NCBI GenBank assembly: GCA_963575745.1
Contig: CAUYUJ010018623.1
Coordinates: 135,769 to 199,768, forward strand
Length of the DNA stretch: 64,000 nt
Reading direction: 5' to 3'
DNA from: Prorocentrum cordatum
Lineage: Eukaryota > Sar > Dinophyceae > Prorocentrales > Prorocentraceae
Shown here: positions 1-64,000 of the stretch, piece by piece
How positions within the stretch are numbered: the stretch's first letter is position 1
Layout: each line of letters starts with the position of its first letter
Program-made: the position numbers and the translations under genes
The notes under the pieces: generated by a model
What the model was told of the DNA's origin: nothing
Databases searched by the model: none
What the model saw: the letters and a program-made list of their open reading frames with translations, nothing else

Positions 1-309
1 CATGAGCAGGCGCGTGATCCATTCCACGGGAAGGAGCGGGACGTACGGAGCATAGGCTCGCTGCGGATCGCCAAAGGCTCCGTCTCCATAGTGCCAGAGA
101 GTGGGTCGAGCCTGCGTCATGGCTTCCCAGTTGAACAGAGAAAACGGCCTGCTGCCCCGCGCGACCTGCAGGCGAGGCACAGTGGTCGAGGCGGACGCGG
201 CGGCGGCGTCGGAAGGCTACGACGTGCTCGGCGCCGCGGGCGGAGCAGCCTGACAATCGACGCCACTGAGAAGCCATTGCAGCTCTGCGAGCATTTTGTG
301 TTGCGACTG
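1..309 (-). pseudogene. Helitron-N-like continuation of the USP gene (broken, runs off left edge)
   Basis: Past the TAG at 310-312 the same minus-strand frame as the USP exon stays readable after a second in-frame TAG near 215-220. It encodes FSLFNWEAMTQARPTLWHYGDG and then AFGDPQRAY; the YGDG motif lies near 79-96. This resembles the 'W...FPTLFPYGDG' signature of Helitron-like N-terminal regions. Near 30-50 a one-base frame change gives LPVEWITRLLM, also typical of that region. Two stops and a frameshift mean this copy is dead unless they are spliced out. The rest of a Rep/helicase would lie left of position 1. The family assignment is inference from motifs. Confidence 0.5.
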
Positions 310-3105
310 CTAGCTCGTAGCTTTCTGCGCGAGCTTCCGAACCTTGGCGCACTGCTCAAGAATGCGCTCTCGGCCGGCCTCGTCCTGCAGGCAGGAGTCG
401 TTGCCGTCCAACTGCGACTCCAGGATGGACTCCGCTTCCGCCGCCACCGACCGCGCTGCGGCGGCGTCGAGCTCTTCCATCTGGTGCTGCAGGGCCGTGA
501 TCTGCATGCAGCTCTCGTGAGCCTTGGCTCCAGGAGTGTCATCGGGGTGGAAGGCGGCCACCACTCTGGACTGGCGCTCGAGCGCGACGTCCTCGTCGAT
601 CTTGTCGGCGTGCCCCGCCGCCGTGGCGTCCCCGGGCCCGCTGGACAGGACCACGCCCGGGTCGTCGGTGTCCATGGGGACCTCCACAGCAGAGTCCGAG
701 ATCGGAGGCGGCACCCGTTTCTCAATGCCCGCTGGGCACCACTGGGCCACCAGGTCGGCGTCGTAAGTGGTCTCGGCGTATGCGACGTTGGTCTTCCGAA
801 GGTAGGCCGCCTGGGCGTCGAACACTGACTTCTCGATCTGGAGCTGAGCGATGCGGCTGACGCGGGCGCGGCCCCTGCGCTGGGCCTCGTCGGCGCCCTC
901 GTCGCCCTGGGAGGGCGGCCCCGTGAAACTGACGGCAAAAGACTTTCCCAGGTCAGGGGTTGGGAACCGCGTCAAGGCCTCGGTGCACGAGGCGTTCCCG
1001 AACAGCACGGCGCATCCCGTGAAGCCAGATTGGTGGAAGAGGAAGTCCCAGGAGCGCGCGGTCTGAGTGCCGGCAGTCTCAGCCTTGGAGCGCTGGTCTG
1101 GCCGCAACACAACCTTGGTGGCAACCACCCGCGCCAGGGCGAGCAGCATCTCGTGCGCCAGCGTCGTGTCTCGGAACAGCGGGAGCCAGCGGCCAATCCA
1201 CATGTGGTTCGCCAGGGCGTACTTGCACATCGTGGGCGTCTTCTTCCTGAAGTTGTCGAAACACTCCTGGCAGACGTTCACTTTCTCGTGCCCGCTGGCT
1301 TGCGCATCACTGACTCGGCGCTTGTGGAGGAGCACGCGCCTGCGCCCCTGCGAGTCTCCGACCCTCTTGTTCACGGCGGACGCGAGAAGCTCTTCCTTCG
1401 GGATGAGGTTCCAGGCCTCGTGGTACGTCTCTGGGTCGAGCAGCACGGCCACGGCCTCTGGAGCCTGCATGGAACACTCCGGCCCGGCCAGGTACACTTC
1501 CTGGACGTCTTCCGACCACTGGCGTCGCGCGCAGAAGACGCACGCCTTCATACACCTGTGGTCCCACCTCTGGTCACGAGGCAATCCTTCGTCCGAGTTG
1601 GCCTGCGCCGTCATCTCTTCCGAGAACCCGTCCCAGCCCATGGCTCCGCGAGTGTAGAACTCCGTGAAGTTGCTGATGGTGAGCCTCATCTCCTGGCCGG
1701 TGGTCTTGTGCGGGCACAGCGACTCGAGCGCGAAGCGGACATTGCGGTACCTCTGTTCCCCCCCGTGTTCCTTGCTCACGTTCTCGAGCCAGTCGCCCTT
1801 GCAGATGAACTCTGTGTCCTGGCAGAGTTGACATGGCACAGGTTGAGTGTGTAGCGCCCGCATGTCCCAGATCTTGACCTTCTCCGTAGGTTCCTTGCGT
1901 CGAAGCTCACGAGTATGCTCATACCTGCGGATCGGGTCCTGGGACTCAGCGAAGTGATCGAGTCGGGTGCGGTCTCGATTATCCCCCTGTCCGGATCTTG
2001 CCCACCTCTTCTTCACGTTGTCGTCTGCGAGCAGACGTGCCTTATCAGCCCGTAGGGCTTCTTTGCCACTCGCGCGTTCGTCTCGGTCCTGCTGTCGGCC
2101 GCTTCGGTCCTGCTCCCGGCCGCTCTGGGCCCGGCCGCTCTGGTCCCGGCTGCTTCGGTCTTGCTGTCGACCGCTTCTGCACCTGCCGCCTTGGCCGTGC
2201 TGCGGGCCGCCGTGGTTGCTCGCCCCAGCCGGCTCTTGCCCGCGGGCCTGGCTGGTCTGCCCTTGGGCGCGTCGATCCGGTTGCTGCAGCGCCACCGACG
2301 CGGCCTCCGCCACCCTGCTGGTCAAGAGGTCCCGCATAGTGCGGGGATCAGCCCGCGCCTGCTTGCCGCGCAGGCGCCTGCCCGTGGGTGTGTCGACGCG
2401 CGTCAAGAAGACGAGGTACTGGAAATGCTCTGGTGGCTCGCTCAGCTTGGAAACCTTACCGTCGTTCAACTTGAACCATTCGTTGTCCAAGTGCACGAAC
2501 GTGAAGTAGTGGCCAGATTGCATCATCTGGTCGGCGGAGACGTCTCCATCTGCTTCGTGTGCCGCAAGCGAGTCGACGCGATACGTAGCAGTGTCTTCAG
2601 TGCCGGCCACCGTCACCTCAAATTCGGCGGTGCCCCAATCTGCCCTAGCAGTGACGGAGTGGCGGACGCCACCGAGCTCGTAAGTATTCTCAACGCGCAG
2701 CATCAACGCAGGAGAAGGCGCCGCGATGGCAGCGTCTCCGGTCAAAGATACCATCAGCATACCAGCAACATTGACTTTGCCCGCCGCCGCTGCTACCTGC
2801 GCGTCGGGAGACACCTGGCACAGGATCTGGTCCTCGACGGCCTCGGCGGCTCCCGAGCCGAACACTCGCGTGCGGAGGTCCTGGGCGTTGTCCAAGCACC
2901 CCAGCAGGAAGGTGGCGCACTCGGAGGCGTCCTGCTGTGTTCCTCCAGGATACTTACTGTGGTGGAGGAAGTAGCTGACCAGTTTCCCCAGCAGGGGCAC
3001 GGTGTCCAAGCACGTGCTGGCCGGGTCTGCCTTGGCGAGACGACTGATGTCTGAATCTCGGCGGACTTCCACTTTAGAGCCGCCTCCCCCCGCCCGGACC
3101 ACCGA
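310..3105 (-). CDS. USP deubiquitinase C-terminal half fused to DUF6570-like region (exon 3)
   Basis: This 930-residue open frame starts right at the edge of a tandem-repeat intron. Near its N-terminus is GGTQQDASECATFLLGCLD, a conserved block of ubiquitin-specific proteases. Near residue 198 is SGHYFTFVHLDNEWFKLND, the USP His box with the catalytic His codon at 2509-2511. A charged Gln/Arg/Ser/Gly-rich linker follows (about residues 250-340). The C-terminal half has paired cysteines (CQLC, CVFCARR, CQEC) and TPTMCKYALANHMWIG near residue 620, resembling the DUF6570 block found ahead of Helitron-like helicases. The catalytic Cys lies in an upstream exon (4689-5908). USP enzymes cleave ubiquitin from proteins. 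The fusion to transposon-type sequence suggests a mobile-element polyprotein rather than a housekeeping enzyme. It ends at TAG 310-312, but related sequence continues beyond. Confidence 0.6.
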   Translation of the reverse strand, partial: SVVRAGGGGSKVEVRRDSDISRLAKADPASTCLDTVPLLGKLVSYFLHHSKYPGGTQQDASECATFLLGCLDNAQDLRTRVFGSGAAEAVEDQILCQVSPDAQVAAAAGKVNVAGMLMVSLTGDAAIAAPSPALMLRVENTYELGGVRHSVTARADWGTAEFEVTVAGTEDTATYRVDSLAAHEADGDVSADQMMQSGHYFTFVHLDNEWFKLNDGKVSKLSEPPEHFQYLVFLTRVDTPTGRRLRGKQARADPRTMRDLLTSRVAEAASVALQQPDRRAQGQTSQARGQEPAGASNHGGPQHGQGGRCRSGRQQDRSSRDQSGRAQSGREQDRSGRQQDRDERASGKEALRADKARLLADDNVKKRWARSGQGDNRDRTRLDHFAESQDPIRRYEHTRELRRKEPTEKVKIWDMRALHTQPVPCQLCQDTEFICKGDWLENVSKEHGGEQRYRNVRFALESLCPHKTTGQEMRLTISNFTEFYTRGAMGWDGFSEEMTAQANSDEGLPRDQRWDHRCMKACVFCARRQWSEDVQEVYLAGPECSMQAPEAVAVLLDPETYHEAWNLIPKEELLASAVNKRVGDSQGRRRVLLHKRRVSDAQASGHEKVNVCQECFDNFRKKTPTMCKYALANHMWIGRWLPLFRDTTLAHEMLLALARVVATKVVLRPDQRSKAETAGTQTARSWDFLFHQSGFTGCAVLFGNASCTEALTRFPTPDLGKSFAVSFTGPPSQGDEGADEAQRRGRARVSRIAQLQIEKSVFDAQAAYLRKTNVAYAETTYDADLVAQWCPAGIEKRVPPPISDSAVEVPMDTDDPGVVLSSGPGDATAAGHADKIDEDVALERQSRVVAAFHPDDTPGAKAHESCMQITALQHQMEELDAAAARSVAAEAESILESQLDGNDSCLQDEAGRERILEQCAKVRKLAQKATS

Positions 3106-4319
3106 GGCGACCCTGGCGGCCGATCAGACAGAGCGAGAAGCTCGTGGAGGGCCGTCTGCAAGGGTGGGCAAACAGCGATGGGCGTCACCGAGGGCCGTTC
3201 CCCGGAGAGCTAGAGGGCGAGGGGGTCACCGAGGGCCGTTCCTGGGGGGGCCAGGGGCGAGGGGCCACCGAGAGCCGTTTCCCCATGGGACAAGAGGCGA
3301 AGGGGTCACCGAGGGCCGTTTCGCTGAATTCGAACGGAGCTGCGTTGCACCATTTGAGATATGCAAGGACGCAAGTTGCCTGACTCGCCCTTTGACGGAA
3401 AGCCTCTGGGCATGGCGATCAGCGAAGCCTTTCAATGGAAAATCTCCAGGCGCACGCCGGATCGCTCGCGTGGAAGAACCCTTGGAACTGGGCCAGAGAG
3501 GATCGAGATCAGAGACCCTGGCGGCCGATCAGACAGAGCGAGAAGCTCGTGGAGGGCCGTCTGCAAGGATGGGCAAACAGCGATGGGAGTCACCGAGGGC
3601 CGTTCCCCGGAGAGCTAGAGGGCGATGGGGGTCACCGAGGGCCGTTCCTGGGAGGGCCAGGGGCGAGGGATCACCGAGGGCCGTTTCCCCATGGGACAAG
3701 AGGCGAGGGGGTCACCGAGGGCCGTTTCGCTGAATTCAAACGGGGCTGAGTGGCACCATTTGAGATATGCAAGGACGCAAGTTGCCTGACTCGCCCTTTG
3801 ACGGAAAGCCTCTGGGCATGGCGATCAGCGAAGCCTTCCAATGGAAAATCTCCAGGCGCACGCCGGAGCGCTCGCGTGGAAGAACCTTTGGAACTGGCAG
3901 AGGATCGAGATCAGAGACCCTGGGGGCCGATCAGACAGAGCGAGAAGCTCGTGGAGGGCCGTCTGCAAGAATGGGCAAACAGCGATGGGAGTCACCGAGG
4001 GCCGTTCCCCGGAGAGCTAGAGGGCGATGGGGGTCACCGAGGGCCGTTCCTGGGGGGCCCAGGGGCGGGGGGTCACCGAGAGCCGTTTACCCATGGGACA
4101 AGAGGCGAGGGGGTCACCGAGGGCCGTTTCGCTGAAATCGACAAGAGCTGAGTGTCACCATTTGAGAGACGCAAGGACGCAAGTTGCCTGACTCGCCCTT
4201 TGACGGAAAGCCTCTGGGCATTGCGATTGGCGCAGCCTTTCAATGGAAAATCTCCAGGCGCACGCCGAATCGCCCGCGTGGAAGAACCCTTGGAACTGGG
4301 CCAGAGAGGATCGAGATCA
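3106..4319. repeat. Three tandem copies of a ~405-bp unit filling an intron
   Basis: The block GACCCTGGCGGCCGATCAG recurs at 3109, 3514 and 3916 and the third copy ends near 4320, so the period is about 402-405 bp. Each unit contains about four shorter repeats built on GTCACCGAGGGCCGTT, spaced about 40 bp. On the minus strand the array lies between the end of a short coding exon (4320-4416) and the start of the USP exon (3105), so it makes up essentially the whole intron. The forward ORFs here are artefacts of the repeat. Confidence 0.85.
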
Positions 4320-4416
4320 GAGCTCGTCTGAGGCCCGGGCATACGAGAGAACGTAGCGCCTCAGGCACTGGCCGAGCGGCGTCAGGTCGGCCTCGCCGTT
4401 GCGAAGAATCTCCAGC
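4320..4416 (-). CDS. Short internal exon of the USP-Helitron-like gene
   Basis: On the minus strand a pyrimidine-rich stretch ending CTGCCAG at 4417 is followed by G, then a frame reading LEILRNGEADLTPLGQCLRR and YVLSYARASDEL. It closes with a TGA just inside the repeat array. The composition fits the helical part of a USP domain between the Cys box and the QQDASE block. It shares a frame index with the second half of exon 1. The acceptor is a convincing AG|G; the downstream donor is ambiguous because the intron is repetitive. Only about 97 bases, so moderate confidence. Confidence 0.5.
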
Positions 4417-4688
4417 CTGGCAGACGCAGACGCACCGTGCTCTCGACGCGACCAAGTCCCATGAATACGGGGCAAGGGAGGGGGGAGGAGCGTGTTACCA
4501 AATCATATCGTACCCCACGACTAGAGTCGCTGGCCGTGGTAACCGAGCACTGAATCGGGAGCTCAGCGGTAGCCCAGGGCCGCTTTTTCAAAACGCAATG
4601 CGATGCGTCATGGGACTCGCAGCGCCGGAGCAACTGTGCGGAACGACGCGCTCGTTTGGATTGAAACATCCCGACGCCTCCAAGGCTT
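4417..4688 (-). other. Probable intron between USP exons 1 and 2
   Basis: No coding continuity is visible. The frame from exon 1 reads into this stretch and stops at 4608. The donor lies near 4685-4692 and may be of the GC type, which dinoflagellates use alongside GT. I did not fix the exact base. Confidence 0.4.
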
Positions 4689-5908
4689 GCAGTGGATCAG
4701 GGCCTGCACCACGGCGTTGAGGTAGCACGTATTCCCGAAGATGGGCATGCACACGGACGTCAGGTAGAGGTTCGACAGGTCGTCTGTGACGTTGGCAAAG
4801 AAATCACATATTCTCTCCTTTGCGAACGAGAACGAATCCGCGTGGGCGAGGCTAATGCGTCTGAAGTCCGTCCAAGCAGCGAGCACCTGTGCGATGCGCC
4901 TGGCCCTGACTGGGTCGGGGCGCGGGTCCTCCTGGTCAGCCGCGTAGAGAAACTTCACCGCCTCCAGCCGCTCTGCCAGGGCAGCCTGCCGCGAGGGGCG
5001 CGCTGGGCCTTCCACGTCACGCAGAGAGTCGATGCCATGATGCTCCGCGGCGGTTCGAAAGGTCCAACGCCAGGGGGCGACGTCGCTGACCTCCCCGTAG
5101 TACTTGGCGCTAGCTACGCCGAGCATGTCAGGCTGCGCAATGCGAACAGACGAAGGGTAGGTACATCCACTCTGTAGGATCCAGCGTTCGTGGAGCACTT
5201 GTAAAGCGCCTGCCACAAATCGGCATCGTCGCCCCTCCTCGACGGCAAGTATTCTGGATCAGAAGCTCGCTTGGCCGCGAATGCCTCGTGCCATTTGACT
5301 GCTTTCGCATCCGCTTTCGTCAACGGGTTCTCGAGCTGAACTGATTCTCGCAGGCCTTGCGACCAAGGTACTTCTGCCCAACGGCGGTCCGTCTGAGCCA
5401 GCTCAGGGGACAGCTGAATGCGAGGGGTACCCGTGGAACGAGCAGAGGTAGCAAGCAGAAGTGCTGGGGGCCGCTGAGGAGTGAAGGCCTGCATGGGCGT
5501 GCACTTGATAGGCGTGTCCTGCGCGGGCGTGGCAACGCCCCCGTTGCCGGCGTCGCCGACCCGCCGAACTTTCGCCAACGGCGAGCCATCGCCATCCTCT
5601 GCACTGCCCCCCGGCTGATCAGCCGGGAACCCGCCGGACGAAGGGTTCAGCAAGTATGCCACCAGGCACTGCCTCCTCCTGCTATCGTCGTTCGCACCTG
5701 GGTGCGGCAACTCGTTATACCTCATGTAAAGCGTCTCGGGCCACCAATTCTTCAGTTGACGGTGATAGGCATCGAATGCGTTTCTTATCAGAGGCCCCTC
5801 GCAGCCACGCAAGCCTTCCAGGCTTACATCGTCGCCCATGTCAGTCAGTGCGTTCTTCAGCTTCACGCGCGGAGGCGGCAGCTGTCCAATGTCAATTTTG
5901 GGCGGCAT
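4689..5908 (-). CDS. Exon 1 of USP-Helitron-like gene with USP catalytic Cys box
   Basis: Translation from the ATG at 5908 begins MPPKIDIGQLPPPRVKLKNA. It contains an unrecognised region with YHRQLKNWWPETLYMRYNEL, a Pro/Ala-rich linker, then LWQALYKCSTNAGSYRVD. Between about 5210 and 5150 the coding frame changes, by indel or a tiny intron. The new frame reads YPSSVRIAQPDMLGVASAKY and ends with PIFGNTCYLNAVVQALIHC, the USP Cys box. The catalytic Cys codon is at 4725-4727. The frame stays open 5' of the ATG to 6061, so the start is chosen by protein character and by the spliced-leader-like site about 90 bases upstream. Confidence 0.55.
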
Positions 5909-5993
5909 TGCTGCCGCGCGTAGGCCGGGCGGTTGTTGCCCGCAAGTTGGAGCACAGACAAACTTGCGTAAATGCGCAGTCGTGCCGCGCCGG

Positions 5994-6014
5994 CTTGAGC
6001 CGCGATGTTTACGG
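5994..6014 (-). other. Spliced-leader-like relict (DinoSL)
   Basis: Read on the minus strand, the 21 bases CCGTAAACATCGCGGCTCAAG minus one internal run match 16 of 21 positions of the dinoflagellate spliced leader, including its 5' CCGTA, central CAT and 3' GGCTCAAG. It sits about 90 bases upstream of the ATG at 5908 in the sense orientation. Such relicts arise when trans-spliced mRNA is copied back into the genome. A simple binomial estimate gives about 0.1-0.2 chance hits this good in the window on both strands. Confidence 0.4.
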
Positions 6015-6099
6015 ATCAGGGTAAGACGCAAGCTCTCACGCGCAATGCGGTGGATAATCACTGCACCAAGAGATCCCCCCCTGCGCTGGCCCTATAGTC

Positions 6100-7708
6100 C
6101 CGGAAGAGTGCCACGCCTGCTAAGCTTTGCGACAGTGTCGTGGGTGGCGGCCGCGCTCAGAGACCCCCTGTGGTGTCGAGAAAGTTCCGCGCCTACTAGG
6201 CTTCGCGCCGGTGTCGTGGATAGCGACCGAGCTGAGAGACCACCCCCTGCGCACCCCCTGCGGTGTCGAGAAAGTGCCACGCTTGCTAGGTTTGCGCCAG
6301 TGTCGTGGATAGCGGCCGAGCTGAGAGACCACCCCCTGCGCACCCCGTGTGGTGTCGAGAAAGTGCCACGCCTGCTCGGCACCCCCTGTGGTGTCGAGAA
6401 AGTGCCACGCCTGCTAGGCTTTGCGCCAGTGTCGTGGATAGCGGCCGAGCTGAGAGACCACCCCCTGCCCACCCCCTTTGGCGTCGAGAAAGTGCCGCGC
6501 CTGCTAGCCTTTGCGTGCGCCAGTGTCGTGGATAGCGGCCGAGCTGAGAGACCACCCCCTGCGCACCCCCTGTGGTGTCGAGAAAGTGCCACGCTTGCTA
6601 GATTTTGCGACAGTGTCGTGGATAGCGACCGAGCTGAGAGACCACCGCCTGCGCACCCCCTGTGGTGTCGAGAAAGTGCCACCCTTGCTAGGCTTTGCGC
6701 CAGTGTCGTGGATAGCGGCCGAGCTGAGAGACCCCCCCCTCCGCACCCCGTGTGGTGTCGAGAAAGTGCCACGCCTGCTAGCCTTTGCGCCGGTGTCGTG
6801 GATAGCGACCGAGCTGAGAGACCACCCCCTGCGCACCCCCTGTGGTGTCGAGAAAGTGCCACGCTTGCTGCGCCAGTGTCGTGGATAGCGGCCGAGCTGA
6901 GAGACCACCCCCTGCGCACCCCGTGTGGTGTCGAGAAAGTGCCACGCCTGCTCGGCACCCCCTGTGGTGTCGAGAAAGTGCCACGCCTGCTAGGCTTTGC
7001 GCCAGTGTCGTGGATAGCGGCCGAGCTGAGAGACCACCCCCTGCCCACCCCCTTTGGTGTCGAGAAAGTGCCGACTGCTAGCCTTTGCGTGCGCCAGTGT
7101 CGTGGATAGCGGCCGAGCTGAGAGACCACCCCCTGCGCACCCCCTGTGGTGTCGAGAAAGTGCCACGCTTGCTAGATTTGCGACAGTGTCGTGGATAGCG
7201 ACCGAGCTGAGAGACCACCCCTGCGCACCCCCTGTGGTGTCGAGAAAGTGCCACCCTTGCTAGGCTTTGCGCCAGTGTCGTGGATAGCGGCCGAGCTGAG
7301 AGACCCCCCCTCCGCACCCCGTGTGGTGTCGAGAAAGTGCCACGCCTGCTAGCCTTTGCGCCAGTGTCGTGGATAGCGGCCGAGCTGAGAGACCACCCCC
7401 TGCGCACCCCCTGTGGTGTCGAGAAAGTGCCACGTCTGCTAGGCTTTGCGCCAGTGTCGTGGATAGCGGCCGAGCTGAGAGACCACCCCCTGCCCACTCC
7501 TTTTGGTGTCGAGAAAGTGCCACGCCTGCTAGGCTTTGCGCCAGTGTCGTGGATAGGGACCGCGGTGAGAGACCACCCCCTGCTGCGCACCCCCTGTGGT
7601 GTCGAGAGAGTGCCACGCCTGCTAGGCTTTGCGCCGGTGTCGTGGATAGCGGCCGAGCTGAGAGACCACCCCCTGCGCACCCCCTGTGGTGTCGAGAAAG
7701 TGCCACGA
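6100..7708. repeat. 90-bp minisatellite array, first copy
   Basis: About 18 units built on GTCGTGGATAGCGGCCGAGC, followed by TGAGAGACCACCCCCTGCGC and GTGGTGTCGAGAAAGTGCCA. The length is 90 bp, a multiple of three, and few units contain stops, so several frames on both strands look open with a 30-residue period. A higher-order repeat of about 575 bp is visible: a shortened unit at 6371 recurs at 6947. I treat the ORFs as repeat artefacts. Confidence 0.9.
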
Positions 7709-7850
7709 GCTGTGCTGCGCTGTGCTGAGCTGAGCCGTGCTGGGCTGTGCTGAGCTGTGCTGAGCTGAGCCGAGCTGTGCTGTGCTGAGCTGAGCTGAGC
7801 TGTGCTGTGCTGTGCTGAGCTGAGTTGAGCTGAGCTGAGCAGTGCTGTGA
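7709..7850. repeat. GCTGW pentamer tract
   Basis: The sequence is an irregular run of GAGCT/GTGCT pentamers (AGCTGTGCTGAGCTGAGCCG and so on). It directly continues the 90-bp array and precedes a poly-G run. A close copy lies at 12019-12130. Confidence 0.9.
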
Positions 7851-8005
7851 CGAGGGGGGGGGGGGGGGGGAGTGAAGTGCGCGTGTGTGTGTGTGTGTGT
7901 GTGAGTGAGAGGAGGAAGAAAGAGAGAGGAGGGGAGGTGCGAGGAGACGCGGGTGCGGCGCGGCAGGGAAGAAAACCAGCACCCCACGAAGCATGTGGGG
8001 AACTA
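7851..8005. repeat. Poly-G, GT tract and conserved linker between satellites
   Basis: It holds a G run (about 7855-7871), a GT microsatellite (7880-7903) and a purine-rich stretch. It ends with a linker containing GGCGCGGCAGGGAAGAAAAC and ACCCCACGAAGCATGTGGGG, which is repeated at 12160-12210 at the same place in the second cassette. Confidence 0.8.
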
Positions 8006-10150
8006 CGAGACCCTAGGAAAACTAAACAGGACCCTAACAAAACTTAACGAGACCCTCGGAAAGTAAACAGGACCCTGCCAAAACTAAACGAGACCATCGG
8101 GAACTAGACAGGACCCTAGCAAAACTAAACGAGACCCTAGGAAATTTCAACAGGACCCCACCAAAACTAAACGAGACCTTAGGACAACTAAACATGACCC
8201 TAGCCAAACTAAACGAGACCCTAGGAAAACTAAACAGGACCCTAGCAAAACTAAACGAGACCGTAGGACAACTAAACAGGACCCTAGCAAAACTAAACGA
8301 GACCCTAGGACAACTAAACAGGACCCTAGCAAAACGAAGCGAGACCTTAGGACATCTAAACAGGATCCTACCAAAACTAAACGAGACCCTAGGCAAGTTT
8401 AACAGGACCCTAGCAAAACTAAGCGAGACCCTAGGACAGTTAAACATGACCCTACCAAAACTAAACGAGACCCTTAAAATAATAATAATAATAATTATAA
8501 AGGACCCTAGCACAACTGAACGAGACCCTGGGCAAACTAAACAGGACCCTCGCAAAACTAAACGAGACCCCAGGACAATTAAAAAGGATCCTAGCACAAG
8601 TAAACGAGACCCTAGGACAACTAAACAGGACCCTAGCAAAACGAAACGAGACCCTAGGACAACTAAACAGGACCCTACCAAAACTAAACGAGACCATAGG
8701 AAAACTAAACATGACCATAGAAAAACTAAACGAGACCCTAGGAAAACTAAGCAGGACCCCGCCAAAACTAAACGAGGCAGTAGGAAAACTAAACAGGACC
8801 ATGCCGAAACTAAACGGGACCCTAGGCAAACTATGCAAGACCCGAACAAAACTAAGCGAGACCGTAGGAAAACTAAACCGGACCATACCAAATTTAAACG
8901 ATACCCTAGGAAAGCTAAAGAGGACCTTAGCAAAACTAAACGAGACCCTAGGACAACTCAATAGGACCCGAGCAAAACTAAACGAGGCCCGCGGAAAACT
9001 AGAAACATGACCCTACCGAAACTAAGCGAGGCCATAGGAAAACTGAACAGGACTCTACCAGAACTAAACGAGACCATCGGAAAACTCAACAGGACCTTAC
9101 CAAAACTAAACGAGATCCTAGGACAACTAAACAGGACCCTGCCAAATTATAAACGAGACCCTAGGACAACTAAGCAGGACCCTACAAAATTGAACGAGAC
9201 CCTAGGACAACTAAACATGACCCTAGCCAAACTAAACGAGACCCTAGGAAAACTCAACAGGACCCTACCAAAATTAAACGAGGCCCTCGGAACACTAAAC
9301 AGGATCCTCGCAAAACTAAACGAGACCCTAGGACAACTAAACAGGACCCTACCAAAACTACACAAGACCCTAGGACAACTAAACAGGACCCTGGCGCAAC
9401 TCAACGAGACCCTAGGCAAACTACACAGGACCCTGCCAAAACTAACGAGACCCTAGGACAATTAAGCAAGACCCTACCAAAACTAAACGAGACCTTAGCG
9501 GAAACGAAAGCAAGCAGGACCCTGCTAACACTAAGCGAGACCCTAGAAAAAAAACTTAAACAGGACCCTCGCAACACTAAGCGAGGCCATAGGAACACTA
9601 AACAGGGCCCTCGCAAAACTGAGCGAGACCCTCGGAAATTCAAACAGGACCCTAGCAACACTAAACGAGACCCTAGGGCAACTAAACAGGACCCTGCGAA
9701 CACTAAACGAGACCCTATGACAACTAAACAGAACAATGCCAACACTAAACGAGACCTTGGGAAAACTAAGCAGGACCCCACCAACACTAAACGATACCAT
9801 AGGAAAGCTAAACATGACCCTAACAAAACTAAACGAGACCCTAGGACAACTACATAGGGCCCTACCATAACTAAACGAGACCCCAGGACAACTAAACAGG
9901 ACCTTCGCAAAACTAGACGAGACCCTAGGACAAACTAAACAGGACCCTGCCAAAACTAAACGAGACCATAGGACAATTAAACAGGACCCTTCCAAACTTA
10001 AACGAGACCATAGGAACACTAAACAGGACCCTAGCACAACTAAACGAGACCCCAGGAAAACTAACCAGGACCCTATGAAAACTAAACGAGGCCCTAGGAC
10101 AATTAAAAAGGACCCTAGCAAAACTAAACGAGACCATAGGAAAATTACGC
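8006..10150. repeat. ~41-bp tandem array, first copy
   Basis: About 50 dimeric units of two similar 20-21-bp halves, AAACTAAACGAGACCCTAGG and AACTAAACAGGACCCTAGCA. The half-unit gives seven-residue pseudo-heptads (KLNETLG, QLNRTLA) in the forward frames. A short AAT-rich interruption is at 8476-8500. I see no gene. Confidence 0.9.
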
Positions 10151-10330
10151 TACCGAGGAACTCCACATACTTAATTTAATATTATGTGCTTGCTTAAAGT
10201 TATCATATATGCGCAATTCTGCGTTCTCAGCCCTCGTCGCGAATGTTCCCCTCTGTGTCATCCAACGCCATATTGCTTGAACCTCCTTCCTCTTCCCAGC
10301 CTTCTATCCTCCATCGAGGACAGATTCGAG
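10151..10330. other. Unique AT-richer spacer between satellite cassettes
   Basis: About 180 bases without repeat structure separate the two cassettes. The stretch includes the AT-rich TTAATTTAATATTATGTGC. No gene or known signal is seen. Confidence 0.5.
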
Positions 10331-12018
10331 CCAGCCAGCGGCCGCGGTGAGGGACCACACCCTGCGCACCCTCTGTGGTGTCGAGAAAGTGCCACGGCTG
10401 CAAAGCGTTGCGCCAGTGTCGTGGATAGCGGCCGAGCTGAGAAACCACCCCCTGCCCACCCCCTTTGGTGTCGAGAAGGTGCCACGCCTGCTAGCCTTTG
10501 CGCCAGTGTCGTGGATGGCGGCCGGGCTGGGAGACCACCCCCTGCGCACCCCCTGCGGTGTCGCGAAAGTGCCACGCCTGCTAGGTTTTGCGACAGTGTC
10601 GTGGATAGCGGCCGAGCTGAGAGACCACCCCCTGCGCACCCCCTGTGGTGTCGAGAAAGTGCCACGCCTGCTAGGCTTTGCGCCAGTGTCGTGGATAGCG
10701 GCCGAGCTGAGAGACCACCCCCTGCGCACCCCCTGTGGTGTCGAGAAAGTGCCACGCCTGCTAGGTTTGCGCCAGTGTCGTGGATAGCGGCCGAGCTGAG
10801 AGACCACCCCCTGCGCACCCCCTGTGGTGTCGAGAAAGTGCCACGCCTGCTAGGCTTTGCGCCAGTGTCGTGGATAGCGGCCGAGCTGAGAGACCACCCC
10901 CTGCGCACCCCCTGTGGTGTCGAGAAAGTGCCACGCCTGCTAGCTTTGCGCCAGTGTCGTGGATAGCGGCCGAGCTGAGAGACCACCCCCTGCGCACCCC
11001 CTGTGGTGTCGAGAAAGTGCCACGCCTGCAAAGCGTTTGCGCCAGTGTCGTGGATAGCGGCCGAGCTGAGAGACACCCCCCTGCGCACCCCGTGGTGTCG
11101 AGAAAGTGCCACGCCTGCTAGGCTTTGCGCCAGTGTCGTGGATAGCGGCCGAATTGAGAGACCACCCCCTGCGCACCCCCTGTGGTGTCGAGAAATTGCC
11201 ACGCCTACTAGGCTTTGCGACAGTGTCGTGGATAGCGGCCGAGCTGAGAGACCACCCCCTGCGCACCCCGTGTGGTGTCGAGAAAGTGCCACGCCTGCTA
11301 GGCTTGCGCGGCAGTGTCGTGGATAGCGGCCGAGCTGAGAGACCACCCCCTGCGCACCCCCTGTGGTGTCGAGAAAGTGCCACGCCTGCTAGCTTTGCGC
11401 CAGTGTCGTGGATAGCGGCCGAGCTGAGAGACCACCCCCTGCGCACCCCCTGTGGTGTCGAGAAAGTGCCACGCTGCTTTTGCGCCAGTGTCGTGGATAG
11501 CGGCCGAGCTGAGAGACCACCCCCTGCCCACCCCCTTGTCGTGTGTGCGGTGTCGAGAAAGTGCCACGCCTGCTAGGCTTTGCGCCAGTGTCGTGGATGG
11601 CGGCCGAGCTGAGAGACAACCCCCTGCGCACCCCCTGTGGTGTCGAGAAAGTGCCACGCCTGCTAGGCTTTGCGCCAGTGTCGTGGACAGGGACCGCGGT
11701 GAGATACCACCCCCTGCGCACCCCCTGTGGTGTCGAGAAAGTGCCACGCCTGCTAGACTTTGCGACAGTGTCGTGGGTAGCGGCCGAGCTGAGAGGCAAC
11801 CCCTTGCCCGCCCCTTTTGGCGTCGAGAGAGTGCCACGCCTGCTGGGCTTTGCACCAGTGTCGTGGATAGCGGCCGAGCTGAGAGACCACACCCTGCCCA
11901 CCCCCTTTGGTGCCGAGAGAGTGCCACGCCTGCCAGGCTTTGCGCCAGTGTCGTGGATAGCGGCCGAGCTGAGAGACCAACCCTTGCGCACCCCCTGTGG
12001 TGTCGAGAAAGTGCCACG
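10331..12018. repeat. 90-bp minisatellite array, second copy
   Basis: About 19 units of the same 90-bp family as at 6.1-7.7 kb, in the same orientation, with point changes and small deletions. The repeat is open in several frames on both strands and I call no gene in it. Confidence 0.9.
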
Positions 12019-12205
12019 AGCTGTGCTGTGCTGTGCTGAGCTGAGCCGTGCTGGGCTGTGCTGAGCTGTGCTGAGCTGAGCCGAGCTGTGCTGTGCTGAG
12101 CTGAGCTGAGCTGGGCTGTTCTGTGCTGAGGAGGGGAGGCGTGAGGTGAGGTGAGACGCGGGCGCGGCGCGGCAGGGAAGAAAACCAGCACCCCACGAAA
12201 CATGT
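12019..12205. repeat. GCTGW tract and linker, second copy
   Basis: It repeats the order seen at 7709-8005: pentamer tract, purine-rich stretch, then the GCGGCAGGGAAGAAAACCAG linker and a CATGTGGGG end. The poly-G and GT runs of the first copy are missing. Confidence 0.85.
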
Positions 12206-13225
12206 GGGGATCTAAACATGACCCTACCAAAACTAAACGAGACCCTAGGCAAACGAAACAGGACCCTGTCAAAACTAAACGAGACCCTAGGCAAACTCAA
12301 CAGGGCCCTAGCGGAACGAAGCGAGACTTTAGGATAACTAAACAGGACCCTACCAAATTTAGCGAGGCCCACGGAAAACTAGACATGGCCCTACCAAAAC
12401 TAAACGAGGCCATAGGAAGACTAAACAGGGCCCTAGCAAAACAAAACGAGACCATATGACAACAACACGGGACCCTACCACGACTAAGCGAGACCTTCGG
12501 ACAACTAAACAGGACCCTACCAAAACTAAACGATACCCTAGGACAACTAAACAGGACCCTACCAAAACTAAGCGAGACCCTAGGACAACTAAACAGGACC
12601 ATACCAAAACTAAACGAGACCCTGGGACAACTAAACAGGACCGTAGAACAATGAAACGAGACCCTGGGCAAACTAAACAGGACCCTACCAACACTAAACG
12701 AGACCCCAGGACAACTAAGCAGGACCCTACCAGAATTGAACGAAACCTTAGGAGAAAAACAAACTAAACAGGACCCTACCAAAACTAAACGAGACCCTAG
12801 GACAACTACACAGGACCCTCGCAAAACTGAACGAGACCCTAGGAAAAATAAACAGGACCCTACCAAAACTAACGAGACCCTAGGACAACTAAACAGGACC
12901 CTACCAAAACTAAACGAGACCCTAGGAACACTAAACAGGACCTGACCAAAACTAAACGAGACCCTAGGACAACTAAACAGGACCCTCGCAAAACTGAGCG
13001 AGACCCTCGGACAACTAACAGGACCCTACCAAAACTAAAGGAGACCCACGGACAACTAAACAGGACCCCACCAAAACTAAACGACGAGACCCTAGGAAAA
13101 CTAAACAGGACCCTAGCTAAACGAAACGAGACCCTAGGACAATTAAACAGGACTCTACCAAAACTAAACGAGACCATAGGAACACTAGACCCTACGAAAA
13201 CGAATAAAAAGACCTTAGGAACAAC
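12206..13225. repeat. ~41-bp tandem array, second copy
   Basis: About 24 dimeric units of the AAACTAAACGAGACC family in the same orientation as the array at 8.0-10.1 kb. Confidence 0.9.
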
Positions 13226-13555
13226 AAAATAAACAATAGTGTATTTTCGTAGTTTTCTCCAGGGTCTTGTTTAGTTTTCCGACGGTATTGTCTAGATTAC
13301 CTACGGTATTGTCCTCTAGGGTCGCGTTGAGGCTTCACTGGGGTATTCTTCAGTTTTCGTAGTGTCGCGTTTAGTTTCCCCTATGGTCGTCTTTAGCTTT
13401 CCTAGGGTCGTGTTTAGTTTTCCTCGGGTCGTTTTAGTTTTCGCCAGGGTCGCGTTCCGTTTTCTCCTTGTCGCGTTTAGTTTTCTCCCCCTTTATTGTG
13501 TTTAGTTTTCTCCAGGGTCGCGTTTAGTTTTCTCACGTGGGGTTGAAGTCCCCAC
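13226..13555. repeat. Same ~20-bp family in opposite orientation
   Basis: From about 13250 the units read GTTTAGTTTTCTCCAGGGTC, the reverse complement of the preceding array. Polarity flips around 13236. Units are more diverged than in the forward array. Confidence 0.8.
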
Positions 13556-13573
13556 TTGTTTCCGTAGCGCTTC

Positions 13574-14290
13574 GTGGCTCGAGGTCGTTTGGAGCCATTC
13601 TTATCGCAAGTTATCCATTTTGCTTGTCTCGCCGTTCGCCGCAGAATGTCACTGGTTCGCGAACTCGCTGACGGGCAGCTCTCGGTGAAAGGGCCAATCA
13701 TCACCATCAATTTGCGGAGGCTCCCCGCTGGGCATTGCCGCGGCAAGGAGCTGCTGGTGCAGGTTCCGGTCAAGATCAACTTGCGTGCCAGGTCAGCCGA
13801 GGCCCCAGAAGGTCCGCCAGAGGTTCCTGAAGGTGATGGCCAGCGCGCCAAAGCGCTGAAGGCCCAGCCTGAGACTGAAGCGGCTTCACTGCCTCTGGCG
13901 CGCACGCTCTCTCCACGGATGGCGAGCGCGGTGGTGCCGCCGCCGACTCGCGACCCGCTGGAGACGCCGACGCCGTCGTCTCTGATCAGATCGCCGACGC
14001 TGGAGACGCCGGCGCCGAGGGCGGACGAGAACGACGCTGAGCTGGCTAGCAGCAGCAGTCGTGCTCATTCTGGCCCAAGGGAGGGCGTTCCGAGCGCAGG
14101 CTCTGCAATTCACGAGAACCTGCTGCCTTTGGGGGCAATCATGGTAAAGGATTCCCCCACGCATGAGACGGCTGCCGTTGGCGCTCGCTCGTCGCGCGGC
14201 CTAGTCGCAGCGGCCTACGATGGCCCCCCGACGATGCCTCCCGACGATTCGCAGCAGCTCTACGACAGCAATGGCAACTTCATCGGATAA
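13574..14290 (+). CDS. Hypothetical protein fragment, unknown
   Basis: This 238-residue open frame contains MSLVRELADGQLSVKGPIIT, INLRRLPAGHCRGKELLVQV and a low-complexity Pro/Glu/Ala/Ser-rich C-terminal half ending YDSNGNFIG. The N-terminal part looks protein-like; the first credible Met is at 13646. It could be the first piece of the degenerate gene that continues at 14841, because both contain the same GCTGCCTCTGGCGCG micro-repeat and lie in the same orientation. I do not recognise the family. It may be a chance open frame in GC-rich DNA. Confidence 0.3.
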   Translation: MARGRLEPFLSQVIHFACLAVRRRMSLVRELADGQLSVKGPIITINLRRLPAGHCRGKELLVQVPVKINLRARSAEAPEGPPEVPEGDGQRAKALKAQPETEAASLPLARTLSPRMASAVVPPPTRDPLETPTPSSLIRSPTLETPAPRADENDAELASSSSRAHSGPREGVPSAGSAIHENLLPLGAIMVKDSPTHETAAVGARSSRGLVAAAYDGPPTMPPDDSQQLYDSNGNFIG

Positions 14291-14574
14291 AGTTGTTCGA
14301 GCGCGCTCCGCTGCCACTGGCGCGCCGCTGCCTCTGGCGCGCCAAATTTTGAAGCCGAGGGTGGTTGGCCTCATCCCTTATCAAGTCGATGAGGGGGGGT
14401 TATTCAGAGGCCTTGAGTGTGAGATGATGTTGTTCACATTCTGCGTAGTCAGCTCCGTTGCTACTCTCCGCGCAGGGCATGGTCGGCGCATGCTCGACGC
14501 GCGAACCTGTCGCCGCAGATTGGCCACGGTAAAAAAAGAAGAGCTTTCGAAGGCTCTTGCGTCCCTGGTCGTGC

Positions 14575-14720
14575 TTACTTCTTCCTATGGTCGTGTTTAG
14601 GTTTTCTGTAGTTTAGTTTTTCCATGGTCGCGTTTAGTTTCCTCCTGGTCGTGTTTAGTTTTTCCCCCCCCCCAGGTCGTGCCTGATCTTTCCGCGGTCG
14701 GATTTTGTTTTTGCGTCGCA
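14575..14720. repeat. Small cluster of inverted ~20-bp satellite units
   Basis: Several diverged GTCGTGTTTAGTTTTTCC units match the opposite-orientation family at 13.25-13.55 kb. They lie between two ORF fragments, which suggests spread into nearby unique DNA. Confidence 0.7.
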
Positions 14721-14840
14721 TGTCGGCTCGAACCCGCTGATGCTCAGCGTTCCTCGCTTCGCCACTAGCGCACTCGCTTCGCCTTATTCCGCCGCGCGCG
14801 AAGCCGCTGCCTCTGGCGCGTCGCGCGCTGCGCGGTCCCC

Positions 14841-15859
14841 ATGGCGGCGCCATGGCCGAACTTCGAGGCCTCGCGCGTCGAGGCGGTCGAAGCGTACCTG
14901 CTGGAGCAACGCGTCAGCGACAAGAAGATCAGCTGGCGCACCGTGCTGAATAACCATGCCTCGACGCGCCCTAAAGAGCACGGAGGCGCTTTGGTCCGAG
15001 CCGCCACCAATTGCAAGGTATTCGCTGCCTCTGGCGCGGGCTGGCGGTGCACCCTGACTTTGCCGAACAGCTTTGCGCCGGGAGATGGCCGTCGGCTCGT
15101 TGCGATCGGGGAAAGCGAGACGAAAAACTAAGCGTCGGAACTCGCTTGCCTCCGAGCCGTCGCTTCGCTCGTCATCGAAAACCCAGGCCAGGTTGTGTTC
15201 CGACCGGTGCACTGGAAGGTGACGCCCGACGTGCTCGTGGCCAATCTGCCCGGCGTCGCCGCCGACCCTGCCTCTGGCGGGCACGCGCTGCCAGTGCGCA
15301 CCCCTGCGCGCCTCCAGGGCGCGGGCTCGGAGGCTGACGCGCATGACGCTGACGCGCGCTTGGTTGAACTCGTGGAGGACATTCCCAAAACGCACGGCGG
15401 CGAGTTCGATCCGTCGCGGATTTCCCGGAAGAAGGTGCGTTGGCGCGACGAGCGCCCGTGGGGCACATTCAGTAAGCTTTAATGCCTGGGGGGCTGAAGG
15501 GCTTCCTCGACAAACGCTCCGATAAATTCGCCCGGCGCGCGCACGCAGGCAACAAAGGCGTGCTCATCACATGGGCGAACTGGGCGGCGCAGGAGGGGCG
15601 CGTCCCGCCACCATGGGAGCGCCCCGCCACGGGCGAAGTCGCGCTGCCTCTGGCGTGCCCCGCAATAGCGACAGCGCCCCAACAGGGAGTGGCCTCAGGA
15701 AGCGGCCTGAAGCGGCCTGGGGGCGCCCCGCCAACTCGCCGCCCTCAGGAAGCGGCCTCGGGAAGCGGCCAGAATGCACTGCCCCTGGCGTCGCCCGACA
15801 ATTCACCGCCCTCAGGAAGCGGCCAGGATCAGAGCAACCCTTGGGAAGACCCTGCCTAG
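14841..15859 (+). pseudogene. Degenerate ORF with dsRNA-binding-like region
   Basis: Frame 14841 encodes MAAPWPNFEASRVEAVEAYL and WRCTLTLPNSFAPGDGRRLV, then AIGESETKN and an in-frame TAA (15129-15131). The same frame continues with ASELACLRAVASLVIENPGQ and VFRPVHWKVTPD. The WRC...V.GE(S/T)K.A...AC..A...L pattern resembles a double-stranded RNA-binding motif. At 15480 the frame stops with TAATG and an overlapping frame continues MPGGLKGFLDKRSDKFARRA into a Pro/Ser/Gly-rich tail. One stop and one frame shift imply a pseudogene. Copies of the GCTGCCTCTGGCGYG repeat interrupt the protein, giving FAASGAG. The family assignment is tentative. Confidence 0.4.
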
Positions 15860-16048
15860 GCCTCTGGCGTGGCCGAGTCGCTGCCTCTGGCGTGCCGCTG
15901 CCTCTGGCGCGTCTTCTGAGGCCAACGCGGCGTCGCGGCAGCCGTTGCCTTGCCTAGGCCTCTGGCGTGGCCGAGTCACTGCCTCTGGCGTGCCGCTGCC
16001 TCTGGCGCGTCTTATGAGGCCAACGCGGCGTCGCGGCAGCTGTTGCGA
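15853..16048. repeat. 98-bp tandem duplication
   Basis: TGCCTAGGCCTCTGGCGTGG starts at 15853 and again at 15951. The two units are nearly identical to about 16048, and each holds three copies of the CTCTGGCG micro-repeat. Confidence 0.85.
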
Positions 16049-16440
16049 GCGGAAAAACTCGTCGTCGCCATCACCACCATCGTAGTCGCCATCATGACCA
16101 CCGACATCATCAGCAAAATCAGCGACGTCATGACCACCGACATCCTGACCATCGTCATCATGACCACCGTCATCATGACCACCGGCATCACGACCATTGT
16201 CATCATGACCACCGACATCCCATGGCATCATCAGCGCCAACGTCATCATCATCATCATCATCATCCCCATCATCGCAATCATCATCATCCGTAGCCAGGG
16301 GAGCAATGCCCTCGCAGAGCAAGGCAAGACACGCGTACAAATAGCGGAGCAGGCCCAGCAGAAGGCGCGGAAGAAACCATCATCATCATTATCATCACCA
16401 TTACCATCACCACGCCAAGTTCGCATCATATTAGCGCCGC
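16049..16440. repeat. CAT/ATC-rich degenerate microsatellite
   Basis: Runs of ATCATGACCACCGACATC and CATCATCATC alternate to about 16290. After a short unique stretch there is a second CATCATCATTATCATCACC run (16375-16425). No gene. Confidence 0.8.
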
Positions 16441-17389
16441 GGATCCTTAATATGATGTTCGACCCCTTGGTGGACCAGTCAGGTCGGGATCGCGCCCATT
16501 GGTCTGCCCCAAGCCCTCGCCGCCCGAACGGCGCACGACCGAGACATGCACCCGAAATGGGCGCGTGGCCCGCAACCCAAAAGACACAAACTGTTTTTCT
16601 CAAACCCAAAGTTCAAGATGCCGCGATGTCGTTCTTCGTGACTTGATTGGCGTGTGCCATGCGGGCTGCGCGTCGGCCCATCGGCAGCAGTATTCTAGCC
16701 GCTTTTGCTCGAGAAGGGTACCCGACATCCGACATTCGTTTGCTTGCCGGTATCTTTCTCCAGTCACGGCGATGGTTGCGCGGGCAGCTGCCATGCAGAT
16801 GCTTGCGCAAAACCCATCGGGCGACATAATGCCGCAGCCGATAGGCGTGGATCCCGAGGTGGATCTCTGGGGGAATCGGAACCCACGCGATTGTTGATGA
16901 TGAGAGGTGGGGAGGGGGTGGGGCGGGGTGGGATTGAGGCCCGCTTCGGTTTCGACATCCATCGAACATATGTGGGATAACGATTGCCCCGAAGCCGGCT
17001 GGATGCAGGGGGGCCTCGAGAACGACGGCGGGGCTGGCCTCAGAGCGCATTTATTGCGCAGGTGGAAGGAAGGCAAGATGGCATCCAAGGGTCGATGGCT
17101 GAACCAACCGCCCTAAACATAGTCCCTCAGAAGATGCGGATGCCAAACGTGCCAGCGAATCGCACGGATGGACCAAATCAGGCCATTGACTTGAAACAGA
17201 ATCGCCCCTTTGAGTGCGCGGGGGGAGGTGGGGAAGAGGCGGGGGGGGGGGGGGGGGCGAGCAGCGCAAGCTGGATATTGAGGGTCTTGTTCGGGCGTGG
17301 GACATTTCAGCCATAGGATGCATGCGCGGTGGCGTGGCACGCGATGAAAGCAGGAGGCAATGGGGCGGGGGATCTGGCATTGCCCCCAG
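16441..17389. other. No gene recognised
   Basis: About 950 bases of moderately GC-rich DNA with short G-runs (16900-16935, 17220-17258). Open frames here overlap on both strands and none has convincing protein character. Confidence 0.5.
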
Positions 17390-19170
17390 AGTCATCGCAC
17401 CGCACGCAGCACATTCGCGGCGCTTTTAATTTGCGGAGTCGGGGGCGCCTCTCCAGCGCGGCCGCTCCAGTCTGGGACAAAGCAACAGAGACCAGACAGG
17501 AGATTCAGTTCCCGTTGCCCCTGCCACGCGAAGCATTCGCATCGAGCTTTGCCGCGAACCTTGGCGATTTCAGCCTGCAGCAGCTGCCCCCAGATGAGAT
17601 GCCACAGCAGTACCATACTCATCCGGCCACAGCCGTTCACGGTGACAAGTCGTTTCCCATAGGCTTCTACAGTGACGGAGTTCCGATCTCCAAGAAAGAT
17701 GCATTTTTTTGCGTTTTTACTGGTCAAACATCAAGTCACAGGCTCGGCACTTAAGCATATCAGTTCGTAAGTCTGACTGTTGTTACTGCGGCTGCAAGGG
17801 CGCCTGCGCACTCGGGGCCATCCTGAGGGTTATCGCGCGGTCTCTGAACGTGCTCGCTGGCGGCGTCTTCCCGTCCACGGACCACAGCGGGGCGCCGTTT
17901 TCTTCGGAGGAACGTGAACTGAACAGAGGGTTCGAACTAGCCAATGGCCTTCGTGGGGCCTTAGTTGAGTACCGTGCTGACTTATTGGAATTACATCCAG
18001 CCCTCGGTGTAAAACGGTGGGGCAGCCTGGAGTCCCAGTTTTTTGGTGTATATATATACTGATGTGTTGCTTATGTTGTTTATTTCTTTTCTGCGACTGT
18101 CGGAGGGCAGGTTTGCATGCGTGCCCACTTTCTTGTGCTGGCTACAACTAGAATACATGCACGGCTGATGTGTATGACGCTATGGTTCGTTCCTGTATCA
18201 AGGCAACCCGCATCGCCAGTAAACGGCAGCTGAACACACTTTGTAGATTGTACGAGGCGCGATCCAGGGATCGGCGGCTACGGCCTTTGGCGCGCATGCC
18301 CAGAACTAGGTTTGACCTCGGGGTGGCGCCTGGAACAGACAGGCCCAATCACAAACACCTACAATATCATGGACATCGAGTGTTTGATACGTGCGCCAGC
18401 TGAACATACTTTTTTCGACTCTGGGAATCATTTCGGGCTGAGTTTTATGGCCCCATTGTTTCTGTACCTGGTTTTACGATAGGTATGATTGCTTTAGATA
18501 TTATGCACGTCGTGGGTTTAGGCATCGGCCAGTTCCTGCGCGGAAAAGCCCCGAGCATTCTCGCGGAGGGAAATTTCGCCAACAGCCAGTCGCGCACGCT
18601 CATCCTCAGACGCAATGAGAATAGACTTTATCTTCGTCGGCGCACGAAGGCGCATTACATCGCGAACCAGGCGATGTTTAGGCGCGGTCCGATGAGCCAG
18701 ATATTCACAATCTCGCTCAAGCAGCTTTGCCCTCCCAGTAACCCACGACTGCATGCCAAAGCTGCAGAGACGCGCCACATGATGTGTTTGTTGCCCGAGT
18801 TGTGCAGAGAACACCCTGGTTTGTTCAGAGGCCTTGGGTTGTAATTGCCGCACTGTTGCGACCAGATGCAGCAATTCCAGATTATTGTTGCAACGAACCC
18901 CAGGCGCTTGTCCCGTGAAGCCCAAAGGGATCACTTCGTGCACTTTGGGAAGAGAGCAGGCGGTCACGACGGTCACAAGGTGATCAAGCACCATATGTTT
19001 ATCCATCTCGTGCAGCGTGCGCGCGTGATGGGAAATACCAGCAAGCATTGGACATATCTAGACGCAGGGGAGAACCGTGCGATGCGTGACATAGCCAGAT
19101 CGTTGAATCACGGTTCCAATGTTTGCTTCAGTTTTCTGGAGAAGGTTATCCCTGATATGTGCGGAGAAAG
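17390..19170 (+). pseudogene. Decayed multicopy ORF, possibly transposase-derived
   Basis: Four consecutive forward fragments look like pieces of one protein. They include GDFSLQQLPPDEMPQQYHTH and FPIGFYSDGVPISKKDAFFC (to 17757), CCYCGCKGACALGAILRVIA and SSEERELNRGFELANGLRGA (17763-18062), then MIALDIMHVVGLGIGQFLRG (18485). After an in-frame TAA at 18842-18844 come GNTSKHWTYLDAGENRAMRD and IARSLNHGSNVCFSFLEKV. The 'FYSDGVPxxKK' and 'LDIMHVxGLG' blocks recall the layout of some Plavaka/CACTA-like transposases, but this is only impression. The reading frame changes at about 17.75 kb and between 18.06 and 18.48 kb, so it is not functional as it stands. Confidence 0.4.
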
Positions 19171-19257
19171 CAAGCGAGGGGGGCAGGCGAGAGAGGGAAC
19201 GAGCAACTTCTGGGGGCGGAGGGGGAGTGGAGGATTTCGAGTATTAGGTGCGTGCAT

Positions 19258-19300
19258 GCGTATGCGTGTGTGTGTGTGCGTGTGTGCGTGTGTGCGTGTG

Positions 19301-19332
<32 letters not shown>

Positions 19333-19340
19333 CGTGTCTG
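19258..19340. repeat. GT/GC microsatellite
   Basis: A run of GTGTGTGTGC-type dinucleotides, about 80 bases. Confidence 0.9.
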
Positions 19341-19895
19341 GTGCGTTATGTAGATGGAGGAGGAGGAGGAGGAGCTGGAGGACTCATCCAACCTCCGCGC
19401 CAGCACGCACAGAGAGGGTGCAGCTCGGCTGGGCGTTCCTCGTGCGTCGTCGTCGCCGCCTCTCTCCTTGAGCCCGTTCCTCCCCCCTCTTCCTCTTCTC
19501 CCTTTTCCTCCTCCCATCCACTGTCTCCCCCTGGGTCCTCATATGCTGACTCCCCCTCCCTATGTTTTCTCGGAAGCTCGAGCCTTCCGTCCTTTTCCTC
19601 CTCCTCCTCCTCCTCCTTCACGTCCTCCTCTTCCTCCTCCCCCTCCTCACCTTTGCCCCCATCAGGGGGAGAGCTTCAGCGCGGAGGGCGGCCGAAAGGG
19701 CGGCTAGCCATGACCATGCGTCCGGTGCTTGCTTCCTGCTTCAGGCATAACTCAATTTACAGGTTCCGCCGCGCGGGGCCGAAGGGCGATCGATCCACGA
19801 TCGATCGCCTTTCGGCCGTGCACTCCCGCCCCCGGCGCCGAGGCTCACCCCGACCCCGTGCGCGCGGCTCGCTCCCTGAGCGGAAGTGAATCGAC
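19341..19895. other. GGA- and CCT-rich stretch, no gene
   Basis: It begins with GGAGGAGGAGG, then CT-rich DNA to about 19650 and unique DNA with a near-palindromic GATCGATCCACGATCGATC at about 19788. The open frames are low-complexity artefacts. Confidence 0.6.
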
Positions 19896-19929
19896 GTGTG
19901 GCCATCACACCTGTCGGCACCACCACCAT

Positions 19930-20580
19930 ATACATTTAGATATGTATGTGTACATATATATGCATACATACGTACATACATACATGCATACACGCATGCA
20001 TACTTATATACATACATGCACACATACATACATATATATATATACATACATACATATGCACACATACATACATACACACATACATGCCTAAACACATACA
20101 TACCGACAGACCGACAGACACACAGACAGACCGACATACTTGCATACATACACGCATACATACATACACACATATATGCACATGCAGGCATATACGTAAA
20201 CGTACATGTATAGATGCGCACACGCATGCATAGACACTTGCATGCATATGCACATACATGTGTTCACACACGTGCAAGTATACACGCATACATAACATAG
20301 CAATGCGTAACCCACCATAACATATAAACACCTTACATACCATACAGCACAGCCGCTACAATCCCATAACACAACAGAGCATGCCATAACACAATATATC
20401 ATATCATACCAACATTTATCATACCATAACATACCATACACACATGTTACGTACATGCCCGCATGAATGCATGCATGCGTACATACATGCGTGAACGTCC
20501 GTAGGTATGTGTACCTATACACATGTATGCATACATACATATGTGAATACGTGGCACCCCGCAGATGCGGATAAGAGTGT
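19930..20580. repeat. CATA-rich degenerate microsatellite
   Basis: Long runs of ACATACATACAT and CATACACGCATG variants with interspersed CATAACATACCA. They cause long Tyr/Ile/His or Val/Cys/Met ORFs on both strands that are not genes. Confidence 0.85.
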
Positions 20581-20699
20581 GTGTGTGTGGGGGGGGGGGT
20601 CGTCGGCAGTCTGCGAAACTCTAGAGAAGCCCGCCGCAAGCGCCAAAGTTTCACACATTACATAACGAGCCCTCCGCAAGCGCAGTCTTTGTATAAAAA

Positions 20700-20985
20700 A
20701 ATGCGGCTGGGGCGCGGATGGGTCGCAAATGGCTCGCGGCTGGGTCGTTGGCGGGTCGCGGGTGGGTCGCGGAGTGGGTCGCGGGTGGGTTGCAAGTGGG
20801 TCGCGGATGGGTCGCGGGGGTGGGTCGCGGGTGGGTTGCAAGTGGGTCGCGGGCGGGTCGCGGATGTGTCGCGGGTGGGTCGCGGGGTGGCTCGCGGGTG
20901 GATCGCGGCATGGGTCGCGGTTGGTTCGTGGGGTGGTTCGCGGGGTGGGCCGCGGGGTGGGTCGCGGGGTGGGTGACGGGGTGAC
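20700..20985. repeat. GGGTCGCGGGT minisatellite
   Basis: Irregular tandem units of about 10-20 bp (GGGTCGCGGGTGGGTCGCGG) over about 290 bases. Confidence 0.85.
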
Positions 20986-21471
20986 TACATTGCATTGCAT
21001 TGCAGTGTTAAAGATTGAACACACTTGTGCATGCGAACAATTACGATACTTGGAATACGAAGACTAAACATCATAACAATGATGATTGTACCGTTACATT
21101 TAACATGACAATACGTGCAATATGCGTCTAGGTCATACTTGTTGTTTGTTGGCATATATGATGGGCGCGAACTTGTCAATGTGTTTGCATGGTTGTATGC
21201 ACACTGTCAACATAACAACATCTCTATGCCTTGATGGTTTCTATGACGTCTTCATTTTTTCCAACCCTCCTTGATTGGGTATTCCTCTTGAATAAGTGAC
21301 TGTGGTCTCCACCTTCCGTCCTCCCGCCTCCCTCCCTCCTCATGCGTCCTGTTTCCTGCTTTATTCCCAACCCTCCTTGGTTGGGTATTCGGTTTGAATA
21401 GAGCACTGCTCGCGCGTCTCCTCCCGCCTGCCTCCTGCCTCCTGCCTGCCTCCTCCTGTCTTGCCTGCGGG
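20986..21471. other. Unique DNA without recognised gene
   Basis: About 490 bases, AT-richer at first. The block TTTCCAACCCTCCTTGATTGG at about 21258 is repeated in variant form near 21367. No convincing coding frame. Confidence 0.4.
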
Positions 21472-23385
21472 GGGCTGCGACCTGTGAAACTGTCGCTACT
21501 TTTGAGGCCTGCTGGGGGGGGCAGCACAGTGACGCCACGCGCGGACCCAGATTCGACCTCGCCATCCCTGGGGGCTGCGATCTGTGAAACTGTCGCCACT
21601 TTCGAGGCCTGCTGGGAGGGCCCAGCGGAGTGGGGCCATACGCAGATTCAGATTAGACCTCGCCATCCCTGGGGGGGCTGCGACCTGTGAAACTGTCGCC
21701 ACTGTCGAGGCCTGCTGGGGGTGGGCAGCACAGTGACGCCACGCGCGGACCCAAATTAGACATCGCCATCCCTGGGGGCTGTGATCTGTGAAACTGTCGC
21801 CACTTTCAAGGCCTGCTGGGAGGGCCCAGCGGAGTGGGGCCATACGCAGATTCAGATTAGATCTCGCCATCCCTGGGGGGCTGCGACCTGTGAAACTGTC
21901 GCCACTTTCGAGGCCTGCTGGGAGGGCCAGCACAGTGACGCCACACGCAGATTCAAATTAGACCTCGCCATCCCTGGGGGGGTGGGGGGGCTGCGATCTG
22001 CGGAACTGGCGCCACTTTCGAGGCCTGCTGGGGGGCCCAGCACAGTGAGGCCACACGCAGACCAAAATCAGACCTCGCCATACCTGGGGAGATGCGATCT
22101 GTGAAATTGTCGCCACTTTCGAGGCCTGCTGGGGGGTCCAGCGGAGTGACGCCCCACGCTGACTCAGATTAGACCTCGCCGTCCCTGGGGGGCTGCGATC
22201 TGTGAAACTGTGGCCACTTTCGAGGGCTGCTGGGGGGTCCAGCGGAGTGACGTCATACGCGGACTCAGATTAGACCTCGCCATCCTTGGGGGGCTGCGAT
22301 CTGTGAAACTGTGGCCACTTTCGAGGGCTGCTGGAGGGTCCAGCGGAGTGATGCCCTACGCAGATTCAGATTAGACCTCGCCATCCCTGTGGGGCTGCGA
22401 CCTGCGAAACTGTCGCCACTTTCGAGGGCTGCTGGGGGGCCCAGCGGAGTGACGTCATACGCAGATTCAGATTAGACCTCGCCATCCCTGGGGGGCTGCG
22501 ATCTGCGAAACTGTCGCCACTTTCGAGGGCTGCTGGGAGGGCCCAGCGGAGTGGGGTCATACGCAGATTTCGATAAGACCTCGCCATCCCTGGGGGGCTG
22601 CGATCTGCGAAACTGTCACCGCTTTCGAGGGCTGCTGGGGGGCCCAGAGGGTGGGGTGGGGTCATGCGCAGATTCAGATTCGACCTCGCCATCCCTGGGT
22701 GGTTGCGATCTGCGAAACTGTCACCACTGTCGAGGGCTGCTGGGGGGTGGGGCAGCGGAGTGACGCCCTACGCAGATTCAGATTAGACCTCGCCATCCCT
22801 GGGGGGCTGCGATCTGCGAAACTGTCACCACTGTCGAGGGCTGCTGGGGGGCGCAGCGGAATGACGCCCTACGCAGATTCAGATTAGACCTCGCCATCCC
22901 TGGGGGGCTGCGATCTGCGAAACTGTCACCACTTTCGAGGGCTGCTGGGGGGCCCAGCGGAGTGACGTCATACGCAGATTCAGATTAGACCTCGCCATCC
23001 CTGGGGGGCTGCGACCTGCGAAACTGTCGCCACTTTCGAGGCCTGCTGGGGGGCCCAGCACAGTGAGGCCACACGCAGACCAACATTCGACCTCGCCATA
23101 CCTGGGGGGCTGCGATCTGTGAAAATGTCGCCACTTTCGAGGCCTGCTGGAGGGTCCAGCGGAGTGGGGGCCATACGCAGATTCAGATTAGACCTCGCCA
23201 TCCCTGGGGGGCTGCGATCTGTGAAACTGTGGCCACTTTCGAGGGCTGCTGGGGGGTCCAGCGGAGTGACGTCATACGCGGACTCAGATTAGACTTCGCC
23301 ATCCCTGGGGGGCTGCGATCTGCGGAACTGGCGCCACTTTCGAGGGCTGCTGGGGGGCCCAGCGGAGTGACGTCATACGCAGATT
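21472..23385. repeat. ~101-bp tandem array, about 19 units
   Basis: Each unit contains CTGCGATCTGTGAAACTGTC, GCCACTTTCGAGGCCTGCTG, AGCGGAGTGACGCCATACGC and GACCTCGCCATCCCTGG. Spacing is 98-108 bp, varying with the length of the G-run. Early units say CACAGTGACGCC and later ones CGGAGTGACGTC, suggesting subfamilies. The ORFs here are artefacts. Confidence 0.9.
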
Positions 23386-24305
23386 CAGACTACCCCCCAT
23401 TCCATCCTTCTCCTGCCCCTCGTTCCTGTCCCCGCTATTCTTCAAGCCTGGGGCTTCAATCCTCGTTTTTTCGATCGTCGTCCTGTGAGTCGTGCAGCGC
23501 ATGCGCATCCCATGTAGTTTGTGCAGCAATTCACCGCGTCTACACTGTCGCGGTTCCTGCTAATGTTGGCCTACTCCTCTTGCCGCTTGATGCACGTGGG
23601 TTGGGTACGTCGCAGGGTAATTTCTATGTTGTCTTGTTTTGTTGCTCGCGTCTTGATTTTAAATCAAGTCGTTTGCACACGTTTCAATTAAGTTGAAACG
23701 CTCGGATGACAGGGTTCGATGGCTGGTGGTGGCAGGACACCCAATAGTCGAGCGGGTCATCGTGGACTGCCGACCTCCCGGGGCAGGAGAGGAGGCCCGC
23801 GGAACTGCTACACCACTGGCTGCCAGTCGGGTCCGCGCTCGCCAACGGTGCCCCATAAATTCCGTGCGAGAGCCCCGCAGAGGGCCCGCGACTCCGCCGA
23901 GGCAGTCTGAGCCTGGTCTTCGCCGCAGCCACGACGCAGGCAGCCGCAAGGGCGAAGATTGCGAGGCGGGACGACAACGCGTTCTGGCGACTGGCTTCTT
24001 TAGCAATGTATTGGTCCGTGCTGCCGCGCCGATTGCAGCCCCCGCTGAGCAGGTAATCGGCCTGGTCGCAGATTCGTCATTGACTTACGCCATGCCTTTG
24101 CGCCAGCGTGTCCTACACTCTCGGGGACGCACGCAGATCCCTGAGGACGACGTTTGGGGGCATGCGGTCGCCGCTGCGCTCATTGGACCTGATTCCGAAC
24201 GCCGGTGCGATCTCGGGCGTCCTCGGGCCATTTCTGTTCGGACATCTGGACAACGATGCCGGAGTGCGCCGCCAAGTCGATATGCGAGAAGGACGAGTCC
24301 AGTGA
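23386..24305. other. Upstream flank of the interrupted exon; no clear gene
   Basis: A 257-residue forward frame (23693-24466) overlaps reverse frames of similar quality and I do not accept it. Another forward frame contains ELSAEQLRRLRAEFAGLFGG (about 24299-24360), which looks protein-like and could be an earlier exon of the gene whose last exon lies at 24420-24541. Confidence 0.35.
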
Positions 24306-24419
24306 ATTGTCGGCGGAACAATTGCGAAGGCTTCGCGCGGAGTTCGCCGGTCTGTTTGGAGGCGTCGACTTCGCAGCGGCCCGGTCCGACTCGCGCACCG
24401 GCGACAGCTGCCATGGGTT

Positions 24420-24541
24420 GTTGGCCGGCTTGGCCAGCCGAGCAGAGGGCCCCAGAGCATCCGTGACACGTGCTTCTTGGCGGGGGCACCGGCCAGGATT
24501 GAGCTCCAGCCGGAGGTCGATGCAGTCTTCCCAGTTGAGGA
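24420..24541 (+). pseudogene. Left part of a host coding exon interrupted by the LTR element
   Basis: The forward frame reads SIRDTCFLAGAPARIELQPE and VDAVFPVE up to the GAGGA target site. When the target duplication is collapsed it joins in frame to EAEAAPSLLADSLEVATGED and CERNFDFDQGQG, then a TAA at 44962-44964. An acceptor-like GGCCAG precedes CCGAGC at about 24440. No family is recognised. The acidic C-terminus is the only feature visible. Confidence 0.45.
24537..24541. other. Target site duplication GAGGA, left copy
   Basis: GAGGA directly precedes the 5' LTR start TGTGAATAG. The same five bases directly follow the 3' LTR end at 44842-44846. Five bp is the usual duplication for copia-type integration. 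Confidence 0.85.
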
Positions 24542-24752
24542 TGTGAATAGAACCCGTATTATACCCTCATATATATATATATATATATATACTCCTTATC
24601 TTCACTCTCCTGCGCCTGGCCGTTTGGGCTCAGGTATTGGATTAGATACATCAGACATTTGATCGTGCAGGAGGAACAGATATCCATTTTTCCTTCTTTT
24701 CCTCTACCAGTGGATCAGGGGTTCTGTACCTTTGTACTTCAACCCATACACA
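24542..24752 (+). repeat. 5' LTR (211 bp)
   Basis: It starts TGTGAATAGAACCC and ends CCCATACACA. It contains a TA-dinucleotide tract (about 24570-24592). Close to its 3' end is a hairpin, GGGTT..GTAC-CTTT-GTAC..AACCC (about 24719-24746). The stretch GGCCGTTTGGGCTCAGG near 24612 resembles the 3' half of the dinoflagellate spliced leader. The same sequence recurs as the 3' LTR at 42373-44841. Confidence 0.85.
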
Positions 24753-24764
24753 GGTTATCAGCCC
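24753..24764 (+). other. Primer-binding-site-like sequence
   Basis: GGTTATCAGCCC follows the 5' LTR immediately. It resembles the TGGTATCAGAGC primer site used by many copia elements with initiator Met tRNA, but is not identical. The tRNA primer is not established. Confidence 0.5.
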
Positions 24765-24816
24765 TTAAAGGTCACAGTTCATCGAACCCCGCGTCGCGAT
24801 CTCGCACGCGGCCTCG

Positions 24817-26587
24817 ATGGAACCCAAGCGGCGCATGCGCCGTAAGGGGTCCGTCGGGGTCTCGCGTCCGAGCTCTCCGACGGCGCGACGGCTCGGTGAT
24901 GAGTTGGAGAGCCTTACAGTGGACCGTGTGGGTGTCCCAGATACCCCCCCCAACTCAAACGGACCCGAGGCGCGGCTAGCTGCTGAACTTCACCGCCACG
25001 CCGCCCGCGGGGGGACAGGAGAAGGAGTAGGAGCAGGCAGTCGAGAATTTCACACGCCTACCTTCGCACCTCCATCTCCTCTTCCGTCGGGAGCAATCCC
25101 AACTGCTTCGGGCGCGAGCCCCACTGGTCCCGATACTCCAGGGCGCTTCCGCGCTAGCCGCCGATGGAACACCGGTACTGGCCCGACCAGTCCCGCGACC
25201 GTCCCCGTAGCGGAGCACGTTGCTGCTTTTGAGGAGCTCGGTAGACCAGTGTCGGCACAGCCTCAGCCGCAGTACCCCCAGGTATCATCTCGTCAGACAC
25301 CACACACACGGCCCTAGCCGCAGCTCGTCCTTGCGTAACCGTCGTGAGGCCACAGGCCCATACGACGAGAAAAGGTCGAGCCCGCGCGCCGCCTCTCAGA
25401 GGCCATACACTCCTCGCGAGAGGATGCAGCAGGGGACTGACGCTCCCCATCTCTCCCTCTCAGACGACCTGCTGGCGGTGACGTCCGCTGCAGGTGAGAT
25501 TGCTGAGCTCAGAGACCAGGTTGAAACCTTCGTGCCCAGGCAGTACTCTGGACCGATGCAGAGCGTTCAGACGAACGCTGCCAACACTGCTGCGCTACGT
25601 CAAGATTTTGACGGCGCCTTGGCGATCATATATTCCAGGATCGCTGAAGATAGCCGCATCTTAGGTGAGCTGCAGTATCAGGTTGACCGTGAGGTGTCAC
25701 ACCCAGGTGAAGGGTCAGCGACGGTCGAGCACCTGCGCAACTACCTCGCGCAGATGGAGCAACAGCTTGTGATCGTCCGTGACACGGGCGTTTCAGCGGT
25801 CAGGATCCTACATGATGAGATCCACGACCAGCTCCGAAACCGACCGCCTCCAGCTGAGGCAACCGACCTTGGCGACGTCCAGTCTCATATCAATGATCTT
25901 CGATCCCACATGGGCCACGCTACGGCGACGCTTCGCGCTGAAGCGAACGCCAACTCGTCGAACCTGAACGGCGCGTTGCAAAACGCTGAGAGAGTTATCG
26001 CTCAAAGGCTTGACGCGGCGAACGCTGTCGTGCAGCCACTCACTAACCGGATCTCTGAAATCGAGCAGCGTTTCCCTAGTGCACAGGGCGCCCTGGCAGA
26101 GTTGCGTGTCGGACGAGCCCAGACTGATCAGCTGGGATCTCCTCCTGCGGTTTACGATTTCGCCCACCTCACTGACAGGTTGCAGGAGGTTGAGACGGCG
26201 GCGGGCCACGCGCAGTCTGAGCTCCCCCAGGCTATTCGCGAGAGAGATGCTGAAAAGGTACGTGTCGAGGAGTGTCTCACACGTCTGGACAGTGAAATGG
26301 AGGCACACAGCGCCCGTCTCCGAGCCCACGAGCAACGACTTGATCGGCATTCACAACGCTCCCGGGATACTGAGGGCCAAAAAGTGGACCAGATACACGA
26401 GGATTTGACAAGCTGGACAAATCAGTTGATTGACCGCGCCAACGACACTACACTTCACCTTCAGCCTACAACCGGCCTGTCCAGGCCGACGGCAGCGTCC
26501 GCTGAAGCACCGCGCGCTTTTGCAGGACAACAACGACGTACGTCACCAGGAGCAGCCCCGCGGCAGCTTCGGCGCAGACACGCCACG
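24817..26587 (+). CDS. Gag N-terminal region with long coiled coil (frame-broken)
   Basis: The first frame (24817-25317) is Pro/Ser/Thr/Arg-rich, for example MEPKRRMRRKGSVGVSRPSS. It passes into the frame starting 25220, which encodes a long helical region with heptad-like Leu/Ala spacing: LLAVTSAAGEIAELRDQVET, VEHLRNYLAQMEQQLVIVRD, LTDRLQEVETAAGHAQSELP and CLTRLDSEMEAHSARLRAHE. This part is about 400 residues and ends around 26480, where the frame changes again. In copia-type elements this region would form the virus-like particle shell. The frame changes at about 25.3 and 26.5 kb could be indels; I cannot exclude introns. Confidence 0.6.
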
Positions 26588-27986
26588 TGTCACCCGTGCG
26601 CACAGAACCAGCTACCGACGGTGTACCGATACCCTCACAACCACTGTCTGCGATTTCGGTCAATACTATTACTCCTATCAAGGAGTCAGACACCGTCCGA
26701 GTCCCCGTCTTGCCTAAGATCACACAACTGCTTGAGTGGCAGCGAAAGGTACGGAAGAATTTTGGGGCCGCTTCAGGGCGACCATCCAAAGCATATGCTT
26801 TCCTATGCGTGGCTGAACCGCCCGAATGTACCTTTGAGGACTTACAAGACAGCGGGGACTTCGAGAGCGTCGATTGCAAACTCGCTACCGCTTTCAGCGA
26901 CATCTTCTCCTCCGATCTGCGTTGCCAGATCAGGCTCGTCGAGACCAGAGAGCACAAAGCAGGACGCATGCTGAAAGGACGCCGGATCTACTGGCACATC
27001 CTGCAGTCCTACAAAGTGACAGAGGTTGATGACGACCTACACGATTTTGAGCGCCTCAAAGAACTGAGGATGAGATGAGGATTTGCAACGATTCATTACC
27101 GACTGGTGCGCTTTACTGTTGGATTGCCGAGAGGCACCCGACCCGCAGATCTTGGAATCTCTGTTTCGCACGCAGATTCGCCGACATGCCTGGATGAAAC
27201 AGGATATGTACGAGTACCAGCGCATGAAGATAAGCGACCCGAATCGTACCTATGATTGGCTCCGGCAGCGCGTTCTAGACGTACTGGAGCTCAACCAACT
27301 CGAGAAGAATCATAACAAGTTGAGGTACGAGTACGAGAACCGTTCTCAGGCGAACATCTGCGCAGCATGGAAGAAAGGCAATTGTCGCAACGATGAACGC
27401 TGCAAGGTTTTACATACCTTTTCCAGGGATGGGAAGGGCAGCAGATCTTCCCGAGCATCGAACGCTGGCGGCAACACTCGCCGTAGCGTCTCAGCCCCTG
27501 CGAGTTCCAAGAGGCCAGGATCGAAGCCGTGTTGTTTCGAGTTCGCCAAGCGCAGCTCTTGCGCACGCGGCGACACGTGCAGCTTCCCACATACGGTGCA
27601 GCGCAGTTACTTCGCACAGAACAAGCGCCACAAGGGTGACAAATGCAAGCGCGCTCACCTGGCACCTGGTACGAAGACAACTGAGAGAAGCCCCAGCCGC
27701 CCACGGACTTCCAGCCAGGATAGTCGTGGCCGACCGCCATCCCGCGGATCAGGGAGCCGACGCTCTCCACAACGCGGGGGGGTTCGACGTGCCGGGGGCT
27801 CGCACAACGGACGTGACAACCGATGCCACTACGACCGATCTCGATCATTCTCCGGGAAATTTACAGACGTCGAGAGGCCGATCTGATAGATCATCACGAT
27901 CATCTCCCCGAGGACGAGACGGGCGTGGCGGAGGGCGCGGCAATCCACGTGGCCGCGACAGATCATATGGCAGCGACAGGACGTGA
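26587..27986 (+). CDS. Gag capsid-like region with CCCH zinc fingers and RG-rich tail (frame-broken)
   Basis: Frame 26587-27078 has KITQLLEWQRKVRKNFGAAS and IRLVETREHKAGRMLKGRRI, the look of a retrotransposon capsid helix bundle. Frame 27083-27886 continues with DWCALLLDCREAPDPQILES and YDWLRQRVLDVLELNQLEKN. Two CCCH fingers follow: C-x7-C-x5-C-x3-H at residues 93-111 (CAAWKKGNCRNDERCKVLH), and C-x8-C-x5-C-x3-H at about residues 150-169 (FEFAKRSSCARGDTCSFPH after the first Cys). A half finger, GDKCKRAH, is next. The tail is RG- and RS-rich (RDGRGGGRGNPRGRDRSYG), read in two further frames to 27986. CCCH fingers bind RNA, but copia Gag normally carries a CCHC knuckle. Confidence 0.65.
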
Positions 27987-28803
27987 CCGACATTCCACGA
28001 GCCGCGGTTCTTCCCGTGGCTCCCAGAAGTTCAGGGCACGCTCTCCCGCTACCTATCGCCGCCCGCGCCACTCCGACCGCAGTTACGTCATACATGACAA
28101 GACTCTCATGGCCGTCCACAAGGCCAAGACAGCATCTACCAAACCACGGCGTCGGATACGTTTTGACACACATACCGTGGAATACTACCCGTACATCGTC
28201 TCTGGCAAGTCCACTCTGGACAGGTGGATGGAGAAGCCAAACGAGGGCGATATCGTCAAAGTACCAGACCCGCTGCCACAATGGTGGTGGAAACAGAGTG
28301 CAGACGCCCTACGACGTTGTCAACGGGAGGCCACATTATGGTATCAGGACCTACACGGCTACCGACACGACACGGTGTTGGTGGAGACGCCAATTGCGAT
28401 TCCAGAGTCTGGCGACTCTACCACAGAGTCCTCCGAGACACACCAGGAGACGACAGTGACTCAGAAAGTCGACCCACCACGATCGACAGCTGCACTTACA
28501 CGTTCCTGGGTTCTCGACAGTGGATCTGCGCACCATATTCAGGATAAGCACGAGCTGACGCGGACCGAATCTGATCGCATATCTATTTGCGAGGAGCATA
28601 TTCTGGAAACTGCAAATGGTGATCGTACTGTCAACGAGCACTACGACATCCAACTACCTGAAGTGGGCTTGAGGAGTTCAGCCCTCGCCTTGCCAGATTG
28701 CCCATCGTTATTCTCAGTTGGCCAATTGATTGAAATTGATGGCTTTCGGCAGCTTTGGGACGCAGATCTGGGCTACATGCTGCAGGATCCGGGGGGCCAA
28801 TGA
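27987..28803 (+). CDS. Retropepsin-like protease of the giant LTR element
   Basis: The frame open from 27823 carries a linker with RRRIRFDTHTVEYYPYIVSG and WWWKQSADALRRCQREATLW, then the protease at about residues 228-310. The active-site motif is SWVLDSGSAHHIQD, with the Asp codon at 28516-28518, followed by ETANGDRTVN and CPSLFSVGQLIEIDG. These match the copia order 'W(V/I)LDSGxxxH...ANG...LLSVxxL'. A single Asp per chain means it would act as a dimer to process Gag-Pol. The frame ends at TGA 28801-28803 just before the pre-integrase region. Confidence 0.75.
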
Positions 28804-28851
28804 TATAAGGTTCCCGTCAACAACAGAGTTCCAGAATTACGCCTCGACGAT

Positions 28852-30085
28852 TTGGTGAAGATACCACCACCACGATCGTGCACTTCATCAGCACCCAGAC
28901 GTCGTCAGCGCAAGCGTTCTTCTGCGCGCTGCAACGACATATGCTGGCGTTGCAAGACTCCAGGGCAGTCACCACCTACAGATGAGCTGCGGCCCCACCT
29001 AGGGACCTGTCCCAAGAGACAACGCGTCGGCGAGGGAGGAGGAGCGCGGACCCCTACGGTCGACGAACCTCCCGACACAGATAATGCCGAGTCCACTGTG
29101 GATGCACACAGCGGCTCGCCTACGTCTCCGATGCAGCGTTCTCCTCCCGCATGCGGGGGGCCTACCAAGACCCGCGGGGACACCCCAGGTACAGCTCAAA
29201 CAGATACCGACATCACGTCGACCTCCCTCGAGGATCTGCAGGTGGAGACGCTTCCCAAAGTGCACTGTGATGGTGATCGTGTTCTTCCAAACCGAAAGAA
29301 GAAGCCAATCGACCCTATGCATTGCATGACCCACAGTCCAAAACATCCAGACTGTGAGATTTGCTCTCGCACCATGGCGCAGAACGCCCCGTGCAGGCGA
29401 CAGCGCAAACCACATCCACCGGCAGCCCCCACGGACGAAGACACCGCCTACGAGGCTTTCGTCCCGAAGAAATTCGGGGAGGCTCTAACTGCCGACCATG
29501 TCGTTCTGGCCAAAGACAATGCCGCGGACAAGCACGGTGACAAGTATGCACTTGCCGTACTGGATAGATATGCCGGCATCTTCATGTCGTACCCAGCAGT
29601 GCATAAAGGCGCAGCTACTACGAAGGCATCCTTCCAGCAGTTCATCGCCGCAAACGATGAGGTGAAGCACTTATATACGGATAATTCTGGAGCTTCAGAA
29701 GACGTGCCGCCAACTGGGATGGATACATGACGCTAGCACCCCTCATCGTCCACAAACAAATGGATTCATCGAACGCATTGTCAAGATCGTCATCCTCGGT
29801 ACGAGAGCTGTGTTACATATGTCTGGTCTGGGACACGAGTGGTGGAAAGAGGCCATGCAAGCCTTTTGCAGTGGACACAACTTTGTGCATCCATCCACGG
29901 GCGTTGCCGCTCTCAGCGATGAGCATACTGACAAGACAGCTCGCGAAATACGTTTTGGTGAAAGTTTTCCCGGGCACTGCATACCATTTGCTGCTCGAAT
30001 ATTTTGGGAATGCTTCAATCCCGAGATTAACAATGAAACCGCAAAGTTCAAAGAGAATACTCGGGAGGGGTTATTCATGGGTTAA
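28852..30085 (+). pseudogene. Integrase of the giant LTR element (one frameshift)
   Basis: The N-terminal zinc site is MHCMTHSPKHPDCEIC (about 29317-29364, H-x3-H or H-x6-H with C-x2-C). The catalytic core has the first Asp in ALTADHVVL (codon 29494-29496) and the second in LYTDNSG (29680-29682). Immediately after DNSG the frame shifts by one base. The next frame reads ELQKTCRQLGWIHD, STPHRPQTNGFIERIVKI (Glu codon 29771-29773), then HMSGLGHEWWKEAMQAFCSG, and ends with FKENTREGLFMG and TAA at 30083-30085. The Asp-Glu gap is about 30 residues. Integrase lies upstream of RT, which is the copia order. It inserts the cDNA into chromosomal DNA. This copy is inactive because of the frameshift. Confidence 0.75.
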
Positions 30086-30127
30086 GATTTACACTCAGGT
30101 GGACGTTGGTCTGGTGATTTTCTCGTC

Positions 30128-31201
30128 TTGGATACGGCTGCATGCGCCAAGAACCCAGACGGCGACCTGCGTCACGTACACAGAGTCAAAGATATTATTA
30201 TCCCCGACGGCAAGTTCACCTTCCCTGTGAAGGGCGGTACCCTACGACATCACAACCCAGAGGCACACGACGAGGTCAAGGCAACTACTTCTCGTCCTTT
30301 GGGCGACAAACCTATGCCGGACCTTCCACTTGCCTACCCAAAGGAGTGGGGCGATCCATCGATGATGACGCTGGACGACGATGCCGCTGATACTCACCCA
30401 TCGGCTCCAGAGGTTGCTGCAACAGCACCGGAGCCTGACTACTGGGAACAGCGTGGATACTGCATCATCCGACACATCCGCACTCCGCGTAGAAAGTTAT
30501 TCATACCAACAGACGATGTTATGAACATAGCTGCACCTGTTGATCAGCTCGATGTGACGCGAGACTTTGAGACGACTTCTACCTTCGAGGGCGAAGGTGT
30601 CTTTCGTGATGTTTGGGATGGTGTCAGCGCAGCAGACCACCGAGAGCTTAGCGAGCATTGGACCGGCCCAGTTCGGTTCCATGAGCTCCCCGAGATGTTG
30701 CCGGACGGCAAAATGGTGGTCCGCGGCCGTGAGACACGCGTACAGACTACTACGCGCCCAGACCACACTCTTCCCGAACATTGGAAGACTTTGTCTCGAG
30801 GACAACAAAAGAAGGAGATTGAGCACGCAGAAGACATTAAACAAGCTCGCGAGACCCGTGAACGAGCTGCACTTCGAGTGTGGACCCGACAGGACAAACA
30901 AGCCAACAATTTCCGCACTACTACGGTTGGTGGACCTACGTGGAATACCGTGGAACGCCGTATTACTTACGATATGGACAGCGGAGCTGTCATTCGTGAC
31001 GAGGACGTCAAGGGCGCGACCAACAAGGAGATTCTGTATGCCAAGCTACCTGGTGACCACGTGACATTACTACCGTATTGTACTACCGCCAACCCTCGCC
31101 ACAGCCTGCTGGAGTCGCACGTACTCTGGTATTTATTGACAGTGAGGGGAACGACTTCGGGACCGCGAACCCGCTCACCCGCAAGTTCACCCCGTCGGTA
31201 G
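30128..31201 (+). CDS. Integrase C-terminal / connection region
   Basis: This 357-residue frame includes FTFPVKGGTLRHHNPEAHDE, YWEQRGYCIIRHIRTPRRKL and HWKTLSRGQQKKEIEHAEDI. It sits where copia elements have the poorly conserved segment between integrase and RT. It has no catalytic motif. The ~40 bases between 30085 and 30128 read as a continuation, so the stop at 30083 is probably a mutation. The last part overlaps the next frame near 31.1 kb. Confidence 0.55.
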   Translation: MDTAACAKNPDGDLRHVHRVKDIIIPDGKFTFPVKGGTLRHHNPEAHDEVKATTSRPLGDKPMPDLPLAYPKEWGDPSMMTLDDDAADTHPSAPEVAATAPEPDYWEQRGYCIIRHIRTPRRKLFIPTDDVMNIAAPVDQLDVTRDFETTSTFEGEGVFRDVWDGVSAADHRELSEHWTGPVRFHELPEMLPDGKMVVRGRETRVQTTTRPDHTLPEHWKTLSRGQQKKEIEHAEDIKQARETRERAALRVWTRQDKQANNFRTTTVGGPTWNTVERRITYDMDSGAVIRDEDVKGATNKEILYAKLPGDHVTLLPYCTTANPRHSLLESHVLWYLLTVRGTTSGPRTRSPASSPRR

Positions 31202-31203
31202 CA

Positions 31204-32286
31204 GTGCCCACTATGCCACGTGGCCCCACCTACGCACCGGCACACAGAGAGAAGATTCCTGACTCACCATGGCCACGCCCAGCCCTTGTTACCAGAAATT
31301 TGAACAAGCGAGAAGTCGCCGCAGAGCCACGCGCACAGGAAGCCCTACGCAAAGAATACGAGCGCCTTGAAAAGAAGCAAACGTGGATGATAGAGATTGT
31401 TGCTGAAAAGGATAATATTGAATCAGAAGCGATTCGTACAGGGAAGAAGGTTCACTTCTTCAGCATGTTGGAGCTATCTTCCGTGAAACATGAAGAACTT
31501 CCTCCAGAACTAGGTAAGTTCAAGGGCCGCGTGGTGGTTCAGGGCAACACTGGCAAAGACGAAACTGGCTCGGCCGCCATCTTCGCCGACGCCGCATTCA
31601 GCGCGTCGCACATTGAAGCTTCCAAGCTCTGTGACGCTACCGCATTATTGCCAAATTATGGAGGCGACCAGAGCGATGCACCTGGCGCATGCACGCAAGC
31701 CTTACTATACGGAGACGGACGAATAGACCCAGTCGGTATTTGGATTACTCTACCTAAGTGGCGTCATCCTGCATCCTGGTCTAAATACAGGAATCCCGTG
31801 CGCCGACTACGATTGGCACTGTGCGGACATCCTCTCGCAGGTGTGTTTTGAGAACGAAAATGTCGCACGTGTCCGGGAAGTGTTGGATTTGAACCTATCC
31901 CAGGCTTGAAATGTGTGTGGAGACACAACAAACTGGCATTGATACTTTCAGTATACGTGGACGACTTCAAACTTGCAGAGCCAGCCACCAACTTACATGC
32001 TGGTTGGGATCTGATCCGCAAAAGCGGCATTGGTTTGGACCCGCCTACTCCGTACTCTCAATACCTTGGCTGTGGACAACAGGCTCGCGACGTTCCCCAA
32101 AACGTCTTCGACAAAAGAATGTCTACCATTCGACCTATGTTGCCTACCCACAGTGACAAGGATTATCATACAGCTAAACAAGTTCGTGGAATACGACATG
32201 ACATGCTTGGCTTTACCGATCAATGTTTCGAACGCTACCTGGAGTGCGCCTCCGAGCGTACCCAAGGGCCAGGGTCACGTCGTTAA
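31204..32286 (+). pseudogene. Reverse transcriptase (copia type), with in-frame stop
   Basis: The frame contains KREVAAEPRAQEALRKEYER, LGKFKGRVVVQGNTGKDETG, the finger/palm motif DAPGACTQALLYG (about 31675-31713) and RRLRLALCGHPLAGVF. A TGA at 31849-31851 stands where the family usually has Trp. The same frame then continues with SVGFEPIPGLKC and LILSVYVDDFKLAEP, the YVDD catalytic box at 31954-31965. SQYLGCGQQARDVPQNVFD and HTAKQVRGIRHDM complete the thumb/connection part. This matches RVT_2. The enzyme copies element RNA to cDNA. The stop suggests a single-base change from TGG. Confidence 0.8.
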
Positions 32287-33370
32287 CGGGCTGACTCCCC
32301 GAGGGCTTCGCGATCCCCATCGCCTAGCTCCTCTGGGTCGGTCGAGAGACCTACGACTGCGTCGCAATCTACGACAGTCACGTACGATGACCTACCCGAC
32401 GCAGAGACTCGTGGCATCGAGGATACATCCTTCACCGAGTCCGATTACTCCGACGAGGGCATCCTCGGCCAGGATGCGGCGAGTGTACTACTGAAGATTC
32501 TCTATCTGGCACGTTGTTGTCGTGTCGATATGTTGCATCCAGTGTGCATGCTAGCCAGAGAGATTACCAAATGGAATACCACGTGTGACAAACGCCTTCA
32601 TCGGCTGATATGCTACATCAAAATGACGCGTACCCATTGTTTACATGGATGGATTGGCGATGCTTCGGATAAGCTATCCCTCATGCTCTTCACTGACGCC
32701 TCGTTTGCCGATTGCACTACCTCCTCCAAGTCCCTTACTGGCGTATTCGCGGCGCTGGTTGGACCCAATGCGTTCTTCCCGTCAATGCCGTGTGCAAGAA
32801 ACAGACGGTCGTTTCGCTTTCATCCACAGAGTCCGAGATCGTTGCTCTTGACTCGGCGCTACGACTGGAGGGACTACCACTACTCTCATTCTGGGGGGCT
32901 GTGGTGGAGGTTGCCGGCACCTGCAAAGAGAAGATGACATGCCTGGGCTGCCTGGGACGCGCCGCTACGGCGATATGTCCGACTCTGGCCGCCAAAAAGA
33001 AGAGGCGCAAGCCATCGCCTCGCCAGGCGTCCCCTACACGGGGATCTTCTCCTAGCCGTAGGCAGCTACCGCTGAAGACGGAGCTACCTACGCCTCCAAA
33101 GAGGCGCGCGATATCCCACGAGGGTGCGGTGCTACACGTGGACCCAGAGCCTGCTCAGGAGAGCAGCTCTCCCAAAGTGAATCTCATCGCCCTAGAGGAC
33201 AACCAGGCCGTGATCAAGATTGTCCAAAAGGGACGTACACCAGCACCTCGTCATCTTCATCGTACTCACAGCATTAACTTGGATTGGATATGTGAAACAT
33301 GCCAATTCGAGCACATTGAGCTCAAGTGCGGAGGTACAAAAGAACAATTTCAGATATGATGACTAAACAT
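32287..33370 (+). pseudogene. RNase H of the giant LTR element (frame-broken)
   Basis: Frame 32530 gives MLHPVCMLAREITKWNTTCD and LMLFTDASFADCTTSSKSLT with the first catalytic Asp. The frame shifts near 32.75 kb to KKQTVVSLSSTESEIVALDS with the catalytic Glu. After a Lys/Arg/Ser/Pro-rich insertion (about 32980-33170, unusual in position) come LIALEDNQAVIKIVQKG and RHLHRTHSINLDWICETCQF, with HIELKCGGTKEQF at the end. The block order matches copia RNase H. This normally is the last domain of the element, but coding sequence continues downstream here. Confidence 0.7.
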
Positions 33371-33902
33371 TTTGAGCCGAAGAAAGCAGATCTCTGAAGG
33401 GATTTGTTGGAACTCTCGCCCATCTTCCCCGTTGCCCCTATGCAGTGTGCTCCGAAGAATCCTTGGAGGCCGTTGCGAGGGCCCAGGAGGCCCGATGGTT
33501 TACCTCATATCGCAGAGCCTCCGAAACTGGATGGATGTCCGCACGCGTGCGAGATATTGCTTACCGACGAAGAAAAATGGGGGGAGACAGGGACAGCATG
33601 CGGATACATGTGTGGGACATTCCGACCATGAGGGACTACATGCATGTGCATACCATATTGGTGTTCTTGCTGCGGCTAGCGATTCTCGCCAGCCCCGAGC
33701 GAGGGCACGCTCACTACATGCTAGACACTCTCGCCATCCCTCATCGCCATCTCACAGTACAGAGAGGTCTAGGACACGTATGATACGACCCCGCCGCAGC
33801 TGTTTTACCACTCGAGCGACGACGCTCACCAGCATCTTGCTCGCTGTGCGCGAGACTCCTCACGAGAGATCGGTTCTACCCCCGACCCCCCCCGTTCCAG
33901 AG

Positions 33903-35400
33903 ATGGATCAGGCCTCGCCTCTCCACCTCGCGGGCTGGGCCGTCGGCTTCGACGCCAGCTACGACCCGGAGGCCAACGACGACGACCGCGTGGGCTTCAC
34001 GTTCCACGGTCAGACGGGCCGTCCTCGTGGCGCCGAAGATGGTTTCATCTACGTGCATCACCTGCGCCTGGACCACAGCGCAGAGTACGATCTACGTGCG
34101 CCAGACGAATCCGCCCTTGTCGAGGTCACCCGTGCCGCGCCCATGGGCGTGGCGGGCTGCATCGGCAAAGCTACGGGCGGGGTCGGCGGCAACGCCCACT
34201 ACGACTACAGTACGACCACGGCCACACCGTGGATGTCGCTCCTGAAGGCCATGCGCATGATCTCCAGCCTCTTCTCGCGCAAAACATCGGTCCAGGAAAA
34301 CATTCGTGGTTTGCATGACCACTTGAATGCTACGATTCCTGGATCAGGCCGCAAGTGTCCCCCAATGGAACTTGCGACGCGAGTGTTGACAGCAGAATGG
34401 ATGATGATACACAACGACTGGCCGAGAGTGGGCAGTGCATGGCTGGGGAAATATTCCTTGGACACAGTCCAGGATACAAATCAGCTGTACAAGGAGGGCC
34501 TTTCTCTGCCTCCTGACATTTACGGCGACGGTTTGTCCACCCCATGCTATGCCCCGAATCTCGATCGTGCCGGGGTCAGACTTCCAGCGCGCCCACCTGG
34601 CCTGGCCAGGACATCTGACACGGCGGGGCACCTCGGCCACATCATCGAGGACCATCTCGTCACCGAAATGCGGGCATTCTCCGGCCTCCACCAAACCAAT
34701 CGCTTCCGCCGCAAGCTCGGCACGTGGCAGAGCACACGCGGAGGGTTTGGAGGGATCGGCTCGAGCCCCAAGACGGTGGCAACACCATCTGACCACCCTG
34801 ACGGCTGGGTCACCCTTCCAGAACATGGCGATCAGTACTGGCAACCATATGAGGAGGGATCTGTGCTCCCAGGAGAGCAGCCTGACGTGGAGGACCCTGG
34901 TATTACTCCAGGATCAGCCATGGACCCGCTCGAGTTGGCACAGGCAAAATACCGCGCGTTTTGTGGTGGTCGGTTGGTTACCGCTCTCCTCTCAGAGAAC
35001 GGATGGCTTGGTATGATACAGGAGGACTTGGGCATGCTCCTCCACCATGCTTTCGGTCCTTCGGGACATGCGTACAAATGGACAAATTTATACACAGACT
35101 CCACGTGGATCATGCACAAGAAAGGCTCCAAAGCCGCCCCACATAAGAAGTTTCCAGGGCACGGCATCGACGAGCTCGACAGCCCACAGCAGCGAGACGC
35201 ACTCGCCAGGGCATCCAATGTCGGTCTCGTGCCGCTCTTCATGCCACGCCTCAATAGAGCAGAGTACATGGGCGGCGCCACCCTCGAGCACCTGTCAATA
35301 TTTATCCGTGACGACATCATGATGTGGGCGTTCTCGTACGGGAATTACAATGAATTCTTCAAACAGAACAACAGAAGGACACTCCAATTGGTCAGGATTG
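33903..35400 (+). CDS. Cargo ORF A1, unknown protein
   Basis: The open frame runs from 33372 to 35549, but its first 170 residues are low-quality pol tail. A credible start is MDQASPLHLAGWAVGFDASY at 33903. Visible parts are GFTFHGQTGRPRGAEDGFIY, LATRVLTAEWMMIHNDWPRV, ENGWLGMIQEDLGMLLHHAF and TLEHLSIFIRDDIMMWAFSY. I see no catalytic motif, signal peptide or membrane segment. The first 300 bases are more GC-rich than the rest. The copy GGTGGCAACACC of a short hairpin repeat lies at 34776-34787. Near 35385 the meaningful frame changes to that of the next ORF, so the two may be one protein. Confidence 0.5.
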
Positions 35401-35401
35401 T

Positions 35402-36187
35402 ATGTTATTGCCAGAGGCTGGCGGCGACACCCGCTGCGATATGGCAAAGCTCCGTGGGCAGCCCGCCAGGGCGCAGGACAAACGTATCGCAGCTATCCTA
35501 CAATCCCAATACGAGTCCACGCTTGAGCAGCGCAACAGGACCCTCATGATCCGCATGGCCAGAGCCCTATTAATGATGAACGACAATCATTCGATGGCAG
35601 AATGGCGTAAGCTGAGCGAGATCATATGGGGTCTGGGTTATTGGGCAAAAGACTTCCCTGCATACGTGAAACAGCGTCACTACAGCAGGGGCCTCAATGC
35701 CGTCGTGGTCTGGAGCGCAAACGACATTGCTTGCGCTAGCCATGGTCAGCAATGGTTGGATACACAACGTCACCACGATCGTGCTCCCACGAACGCACGT
35801 GAATTCATCAAGATGGAGTGCCAGGACAGCGTCCCGAAGCTTATGCCGGTACACGTGAAGGTGGACTTGTCACGCTTCATTGACGTGATGCAATACTTCC
35901 GTTGTCCCACCGTCATGGGTCCAGGCAAAGCAGCGCAATGGGGCGTACATTCGACCTTCGACCATCACACGAGCGACCTGACCAGAGCTACGCAATGTCG
36001 TGGTATTGTGGTACTTCCCTCCGACCATTGGGTTGAGTCGTACGACAGAGCCACGCCTACGGCCTGGCATGCCAAGCAGAACAACCACAATCTGGCAGTG
36101 ATGACGACTCAATTTTGTGATGCGGTATGCTATCGCAATTTCTGTGCGTTGATCCAGTCGTTACCATCGCAGCCGTATCCATTTTGA
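35402..36187 (+). CDS. Cargo ORF A2, probable continuation of A1
   Basis: A 261-residue frame, preceded in frame by DTPIGQDC. It encodes RIAAILQSQYESTLEQRNRT, MAEWRKLSEIIWGLGYWAKD, MPVHVKVDLSRFIDVMQYFR and GVHSTFDHHTSDLTRATQCR, ending SLPSQPYPF. It lies directly after A1 with a one-base frame difference. No family recognised. The His- and Asp-containing stretches are not in a pattern I can assign. A copy of the short hairpin repeat (35418-35433) falls exactly at the A1/A2 junction. Confidence 0.5.
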   Translation: MLLPEAGGDTRCDMAKLRGQPARAQDKRIAAILQSQYESTLEQRNRTLMIRMARALLMMNDNHSMAEWRKLSEIIWGLGYWAKDFPAYVKQRHYSRGLNAVVVWSANDIACASHGQQWLDTQRHHDRAPTNAREFIKMECQDSVPKLMPVHVKVDLSRFIDVMQYFRCPTVMGPGKAAQWGVHSTFDHHTSDLTRATQCRGIVVLPSDHWVESYDRATPTAWHAKQNNHNLAVMTTQFCDAVCYRNFCALIQSLPSQPYPF

Positions 36188-36313
36188 CCTCCGCTCCTGA
36201 ATGCCGTCACAGAGGAGCAAGCCTTCGCACAGGCTAAAGAGATCATGGACGCTCTTCACTTCCGCGAGAAAATGATTACATAAAGGAAGAGGCATCTCAG
36301 CCTCACGACGCTG

Positions 36314-36673
36314 ATGACCCAGACTGCAGGGGAAATGGCTCCTTGTGCTTGGATGGCTTCCTGCGCCAGTGGCACGTTACCCAAATCGATGCCGCTGGCA
36401 ACAAGCGATCCATATATGCCCGCCCCTGGTCTCACAGAGGAGCCACCAGCAGCGGATCCAGCGCAAACCAGTCAAGATGATGATCCATATTTTGAGGCGT
36501 ACAAGGAGCTGTACTACAAACTTCTCCTCCTGCTCGAGGATTACCTGGGCGTTTGGAGATCCTACAACTCGGGCGAGAAGCAGGAGCTCTTACACCCTAC
36601 ATGGGTAAAATGCCAAGGATGCGCATGCTCTCACTTGGATTGTATACGAACAGTTCTTGATCCAGATCAATGA
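36314..36673 (+). CDS. Cargo ORF B1, short unknown
   Basis: 119 residues with MAPCAWMASCASGTLPKSMP, a Pro-rich linker and YFEAYKELYYKLLLLLEDYL, then CQGCACSHLDC. It overlaps the next ORF by 17 bases in another frame and runs into it at FLIQINDIAEANDANKSR. It is therefore likely the N-terminal part of the KptA-like protein separated by a frame change. Confidence 0.4.
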   Translation: MTQTAGEMAPCAWMASCASGTLPKSMPLATSDPYMPAPGLTEEPPAADPAQTSQDDDPYFEAYKELYYKLLLLLEDYLGVWRSYNSGEKQELLHPTWVKCQGCACSHLDCIRTVLDPDQ

Positions 36674-38669
36674 TATTGCTGAGGCTAATGATGCAAATAA
36701 ATCACGTCTCATTGCAGAGCGTAATGTACTGAACTCTCATCGTGTCGGACCTCGCATTGACAACTCAGACACCACCACGGCATGCAAGGGTTTCTACACC
36801 CGGACTGCCTTAGATTGCATCGAGGTACAACCTGAGCCGCCGGAGCCGGCCGCCAGGCCTGCTGTGGCACCAGCCGCTGCAGACCCGACAACGCTCTCGG
36901 CGACTCCGCTCAGCGAGGACAGACAGCCCCTGCCACCAGGACCGCTCCCGCCCGCCACGCCAGCAGCGTCCCCAGATATGGGTCCGCATATTGCCTCGGA
37001 TGAGGACGCTGACGTGGTGGCGGAGCTGGAAGCAATTCCTGCTGACACTGCGCCTACGCCTGGTCAGCAATTGGAGGCTATGCGTATACTGTCGTGGCAG
37101 GACTGCTGCGAGCGATCATACCATGTGGACGCAAGCCAGATACCGACATTCAACAGTGCATACGCTCCTCGTGAGTATAAGCTCCAGGCTGGTCTTATGG
37201 ACGATCACCCATACGTACCACCCGGATTGGGGGGCACCACCGCACACAATGGCATGGACTGCCTGATGAACAACGACTGGGCTCGTCAATTGGCTTACGA
37301 CGACTGCGTGATTACCCACGCGCCCGATATTGCCCAATCCGGCTGTTTCCCAGAATGGAAATGGATGTCACTTCCGCCATACGATCAGACCCGTTATGGA
37401 CCAGAGTTGCTTACGCAAGAGTGGCTTGGCGATCCTACATGCATGAGCAAGGATATCACGACCATGCTCCGCCACGCGAATCACAGCAGACCTTTTCATA
37501 TTGATCAATTTGCCGACAGACGGGTCAACATATGGTCGATGAAGGCACAGCAATCCTGGACGATTCCCAGCAATTGGAAATCTTTCCAAGATATGGTTCA
37601 ATGGAAATTCGCAGAGCGTCATGGTCAATCCAACGGACCATCCACTGAGGCGGCCGTGGCACACTGTCGTAAAGACGGCGAGTCAGAAGGATACGAATGC
37701 TGGACTGATTACTACCCGATATTCATCTTCAACGCGTTTCAGAAACACATCGACCCGGAGAAGAATCGGATCGAGGTATATGCCAAATCAATACCTGCCG
37801 AGGGTGACCCCAGCTGCTTCGACTGGAGCAGCGTCATTGCTATCCGATGCGTTGGCGGACACAGTTCAGTCAATCCGCTCTCCAAACCATGGAATATTGG
37901 CTGGGAGAGCTTGAAATGGACAGACGTTAAATACCTCCATCACGGCACGACATTTCGCGCCTGGAGAAGCATCCTCAAGACCGGGATCATTCCTGGCTAC
38001 GTCAACCAATCACGGAGAAACAACCGGCAAAAAGGTTCACAGCGTTCGGGGGCATTCTACAGTTCAAGCACATACGTGCACATCGCCAAACAGAATCCTC
38101 ACACATCTGTTCCACCGTATAAGTTCAAGCACTACAAGAACGAGGTGGAGCTCGCGATCGACATGCAGTTTGCCATGAACTCTGGTTGCAGATTTTGGCT
38201 CGGCGCACAGTTCGCTATCATGACTGAGGACGTGGTTCCAGCCGCCGCAATCCTTGCCATTCGCCGCGTCGCAGGGCACCGCGAAGCGGGCAAGCAGTTG
38301 TGGCCAGAGAAGGGCCCCAGCTGGGGCTATCCGCCGCTGTCGCAGAGACGACCATTGAGCAAATACGAGATTTGCGTTACTCCTCAGCAGCAATCAGGAC
38401 AATATCAGATGGCACAGGAGTTCGAGGCGGATACGATCGCCGACCCTCCTGGGATCGCCCAGACACTACACAGTGCAGCCCCAACAGCGACGGTCTACGC
38501 CACGGCTTCACAGTTGCGAACTCAGTCTGCCTCAGCATCATCGGCACAGCGACCTAGCGCCCCTTTGCTGGGGGCGACCCCCGCTGGCCATACTGCTGAC
38601 GCTGACGCTTTAGATGAGGCCATCGTCCGTGAGATGGTCAACAGTTGTGGGCACAACACACAGGATTAG
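36657..38669 (+). CDS. Cargo ORF B2: KptA/Tpt1-like RNA 2'-phosphotransferase domain protein
   Basis: A 670-residue uninterrupted frame, the best-preserved ORF of the element. Residues 1-160 are a disordered Pro/Ala-rich stretch. Residues 160-385 hold aromatic-rich sequence (WTIPSNWKSFQDMVQWKFAE). Residues about 385-540 resemble the KptA/Tpt1 fold: VIAIRCVGGHSSVNPL (like the family's IRxxQGHS, His at about residue 402), VKYLHHGTTFRAWRSILKTG (like LYHGTxxxxWxSILxxGL), ELAIDMQFAMNSGCRFWLGA (like ID..A...G..F..S) and MTEDVVPAAAI. Tpt1 enzymes use NAD+ to remove a 2'-phosphate from spliced RNA, and related enzymes ADP-ribosylate nucleic acid ends. The usual R-x-HIH segment is replaced by GAFYSSSTY, so activity is uncertain. 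This is motif-based inference. Confidence 0.6.
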   Translation: MIQINDIAEANDANKSRLIAERNVLNSHRVGPRIDNSDTTTACKGFYTRTALDCIEVQPEPPEPAARPAVAPAAADPTTLSATPLSEDRQPLPPGPLPPATPAASPDMGPHIASDEDADVVAELEAIPADTAPTPGQQLEAMRILSWQDCCERSYHVDASQIPTFNSAYAPREYKLQAGLMDDHPYVPPGLGGTTAHNGMDCLMNNDWARQLAYDDCVITHAPDIAQSGCFPEWKWMSLPPYDQTRYGPELLTQEWLGDPTCMSKDITTMLRHANHSRPFHIDQFADRRVNIWSMKAQQSWTIPSNWKSFQDMVQWKFAERHGQSNGPSTEAAVAHCRKDGESEGYECWTDYYPIFIFNAFQKHIDPEKNRIEVYAKSIPAEGDPSCFDWSSVIAIRCVGGHSSVNPLSKPWNIGWESLKWTDVKYLHHGTTFRAWRSILKTGIIPGYVNQSRRNNRQKGSQRSGAFYSSSTYVHIAKQNPHTSVPPYKFKHYKNEVELAIDMQFAMNSGCRFWLGAQFAIMTEDVVPAAAILAIRRVAGHREAGKQLWPEKGPSWGYPPLSQRRPLSKYEICVTPQQQSGQYQMAQEFEADTIADPPGIAQTLHSAAPTATVYATASQLRTQSASASSAQRPSAPLLGATPAGHTADADALDEAIVREMVNSCGHNTQD

Positions 38670-39660
38670 GATTGGCTGCTTGCAGTGTCACGATGCAGAG
38701 AGGCTCTTCGACCCATCACAGCGAATATTTCACATACAGGCTTGGGATCGACGGCCTATCTTCAACGATGTCCGCATGGGGGACTTCATTATCGTCAAAA
38801 CTTGGGGCTCAATCAATTGCTACCATTATGACAACCACTACCCCAAGGGCGACTACAACACGAGAGCTCGCATGAATAAGTGCCACGTCTATGGTCCAGT
38901 TATACATTTCGGAGTATTCGAAAAGTTCTTTTCAGTGCAAATACTTATCCTCAACTACGGTCTACGATGGGTAAACATATGGTATTGCAGCAAAAACCTG
39001 CCCCTCAAGGGCATTGTCTTCGCTCTGCCAGTACGCGCTGACATTGACCCCGTCCACTTGAATGTCGCGCTCCAGGGCCCGTCTTCGTGCAGTGATCAGA
39101 TCGCAGAATTTGCCAATACAGGTGCTCTGCCATATCTGGGAATGCCGACCATATACAAGCCGCGTATCCCACGTGCGCCGCCCAGACGCCCCGCCCCTCG
39201 GACACCTGATCCCGACCAGGAGCTGGTGGCGACACCTGCCGACGATCCCATGGCGGACGACGAGGGATCCACACGCGATGCGGGTCAATCCAATGATGCC
39301 CCAGTCGCTGTCATCATTGACACTTCTACCATAACACTCACAGACGAGGAGAAGGCAGCCAATGATACCATGAAGGCAGAAATGACGGCGGATATGCATG
39401 CTGATGAGGACGTTGGATCTTCCATCCTCGATAACATCATCGACCCGCCAGATAATTTCCTCAATCGCCCCGACTACGACCCAGAGGATCATACTAAATG
39501 GATTCTTTCCTCTTGCGACCACAGGGTGTATTACTGGACATCGGCACCACTGGTGGACTCACCCATGATTCAGGTGAAACAAATCATTGAGCTACACGCT
39601 GGCAGGGCCAACCTTGTGGTGGACAAGATGTGTCATACTTACGATTTGAGTTCCGCTTCG
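38670..39660 (+). CDS. Cargo ORF C1, unknown
   Basis: In the frame open from 38614, directly after the stop of the KptA-like ORF, it reads RIGCLQCHDAERLFDPSQRI, IFHIQAWDRRPIFNDVRMGD and FFSVQILILNYGLRWVNIWY. An acidic/Pro-rich linker (RAPPRRPAPRTPDPDQELVA) follows. At about 39640 the meaningful frame changes to that of C2. The beta-strand-rich look has no named match. It includes a copy of the hairpin micro-repeat (39225-39236). Confidence 0.45.
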
Positions 39661-40184
39661 GAACCAGTGCGGGCGCATACCAGATGGACTACGACCACAC
39701 CCATACATGGGCACGTGATTTGCCAATATGCAACGCAGATCATTTCTTCAAGAAGATGGTGCATTTTCTCGACCCTGAGGTTATTCCGGAGTCAACTACA
39801 AGTATCTTCCAATGGATTTCCAAAGTGTACCAAACGATCTTGTTGGATGGCATCAGGGAGCTACATCAATTTACCAACGCTTCCATCAACAAGAACCATC
39901 CTGCTCTTACTGCGTTGCGAGCACTCTTCACAGAGCGCAAAAAGACACATGGATACCCAGGCTTCCCCGCGTGGGAGGAGCCGGTGGCGACACCTGCCGC
40001 GCCTGACCAGGACGACCCAGGCGCCAGGCAGGATATTACCCAGGACCCAGGTAGTGTTGCTTCTGCAGCCCCAGACCAAGAAACCATGGTGCAGGTCCTG
40101 GCCGAGATGCAAAACATCGACCGCGACGTGGGCCTCGCATTCGGGTGGACATGGCCGCATCCTACGAGCAGACGGACTCCATGA
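39630..40184 (+). CDS. Cargo ORF C2, unknown, continues C1
   Basis: 184-residue frame: LRFEFRFGTSAGAYQMDYDH, ARDLPICNADHFFKKMVHFL, STTSIFQWISKVYQTILLDG and a disordered tail EEPVATPAAPDQDDPGARQD. It follows C1 with a one-base frame difference. No domain is recognised. A hairpin micro-repeat copy is at 39983-39994. Confidence 0.45.
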   Translation: MSYLRFEFRFGTSAGAYQMDYDHTHTWARDLPICNADHFFKKMVHFLDPEVIPESTTSIFQWISKVYQTILLDGIRELHQFTNASINKNHPALTALRALFTERKKTHGYPGFPAWEEPVATPAAPDQDDPGARQDITQDPGSVASAAPDQETMVQVLAEMQNIDRDVGLAFGWTWPHPTSRRTP

Positions 40185-41160
40185 CTATAGACGCCTCCGA
40201 GTACACAGGACTACCGGGAGAAAGGCTATCGCCGACCGGGATCGAGGGGATCGGACGATCGATCGCTTCTCGTGCCACCGCTGAGCTCAATCGTGAGGCT
40301 ATGAACCTGCTTGGTCATTCCCTCGTGTCAGCAGCTGGTGGCAACACTCGCTGGGGCTCTCTCAGGGGTCTCACCGCGTCTGGGGCCCCTGAAGAACTCC
40401 AGCAGGATATCCCGCGATGTAGGAATTGCGATCGCCTCCTATCTTTGGGGATCGTCACCAATGATGGGACACTTTGCGACATCTGTTGGCAGTATAGTGT
40501 CTCTGTAGGTGCCACAGGCAAAGGTGGGGCCGAGGAGAGCGACCTGGCGTACCTCCAGCAGCTCAACTACTGGATCAGGGCCAACCTCTCCGAGGACGAC
40601 GTCGGCCGCTACATGTCAGATGGAGCGCGTGTCTACATGACAGGCAAAAGGTCCATACACGGACACGAGAAGGACACCTTGAGGGAACTAGCGAAGAAGG
40701 CGGGAGAGAGGTACCAGAGGTGGCTCGATGCAGGTTCCCCTCCTGCAAACAAGTGCAGGATGATGGGCGAACCTGACGATCAGCGTCCTCTGTGCCACCC
40801 TTACCGCAATGTCGCCCAACGCTTCCTCAGCGACCCACGTTTCCGCCACCAGATGACTGCCGCTCGTGTGGAGACTGGCAAGAATGCCTGGACCATCGAG
40901 GACATGCGCGATGCCTGCGACATCCATGCTCGCAGCGTTGAGCTGGGCCACGCTGGTCGCAGGAACTGGTGGTTGAACGAGGGTAGGATGGACAGAGGCA
41001 CCAGGCAAGAGCGTGGACTCATCACAGTTGCTTTGCCCCGCGGGGACGGCACTTGTGAAAAGGCCACGCAACGCAAGCTTGCCAAACTCGCCTCTGTCGA
41101 ACCTGCCATGGGTTCCGCCGATTCAAGGGGGGCGAGCGCAGGGGTTAGAACCGATCCTAA
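40145..41160 (+). CDS. Cargo ORF D1, zinc-ribbon protein
   Basis: 406-residue frame, of which about the first 340 residues look real. Residues about 91-115 carry CRNCDRLLSLGIVTNDGTLC and DIC, a C-x2-C / C-x2-C pair of zinc-ribbon type. Then come DLAYLQQLNYWIRANLSEDD, MTGKRSIHGHEKDTLRELAK and a Cys/His-containing segment LCHPYRNVAQRFLSDPRFRH. It overlaps the end of C2 by 40 bases. Function unknown; a nucleic-acid-binding role is possible. After about 41160 the reading frame is low complexity. Confidence 0.5.
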
Positions 41161-41588
41161 TAACCCCCCAATCACACTCCTCTCACACACATGGCGCCAT
41201 GGCGCCGCAGCAGCCGCGGCATCCGCCGCCGCCTCGCGCTGCCCATGGCGACGCCGCTGCGCCACGGCAGATCAGCGACAGCAGCCGCAGGCCGACGACG
41301 CCCCCGCGTGCCAAGCGGGCGCGTACGACAGAGGACTACGCAACGTGGTGGCGCCACAACCTTGAGGACAGCCCATGGGGCCCAAGGTGCTGGAGCCACT
41401 ACATCAAGTGCTGGATTTATATCGCGGAGAACAATGACGAGTTCGTATACATCCGCGACTTGCAGTGCAACGATCGATTCCGCAACTGGACCCCAAGTAC
41501 AGCTTGGGCGACATATACGACGAGCTTCGTCGGGATCGATGGCCACAGGGTGTGGGGCCACAGGTTCTACATGAGAGGCACTTCGTAG
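41161..41588 (+). CDS. Cargo ORF D2, C-terminal piece
   Basis: In the frame open from 41013 it reads APRAKRARTTEDYATWWRHN, GPRCWSHYIKCWIYIAENND, VYIRDLQCNDRFRNWTPSTA and ends HRVWGHRFYMRGTS with TAG at 41586-41588. It is Trp/Tyr-rich and probably folded. It is most simply the continuation of D1 after a frame change. It is the last coding sequence before the 3' untranslated part of the element. Confidence 0.45.
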
Positions 41589-41960
41589 TTTTGTTGGCCG
41601 CAAGGCCCACTGCTCGATTGGCTCGAACTTCATATTTACAAAAGTTCGCTTCGAGCAGTGAATACTTATATAATATTTGGCCACTTCACTATACAAGAAA
41701 AGTGGCCACTCATACATACCTTGTGAAACCCAAGGCAGACTCCTAAGGAGCATCGCCGAGGGGAGTAACCAATTGCAGAACTTCTGTATACATTTTCGTG
41801 TTCATCAACACGACTTTGCGCTGGGCCCAGCATTTGCTGTGATGATGAGACATGTTTCTTAACGCGATCGTGTTTCTGAACACGACTTGATATTACATTT
41901 TTTTTGCTTATTATATACAATATAGTGTGATAAAATTTTGCGTTGAGAATGATCTGGCGC

Positions 41961-42026
41961 CCAGCTTTGGTTTGAAAGCTGGTGGCAACACCTGCCGCGT
42001 ACAGACGCGGCAGCTTCTGACGTTGC
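41961..42026 (+). promoter_or_regulatory. Paired hairpins near the element's 3' end
   Basis: CCAGCTTT / AAAGCTGG (41961-41968 with 41975-41982) is a perfect 8-bp stem with a 6-base loop. CTGCCGCGT / ACGCGGCAG (41992-42000 with 42005-42013) is a perfect 9-bp stem with an ACAG loop, enclosed by GCAAC / GTTGC (41985-41989 with 42022-42026). GGTGGCAACACC (41982-41993) belongs to a repeated motif of the element. It lies in untranslated DNA before the polypurine tract. An RNA packaging, processing or 3'-end role is inference. Confidence 0.6.
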
Positions 42027-42361
42027 TTTAATTTACTCAGATCCTCTTACTCCGCCCACCCGTGCCTCATTCTTCTCCGCCCTCAAGTGCCGAAGCGTTT
42101 TTGGGGGGCGCACCGAGGGGGCACCAAAGTGTGCTTGGCGAAGAAACAGGGGCCCTGGGTGTTCTTTCTTTCCCTTACTTGCCTGATCATGCCAGCTGTT
42201 GTGCTACGCTACACTTTTGCACGCCGCTGTCGTGATCGGGGCGCAGCTGATGCGATGCAGCGTTTACGCTCAGCTGCCTTGCAGTGCTGAGGATTTGAGG
42301 AGTAAAAGGGTGACATGTTCTTTTCTCCTTTTCCCGAGTCCTGCCCTTGCGGGCGGGATTC

Positions 42362-42372
42362 GGGACGGGGGG
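42362..42372 (+). other. Polypurine tract
   Basis: GGGACGGGGGG directly abuts the TG of the 3' LTR. In LTR elements this primes plus-strand DNA synthesis. One C interrupts the purines. Confidence 0.65.
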
Positions 42373-42425
42373 TGCGAATAGAACCCGCATAATACCCTCA
42401 TATACATATATATACATTTATATAT
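42373..42425 (+). repeat. 3' LTR, left part
   Basis: TGCGAATAGAACCCGCATAA and TACCCTCATATACATATAT match the first 50 bases of the 5' LTR through the TA tract. The match ends at about 42425, where a poly-C run begins. Confidence 0.8.
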
Positions 42426-42499
42426 GGTCGCCCCCCCCCCCCCCCCCCCTCCAAGATCATACCTTTTCGTCTCCTCATCCTCGATTGCTTCGTTTCCTT

Positions 42500-42561
<62 letters not shown>

Positions 42562-42599
42562 CTTTCTTTGTCTCTGGGCTCTCTCGGAACTCTGACCGT

Positions 42600-43505
42600 T
42601 GAGAACCGCTGCGCTTTCAAGGTTTTCCATATTTTCCAAGTTTTCCCAGGCGCTGACCATTGAGAAACGCTGTGTTTTCCAGATTTTCCATGTATTCCCA
42701 GACACTGACCGTTGAGAAAAGCTGTGTTTTCAAAGTTTTCCATGTTTTCCATGTTTTTTCCCAGACACTGACCAGTTGAAAAACGTTGCGTTTTCCAGAT
42801 TTTCCAGATATTCCAGATCTCCCCAGAGACTGCACAAGTGAAACACGTTGTGTTTTCCAGATGTTCCAGATATTCCAGATCCTCCCAGAGACTGCACAAG
42901 TGAAAAACGTTGTGTTTTCCAGATATTCCAGATATCCCAAATCTTCGCAGAGATTACTCTGAGCTTGCAGCATTGTTTCTGTGAGGATTTGGAATATCTG
43001 GAAAATCTGGAAAACATGTCGTTTTTCATTTGGGCAATCTTTGGGGGGATCTGGAATATCTGGAATATCTGGAAAACGCAACGTTTTTCACTCGTGCAGT
43101 CTCTGGGGGAATCTGGAATATTTGGAAAATCTGGAAAACACAACGTTTTTCACTTGGGCAGTCTTTGGGAAGATCTGGAATATTTGGAAAATCTGGAAAA
43201 TACAACGTTTTTCACAAAGGGCAATCTCTGGAAGGATCTAGAATATTTGGGACATCTAGAAAACACAGCGTTTTTCACTTGGGCAGTTTCTGAGAGGATC
43301 TGGAATATTTGGAATATCTGGAAAACACAACGTTTTTCACGTGTGCAGTCTCTGGGAGGATCTGGAATATTTAGAAAATCTGGAAAACACAGCGTTTTTC
43401 ACCTGGGCAATCTCTGGGAGGACCTGGAATATTTCGAACATCTGGAGAAGACAACGTTTTCCACCAGGGTAGTTTCTGTGAAGATCTGGAATATCTGGAA
43501 TATCG
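42600..43505. repeat. ~62-bp minisatellite, two arms in opposite orientation
   Basis: Left arm (42600-42955) reads TTTTCCAGATATTCCAGATC and CAGAGACTGCACAAGTGAAA. Right arm (42985-43505) reads GATCTGGAATATCTGGAAAA and TTTTTCACTTGGGCAGTCTC, the reverse complement. The turn is at about 42970. Confidence 0.85.
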
Positions 43506-43509
43506 TTTT

Positions 43510-43950
43510 GCGAGGTTTTCCAATCGAATCCCTTTGTGGTCTTTCCTAATGGTTCTTTTTGTGAGACTTTCCAATAAAATCCCTATGTGCTGCTTTCCAA
43601 ACGGTTCCTGCTGCGAGGTTTTCCAATCGAATCCGTTTGTTGCGCTTTCCAAAGGATTCCTTGTGTGAGGCTTTCCAATAGAATTCCTTTGTGGTGCTTT
43701 CCAAAGGATTCCTTTTTGTGCGGCTTTCCAATAGAATCCCTTTGTGGTGCTTTCCAAAGGATTCCTGTTGCGAGGCTTTCCCATGGAATTCCTTTGCGAT
43801 GCTTTCTAAAGGATTCCTTTTGTGAGGCTTTCCAATAGAATCCCTTTGTGGTGTTTTCCAAAGGGATTCTATTGGAAAGCCTCAGAGCAGGAATCGTTTG
43901 GAAAGCGCCACAAAGGAATTCCATTGGAATGCCTCACAAAAGGATATTCC
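43510..43950. repeat. ~55-60-bp minisatellite ending in a perfect 24-bp hairpin
   Basis: Units contain GAGGCTTTCCAATAGAATCC and GGTGCTTTCCAAAGGATTCC to 43847. The family then turns round: 43824-43847 and 43860-43883 are perfect reverse complements over 24 bases with a 12-base loop. Inverted units continue to about 43935. Confidence 0.85.
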
Positions 43951-44009
43951 AGATATTCCAGATCTTCACAGAAATTGCCCCGGTGAAAAACCTTGTTGTT
44001 TTCGGGCGC

Positions 44010-44435
44010 GGAGGTGGGGACCCTGGCCAGGGAGCCTTTTCAGGTTCCCTCTCCAGCACATCAAACGGACAAGGAAGCCTTTACAGGTTTCCCCTCCCGC
44101 CACTGGCCAGGGAGCCTTTTCAGGTTCCCTCTCCAGCACGACAGACGGGCCAGGACACCTTTTTCAGATTCCCCCTCCCGCCACTGGCCAAGGAGCCTTT
44201 TCAGGTTCCCTCTCCAGCACGTCAAGCGGGCCAGGAAAAGGCTCCCGCCTCTGGCCAGGGGGCCTTTTCAGGTTCCCTCTCCAGCACAACAGACGGGCCA
44301 GGAAACCTTTTCAGGTTCCCCCTCCCGCCACTGGCCAAGGAGCCTTTTCAGGTTCCCTCTCCAGCACAACAAAAGGGGCAAGGAAATCTTTTCAGGTTCC
44401 CCCTCCCGCCACTGGCCAGGGAGCCTTTCCGCGTC
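44010..44435. repeat. ~77-80-bp minisatellite
   Basis: CCACTGGCCAGGGAGCC recurs near 44100, 44180, 44330 and 44410, with GCCTTTTCAGGTTCCCTCTC and CAGCACAACAGACGGGCCAG in between. Five to six half-units are visible. Confidence 0.8.
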
Positions 44436-44637
44436 GGCCACGTCGTCGAAGGAGCACATCGTCGAAGGGGCATCCATAAATGGATGCCCCCTTCTGCAGC
44501 ATCAAGGCACGATAGGGGGGGGGGGCTGGAACCGATGCGCAGACATAATGAAGATAAGCGTGGTAAAGATGAATAGGAGGGAGATGGGGATGAACGCGCA
44601 TCAAGACGAGATGCGTGATCTTGGATGGGGGGGGAAC

Positions 44638-44642
<5 letters not shown>

Positions 44643-44681
<39 letters not shown>

Positions 44682-44841
44682 CCTTATCCTCACTCTCCTG
44701 CGCCTGGCCGTTTGGGCCCAGGCATTGGATTAGATTGATCAGACCTTTGATCGTGCAGGGGGAAAAGATATCCATCTTTCCCTCCTTTACTCTACCAACG
44801 GATCAGGGGTTCTGTACATTTGTACTTCAACCCCATACACA
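44643..44841 (+). repeat. 3' LTR, right part
   Basis: After a TA tract it reads CCTTATCCTCACTCTCCTGC, GGCCGTTTGGGCCCAGGCAT, TTGATCGTGCAGGGGGAAAA and ends AACCCCATACACA. It matches 24592-24752 with about 16 differences in 157. It keeps the terminal hairpin (GGGGTT..GTAC / GTAC..AACCCC). Confidence 0.85.
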
Positions 44842-44846
44842 GAGGA
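44842..44846. other. Target site duplication GAGGA, right copy
   Basis: GAGGA follows the final CACA of the 3' LTR and equals 24537-24541. With the 2.2-kb insertion included, this ties both LTR fragments to a single integration event. Confidence 0.85.
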
Positions 44847-44964
44847 AGCCGAGGCAGCCCCATCCTTGCTGGCGGATTCGCTCGAGGTGGCCACGGGCGA
44901 AGACTGCGAGCGCAATTTCGATTTCGACCAGGGCCAGGGCGCGGTCGACGAGGTGCTCTCGTAA
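44847..44964 (+). pseudogene. Right part of the interrupted host exon
   Basis: Continuing the frame from the GAGGA duplication it reads EAEAAPSLLADSLEVATGED, CERNFDFDQGQGAVDEVLS, then TAA at 44962-44964. The frame is the one that ended at 24541. This looks like the C-terminus of a host protein, cut by the 20-kb element. No family recognised. Confidence 0.45.
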
Positions 44965-44975
44965 TTGCCTCCATG

Positions 44976-46576
44976 GCTCTACACGATACGAACCAACCCC
45001 AAATCTCATCGGCGAAACTGGGCGGGGAAGAAGCGGGGGGGCAACGGGGGAAGGAGCAGGGGGGCGGAGGGTCGGACAGGCATGGAACTACACTTTGGGC
45101 GAGTGGATTAGCTTCTTGCGCGGATCCCGACATTCCAAATTTACTTTTGCGACATCGTCTTACGTATTGGTTCGCCCGCCATTCGAGGGGGCCGATCGCG
45201 CCTGTTGGATTTGCCGGGGCTTCGGCGTCTCTTGCCAGTGTCAGTCTGGAATCAAGGCTTGCGCCTCACGAGTGGGTTGGAGGATGAGCGCAAGGTGAGT
45301 CTTTCAGCTGCGCGGGGGCGCGGGCGTTTGCCGCCGCGCAGGGGCCGGGGGCAACTAGGACACGCTCAGGGAAATGGAGGGCGGCAGGTAGAGGAAGAAC
45401 GGTGAGGGGGAGGGCAATGCAGCGGGCGGGAATTGCGAACATGGTGACCAGGCGAGATACTTTGATAGGGGGAGCGACGTGGGCGGAGGCCGCAGTTGGA
45501 ATTCCTTCTGATAGCCCCAGGACGTTCAGACACCTCCGCCCGGAGGCCGGCAGGGGGTTCAGCGGCCCTTGCCTTCCTGACTCTGCGGGCGGGGCGCGAC
45601 GACGTACCCGACGTGTACCCCGTCCCTTTCGTCAGGTGCCGGTCTGTACGTGCTCGCCCCGCGCGAGACACCCAGCGCGCTCAGAACTACACTTAGCGGG
45701 GCACTAGGCGTAGTTTTGTACGTGCTGGTTTCGTCGGAGACATCCCCACAAAACTGAGCACTTATAGAACTACACCTAGCCAGCGGGGCGGGGTGCATGT
45801 CGGGTGCCGCCACTCGCGCCCCCAACGTGTACCGCACCCCGGCCGCTAAGTGCCGTTCTGTACGTGTCCCTTTTTCGCGAAGCATCGGCTGCCCGCGCTG
45901 CCCATCGCCGAGGCCCCGCCCCCTGGGCCGCTCCCCACCGACATCCCACATCCCCTGGCTCAGCGAAGCCAGCCGCGCGCCCGGGGGCCTCGACATCGCG
46001 CAGCCCGCTTCCCTCCCCCGCCCGTGCCCCAGCAGCAAATTCGCGATCCGATCCCCCGCGTTTTCAAATTCTTCTTCGTGCCGGATTCCCCGTCCGAGGG
46101 TGAGCGCTTTTTCGTGTTGTGATTCTTCTTGCGGCTGCCGCCAAGCCTCGCCGTGAAACGTGGCGATCGCTTCCACGCTTGGCACGCAACGTCGTCGGCG
46201 CGACCATCGCCTTCCATCGTAGGTCGTGAGGCGGCGTCCGCCCACCCAGACCGACCGACGCGCCAAATCGAGTTATGATTGCCACCCCTGGTCCCCGCAA
46301 CAAGGTGCAGTTTTGCTGCGTGTAGTTGTAGATGTGTTCGAGAGGGGGATGGGAAGAAAGGAACCGAGACATGCGCGATGCGCGCGCATCCCCGATGGCC
46401 AGCTGGCCATTTCTATAAAACATTCAGCGCAAGCCAGGCATAGCACCGAGAATAGCGACCAATCACGATCGCTCCGGACTCGAGTGGGGGAAGAGAAGGG
46501 GGCCGAGCAGGAGGGGGCAGGAGCAGGGATCCAGTTTCACCGATGCGATTTGGGGTTGGTTCGTATCGTGTAGAGC
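44976..46576. mobile_element. 1.6-kb element with 46-bp terminal inverted repeats
   Basis: The left end GCTCTACACGATACGAACCA (44976-45021) and the right end (46531-46576) are reverse complements over 46 bases with two mismatches. The interior contains a diverged direct repeat: CCCGACGTGTACCCCGTCCC at about 45609 and CCAACGTGTACCGCACCCCG at about 45823, with CTGTACGTG and ACTACAC(C/T)TAGC motifs in both. No transposase ORF is credible, so it would be non-autonomous. No target duplication is obvious. It starts 12 bases after the host-exon stop codon. Confidence 0.65.
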
Positions 46577-46869
46577 TTTGGTGACTAAGGATCAACGTCG
46601 CTTCTTCGGAGGCGGCCCTCTCGCGGTGGCGCCGCGTTGGCCTGGCCCCTCCATGCCAGTGCCCCTCTCCGCCGTAGGTGGCCGCTCGCTTGGGCAGTTA
46701 CCGCGGGGGCGTGGTTCGTTCCTCTGGAGCGGTCGTGTGCTTTATATATACGGCTGGTAGCCGTCAGGATCTCGCACGCATTGCGTTTGTCCGTTGAGGT
46801 GATGGCTAATCGGCCCTTCGCGTTGGGTTCAGAGGCGCTCGGAGGGCGCGGCGGATCTCACTGGGCCAT
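46577..46869. other. No gene recognised
   Basis: About 290 GC-rich bases between the TIR element and the RT fragment. No convincing coding frame. Confidence 0.4.
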
Positions 46870-47480
46870 TTGCGTTTGAAAAAAAATGCTCCCGTACCTC
46901 CAGAGCGCCTGGCTCCAGAAGGTGGCAGCTGTGGAAGGGTGTCGCACAGCGGTCGGGGGCGAACTGGTGATATCCAGATTTGCGCCCCTTTGGAAGATGC
47001 GCGGCGGCGTCGGCAAACGGGGCCAATTCTAGATATTGCGCGGTCGCCCATTACCAGGGCGGCGCTGAAGACGCGCCGAGTCCCTCTTCCAAGAATTATG
47101 GACGCCGCGCAGGACGCGTTGAAGCTCGCGGCTGGTCTCGCACCGGGTGCCGCCACGAGCTGGGATGGATGGGGCGATGCTGGATTGCAAAGACACCTTT
47201 TGGCATATCCCGTTGGCGCAACAAGAACTAAAGTATTTTGTTGCGAGGATCCAGCATGTCTGCGTCATTTTCACGGGGGCGGCCCAAGGATCACGCAACG
47301 GTCTGCGGGCAGGCGCGGATTCGGCCAGCTCGCTGCTGACGTTTGTCTGCAGACGTGCGTCGACGACCCGATCGCAATCGCCCAGGGGAATGGCGACGCA
47401 CGCCTCCGGAAGCATTGCGCCCTCGCATTGCTCTCGCGCGGCTTCGGCATCTGCGCGAAGCGCGCGCCGCTGCAGCGAGG
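46870..47480 (+). pseudogene. Fragment of a non-copia reverse transcriptase
   Basis: One frame (from 47147) encodes MLDCKDTFWHIPLAQQELKY and FVARIQHVCVIFTGAAQGSR, a palm motif A with 'D-x-F-x-x-I-P-L'. The frame open from 46870 then supplies LQTCVDDPIAIAQGN, the catalytic VDD box at 47360-47368, and LRKHCALALLSRGFGICAKR. The 'VDDPxA' form differs from the copia YVDDF and suggests another LTR or DIRS-like lineage. A frame shift separates the two motifs. The fragment joins copia-type sequence near 47480. Confidence 0.55.
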
Positions 47481-48535
47481 GCCTGAAGGGCCTCGAGCGC
47501 GGGGCTTACTACGCCGACGTTCCCCTGGACACCGACAGTGACGAAGATGAGGGAACCTTCATCGCACTACCAGCGGGGTTAATTGCGGATACACATGCCG
47601 ATGTGTTTCCATATTTTCAACCGTGTGCTACGGACGACACAACAAGGTCGACGAGCTGGAACTGCGCGGAGGTAGTGGGGGCACATCGCAGTTCGCCTTC
47701 AGCCGAGGTTTATCCTCAGGGGGGAACCTGGACAAACGCTCCTTCGTTGAATTTGGAAACAAGGAAGTCCATGAGGCAGTTATGCGCTACTTGGATGCGT
47801 GTTTCGTCAATGTTGATATGCTACAACCCACCTGCAAAACGACTGGACGATTGTCCTACTTCCGTTCTAATGTCAAGTATGACGCGTGGTATGAGCACCG
47901 CAAGGTTGCCGTGCGTCAAAACGATCTCCGACGGCTTTACGAGAACAACCAGCGGGTATTTGGGTTGATGAAATACCACCATGGACTACGTTGGCTAAGC
48001 GCGAGGGCATTTGCAAAAGCAACATGGACCAGTGCACCACGGGTCTTCGTGATTCCCATAGGGTATGTAGACGCAAACCTAGTGAGATAATGGCCAACAA
48101 CCGTTTGTTGCTAACACCATTCGAGAGCAAACGGTGCACGGGCCATCATCAGATTGCCGCGGTTTGTACCAAGGAACTGGCCAGGGCAGCCCAATATGCT
48201 CCGAAGATGCAATCCCTCTTTGTTGAAGCAGTTCGAATTGCACATGACATGTTCCTATTTAATCGCGACCCCTTCCATGATCACCCTCATTCGTCTTCTG
48301 TTCTCGCCGCGAACGTGTGGGGATTCGACTTGGATGACCCAACTATCCGTCGGCACCCTGACGGATCGATCATGAGACCACCATCAGGAGGGTGGGGATG
48401 TTCCGCATGTGCGGACAACGTCAACATGCACTCCCCTTCACGCGACAGGGACCCTAGACATTGTAGGCGGTGCGACAAGGGATTACTACTGGGAATGCCC
48501 AAGCTGCAAGAAGAACTACGGTCAGGCTAAACCTG
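47481..48535 (+). pseudogene. N-terminal Pol region of the second copia element
   Basis: It starts GLKGLERGAYYADVPLDTDS and DEDEGTFIALPAGLIADTHA, then changes frame to SSGGNLDKRSFVEFGNKEVH and RRLYENNQRVFGLMKYHHGL (47623-48090). A third frame gives SNMDQCTTGLRDSHRVCRRK, ANNRLLLTPFESKRCTGHHQ and TKELARAAQYAPKMQSLFVE (47991-48530). The DQCxxGLxD...CxGHH arrangement recurs in this element type, as I recall. Its biochemical role is not known to me. Two frame changes break it. Confidence 0.5.
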
Positions 48536-49075
48536 GTCACCTACGCACGCCTGGCATATAATTTGCCAAGCCGTGGAAGCTGCCTGACAACCGCGGGCGA
48601 GAGCCTCTGGCTCCTGCCGAACCGGCAACACCACCACCCTGCGGCGGCAGCTGCATCCCAGGCACCAACCGCCAAACAAATTGCGCGGCTACGAGCTCCG
48701 AGGCGCGGTTCCAGAGCTGGGCCAACAGCGGGCGCCAGCAGCCGCAACATCGCAGTATGCAGACATGCCCCTGAACCGGATGCGGGGCAACCTGCCTCAA
48801 GTGGAGCCGGCAGCTCGGACGATCGCAGACGGCTGCCACATATAGTGGCTAGACGAGGTCGACAGCAAGGAGGGGATCCAGGAGATGATCCACCTCCGCC
48901 ACCACCTGCGGGTTACCCTGCTGCTCGTCCAAGATTTCCAGACTGGTCCAAATTCGATGTACAAATTAGTGAGCAGAACCTACGTAGCCTTGACCCGAAC
49001 GAGGTTACACGCGCGTTGCGAAAACTGCACTTGCGGTGGTTCCATGCCAGAGAGCCCAAGACGAGACCCATCTGA
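48536..49075 (+). pseudogene. Linker and GAG-pre-integrase-like region
   Basis: The frame open from 48470 is low complexity until DWSKFDVQISEQNLRSLDPN and EVTRALRKLHLRWFHAREPK near the end, at 48940-49070. The 'LRKLHLRWxHA' block is the zinc/H-H entry to integrase in this lineage. It stops at TGA 49073-49075. Confidence 0.45.
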
Positions 49076-49139
49076 ACCAAGGCTGGTCTGGGCAACGTCG
49101 GGCTGAACCTGATAAAGGGCGTCTGTGATACACGTCGGG

Positions 49140-49844
49140 AGCGCAGAGCTTGGGACAAGTCAGGGCATGCCGTTATGCCGTCTACTGCGCTACCTGGCGA
49201 GTTTAACGATGAAGTCGAATGCGATCTGATGCATCACAAACAGGAACACGACATATATCATATAATCGACCGCTGCATTCGATATGGTGCTGGAGTCGAG
49301 ATACCAGATAATACCATGACCGGCATCTTTGATGCGTATCATCAGTGCTGGATGCAATTCGGACCTGGCAAAGTACTCTACTCCGAGGGAAGGGCGCACG
49401 TGACAACGACGCCGCAAAAGGCAGTCCTTGAGGCAAATGCCACCGAGCTGAGGACACGTGCGCGTGGGCAACGCACTACGACAATTTAAGCCAGAAGTGG
49501 CACGCTACGACATTTACTTCACGCCGTGGGAGCTGAACTCAATAGGTCAGACATACCTCTTGTGTTCACACGGCTACTGCATGGAGCCTTACCTGCCGCC
49601 AACGCGCTCACCTCTTACAATGAGGTGTCTCCATGCAACTGACGGCAACCAGCGATGCTACCCGACCTGTCTGTTCTGGGCCACGAACAGCAGACGGAAA
49701 CATCCGACCATTCTTGAGAACACACCATCCGCCGGGCAAGCATTGAGGCTATCGTTCAAGCCACCGCAGTGGCTAAAACCAATCGTGCACAACGGACCAG
49801 GACTATCATCATTGGTAAGCATTACTATGGCGAAGGAGATCTAA
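49140..49844 (+). pseudogene. Integrase of the second copia element (stop at catalytic Glu position)
   Basis: FNDEVECDLMHHKQEHDIYH holds the first core Asp (near 49220). GKVLYSEGRAH stands where a D/E-G-E motif is expected, then ANATELRTRARGQRTTTI and TAA (49487-49489). The same frame reads on as ARSGTLRHLLHAVGAELNRS and FTRLLHGALPAANALTSYNE. In the lineage as I know it this TAA replaces the Glu of 'IExRxGxLRH', the third catalytic residue. The frame changes again after 49.65 kb. Confidence 0.55.
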
Positions 49845-50486
49845 TTGATTATCATCGTCCCACTAGTGCAAAGGGCGACTGGGGCGGCTGGAATGGACCT
49901 TTCCCAGTCGTACGAAACGATCCTGGAAGGGGTCAAGGCGTCACGGGGGTGGGGAACCGCGATGTGCAAGTCCAATACGGCGACGCACGACATTCATTAT
50001 ATATCGAACCTTTGATCGCTCGAGAAATTGGCTCGGACTACGCAGTGCTACGGACTGTGTTGACAGTCGTAGCCAGTCTACTTGCGGGGCGACCTGGCAT
50101 GACATTTGGCTACGTCCCGACCAAAAGGGGGATGCCCCAGATGACAAGTGCGAGCCGGCTATCTCCTCAAGTACACTCAGCTCTTCAATACCCCATCGGG
50201 AACTTCTTTCGCATCGAGAAAGAACGTAGTCTCTGTCAGGCTAGCTGAGCGTATTCACAAGCTACCACCGGTGGCTTATGCTGACAGGTGTACATTGGCG
50301 CAAGATGCCAAAGACGTGAACCCAGGCTTCCACTATTACGAAGCTGATGGCGCTGCCTTAAACACATACGATATAACTGGATCAGCACATTCGAGGATCA
50401 TCCAGGGCCTGAAGCCCACCAAACCTCACGCGGGCCTCGACCAAGATATGACGAAGTTCGAAGCACTGGCTGGCGCACGAACATAA
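49769..50486 (+). pseudogene. Integrase C-terminal and connection region
   Basis: AKTNRAQRTRTIIIGKHYYG, YHRPTSAKGDWGGWNGPFPV and GNRDVQVQYGDARHSLYIEP form the chromodomain-like tail. VLTVVASLLAGRPGMTFGYV follows. After a frame change come SVRLAERIHKLPPVAYADRC and NPGFHYYEADGAALNTYDIT (50230-50486). Confidence 0.6.
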
Positions 50487-50820
50487 GACAACGACGCCAG
50501 AGAAGCTTCGGATGCCGAGCCACCGCAGGGAGACGGACGGCTTCCTTTTATTTATGAGGAACCAGAAGCGGACCTCGAGGCACATAATATCGCGGCGCGG
50601 TGCACAGAACTGCAGGAGGAAAGAGAATTGCTGGAGTCAATTCCACTGGACGACCTCTACACTGCGCCCGCGTAAGTGATCACCGACACCAGCACGCTGG
50701 TCACAGACAGTAGCTGAAGAACAACCGGGGCGCCTGCCCACGTGGAGTGATCCACATGATATAGACATAACGGGGACATATCACGTCCCACTTTGCTCCG
50801 CGGACGAGGACGACAGCTAT
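50487..50820 (+). pseudogene. Degraded spacer before RT of the second copia element
   Basis: Only fragments of acidic sequence are readable and stops occur in all frames. It lies where the element has a variable linker. Confidence 0.3.
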
Positions 50821-50823
50821 GGA

Positions 50824-52044
50824 TTGGACTTTGACGAGCACGTGCAATCTGTTGATCTCTGCTTCACTGCAGATATGTCAAAGGTGGTCCTATCCGAACA
50901 ACGGCGCAAACTACTGGACTTCAACCGCGTGACCACTATGCGAGCATATGCGACCGCTGCGCAGCTAAACGAACTGCAGTCGTCAAGGAGGACGACCGCC
51001 CCACGATAGCCGACGCCCAGGCGATTCTGGTCAACGTATCTCAAACCCTGTATTCCGAATTCAAGACATGGTTTGACAGCAAGTGTTTCGCAGCGCAAGA
51101 TATCAAGGGCGTCAAACATCATGACTTCGAGATACGCATACAAGTGGAACTTTGTCAAGAACGAGAAGGGCGAGATGGAACGTGCCATTAGACTACGCCT
51201 GGTACTCGGGTCGATGGACCTCGAAGCCTTCGACGTGGAAGCCTTCCCAGGAACGGCGCGGCGGTCGAGTCCGAGACAATTTGCGAGCACGGCAGCGCAC
51301 AAGAAGCAGTGGACTATTACTTCCCTTGACATCAACATGGCTTTCCTGACGGGACTCACCTATCAGGAACTTGCTGAAGCAACCGGTGAAAAACAACGTG
51401 CGGCGCGCTTTGCACTGTCATCTGGGTCAGCATCTGCGCTTAGATCCCTTCCATGACTTGAGCGCCACGGTGAGTCGAAGCACTGCCTGCAGTGCCTCAA
51501 ACAAGGCACCGACGCCAAGGGCGCACCAGGAGCCTCCTCACTGAAGCCCAGACAGACAACGAGAGGGTTTGGTCTCAGACACACGTCCCATGACGAGGAG
51601 ATCGAGACGAGTTCCAACCTTCTTACAGCCAAGCACGTCGATGACATTAACATGGCTGTTACTGAGGGCACCGTCGACAGGTGCGTCAAATGCGTTGAGG
51701 ATACGTTTGGCCAATGTAAACTCAATAATCACGCATGTACGAATTGTGCTGTGAGGTGCACGAAGGATGGGGACGTTGACGTTACACTTGACCAAGACGA
51801 ATATGTGAAACAGCTCCGTCCTATACAACATCCTGAACTCACTGGCGCAGACGCTGGCGCCAAGGCATCGATGATGGCCACCGACATGTTTGCCAACCTC
51901 AGTGGCGCCTTGGCTTACGCCCTGATCACACAGGTGTGGTTAATGGTATATATAGTATCTCTACAGCGTGTTCAAGAACTGGCCAACATGCAAGTGCGAC
52001 GACTGAACGCGATCACCAGAAAGCTGCAGGCTTGCTCTAGGTAG
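50824..52044 (+). pseudogene. Reverse transcriptase of the second copia element
   Basis: Fragments in order: DLCFTADMSKVVLSEQRRKL (50824-51009), MTSRYAYKWNFVKNEKGEME, LVLGSMDLEAFDVEAFPG and TSLDINMAFLTGLTYQELAE (51073-51456, palm motif A). A broken stretch follows, then LTAKHVDDINMAVTEGTVDR with VDD at 51637-51645, DVTLDQDEYVKQLRPIQHPE and LSGALAYALITQVWLMVYIV (to 52044). At least two frame changes and several stops. Confidence 0.7.
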
Positions 52045-52059
52045 ATCGTCTATCAATCG

Positions 52060-52638
52060 ATGGCTCCAACGGGCGAGGCCGACCTGCGCGGCGACTCCGG
52101 TTACCGGCGTCTAAGCGGAGATGCCGAGGACGATGTCAAAGGCAATTGTACTCGCGGGGCAAACCTGCTGCGGCGTGGACGCACGCATGCTGGCAAGCCC
52201 GACGTCCATCTTGTCGACCCGCACTGCTCGAGCTATCGCGCAGAAACACTAGCAGCAGCCCAAAAATTGGAGGACTGCTATCCCACGATCGCCACTCTGC
52301 ATGAACTCCACGCAGGGCCGCTGACACCCACTCATTCGGTCTGAGAATTAAGGTCACTTTGACCATCGAAACAGAATATGTCTTCAAGTTCTGGCCAAGC
52401 AAAGACCAGGAGAAACCGATTGATAATGGAGCGAGGTATCGTCCATTGTGTGCAGTGGTGTGACACTCGCGACATGACCGCGGACGGCCACGCCAAAGGG
52501 AACATCGACAGAGACGTGCCCCTACAGGTCATGGGAGGAATGCAATCCTTCAAGCATGACTTGAAACGACACACTCCATACAGGGCTAGCCAGATAAGAT
52601 CGTCTGAACTGCCCGAGGAGCAATCGTCTGCAAGGTGA
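52060..52638 (+). pseudogene. RNase H of the second copia element
   Basis: MAPTGEADLRGDSGYRRLSG carries the first catalytic Asp. GKPDVHLVDPHCSSYRAETL carries the Glu. After a frame change RGIVHCVQWCDTRDMTADGH and AKGNIDRDVPLQVMGGMQSF carry the last Asp region. It ends LPEEQSSAR with TGA at 52636-52638. The order matches copia RNase H. The frame break near 52.34 kb inactivates it. Confidence 0.65.
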
Positions 52639-54340
52639 CTTGCCTGCGAGGCAACTTGCTTGCAAGGGCACCTGCGCGCGGGTCAACCTCCCTTGTTGGG
52701 CCCGCCTGCTGCTGTCTACCAAGTGTATACAGTGTTTTACTGTATAGCGGGCGGTGGACTCACGCTTCGCCCCCCCCCCCCCCCCGACTTTAATGGGGCC
52801 GGGGCAAAAGCGAAAGAAAGCGAGCGTTTGTCCGCGGCCGTTTGTGCTCAAGCGGCCGGCCGCCAACATATGATTGTGCCTCATCACGAGGCACACTAGT
52901 TGCCATCGGAACCGAGAATACATTCGCTTGACATGGCCCGTCGCTACCGCGATGATCTCCTACTTCTGGGACTATTGCGGTACAACAGAGTTGGATATGG
53001 GCTTCGCATTCAGCGAAGCTTCTGGTTGGGCCTCCCAACCCCCTTCGAACGAAGGGATCATAGGGAACGGGCTTCTTTTCGAGTCAATTACGACGTTGCT
53101 TAATTTCGTTTTGGCTGGCGCGTTCGAGGAGAAGGGCTTAGGAAAAGGGGAGGGCGGCGCGGCGGGCCCACGGAAAGAAAAGGAGCGGCGACCGCGACGA
53201 CGACGATGTCGACGAAAACGAGTCAGACGGAACAGCCTCTTCCACACGCCGGCAGGGTCGGCGGATCTAATTAGCCCTTGCGGGCAATCCGCGGCAGAGA
53301 CGGGTGCATCCTACATGTGCGGGGTGGGCCCAAGATCCCATCGGCGGCCCTCATGAGCGCAGCGGGTCTAATGAGAGCTCCCCTTTTCACTTTTTCCGCT
53401 CTTGGCCAGCCGCGCTGCGCCGCCTGCGCGGGGCGGGGATCGAGCTGGCGCTCGAGGATGCGGGGCGTGGTCGCGCTGCCCCGAGCTGGCGGCTCTCTCC
53501 TGCCTCTGCGGAGCATCTGGTTTTCGCTGCTCGAGGGTTCCCAGGGACGCGCCTCGCGAGAGTCTCCTGGGACGTGCCGTGAACGTCTGCGGGGGGCCGT
53601 GGTGGAGAAGAGGGTCGCCCTCGAGGTGCGAGACGGCCGACCGACGCTGCCCCCCTGGAGCTGGGGCCCGCGAGACGAGGCTCCGCCACCCGCAGCGAAT
53701 CATGTGCGCCGTGCTTCGGGAGCAGATGTCTTCGGACGGTTTCGACACCCTACAGCCGAAACGCTGAAACAAGGAACAGTCTGGATTCGGAAGGGGCTCG
53801 ATGTTCTTTGCGTCCTTCCGTGGTTGTTCCTCCAGCCCGTCGCGTGCACCCAGGCTGTTTTGAAGCCAAAGAGGGGCTTCGTTCCTTATTTAGCGTTCCT
53901 TCTTTCAGCAGCCCGACTGTACTCCTGGATCGCATCGGCCGATATTGTCCTAAATGTCGGGGGAAACTCCCAGGCATCCAGAGGGGGGGCATCCGTTCGG
54001 CGTTCGCCCGCTGCTCGCCACGTGATACTGGATCGCGTCCCACGGGTTTCGCGACCCCCACTCTGGTCCGTGTCTTCTCGGATGCGCCCCGGCGGATGTT
54101 CTAGGTGGTCATACATGCAACGACTCCTCTCTCCACGACTGGCAATGCCCGAAATTCAGGACGCTTGTATCCCAGACCATAATGAAGCCGCTCCCCTCGT
54201 GTCCTGTCGAGTCCTGGGGCCTGAGTGACCCCTCCCCCTCGTCTTTCCAGTCGATGGTCGTGGGATATTTCTTCAATAATGTTATACGTTCTCTGGCACA
54301 CAGCCGCAATCGACCTTTTACAGAAGTGGATACCCTCGAT
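52639..54340. other. No gene recognised
   Basis: 1.7 kb, with a poly-C run at about 52772-52786 and a spliced-leader-like sequence at 52831-52852. A 316-residue forward frame (53278-54228) has Arg/Ala/Gly/Ser-rich sequence without motif. Equally long frames exist on the other strand, so I do not call a gene. Confidence 0.4.
52831..52852 (+). other. Spliced-leader-like sequence
   Basis: The 22 bases start TCCGCGGCCG and end TTTGTGCTCAAG. They match 17 of 22 positions of the dinoflagellate spliced leader, including the 5' DCCG and the 3' GCTCAAG. No coding sequence follows closely, so it may be a relict or chance. Confidence 0.3.
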
Positions 54341-55932
54341 TTACTCCCACTAATCAGGTGGCAGTTGGCGCGGTCCCCGTCGGCTGTGGATCCATGAAGC
54401 CATTCGCCCCCCTGGGTACGCTGCAGGAGGAGGAGGGCGCGGAGGAGGAGGAGGAAGAGGAGGAAGAAGAGGAGGAACGAGGGCGCGGAGGAGGAGGAAG
54501 AGGAGAAGGAGGAGGAGAAGGAGAGAGGAGGGAGGAGTGTCGTTCAAGCCCCAGGATGGTATCCCCTGCTGGTCGACCGTTCCCTTCCCTCCCCCCCAAT
54601 CCTCCTCGTTCCCCCTATCCCTCCTCTCTTCCCTTGCTCCTCCCCCCACCAGCGTGCCCCCCTCCCTCCTCGCCCTGCTCCCTCCCTCTCCCCCCCTTTC
54701 CTTCTCCCCCCCCCTCCCCCCGGCTCTCCTCCGCCCCGGCCCCGCAGCGCGTGCCCCGGCCGCGGGCGCCCCCGCGCATGCCCCCCCGCAGCCCCTTTGG
54801 GCTCGGAGGCCTCCTCCAGCCACGCAGGCTCTTTGCGCGGCGCTCCGTCCGCCCCGCCCACGTCCTCGCAGCGATGCTGGCGCCGAAGGGGGTGGGCAAG
54901 GTCGGAGGCGCACGCGCGGCCATGCCGGTCGGCGTCGTCCAGGCGCGGGCTTCGGGCCCGGGCCCCGTCGGCTCGAGCAGGGGGCACGCTCCGGGCGGCT
55001 CGATGCTGAAGGGGGGGCCCGGGCCTTTTTGGGGCGCATCTGCACACAACGCGACGGCTGCTCGTTGTTGCAATGTTCGGAGTCCGGAGGCCGATTCTGG
55101 GCCGCGGGACCGCCAGACGCCAATGCGGGATGGCAGGCCAGTTCTCTTGGCATCGCTCGGACGTGTGCATTTTTCTCTCGGCGAGGGCCATCGAGGAGCA
55201 TCCTTGATCATTTGACAAAAAAAAAACCACGCACGAAACCGAAAACAACACAGGGAATGGACGTCCGAGCGATGGCCAGAGGCCAGCTCTTGGTTAGAAA
55301 TCGAGGGCTCCTGTGGACGGCGCCGCGAGATGACCCTGCCGGAACACCCTGATAGCAGCAAAGGTGAAGAGGCGGGTCAAGGAGTAGGAGGTCGAGACGC
55401 TGCCATGTGCACAGCTCTGTTTCCCTTGCAGGGGTCGCGGTTGTCCAGACCAAGGATTCGGCTGGCATTGAGGGGAGGCGATGTCTGAAGAACTGGTGGC
55501 GAAATCTCAGGCGAAACTGTTGCCGGACCCGGCGTCGTCGGGCTCCCCGTTTCTCCTGCGGGGTTATTTTGTTTGAGTTTTGTCATTCTCAGAGCCCCGT
55601 AGGGAAACGCCAAAAGGAGACCAGACCCTTGAATGTCTTCGGCTTATAGCTCAGGATTCCAGCGGCTGTTCGGGACGCTTCGGGGACTCCCCCGAAAGCT
55701 CTCGGCGAGGCGCAGCCGGTGGAAGGCATCCCGAGGCTGGAAAGCTGCCGAGACCGACGAAAACGCTCGACAATTTGGGACCCAGATTTTGGAGCATCGA
55801 TGATGGCACGCTAGCAGTCGAGGACCTACAAAACGCCCCTGCCCTGGTTTACGAGGCGCTGTGCGCTGAAACTCCTTTGGGCCGACAGGGTAGACCCTGC
55901 GTGATGTGCGGCGTCCTGGTGGCTCTCTAGGA
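54341..55932. other. GAG- and CCT-rich tracts and GC-rich DNA, no gene
   Basis: GGAGGAGGAGGAAGAGGAGG-type runs occupy 54425-54535. Pyrimidine-rich CCCTCCCCCC stretches occupy 54575-54730. From 54.75 to 55.93 kb GC-rich DNA has long overlapping frames on both strands, none with recognisable protein. Confidence 0.5.
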
Positions 55933-56184
55933 TTTGGGGGTTCCGAGGAGGTTTACAGACCAAGGACTTGTAACCCAGGATAGGGCCGATTTTTCAGTCC
56001 TCAAAGTAGGGAAAGGTCCAGTCGTCGGATGTCTGGATGGGAAGGATGATCGATCGTCTTTGGGGGTTCCGAGGAGGTTTACAGACCACGCACTTGTAAC
56101 CCAGGGTAGGGTCGTTTTTTCAGTCCTCAAAGTAGGGAAAGGGTCCACTCGTCGGATGTCTGGATGGGAAGGATGATCGAGCGT
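55933..56184. repeat. 126-bp tandem duplication
   Basis: TTTGGGGGTTCCGAGGAGGT begins at 55933 and at 56059. The two units are almost identical, ending GGATGGGAAGGATGATCGA. Confidence 0.85.
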
Positions 56185-56849
56185 CTGTCGCTCCTGCGCT
56201 CGTCGGAGGCCCTGGCCGGGGCTTCCGCGGCGGGTGGGTCGGGGCGCGCCTCGAAGGAGGTTGGCGAGGGCGATTTCTGGCAGGGGTCAGGGGACCGAGT
56301 TTTTTCAGGAGGGAAAGAAACACACAGACACAATGAATCGCCGACTCCCAGGAGAATATCGGAGAATATGGGATGGGAAAATATGGGGAATCCTGTTTTT
56401 TGTGTCTATTTATTTGTCTGTCCCTGGGCCCCTTCATTTTCGAAGGGAAAACGGATCGAACATTGCGCATTGCACACTGCAAGTTCGGCGCGGAATTCGT
56501 GGCGCCAGGGAGGGGCATCCAGCGCTCATCCAGGACATTCGAGCGGAGCTTCGACAACTTGTAGTAATAACCTAGCGGCGTTCCGCGATAGGTTTTTAAT
56601 AGTGGTTGACCAGACCACAGAAGAGTCCCACAGGGGGGGGGCGGGGAGCTCGAGGACGCCCAGTTCGGCCGCCGCTTCGCCTAAGACTGCCTCACAATGT
56701 ATTCAGGAGTCGTGTACTCGCCTCGCTGCCGGCTATTTTTGTTTTGGTCCAGACGGTCACGGTTTTTGCTAAACTGACTACTCCGACGGTAGGACTCCGC
56801 ATGATGACATATGATAATATTTTCAGCTTGGCTGGGGACCTCCCCTTGC
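56185..56849. other. No gene recognised
   Basis: About 660 bases. Open frames of 110-200 residues occur on both strands without motifs. Confidence 0.4.
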
Positions 56850-56854
56850 TCCCT

Positions 56855-56883
56855 CATCATCATCACCGTCATCACCGTCACCG

Positions 56884-56955
<72 letters not shown>

Positions 56956-57064
56956 CCATCACCACCACCACCACCATCATCACCATCACCACCATCACCA
57001 TCACCATCACCATCACCATCACCATCACCATCACCATCACCATCACCATCACCATCACCATCAT
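56855..57064. repeat. CAT/CATCAC microsatellite
   Basis: (CAT)n to about 56955, then (CATCAC)n to 57064. It yields poly-His, poly-Asp or Met-Val ORFs that are artefacts. Confidence 0.95.
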
Positions 57065-57143
57065 CCTCATAGTTTTGGCTCGAGGGTTTTGGGTGCGTCA
57101 GCCAGGCTGACGCGATTCCTCGCGTTGAGACTAGCGCAACACG

Positions 57144-57728
57144 GTGCGCGAATCGGCTAGCCACCATCGAGCCCGCCGCGATCGCCAGCGGGCCAGCCTG
57201 CATCTGGCGGCCTGCGCGGGCAAGAGCAACGTGCGCCGCCTGGCGGAGAGCGCCAGTCTCCTCGCGGGCCACCACGGCTCCTCACCCGGGAGGGTGGCGG
57301 ACCAAGGCGGCGCGGGCGGCGGCAGCAAGGCGAGCTGGGACTCTTCCTGCGAGGCCAGGGGCAACTGGGAGTCTCGGGCTGCCTGCCGTGAGTGCGGCGC
57401 CGAGCGGCCGCCGTGGGCGAGGCCACGCTCTGCCTCGGCTTCGGCGCGCGGGCATCGCGGCGGCGCTGCGGCTGGCACCAGCAAGGAGGTCAAGGCCCTG
57501 CGGCGCGGGACGTCCTGGGCAGCTGGGACGTGCGGCTCCTCGGCGCAAGCTGAGCGGCCGCGGGCAGGCATGCCAGTGCCCCACCCCCCTACGCCCCTCC
57601 GGAGGGCCGGGGCCGTTCGCAGCGCGGCGTCTACAGAGCCGCCCAGCGGCATCCGGAGACGGCCCTTGCCTCCACTGCGGGGCAGGGGCGTGCATGGACG
57701 GGGGCATTGCCTTGACGCCGGCGGTTAG
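57144..57728 (+). pseudogene. LINE ORF N-terminal zinc-finger-like piece
   Basis: The forward frame contains GGSKASWDSSCEARGNWESR and AACRECGAERPPWARPRSAS. The 'C..(R/G)NWxxRxxCRxCGxxRP' pattern is a short zinc finger typical of the start of dinoflagellate LINE proteins. The rest is Arg/Ala/Gly-rich. A stop at 57726-57728 and about 600 bases without clear coding separate it from the coiled-coil part. Confidence 0.4.
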
Positions 57729-58335
57729 AGGAGGGTTTGTTGCTGAGACTCCGGGTTTGGGATCCCGGGCCCGCTGGGGGAGGGGCCGCGCGACGCGCCG
57801 GGTTCCTTTGCGCGCGGGGCTCCTTGACGCTTCGTGCCTTCCTCTCTGCGCCCCAATCTACGCTGGTTGTGCAGCGATCTGCCGACGCCTGGTTGCTGGC
57901 TCCCCTTCCGGGGGGGGAGCCTGGGCATAAGGCGCGCGGATCCCCGCCGGTGTGGTGCGGCTCGCGCAGGGGATGCGGCTGCGGAGGGGGGGGTCCCGTA
58001 TTGCGGGGGGTTCGGTTCGTCGTCGTCTTCTTCTTCGGGCCCATACTCGGCTTGTATAGCTTAATTCCCGCTGGCACCTAAGCGTGCCCCTTACATGACT
58101 CATCAGCTTGACAACTGATATTCCTGACTACGGCTGGCGTTGGCCACCGCCTTTCACACAGACGGGGGCCAGGACCAGTGCGGCGGCCAGTAGTCTCCTC
58201 CTCGGCTGCTGGTTGCCCTGCTTGGCTTTTTCACAGTTGATTCCACCCCGGGGTGGCCACGCGGCGGCTCCAGGGTGGTCTCTTCTTAACCCCATTCGAC
58301 TTTTCTCGGCCGCCGGCCGAGGGCGTCTACGGCAT

Positions 58336-59428
58336 AGGCACCGCGTCGCCACCAACAGCAACGAGGCCCTGCGGCGCGAGATCGACGGCCTCAAGAAGGA
58401 TAGCAAGGCGCTGCAGCGCTCGGCCTCGACAGGTGCCGCGGGCGCGGAGGAGGCGCGCGGCAGCGACAGGGTGGCGCAGCTGCGGGGCCTCATCGCGAAG
58501 CTGGAGGCCATGGGCAGCTCGGGCGAAGCCATGGTGTCGCTCCTGGCGTCCTGCCGCAGCGAGATGGCGCGTTGTCAGGAGGAGCTGCGACTGGCCAAGC
58601 CGCCGCGCGAGCAGATGCGGGCGACCGACGCCAAGCTGGGCGAGTTGGACAAGCGCAGCGTGGCGAAGCAGGAGCAGGTTGCCAAGCGGAAGGAGGCCCT
58701 CGCCAGCGCCGAGAAGGAGCTCGAGGCGGCGCTGGCCGAGCGAGCCGCCCTCGGCGCGGAGCGAACCAAGGTCGCAGCGACCCGCCTGGCTGAGCTTGCG
58801 TCCAAGGCCGCTACGCCTGCGGAGCGAGGGCGGCTCTTCCTGGACTCTATCGGCAACCTCAAGGCCGCGGTGGTGGGCCAGGTTCCCTCCGAGGTCGCGG
58901 CCACGGCGCAGCTCGTCGAGGAGTGGGGCAAGCAGGAGGCCGCCACCGTCGTCGCCGCGACACCCGGGCCAGGCGGCGCAGGAGGCGGCGCCAGCGCGGC
59001 GCCCGTCGAGGTCTTTGCCAGCCAGGGCGAGGCTGACGCCGCGGACGCGGCGATGGACGACGCTCCGGGGTCGGCCCTGGCTGCGGATCTGGCGGGCCCC
59101 GACGGCGATGGCGACCGCCCTGCCTCGGGCCTCAGCCGCGAGAGCGGCGCCGTCGCTGCAGCCCGCGCCAAGGCAGGAGGTGACAGCCGCAGTGGCAGCG
59201 GCGGGGTCATCACGAGAAGCGACAGCGGCGGCGCGCCCGTGCCCCTGCGCCTCGACGCGCTGATCCCCGCAAGCGGCCCCGCCGCCCGCGCGGCGTCCGA
59301 GCGCGCCGCCGATGGGGGCGGGCCCGCGCGGGGAGTGCGGCAGCTGCCCCAGCCGCCCCGAGGGCGCAGCCCCGAGGCAGCCAGCCTGGCAGCGACGCGC
59401 CCGCCCGAGGCGCAAGGACACCTAGATC
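58336..59428 (+). CDS. LINE coiled-coil region
   Basis: Within the frame open from 58108 the credible protein starts about NSNEALRREIDGLKKDSKAL. It runs through RVAQLRGLIAKLEAMGSSGE, LASAEKELEAALAERAALGA and AATAQLVEEWGKQEAATVVA. It is highly helical, with Glu/Lys/Leu heptads, followed by an Ala/Gly/Ser/Asp-rich linker. In LINEs this segment precedes the endonuclease and probably mediates RNA binding or self-association. The upstream part of the open frame (58108-58335) is not convincing. Confidence 0.5.
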
Positions 59429-59890
59429 ATGACGGTCAACGGGTCTGGCTGGGGCCCGCTCGCCCACCGACCGCTGGCAGGGGGAGGAGGCTGGCGCTGG
59501 GTTCGTGGAGAGCCACCGCGCGGACGCGTGGCTCGCCCAGGAGGCGCACCTCCACGCGCGCGGCATCGGCGCGCAGGGGGCGTGGCGCAGGCGCGCGGGG
59601 GTGAAGGCTGTCCTTGCGCCTGGCGCGGCTGGCAGTGGCGGCGCGGAGGGCGCCCGCGCGGCCTCGGGCGGCGTCGGAGTCGCCGCCCTCGCCGCGCGCG
59701 GCCTGGCCAACGCCGGCGCGGAGGGCGGCGCGGCCGCGTGGCCTGCGGCGACGGGCGCGGCGTCGGCGCGGCGACGGACGCGGTCCGCCGCGGCGGCATC
59801 GCCCTCGTCTGGCGAAGGTGGCAGGTGGCAGCGGGGCGCGGGATCTCGGGGGCCAAGACGGAAGCTGCGGCCTCCGACCCGCTGGCGCGC
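59429..59890 (+). pseudogene. LINE endonuclease N-terminal fragment
   Basis: It starts MTVNGSGWGPLAHRPLAGGG, the first beta strand with catalytic Asn typical of AP-type LINE endonucleases. After a frame change it reads FVESHRADAWLAQEAHLHAR with the catalytic Glu, then ARAASGGVGVAALAARGLAN. The remaining endonuclease motifs (SDH and similar) are not seen. The endonuclease nicks target DNA for primed reverse transcription. The sequence then jumps to the post-RT region. Confidence 0.5.
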
Positions 59891-59959
59891 GACGAGGTCC
59901 AGGCGGCGCTGAAGGCCAGCACCCAGCGCCCCGAGCGCCAAGCCGACGAAGGTCAAGAA

Positions 59960-60815
59960 CCAGGCGGCGGACCTCTGCTTGGACGGTCTGGCCGCGGCGC
60001 GGGCGGCGAAGAGGCGTCGCGCCAAGGCCCGCGGGCAGCTTGGGCGGGCGGCGGGCGCGCGTCGCCAGTCCATCAGCGCAGCCGCGCGCCTGCTCGTGGG
60101 CGGCCTCCAGGCCCGGGCCACGAGCGAGCTCGAGCAGTGGCGGTCAGCGGCCGGGTCGCTCGCCTTCGGCGGCGCGCGGGGCCGCTCGCTGCAAGTGGGC
60201 TTCGCGCCGGCCGCCGCGCCCTGGCGCGACCCTTGGTGCTCGCAGGCCGAGCAGGCGCTCGTGGCGCGGGGCCGCGGGCTCGCGCGGGGCCACCCCGACG
60301 CCGCCAACGACGCGATGTGGGCGCGGCGGCGCGCCGCGGAGGATCGCCTCGAGCAGGGGCCTGGCGCCCTGGCGGGGCGCGGCCCCGCGGCGGCGGCGCG
60401 GCTCGCGCTCGAACGGCTGGGCTGGAGCTCCACGGCGATGCGTCGCTGGGCTGCAGGCGGCGGCCCGACGCTGAAGCTCGAGGGGATCGGCGGCCACGCG
60501 CTCCGCAGGCGCATCCGCGACTCGCACCAGCGGTGGCTCTTGGCGCGGGGCCGCGGCTCGCGAAGAGGACCTCGAGCACGCGGCCAACGGCCCAGCCGCC
60601 CGCGGACTCCGACGGCTGATCGCCGCCAAGGCGAACCCCGAGCAGCGGGCGCGGTGGTCCAGCGCCCGCAACGCGGCGTTCGGCGGGCCCTGGCCAGTGG
60701 CCCGCCGAGCCGCCCTCGACCCGCTGCTGCGCCGCGCGGGCGCCTGCTCCGCGGGGCGCGGCGGCCGCGGCGCGGTGCGGCATTTCGCTTGGAGGTGCCC
60801 CGCTCTTGCAGCTGA
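59960..60815 (+). pseudogene. LINE post-RT region with zinc-knuckle-like motif
   Basis: Frames from 59979 give LDGLAAARAAKRRRAKARGQ, ALERLGWSSTAMRRWAAGGG and IGGHALRRRIRDSHQRWLLA. Then, in another frame, ALDPLLRRAGACSAGRGGRG and AVRHFAWRCPALAAERREAI appear. The 'C...(H)xAWRCP' pattern is the zinc knuckle between RT and RNase H in such LINEs. Frame changes occur near 60.6 kb. Confidence 0.45.
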
Positions 60816-61200
60816 GAGACGCGAAGCCATCGCGGGCGACGGCGCTGCAGGCTATCGCCGACGTGGCCGAGGCGTCAGACAGCGAGGACCCTCGCTACTC
60901 GAGGGCGCCCATCCCCGACCAGGTGGCCGCCCCCCCGCCGCCGCTGGAGACCGAGGAGGCGCGGTGGAGAGGCGGCCACGGCTACGCGGCCCTGGCGGGA
61001 GCCAGCATCCCGTGCGCCGACGGCTCGGCGATGCGCGGCAAGGCGGGGTCGCCCGAGGTGCGCGCTGGATGGGGGCTCGCGGCGCTGCTGCTCCGCGGCG
61101 CGGCGCGCGGCGCCTGGGACCGCGCCCCCGCCCACCTGCCGAAGGAGGCGAACGCGGGCGAGATCGGGGGCCTGGAGACGGGGGCCAGTGCAAACGGGGG
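60816..61200 (+). pseudogene. LINE RNase H, N-terminal half
   Basis: The frame from 60806 encodes LQAIADVAEASDSEDPRYSR, then IPCADGSAMRGKAGSPEVRA with the first catalytic Asp (DGS), and AGWGLAALLLRG. NAGEIGGLETGASANGG ends the half where the catalytic Glu helix would follow. Past 61200 the frame reads into an insertion and stops at 61250-61252. Confidence 0.5.
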
Positions 61201-61414
61201 TCAGCCAGGGCGCTGGATCCTGCAGGATCCTGCGAAGACCCCCTCTGGCTGACCCGGGTTAGCGAGCCGCTCGTGGCCGCGAGAGGCGGCCGCGCAGATT
61301 GGCTGGCCCAGGTTTGCGAAGACCTGCGTTGCAGTTTTTTTCCTGCATCGCAGTTGTTGGTTTCCTGCTGACCCGGGTCTGGATTGACCCGGGTAAGAAG
61401 AAATAAGATGCCCG
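61201..61414. other. ~214-bp insertion or intron inside LINE RNase H
   Basis: It separates ETGASANGG from EILAAARALRW. It contains the 16-base palindrome GGATCCTGCAGGATCC (61216-61231). Three copies of TGACCCGGGT lie at about 61250, 61367 and 61384. No coding sense. It could be a short mobile insertion or an introner-like intron (GT near 61200, AG near 61415). Confidence 0.5.
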
Positions 61415-62416
61415 GGGAGATCCTGGCCGCGGCCCGCGCCCTGCGCTGGGGCTTGCCAGGCGCGGATGGCATCTTCGAGATTAGGACGGACTGCGAGCCG
61501 CTCGTGACGGGCTTCGCCGCGGGCAAGGCCTGGTGCCGTGCGCGGGGCCGCCCGCGCCTGGATGCGCGGCGCGCGCTCTGGCGGGCCATGGGCGGCTTCG
61601 GCGGCCAGCAGCACGTGCGGGCCACCTCGGCGAAGGGGCGTGCCATGTTCAGCTCGGTTCGCGACGGCTACACAAGGATGGGCAACTACGAGGGCAACCG
61701 CGCCGCGGCATCGCCAAGAAGGGCGCAGAGCTCCGCCCCCACCCCGCGCGGCGAGGCGGCGCAGTTGGGGCGCCGGCCTCGCGGCGGCCGTCGGCGCAGA
61801 CGCTGGCGCGGCGGGGCCCGCCTGCTGTGGGCGCGGACGCGGGCGGCGGGGCGCCGCGAGCTGCCGCGACGGCGAGCCAGGCTGTAGACGCTGGCCCTGC
61901 GCCGCGCCCGGCACGGCGGTCTCGGACGCGAGCGGGGCGCGCTGGCTCTGCAACGCCTGCGCTGGCCGATCGGACGGCGCGCCCGTCCACGGCGGGCCGC
62001 CTGGGCCCTGGGCGGCGGAGCGAAAGCGCCAGGCCCCCGGCCAGGAGGCCGACGCGCGGCGCGGCCGCGCGCGGACCACCGCGAGCGCGGGTCGACGAGG
62101 CGCCGAGGGCGCGGGAGCCGCCGTCGCCGGCGCGACGGCAGCGGCGGCACCGGCGGCCCAGACTCGCGGCGGCGCCCAGTTCGCCGACGGCGACGCGGAC
62201 CCGGAGGAGAACGGCGAGGCCGCGGGCGTTGAGGTCGAGAGCGGCCGCCCACGCTGGTGGAACGTGAGCTTCGACGAGTCGCGCCGACTCTGGGCGATCG
62301 GCGAGGGGCCGCGCCGCCTCGTCTTCTGCGCGGTCTGCCGACGTTGCGCGGACGGCCCCCGCACGGTCTCGCTCCGCGGGCCGCGCGCGGGAGGAGCCAG
62401 CGCCCCGCCGCGCTGA
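61415..62416 (+). pseudogene. LINE RNase H C-terminal half and zinc-finger tail
   Basis: The frame from 61384 encodes EILAAARALRWGLPGADGIF, EIRTDCEPLVTGFAAGKAWC (catalytic Asp in TDC) and HVRATSAKGRAMFSSVRDGY. After a frame change the tail (to 62416) gives ARWLCNACAGRSDGAPVHGG and WNVSFDESRRLWAIGEGPRR, then LVFCAVCRRCADGPRTVSLR. The C-x2-C motif ahead of a final Arg-rich stretch is the C-terminal zinc finger of such LINEs. It ends with TGA 62414-62416. Confidence 0.5.
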
Positions 62417-62679
62417 GGTGGGCGCGACAGGGGCGGCGCCCCGCGCGGGGAGGCGCGGGCGCCGAGCTCGGGGGGTCGGCCGCCCCGATCCGCTGAGCCG
62501 CCCGCGCAGCCGCTCGCGAGGGCGCTGCTCAGAGGCGAGGGGCCCGAGCTGCTGAGCGCAACAGGGCGCTCTCCCCCCCCCCCTCCAAGGCGGGGCCCGA
62601 GGGCTCCGCGGGCGCGCGCGTTGATTTAGAACGGTTGCGCTGAGCACCGCTCCCAGACTTTTATGGCTTTACTCTATCA

Positions 62680-62689
62680 TCATCAACGC

Positions 62690-62727
<38 letters not shown>

Positions 62728-62960
62728 GCATCATCAGCATCGTCCTCGTCCTGCTGCCTTCTCCTCCTCCTCCTGCCTCGTCCTCATCCTCTTCCTCCTT
62801 CTCCTGCTGCCTCCCCCTCCTCCGCCCTGCTCCTCGTCATTTTCTCCGCCTCCTCCTCCTCCTCCTCTTCCATATCCTCCCCCTCCATATCCTCCCCCTC
62901 CTCCTCCTCTTCCTCCTCATCCCCATCCCCCTTTTCGTTTTCCTTTCCATCTCGCCTGTT
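62680..62960. repeat. CAT and CCT microsatellites
   Basis: (CAT)n at 62690-62740 is followed by CCTCCTCCT-rich DNA to about 62960. Confidence 0.9.
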
Positions 62961-63299
62961 CCCCCCGTGCACTTCTCCTTCCCCCCCGCCGCCGCAGGTG
63001 GCGCGCGCGTTCTGCGATGGCCGGGTCGCGAAGCCGCCGGGGCAAACCGTCGGGGCAGCCCCGCGGGCTTCGAGCCGGGCGCCGCCGCGCTCAGGCGAGG
63101 GGCAGATCGAATCCTAGCTCTGCCGCGAGCTGCTCCGCCTCAGCGGTGGAGCTCGCGGCCCGCGCCCCAGAACCTCTCGCGAAGGCGGTCGCGAGACCGG
63201 CGCGTTCCGCGCGCGCGTGGCGCGGGGGGGCATAATAGGGGAGAGGTGCGGCCGCCGCGTTCTCGCTCGACATGCCCGTGCGATTTGCCGCGGCATGGC

Positions 63300-63600
63300 C
63301 CGCTCGGATTCGAGCGCGGATGCGGGGGCCTCGCAGGGAAGGGGCCCCCGCTCGACACTTCCTCGCGCTGCGCTCGCAGACGGGGCCTCCGCTCGAGATT
63401 CTTCCAAGGCCTGAAGAACCCCGAAGCTGGGGCGCTCGGATTCGAGCGCCGAAGCGGGCGCCCGCGCGGGGCGCGCGTGCGCGGTGGGGGGGCGCGCTCA
63501 ACAGTTCCTCGCGACTCGCTCGCAGACGACGCCCCCGCTTGAGATTTCTTCGGACCGTTGCAGGATTCGGATGGTCCGCTCGGATTCGAACATGGAGGTG
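63300..63600. repeat. ~132-144-bp degenerate tandem repeat
   Basis: GCTCGGATTCGA occurs at 63302, 63434 and 63578. CTCGC(A)GACG...CCCGCT(C/T)GAGATT motifs stand between, so two to three diverged units are present. Confidence 0.6.
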
Positions 63601-63609
63601 GGGACCGCG

Positions 63610-63672
63610 TGGTGTGTGTGTGTGTGTGTGTGTGTCTGTGTGTGTGCGCGTGCGCGTGTGTGCGCGTGCTTG

Positions 63673-63728
<56 letters not shown>

Positions 63729-63765
63729 CGTGTGTGTGTGTGTGCGCGTGCGTGTGTGTGTGTGT

Positions 63766-63796
<31 letters not shown>

Positions 63797-64000
63797 CGTG
63801 TGCGTGTGCGTGTGCGTGTGCGCGCGTGCGTGTGCGCGTGTGCGTGTGCGTGTGCGCGTGCGTGTGCGCGTGCGTGTGCGCGTGCGTGTGCGCGTGCGTG
63901 TGCGCGCGTGTGTACGCGTGCGCGCGCGTGTGCGCGTGCGTCTGCGCGTGCGTGTGCGCGTGCGTGTGCGCGTGCGTGTGCGCGTGCGTGTGCGTGTGCG
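63610..64000. repeat. GT/GC microsatellite to window end
   Basis: GTGTGTGTG runs grade into GTGCGTGTGCGC units over at least 390 bases. The right end is outside the window. Confidence 0.95.

Follow-up and report, generated by a model that had tools for sequence, protein, structure and literature searches.

The window, i.e. the whole 64,000-nucleotide stretch of DNA that we analysed, stems from the 4.13-Gb assembly of a peridinin dinoflagellate and carries an aged, frame-broken copy of a copia-type LTR retrotransposon. Its features, each with its basis, are as follows:

24537..24541, no strand: left target-site duplication GAGGA (direct reading)
24542..24752, plus strand: 5' LTR, 211 bp, TG...CA, TGTGAATAG...CATACACA (direct reading and LTR comparison)
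24753..24764, plus strand: putative PBS-like site GGTTATCAGCCC (position directly behind the 5' LTR)
24817..27900, plus strand: gag-like part of the polyprotein with CCCH zinc fingers at ~27.36-27.60 kb (frames broken in the window copy)
28492..28557, plus strand: protease-like motif SWVLDSGSAHHIQ (motif, no profile match)
28804..30082, plus strand: predicted integrase with HHCC-like HSPKHPDCEIC and an Asp/Asp/Glu stretch (motifs, weak profile matches)
31057..32283, plus strand: predicted reverse transcriptase with YVDD at ~31954 (RVT_2 in sister copies, motif)
32287..33450, plus strand: putative RNase H with a EQIADMMTKHFEPKKA-type tail (motifs; no stop in copies C, E and H)
33451..41588, plus strand: in-frame C-terminal extension ("cargo") of ~2,700 codons (frames broken in the window copy, TAG at 41586-41588)
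37593..38267, plus strand: Tpt1/KptA-like domain within the extension (PF01885 at 30.4 bits against a cut-off of 26; hhalign 96%, E 3.3e-9)
40390..40480, approximate, plus strand: CxxC...CxxC zinc-ribbon-like motif within the extension (motif)
42361..42372, plus strand: polypurine tract CGGGACGGGGGG (identical or nearly so in sister copies)
42373..44841, plus strand: 3' LTR, interrupted at ~42425-44642 by a private repeat block
44842..44846, no strand: right target-site duplication GAGGA (direct reading)

The sequence-only reading had described a 20-kb copia element with defined ends. The LTR termini and the ends were indeed found, as were the claimed GAGGA on both outer sides, the PBS-like GGTTATCAGCCC at 24753 and the purine tract CGGGACGGGGGG, directly 3' of which TGCGAATAG starts at 42373. 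The length, however, has to be revised. The canonical element is ~18.0 kb long with LTRs of ~196 bp, and the 20.3 kb of the window copy are due to a private block of ~2.2 kb, consisting of tandem and inverted repeats, that splits its 3' LTR. Positions 42370-42422 of this copy match the start of the 5' LTR at 87% and positions 44657-44842 match its remainder at 91%. Sister copies C, G, H and J have 3' LTRs without this repeat block.

Sister copies were chosen as closest to the window's LTR, or by long frames or top-ranked Tpt1 matches, and thus form a non-random sample. Their 5' LTRs measured 196-204 bp in the ten LTR-selected copies and 196 bp in six further-measured ones, and GGTTATCAGCCC stood unaltered behind the 5' LTR in 8 of 10 copies. 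TG...CA direct LTR pairs were present, with the first bases of the 3' LTR altered in copies C and J. The two LTRs were identical in two copies (196/196) and nearly so in three (194-195/196). Both LTRs were located in 12 copies (the window, four of the ten LTR-selected and seven of the ten cargo-selected copies); here the 5-bp duplication was perfect in eight, agreed at 4 of 5 bases in three and was absent in one. The dinoflagellate spliced leader was not found in the window at up to 3 mismatches, and an Rfam search gave no match at gathering scores.

Copia elements are normally 4-6 kb long and end after RNase H. The predicted domain order of the window element is the copia order, gag-PR-INT-RT-RH, as the sequence-only reading had proposed, with protease and RNase H placed by motifs. 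The CCCH zinc-finger Pfam match lay below cut-offs in the window and above them in sister copy J. WVLDSG, with its Asp codon at 28516, we take to be an aspartic-protease-like motif, and 32287..33450 is presumably RNase H, assigned by motifs; neither protease nor RNase H gave a Pfam profile match. The integrase precedes the RVT_2 reverse transcriptase, judged from motifs and from profile matches in sister copies. For rve, one of the two integrase-covering sister ORFs matched (E 2e-6 in copy F, below the curated cut-off) and the ORF of copy J, which covers the integrase partly, did not; rve_3 gave E 0.02 in the window. RVT_2 was seen in three of four sister ORFs covering the reverse transcriptase, always below the Pfam cut-off (E 1.7e-6 in H, 1e-4 in B, 5.5e-3 in G, none in C). 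YVDD was intact in the window and in 6 of 8 copies, with a single change each in L009 and L026.

The ORFs at 33.9-41.6 kb had been placed inside the element by position. They do lie inside it, but they are not separate ORFs: they are pieces of one Pol frame that ends at the TAG at 41586. RNase H and the extension share one open frame in copies C, E and H, i.e. in 3 of 7 comparable sisters, and a 5,669-codon frame in one copy includes the Tpt1-like domain, the polyprotein of the family having ~5,600 codons. Positions 33376-33780 read in their own frame (segment c1a) were rejected, since 0 of 8 junctions were open and the true frame differs. The extra tail of ~2,700 residues on its own protein makes the element about three times as large as usual.

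Of the LTR-selected sisters, all eight that extend as far as RNase H run on into the extension. The pattern that would have spoken against the sequence-only reading, LTRs closing directly after RNase H at every locus and the cargo block found alone elsewhere, was not observed (0 of 8 sisters close there, in this non-random set of copies). The suggested search with LTR and cargo instead returned further copies with the expected LTR-pol-cargo-LTR order and their own 5-bp duplications: LTR-selected copies showed LTR-gag-pol-cargo-LTR in constant order, and cargo-selected copies were flanked by LTRs at the expected distances. Among the matches listed, window included, 25 of 40 scored 3'-end places lie 2.7-4.7 kb behind a Tpt1-like match, 21 of them within 3.2-3.5 kb; of 40 scored LTR places, 7 precede such a match, by 13.0-13.2 kb in six cases and by 9.8 kb in the seventh. 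All 150 scored cargo places, among 1,462 first-look candidates, had E 2e-110 or better. Half of the extension was missing in copy J. We conclude that the family is high-copy and recently active, while the window copy is old and decayed. A misjoin of two LTR fragments around unrelated sequence during assembly, as the broken window copy with its split 3' LTR might suggest, is refuted by the sister copies, in which many contigs show constant order, differing flanks and their own duplications; we regard its probability as negligible. That the 8 kb after RNase H belong to the element is near certain.

Selection was assessed from comparisons between subfamilies. The median dN/dS was 0.16-0.33 in six extension blocks (with up to 135 wrong-frame codons in the c1 block, which if anything inflate its value) vs 0.18-0.29 in gag-pol; shifted frames gave 1.0-1.7. 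The Tpt1-like domain had a dN/dS of 0.24. Every extension block is under purifying selection. Given the shared open frame and this selection, the extension is a conserved C-terminal part of Pol and not a set of separate genes. Between two subfamilies dS was 0.63-1.14 in the extension vs 0.32-0.45 in gag-pol, a higher value from which partly separate histories of the two parts follow. This gap would also fit a passive passenger: in one or a few insertion events, an ordinary copia element would have received a block of host genes or a distinct mobile element. Plant LTR elements are known to transduce genes (PMC7264820). Recombination between subfamilies would, however, account for the gap without passive carriage. 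The block is not bordered by any inner repeat pair, direct or inverted, of at least 60 bp (seeds of 20), which also disfavours a nested insertion; RNase H has no stop behind it in copies C, E and H, purifying selection spans the whole extension, and its position is constant in the examined copies that reach it. We thus hold passive carriage to be highly improbable.

An env-like gene, i.e. a sense ORF between pol and the 3' LTR with transmembrane segments, would explain the position of the extension. Plant LTR retrotransposons carry additional ORFs there, env-like or antisense (PMC7264820). Compared with these plant elements the window family has one fused frame without clear transmembrane segments. 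The fusion to Pol itself speaks against an env-like gene. Hydropathy does so too: in 13 of 14 stretches the Kyte-Doolittle score over 19 residues never exceeded the threshold of 1.6, the one hydrophobic stretch being in copy H. The extension is also far longer than env-like ORFs, such that an env-like identity appears very unlikely. Taken together, we favour an LTR retrotransposon of Ty1/copia type in which ~2,700 further residues follow RNase H in the frame of its single polyprotein, with a probability of about 0.9.

The sole recognisable part of the extension is, by profile comparison, a diverged Tpt1/KptA-like domain; profile searches found no enzyme signature in the extension outside it. 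From a first domain alignment of seven rows three were removed (L016 and L018 as partial, L022 as out of frame). PF01885 matched 4 of 4 members of alignment A2, and hhalign with Tpt1/KptA covered 141 aligned columns. In the long ORF of copy H PF01885 scored 21.6 bits, below the cut-off of 26. A PHROG RNA 2'-phosphotransferase matched at E 4e-4, and the NCBIfam RNA 2'-phosphotransferase models reached at most 15 bits vs cut-offs above 230. In PDB searches RNA 2'-phosphotransferases ranked first with the domain profile (E 0.56) and were not found with a single ORF. AlphaFold models of the domain were unusable (pLDDT 29 alone, 33 with 8 relatives).

Tpt1/KptA enzymes have an Arg-His-Arg-Arg catalytic tetrad (PMC6333775). 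The element's domain resembles them in GW..., KxR, IRxxxGHS, HGT and a C-terminal ID...G.F...(I/V)xT.D.VP pattern, and differs in lacking the first tetrad Arg, in a long insert after HGT and in being embedded in a polyprotein. Across 15 rows (two of them from one copy, the placement of the first pair and of the fourth Arg being uncertain) the first Arg is Ala in 14, i.e. the tetrad is not intact, while the His is kept in 14, the KxR Arg in 15 and the candidate fourth Arg in 14. HGT is kept in 14 or 15 rows per residue and GHS in 13 to 15; the position of a further conserved KptA Arg is Lys in 12 rows and another residue in 3. Because the first Arg is Ala, Tpt1 chemistry may be lost. The domain might then be a structural relic that does not catalyse but keeps an ADP-ribosyltransferase-like fold in order to bind protein or RNA, and the extension would give a very long genome additional capsid or nucleic-acid-binding material. 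The Ala and Lys replacements and an extension otherwise devoid of enzyme signatures point this way, but HGT, GHS, the KxR Arg and the candidate fourth Arg are kept in 13 to 15 of 15 rows and the dN/dS of 0.24 argues for constraint. We regard a relic as possible, at somewhat less than even odds.

Protein-database searches with the Tpt1-bearing ORF and with residues 150-728 of the first cargo ORF gave no relative at E 1e-3 among 7,995 and 7,996 scored candidates. From 4,421 candidates the Tpt1-like domain profile retrieved 8 fragments; each bears the label eukprot Pyramimonas_sp., which may reflect contamination or a second host. IMG/VR scans with an integrase piece and a cargo ORF yielded no relatives.

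In its TG...CA LTRs, 5-bp duplication, integrase before RT, RVT_2, YVDD and polypurine tract the family resembles Ty1/copia, Symbiodinium copia included. Unlike Ty1/copia, it measures ~18 kb vs the usual 4-6 kb, encodes a ~5,600-codon polyprotein and has the 2,700-residue extension with the Tpt1-like domain as well as CCCH zinc fingers in gag. The most abundant Symbiodinium retrotransposons are copia without DNMT (PMC5890265), and heat-activated Ty1-copia elements of S. microadriaticum are cited in PMC11453091. PMC5890265 also reports retrotransposons that have acquired an enzyme domain, namely SymbioLINE-Dnmt, SymbioDIRS-Dnmt3 and KnitGypsy-Dnmt3, the last with Ka/Ks below 0.2. An enzyme-like domain in a coding region under purifying selection is shared with them, but these are LINE, DIRS and gypsy elements with a methyltransferase, and the sections consulted describe no 8-kb extension.

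In the favoured polyprotein reading, the extension would be carried within the gag-pol RNA and protein, would be released by the element's protease and would serve in the element's own cycle. Going by the recognisable domain, its likeliest job would be RNA-end handling or Tpt1-like, NAD-dependent modification of RNA or of a host factor, be it in the particle or at the priming step, and would amount to processing or counter-defence. Such biochemistry is a tentative guess. Rather unlikely in its full form is a copia lineage that would combine a ~5,600-residue polyprotein with an active, redesigned Tpt1-type RNA-modifying enzyme for primer or RNA-end processing, or for undoing a host RNA-damage or ADP-ribosyl defence. 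If true, it would bring a new kind of enzyme to retroelements, within a polyprotein larger than is usual in the copia superfamily. The recently active 18-kb copia family itself means that an LTR element with a single frame can carry three times the coding load and yet amplify, and its extension offers a testable case of an RNA-repair-type domain that may have been recruited by a retroelement.

If the cargo behind RNase H is part of the element, as the sequence-only reading had claimed, other copies should show LTR, pol, cargo and LTR in the same order, each with its own 5-bp duplication. The features of the window are:

24542-44841: the element, a Ty1/copia-type LTR retrotransposon
24542-24752: 5' LTR
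24753-24764: PBS-like site
33451-41588: the extension (cargo), about 2,700 in-frame codons after RNase H
37593-38267 (+): Tpt1-like domain
42425-44642: repeat block within the 3' LTR

We searched the assembly with the LTR and leader and scored the best 40 of 1,619 first-look candidates. All 40 LTR places, window included, were 89-100% identical and scored E 2.4e-130 or better; two extra weak rows were reverse-strand matches at already listed places. Ten copies besides the window were fetched (sister copies A-J). The alignment with copy F breaks off in pol, copy I stops at a contig end, and all eight copies reaching RNase H run collinearly into the 33.4-41.6 kb block, as predicted. A second LTR was located in C, G, H and J and a truncated one in B; copy A runs into Ns, and D and E are no longer collinear before the end. 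Perfect duplications of their own flank C (GGCTC), H (TCATC) and J (GCACC), while the flanks of G are imperfect (GATGG/GGTGG). Copy J (pieces L026/L027) is without 34.8-38.8 kb, i.e. about 4 kb of the extension including the Tpt1-like domain. This internally deleted copy, with LTRs and a perfect duplication, may have been mobilised in trans or may have been deleted later.

The same order was found when starting from the cargo. Using the Tpt1-like piece, the best 150 of 1,462 first-look candidates were scored, and end pieces were read for ten copies (five among the longest frames, five ranking in the top 13). Every one of the ten had an LTR at one end or more, and seven had it at both. Among these seven, duplications were perfect in four (CCCTG, CAACC, GGAGC, GAGCT), matched at 4/5 bases in copies C6446 and C5557 and were absent in copy C18595. 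LTR pairs, measured in six of the seven (C5557 left out), were identical (196/196) in two copies, differed by 1-2 bases in three and agreed at 179/196 in C6446. Near-identical pairs indicate recent insertion. The LTR-selected copies, with a pair divergence (K2P) of 0.026 to 0.071 and of 0.097 for the window, are older than the cargo-selected ones. The positions by themselves point the same way. Of the 40 scored 3' ends (window included), 25 lie 2.7-4.7 kb behind a Tpt1-like match among those listed (21 at 3.2-3.5 kb), and 7/40 LTR starts precede such a match, by 13.0-13.2 kb in six cases and by 9.8 kb in the seventh; given the matches listed, the other ends and starts speak neither for nor against linkage.

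In the window itself, GAGGA flanks both outer sides of the element, and the PBS-like site and polypurine tract are both present, which bears out the earlier description. The complement of the PBS-like site resembles a tRNA anticodon arm, not a tRNA 3' end; in Drosophila copia the primer site is complementary to the tRNA anticodon arm rather than the 3' end. TGCGAATAG, named previously as a terminus, sits at 42373. The 3' LTR is split: some 50 bases from this position align to the LTR start at 87%, the remainder following only at 44657-44842 (91%). In between lie repeats of both tandem and inverted type, among them units of 26-62 bp. The inverted arms of the repeat block are long, reaching 194 nt at 85% complementarity. 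It is absent from the 3' LTRs of C, G, H and J and is thus private to the window copy among the copies read; the six cargo-selected copies measured, whose 3' LTRs are 196 bp long, also lack it there. The claimed size of 20 kb holds for the span in the window, the canonical element being about 18.0 kb once the block is subtracted.

The window copy is interrupted by many frame changes and stops. Nevertheless, 19 of 20 tested segment junctions are open straight through in 1 to 9 sister copies. The RNase H junction was open in 0/8 copies because the frame first assumed behind it was wrong, and that frame was discarded. In the true frame, ...EQIADMMTKHFEPKKADLWRDL... reads without stop into the extension in C, E and H (with small changes in C and E), and stops or shifts occur in A, B, D, G and the window, the comparison excluding J. 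The window's final TAG is aligned with a TAG triplet in B, G, H and J (in G with a one-base shift upstream); the alignment of copy C ends ahead of it. In one cargo-selected copy the Tpt1-like domain lies within an open frame of 5,669 codons. As this copy measures about 17.97 kb from LTR to LTR, the lengths imply that the frame must span nearly the whole inside.

The gag-pol part of the sister copies shows CCCH zinc fingers, then rve, then RVT_2 (Pfam). The fingers exceed Pfam cut-offs in copy J. The rve domain matched in copy F (E 2e-6) and not in the ORF of copy J, which spans integrase only in part, and RVT_2 matched in 3/4 sister ORFs (best E 1.7e-6), the scores of both falling under Pfam's curated cut-offs. 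YVDD and an HHCC-like integrase motif accompany these matches; protease and RNase H are putative assignments from their familiar motifs.

Judged by profile matches, the extension holds a single recognisable domain, which is Tpt1/KptA-like (PF01885). PF01885 scored 30.4 bits against the window piece (cut-off 26) and matched all four members of A2, an alignment of four copies of the domain. The long ORF of copy H reached 21.6 bits, under the cut-off, and four other extension ORFs, covering the domain partly or not at all, gave no PF01885 match. PHROGs returned an RNA 2'-phosphotransferase family (E 4e-4), NCBIfam scores were 15 bits at most, and a PDB search with the Tpt1-like profile gave E 0.56. 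When a profile of four copies was compared with eight KptA proteins, 141 columns aligned, at 96% and with E 3.3e-9. Weak tblastn matches in phages comprised six records (E 2-7), five at the position of an RNA 2'-phosphotransferase gene: three are annotated as such and two are the same phages deposited as 'hypothetical'. Run against plasmids, this search gave nine records, all of one unrelated gene.

The 15 rows compared, from 14 distinct copies, preserve the KxR Arg and the IR Arg, as well as GHS (His 13/15), HGT (Gly 14/15) and a candidate fourth Arg (14/15). For Tpt1, an Arg-His-Arg-Arg tetrad is reported as essential (PMC6333775). Whereas Tpt1 has the tetrad Arg of the RH pair, the element has Ala there in 14/15 rows, and the domain is therefore Tpt1-like rather than proven Tpt1. 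All eight database relatives of the domain (P0001-P0008) are labelled eukprot Pyramimonas_sp., a green alga. They resemble more than one subfamily of the element; the label may reflect contamination or a second host. In the extension, 13 of 14 stretches scanned were free of a transmembrane pattern, one stretch of copy H lying above threshold. At about 40.4 kb a zinc-ribbon-like motif (CRNCDR...CDIC) is seen, also in the copy pieces L010, L014, L022, L024 and L027; both pairs are legible in 5/6 sister copies, with a stop right after in L022, and L012 aligns partly.

The assembly comprises 4.13 Gb in 21,875 contigs. Peridinin-chlorophyll protein (PF02429) matched at 63 places (best E 3e-47) and in none of 14 control genomes, indicating a peridinin dinoflagellate as host. 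The GC content of the window is 59.2%; the tabulated values for Prorocentrum cordatum are 59.7% GC, 4,750 Mb and 349.2 in the contiguity column (PMC11453091), which makes it the probable host species. Outside the element, a 930-aa ORF at 310-3102 (-) matches DUF6570 (E 2e-11) and shows weak ubiquitin-hydrolase-like similarity (E 4e-5); it is perhaps part of another mobile element. Dense tandem repeat arrays with 21-bp and ~90-bp units occupy 6043-12150.

Retrotransposons capturing enzymes (PMC5890265) and additional ORFs in plant LTR elements (PMC7264820) have been described. Among the literature matches listed, with subscription papers mostly outside, none dealt by title or abstract start with a giant dinoflagellate copia or with Tpt1 in a retrotransposon, which is weak evidence for novelty.

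Selection on the extension was estimated by pairwise Nei-Gojobori dN/dS between one subfamily (A, B, E) and another (C, D, G, H, J); copies F and I were omitted, as were pairs with <60 shared codons and codons near gaps. Between-subfamily medians were 0.22 for gag, 0.29 for PR-IN and 0.18 for IN-RT-RH. The six extension blocks gave 0.33, 0.16, 0.23, 0.24, 0.32 and 0.24, the first including up to 135 wrong-frame codons (33376-33780). Shifted frames on the same alignments gave 1.0-1.7. Because tblastn preferentially aligns conserved stretches, the absolute values may be underestimates, but the shifted frames use the same stretches. Within subfamilies the in-frame medians were 0.24-0.54, exceeding the between-subfamily values in 8/9 blocks (the exception being the Tpt1-like block), as would be expected of decaying recent copies. 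dS was higher in the extension (0.63-1.14) than in gag-pol (0.32-0.45), which suggests that the two halves of the element have been exchanged between subfamilies.
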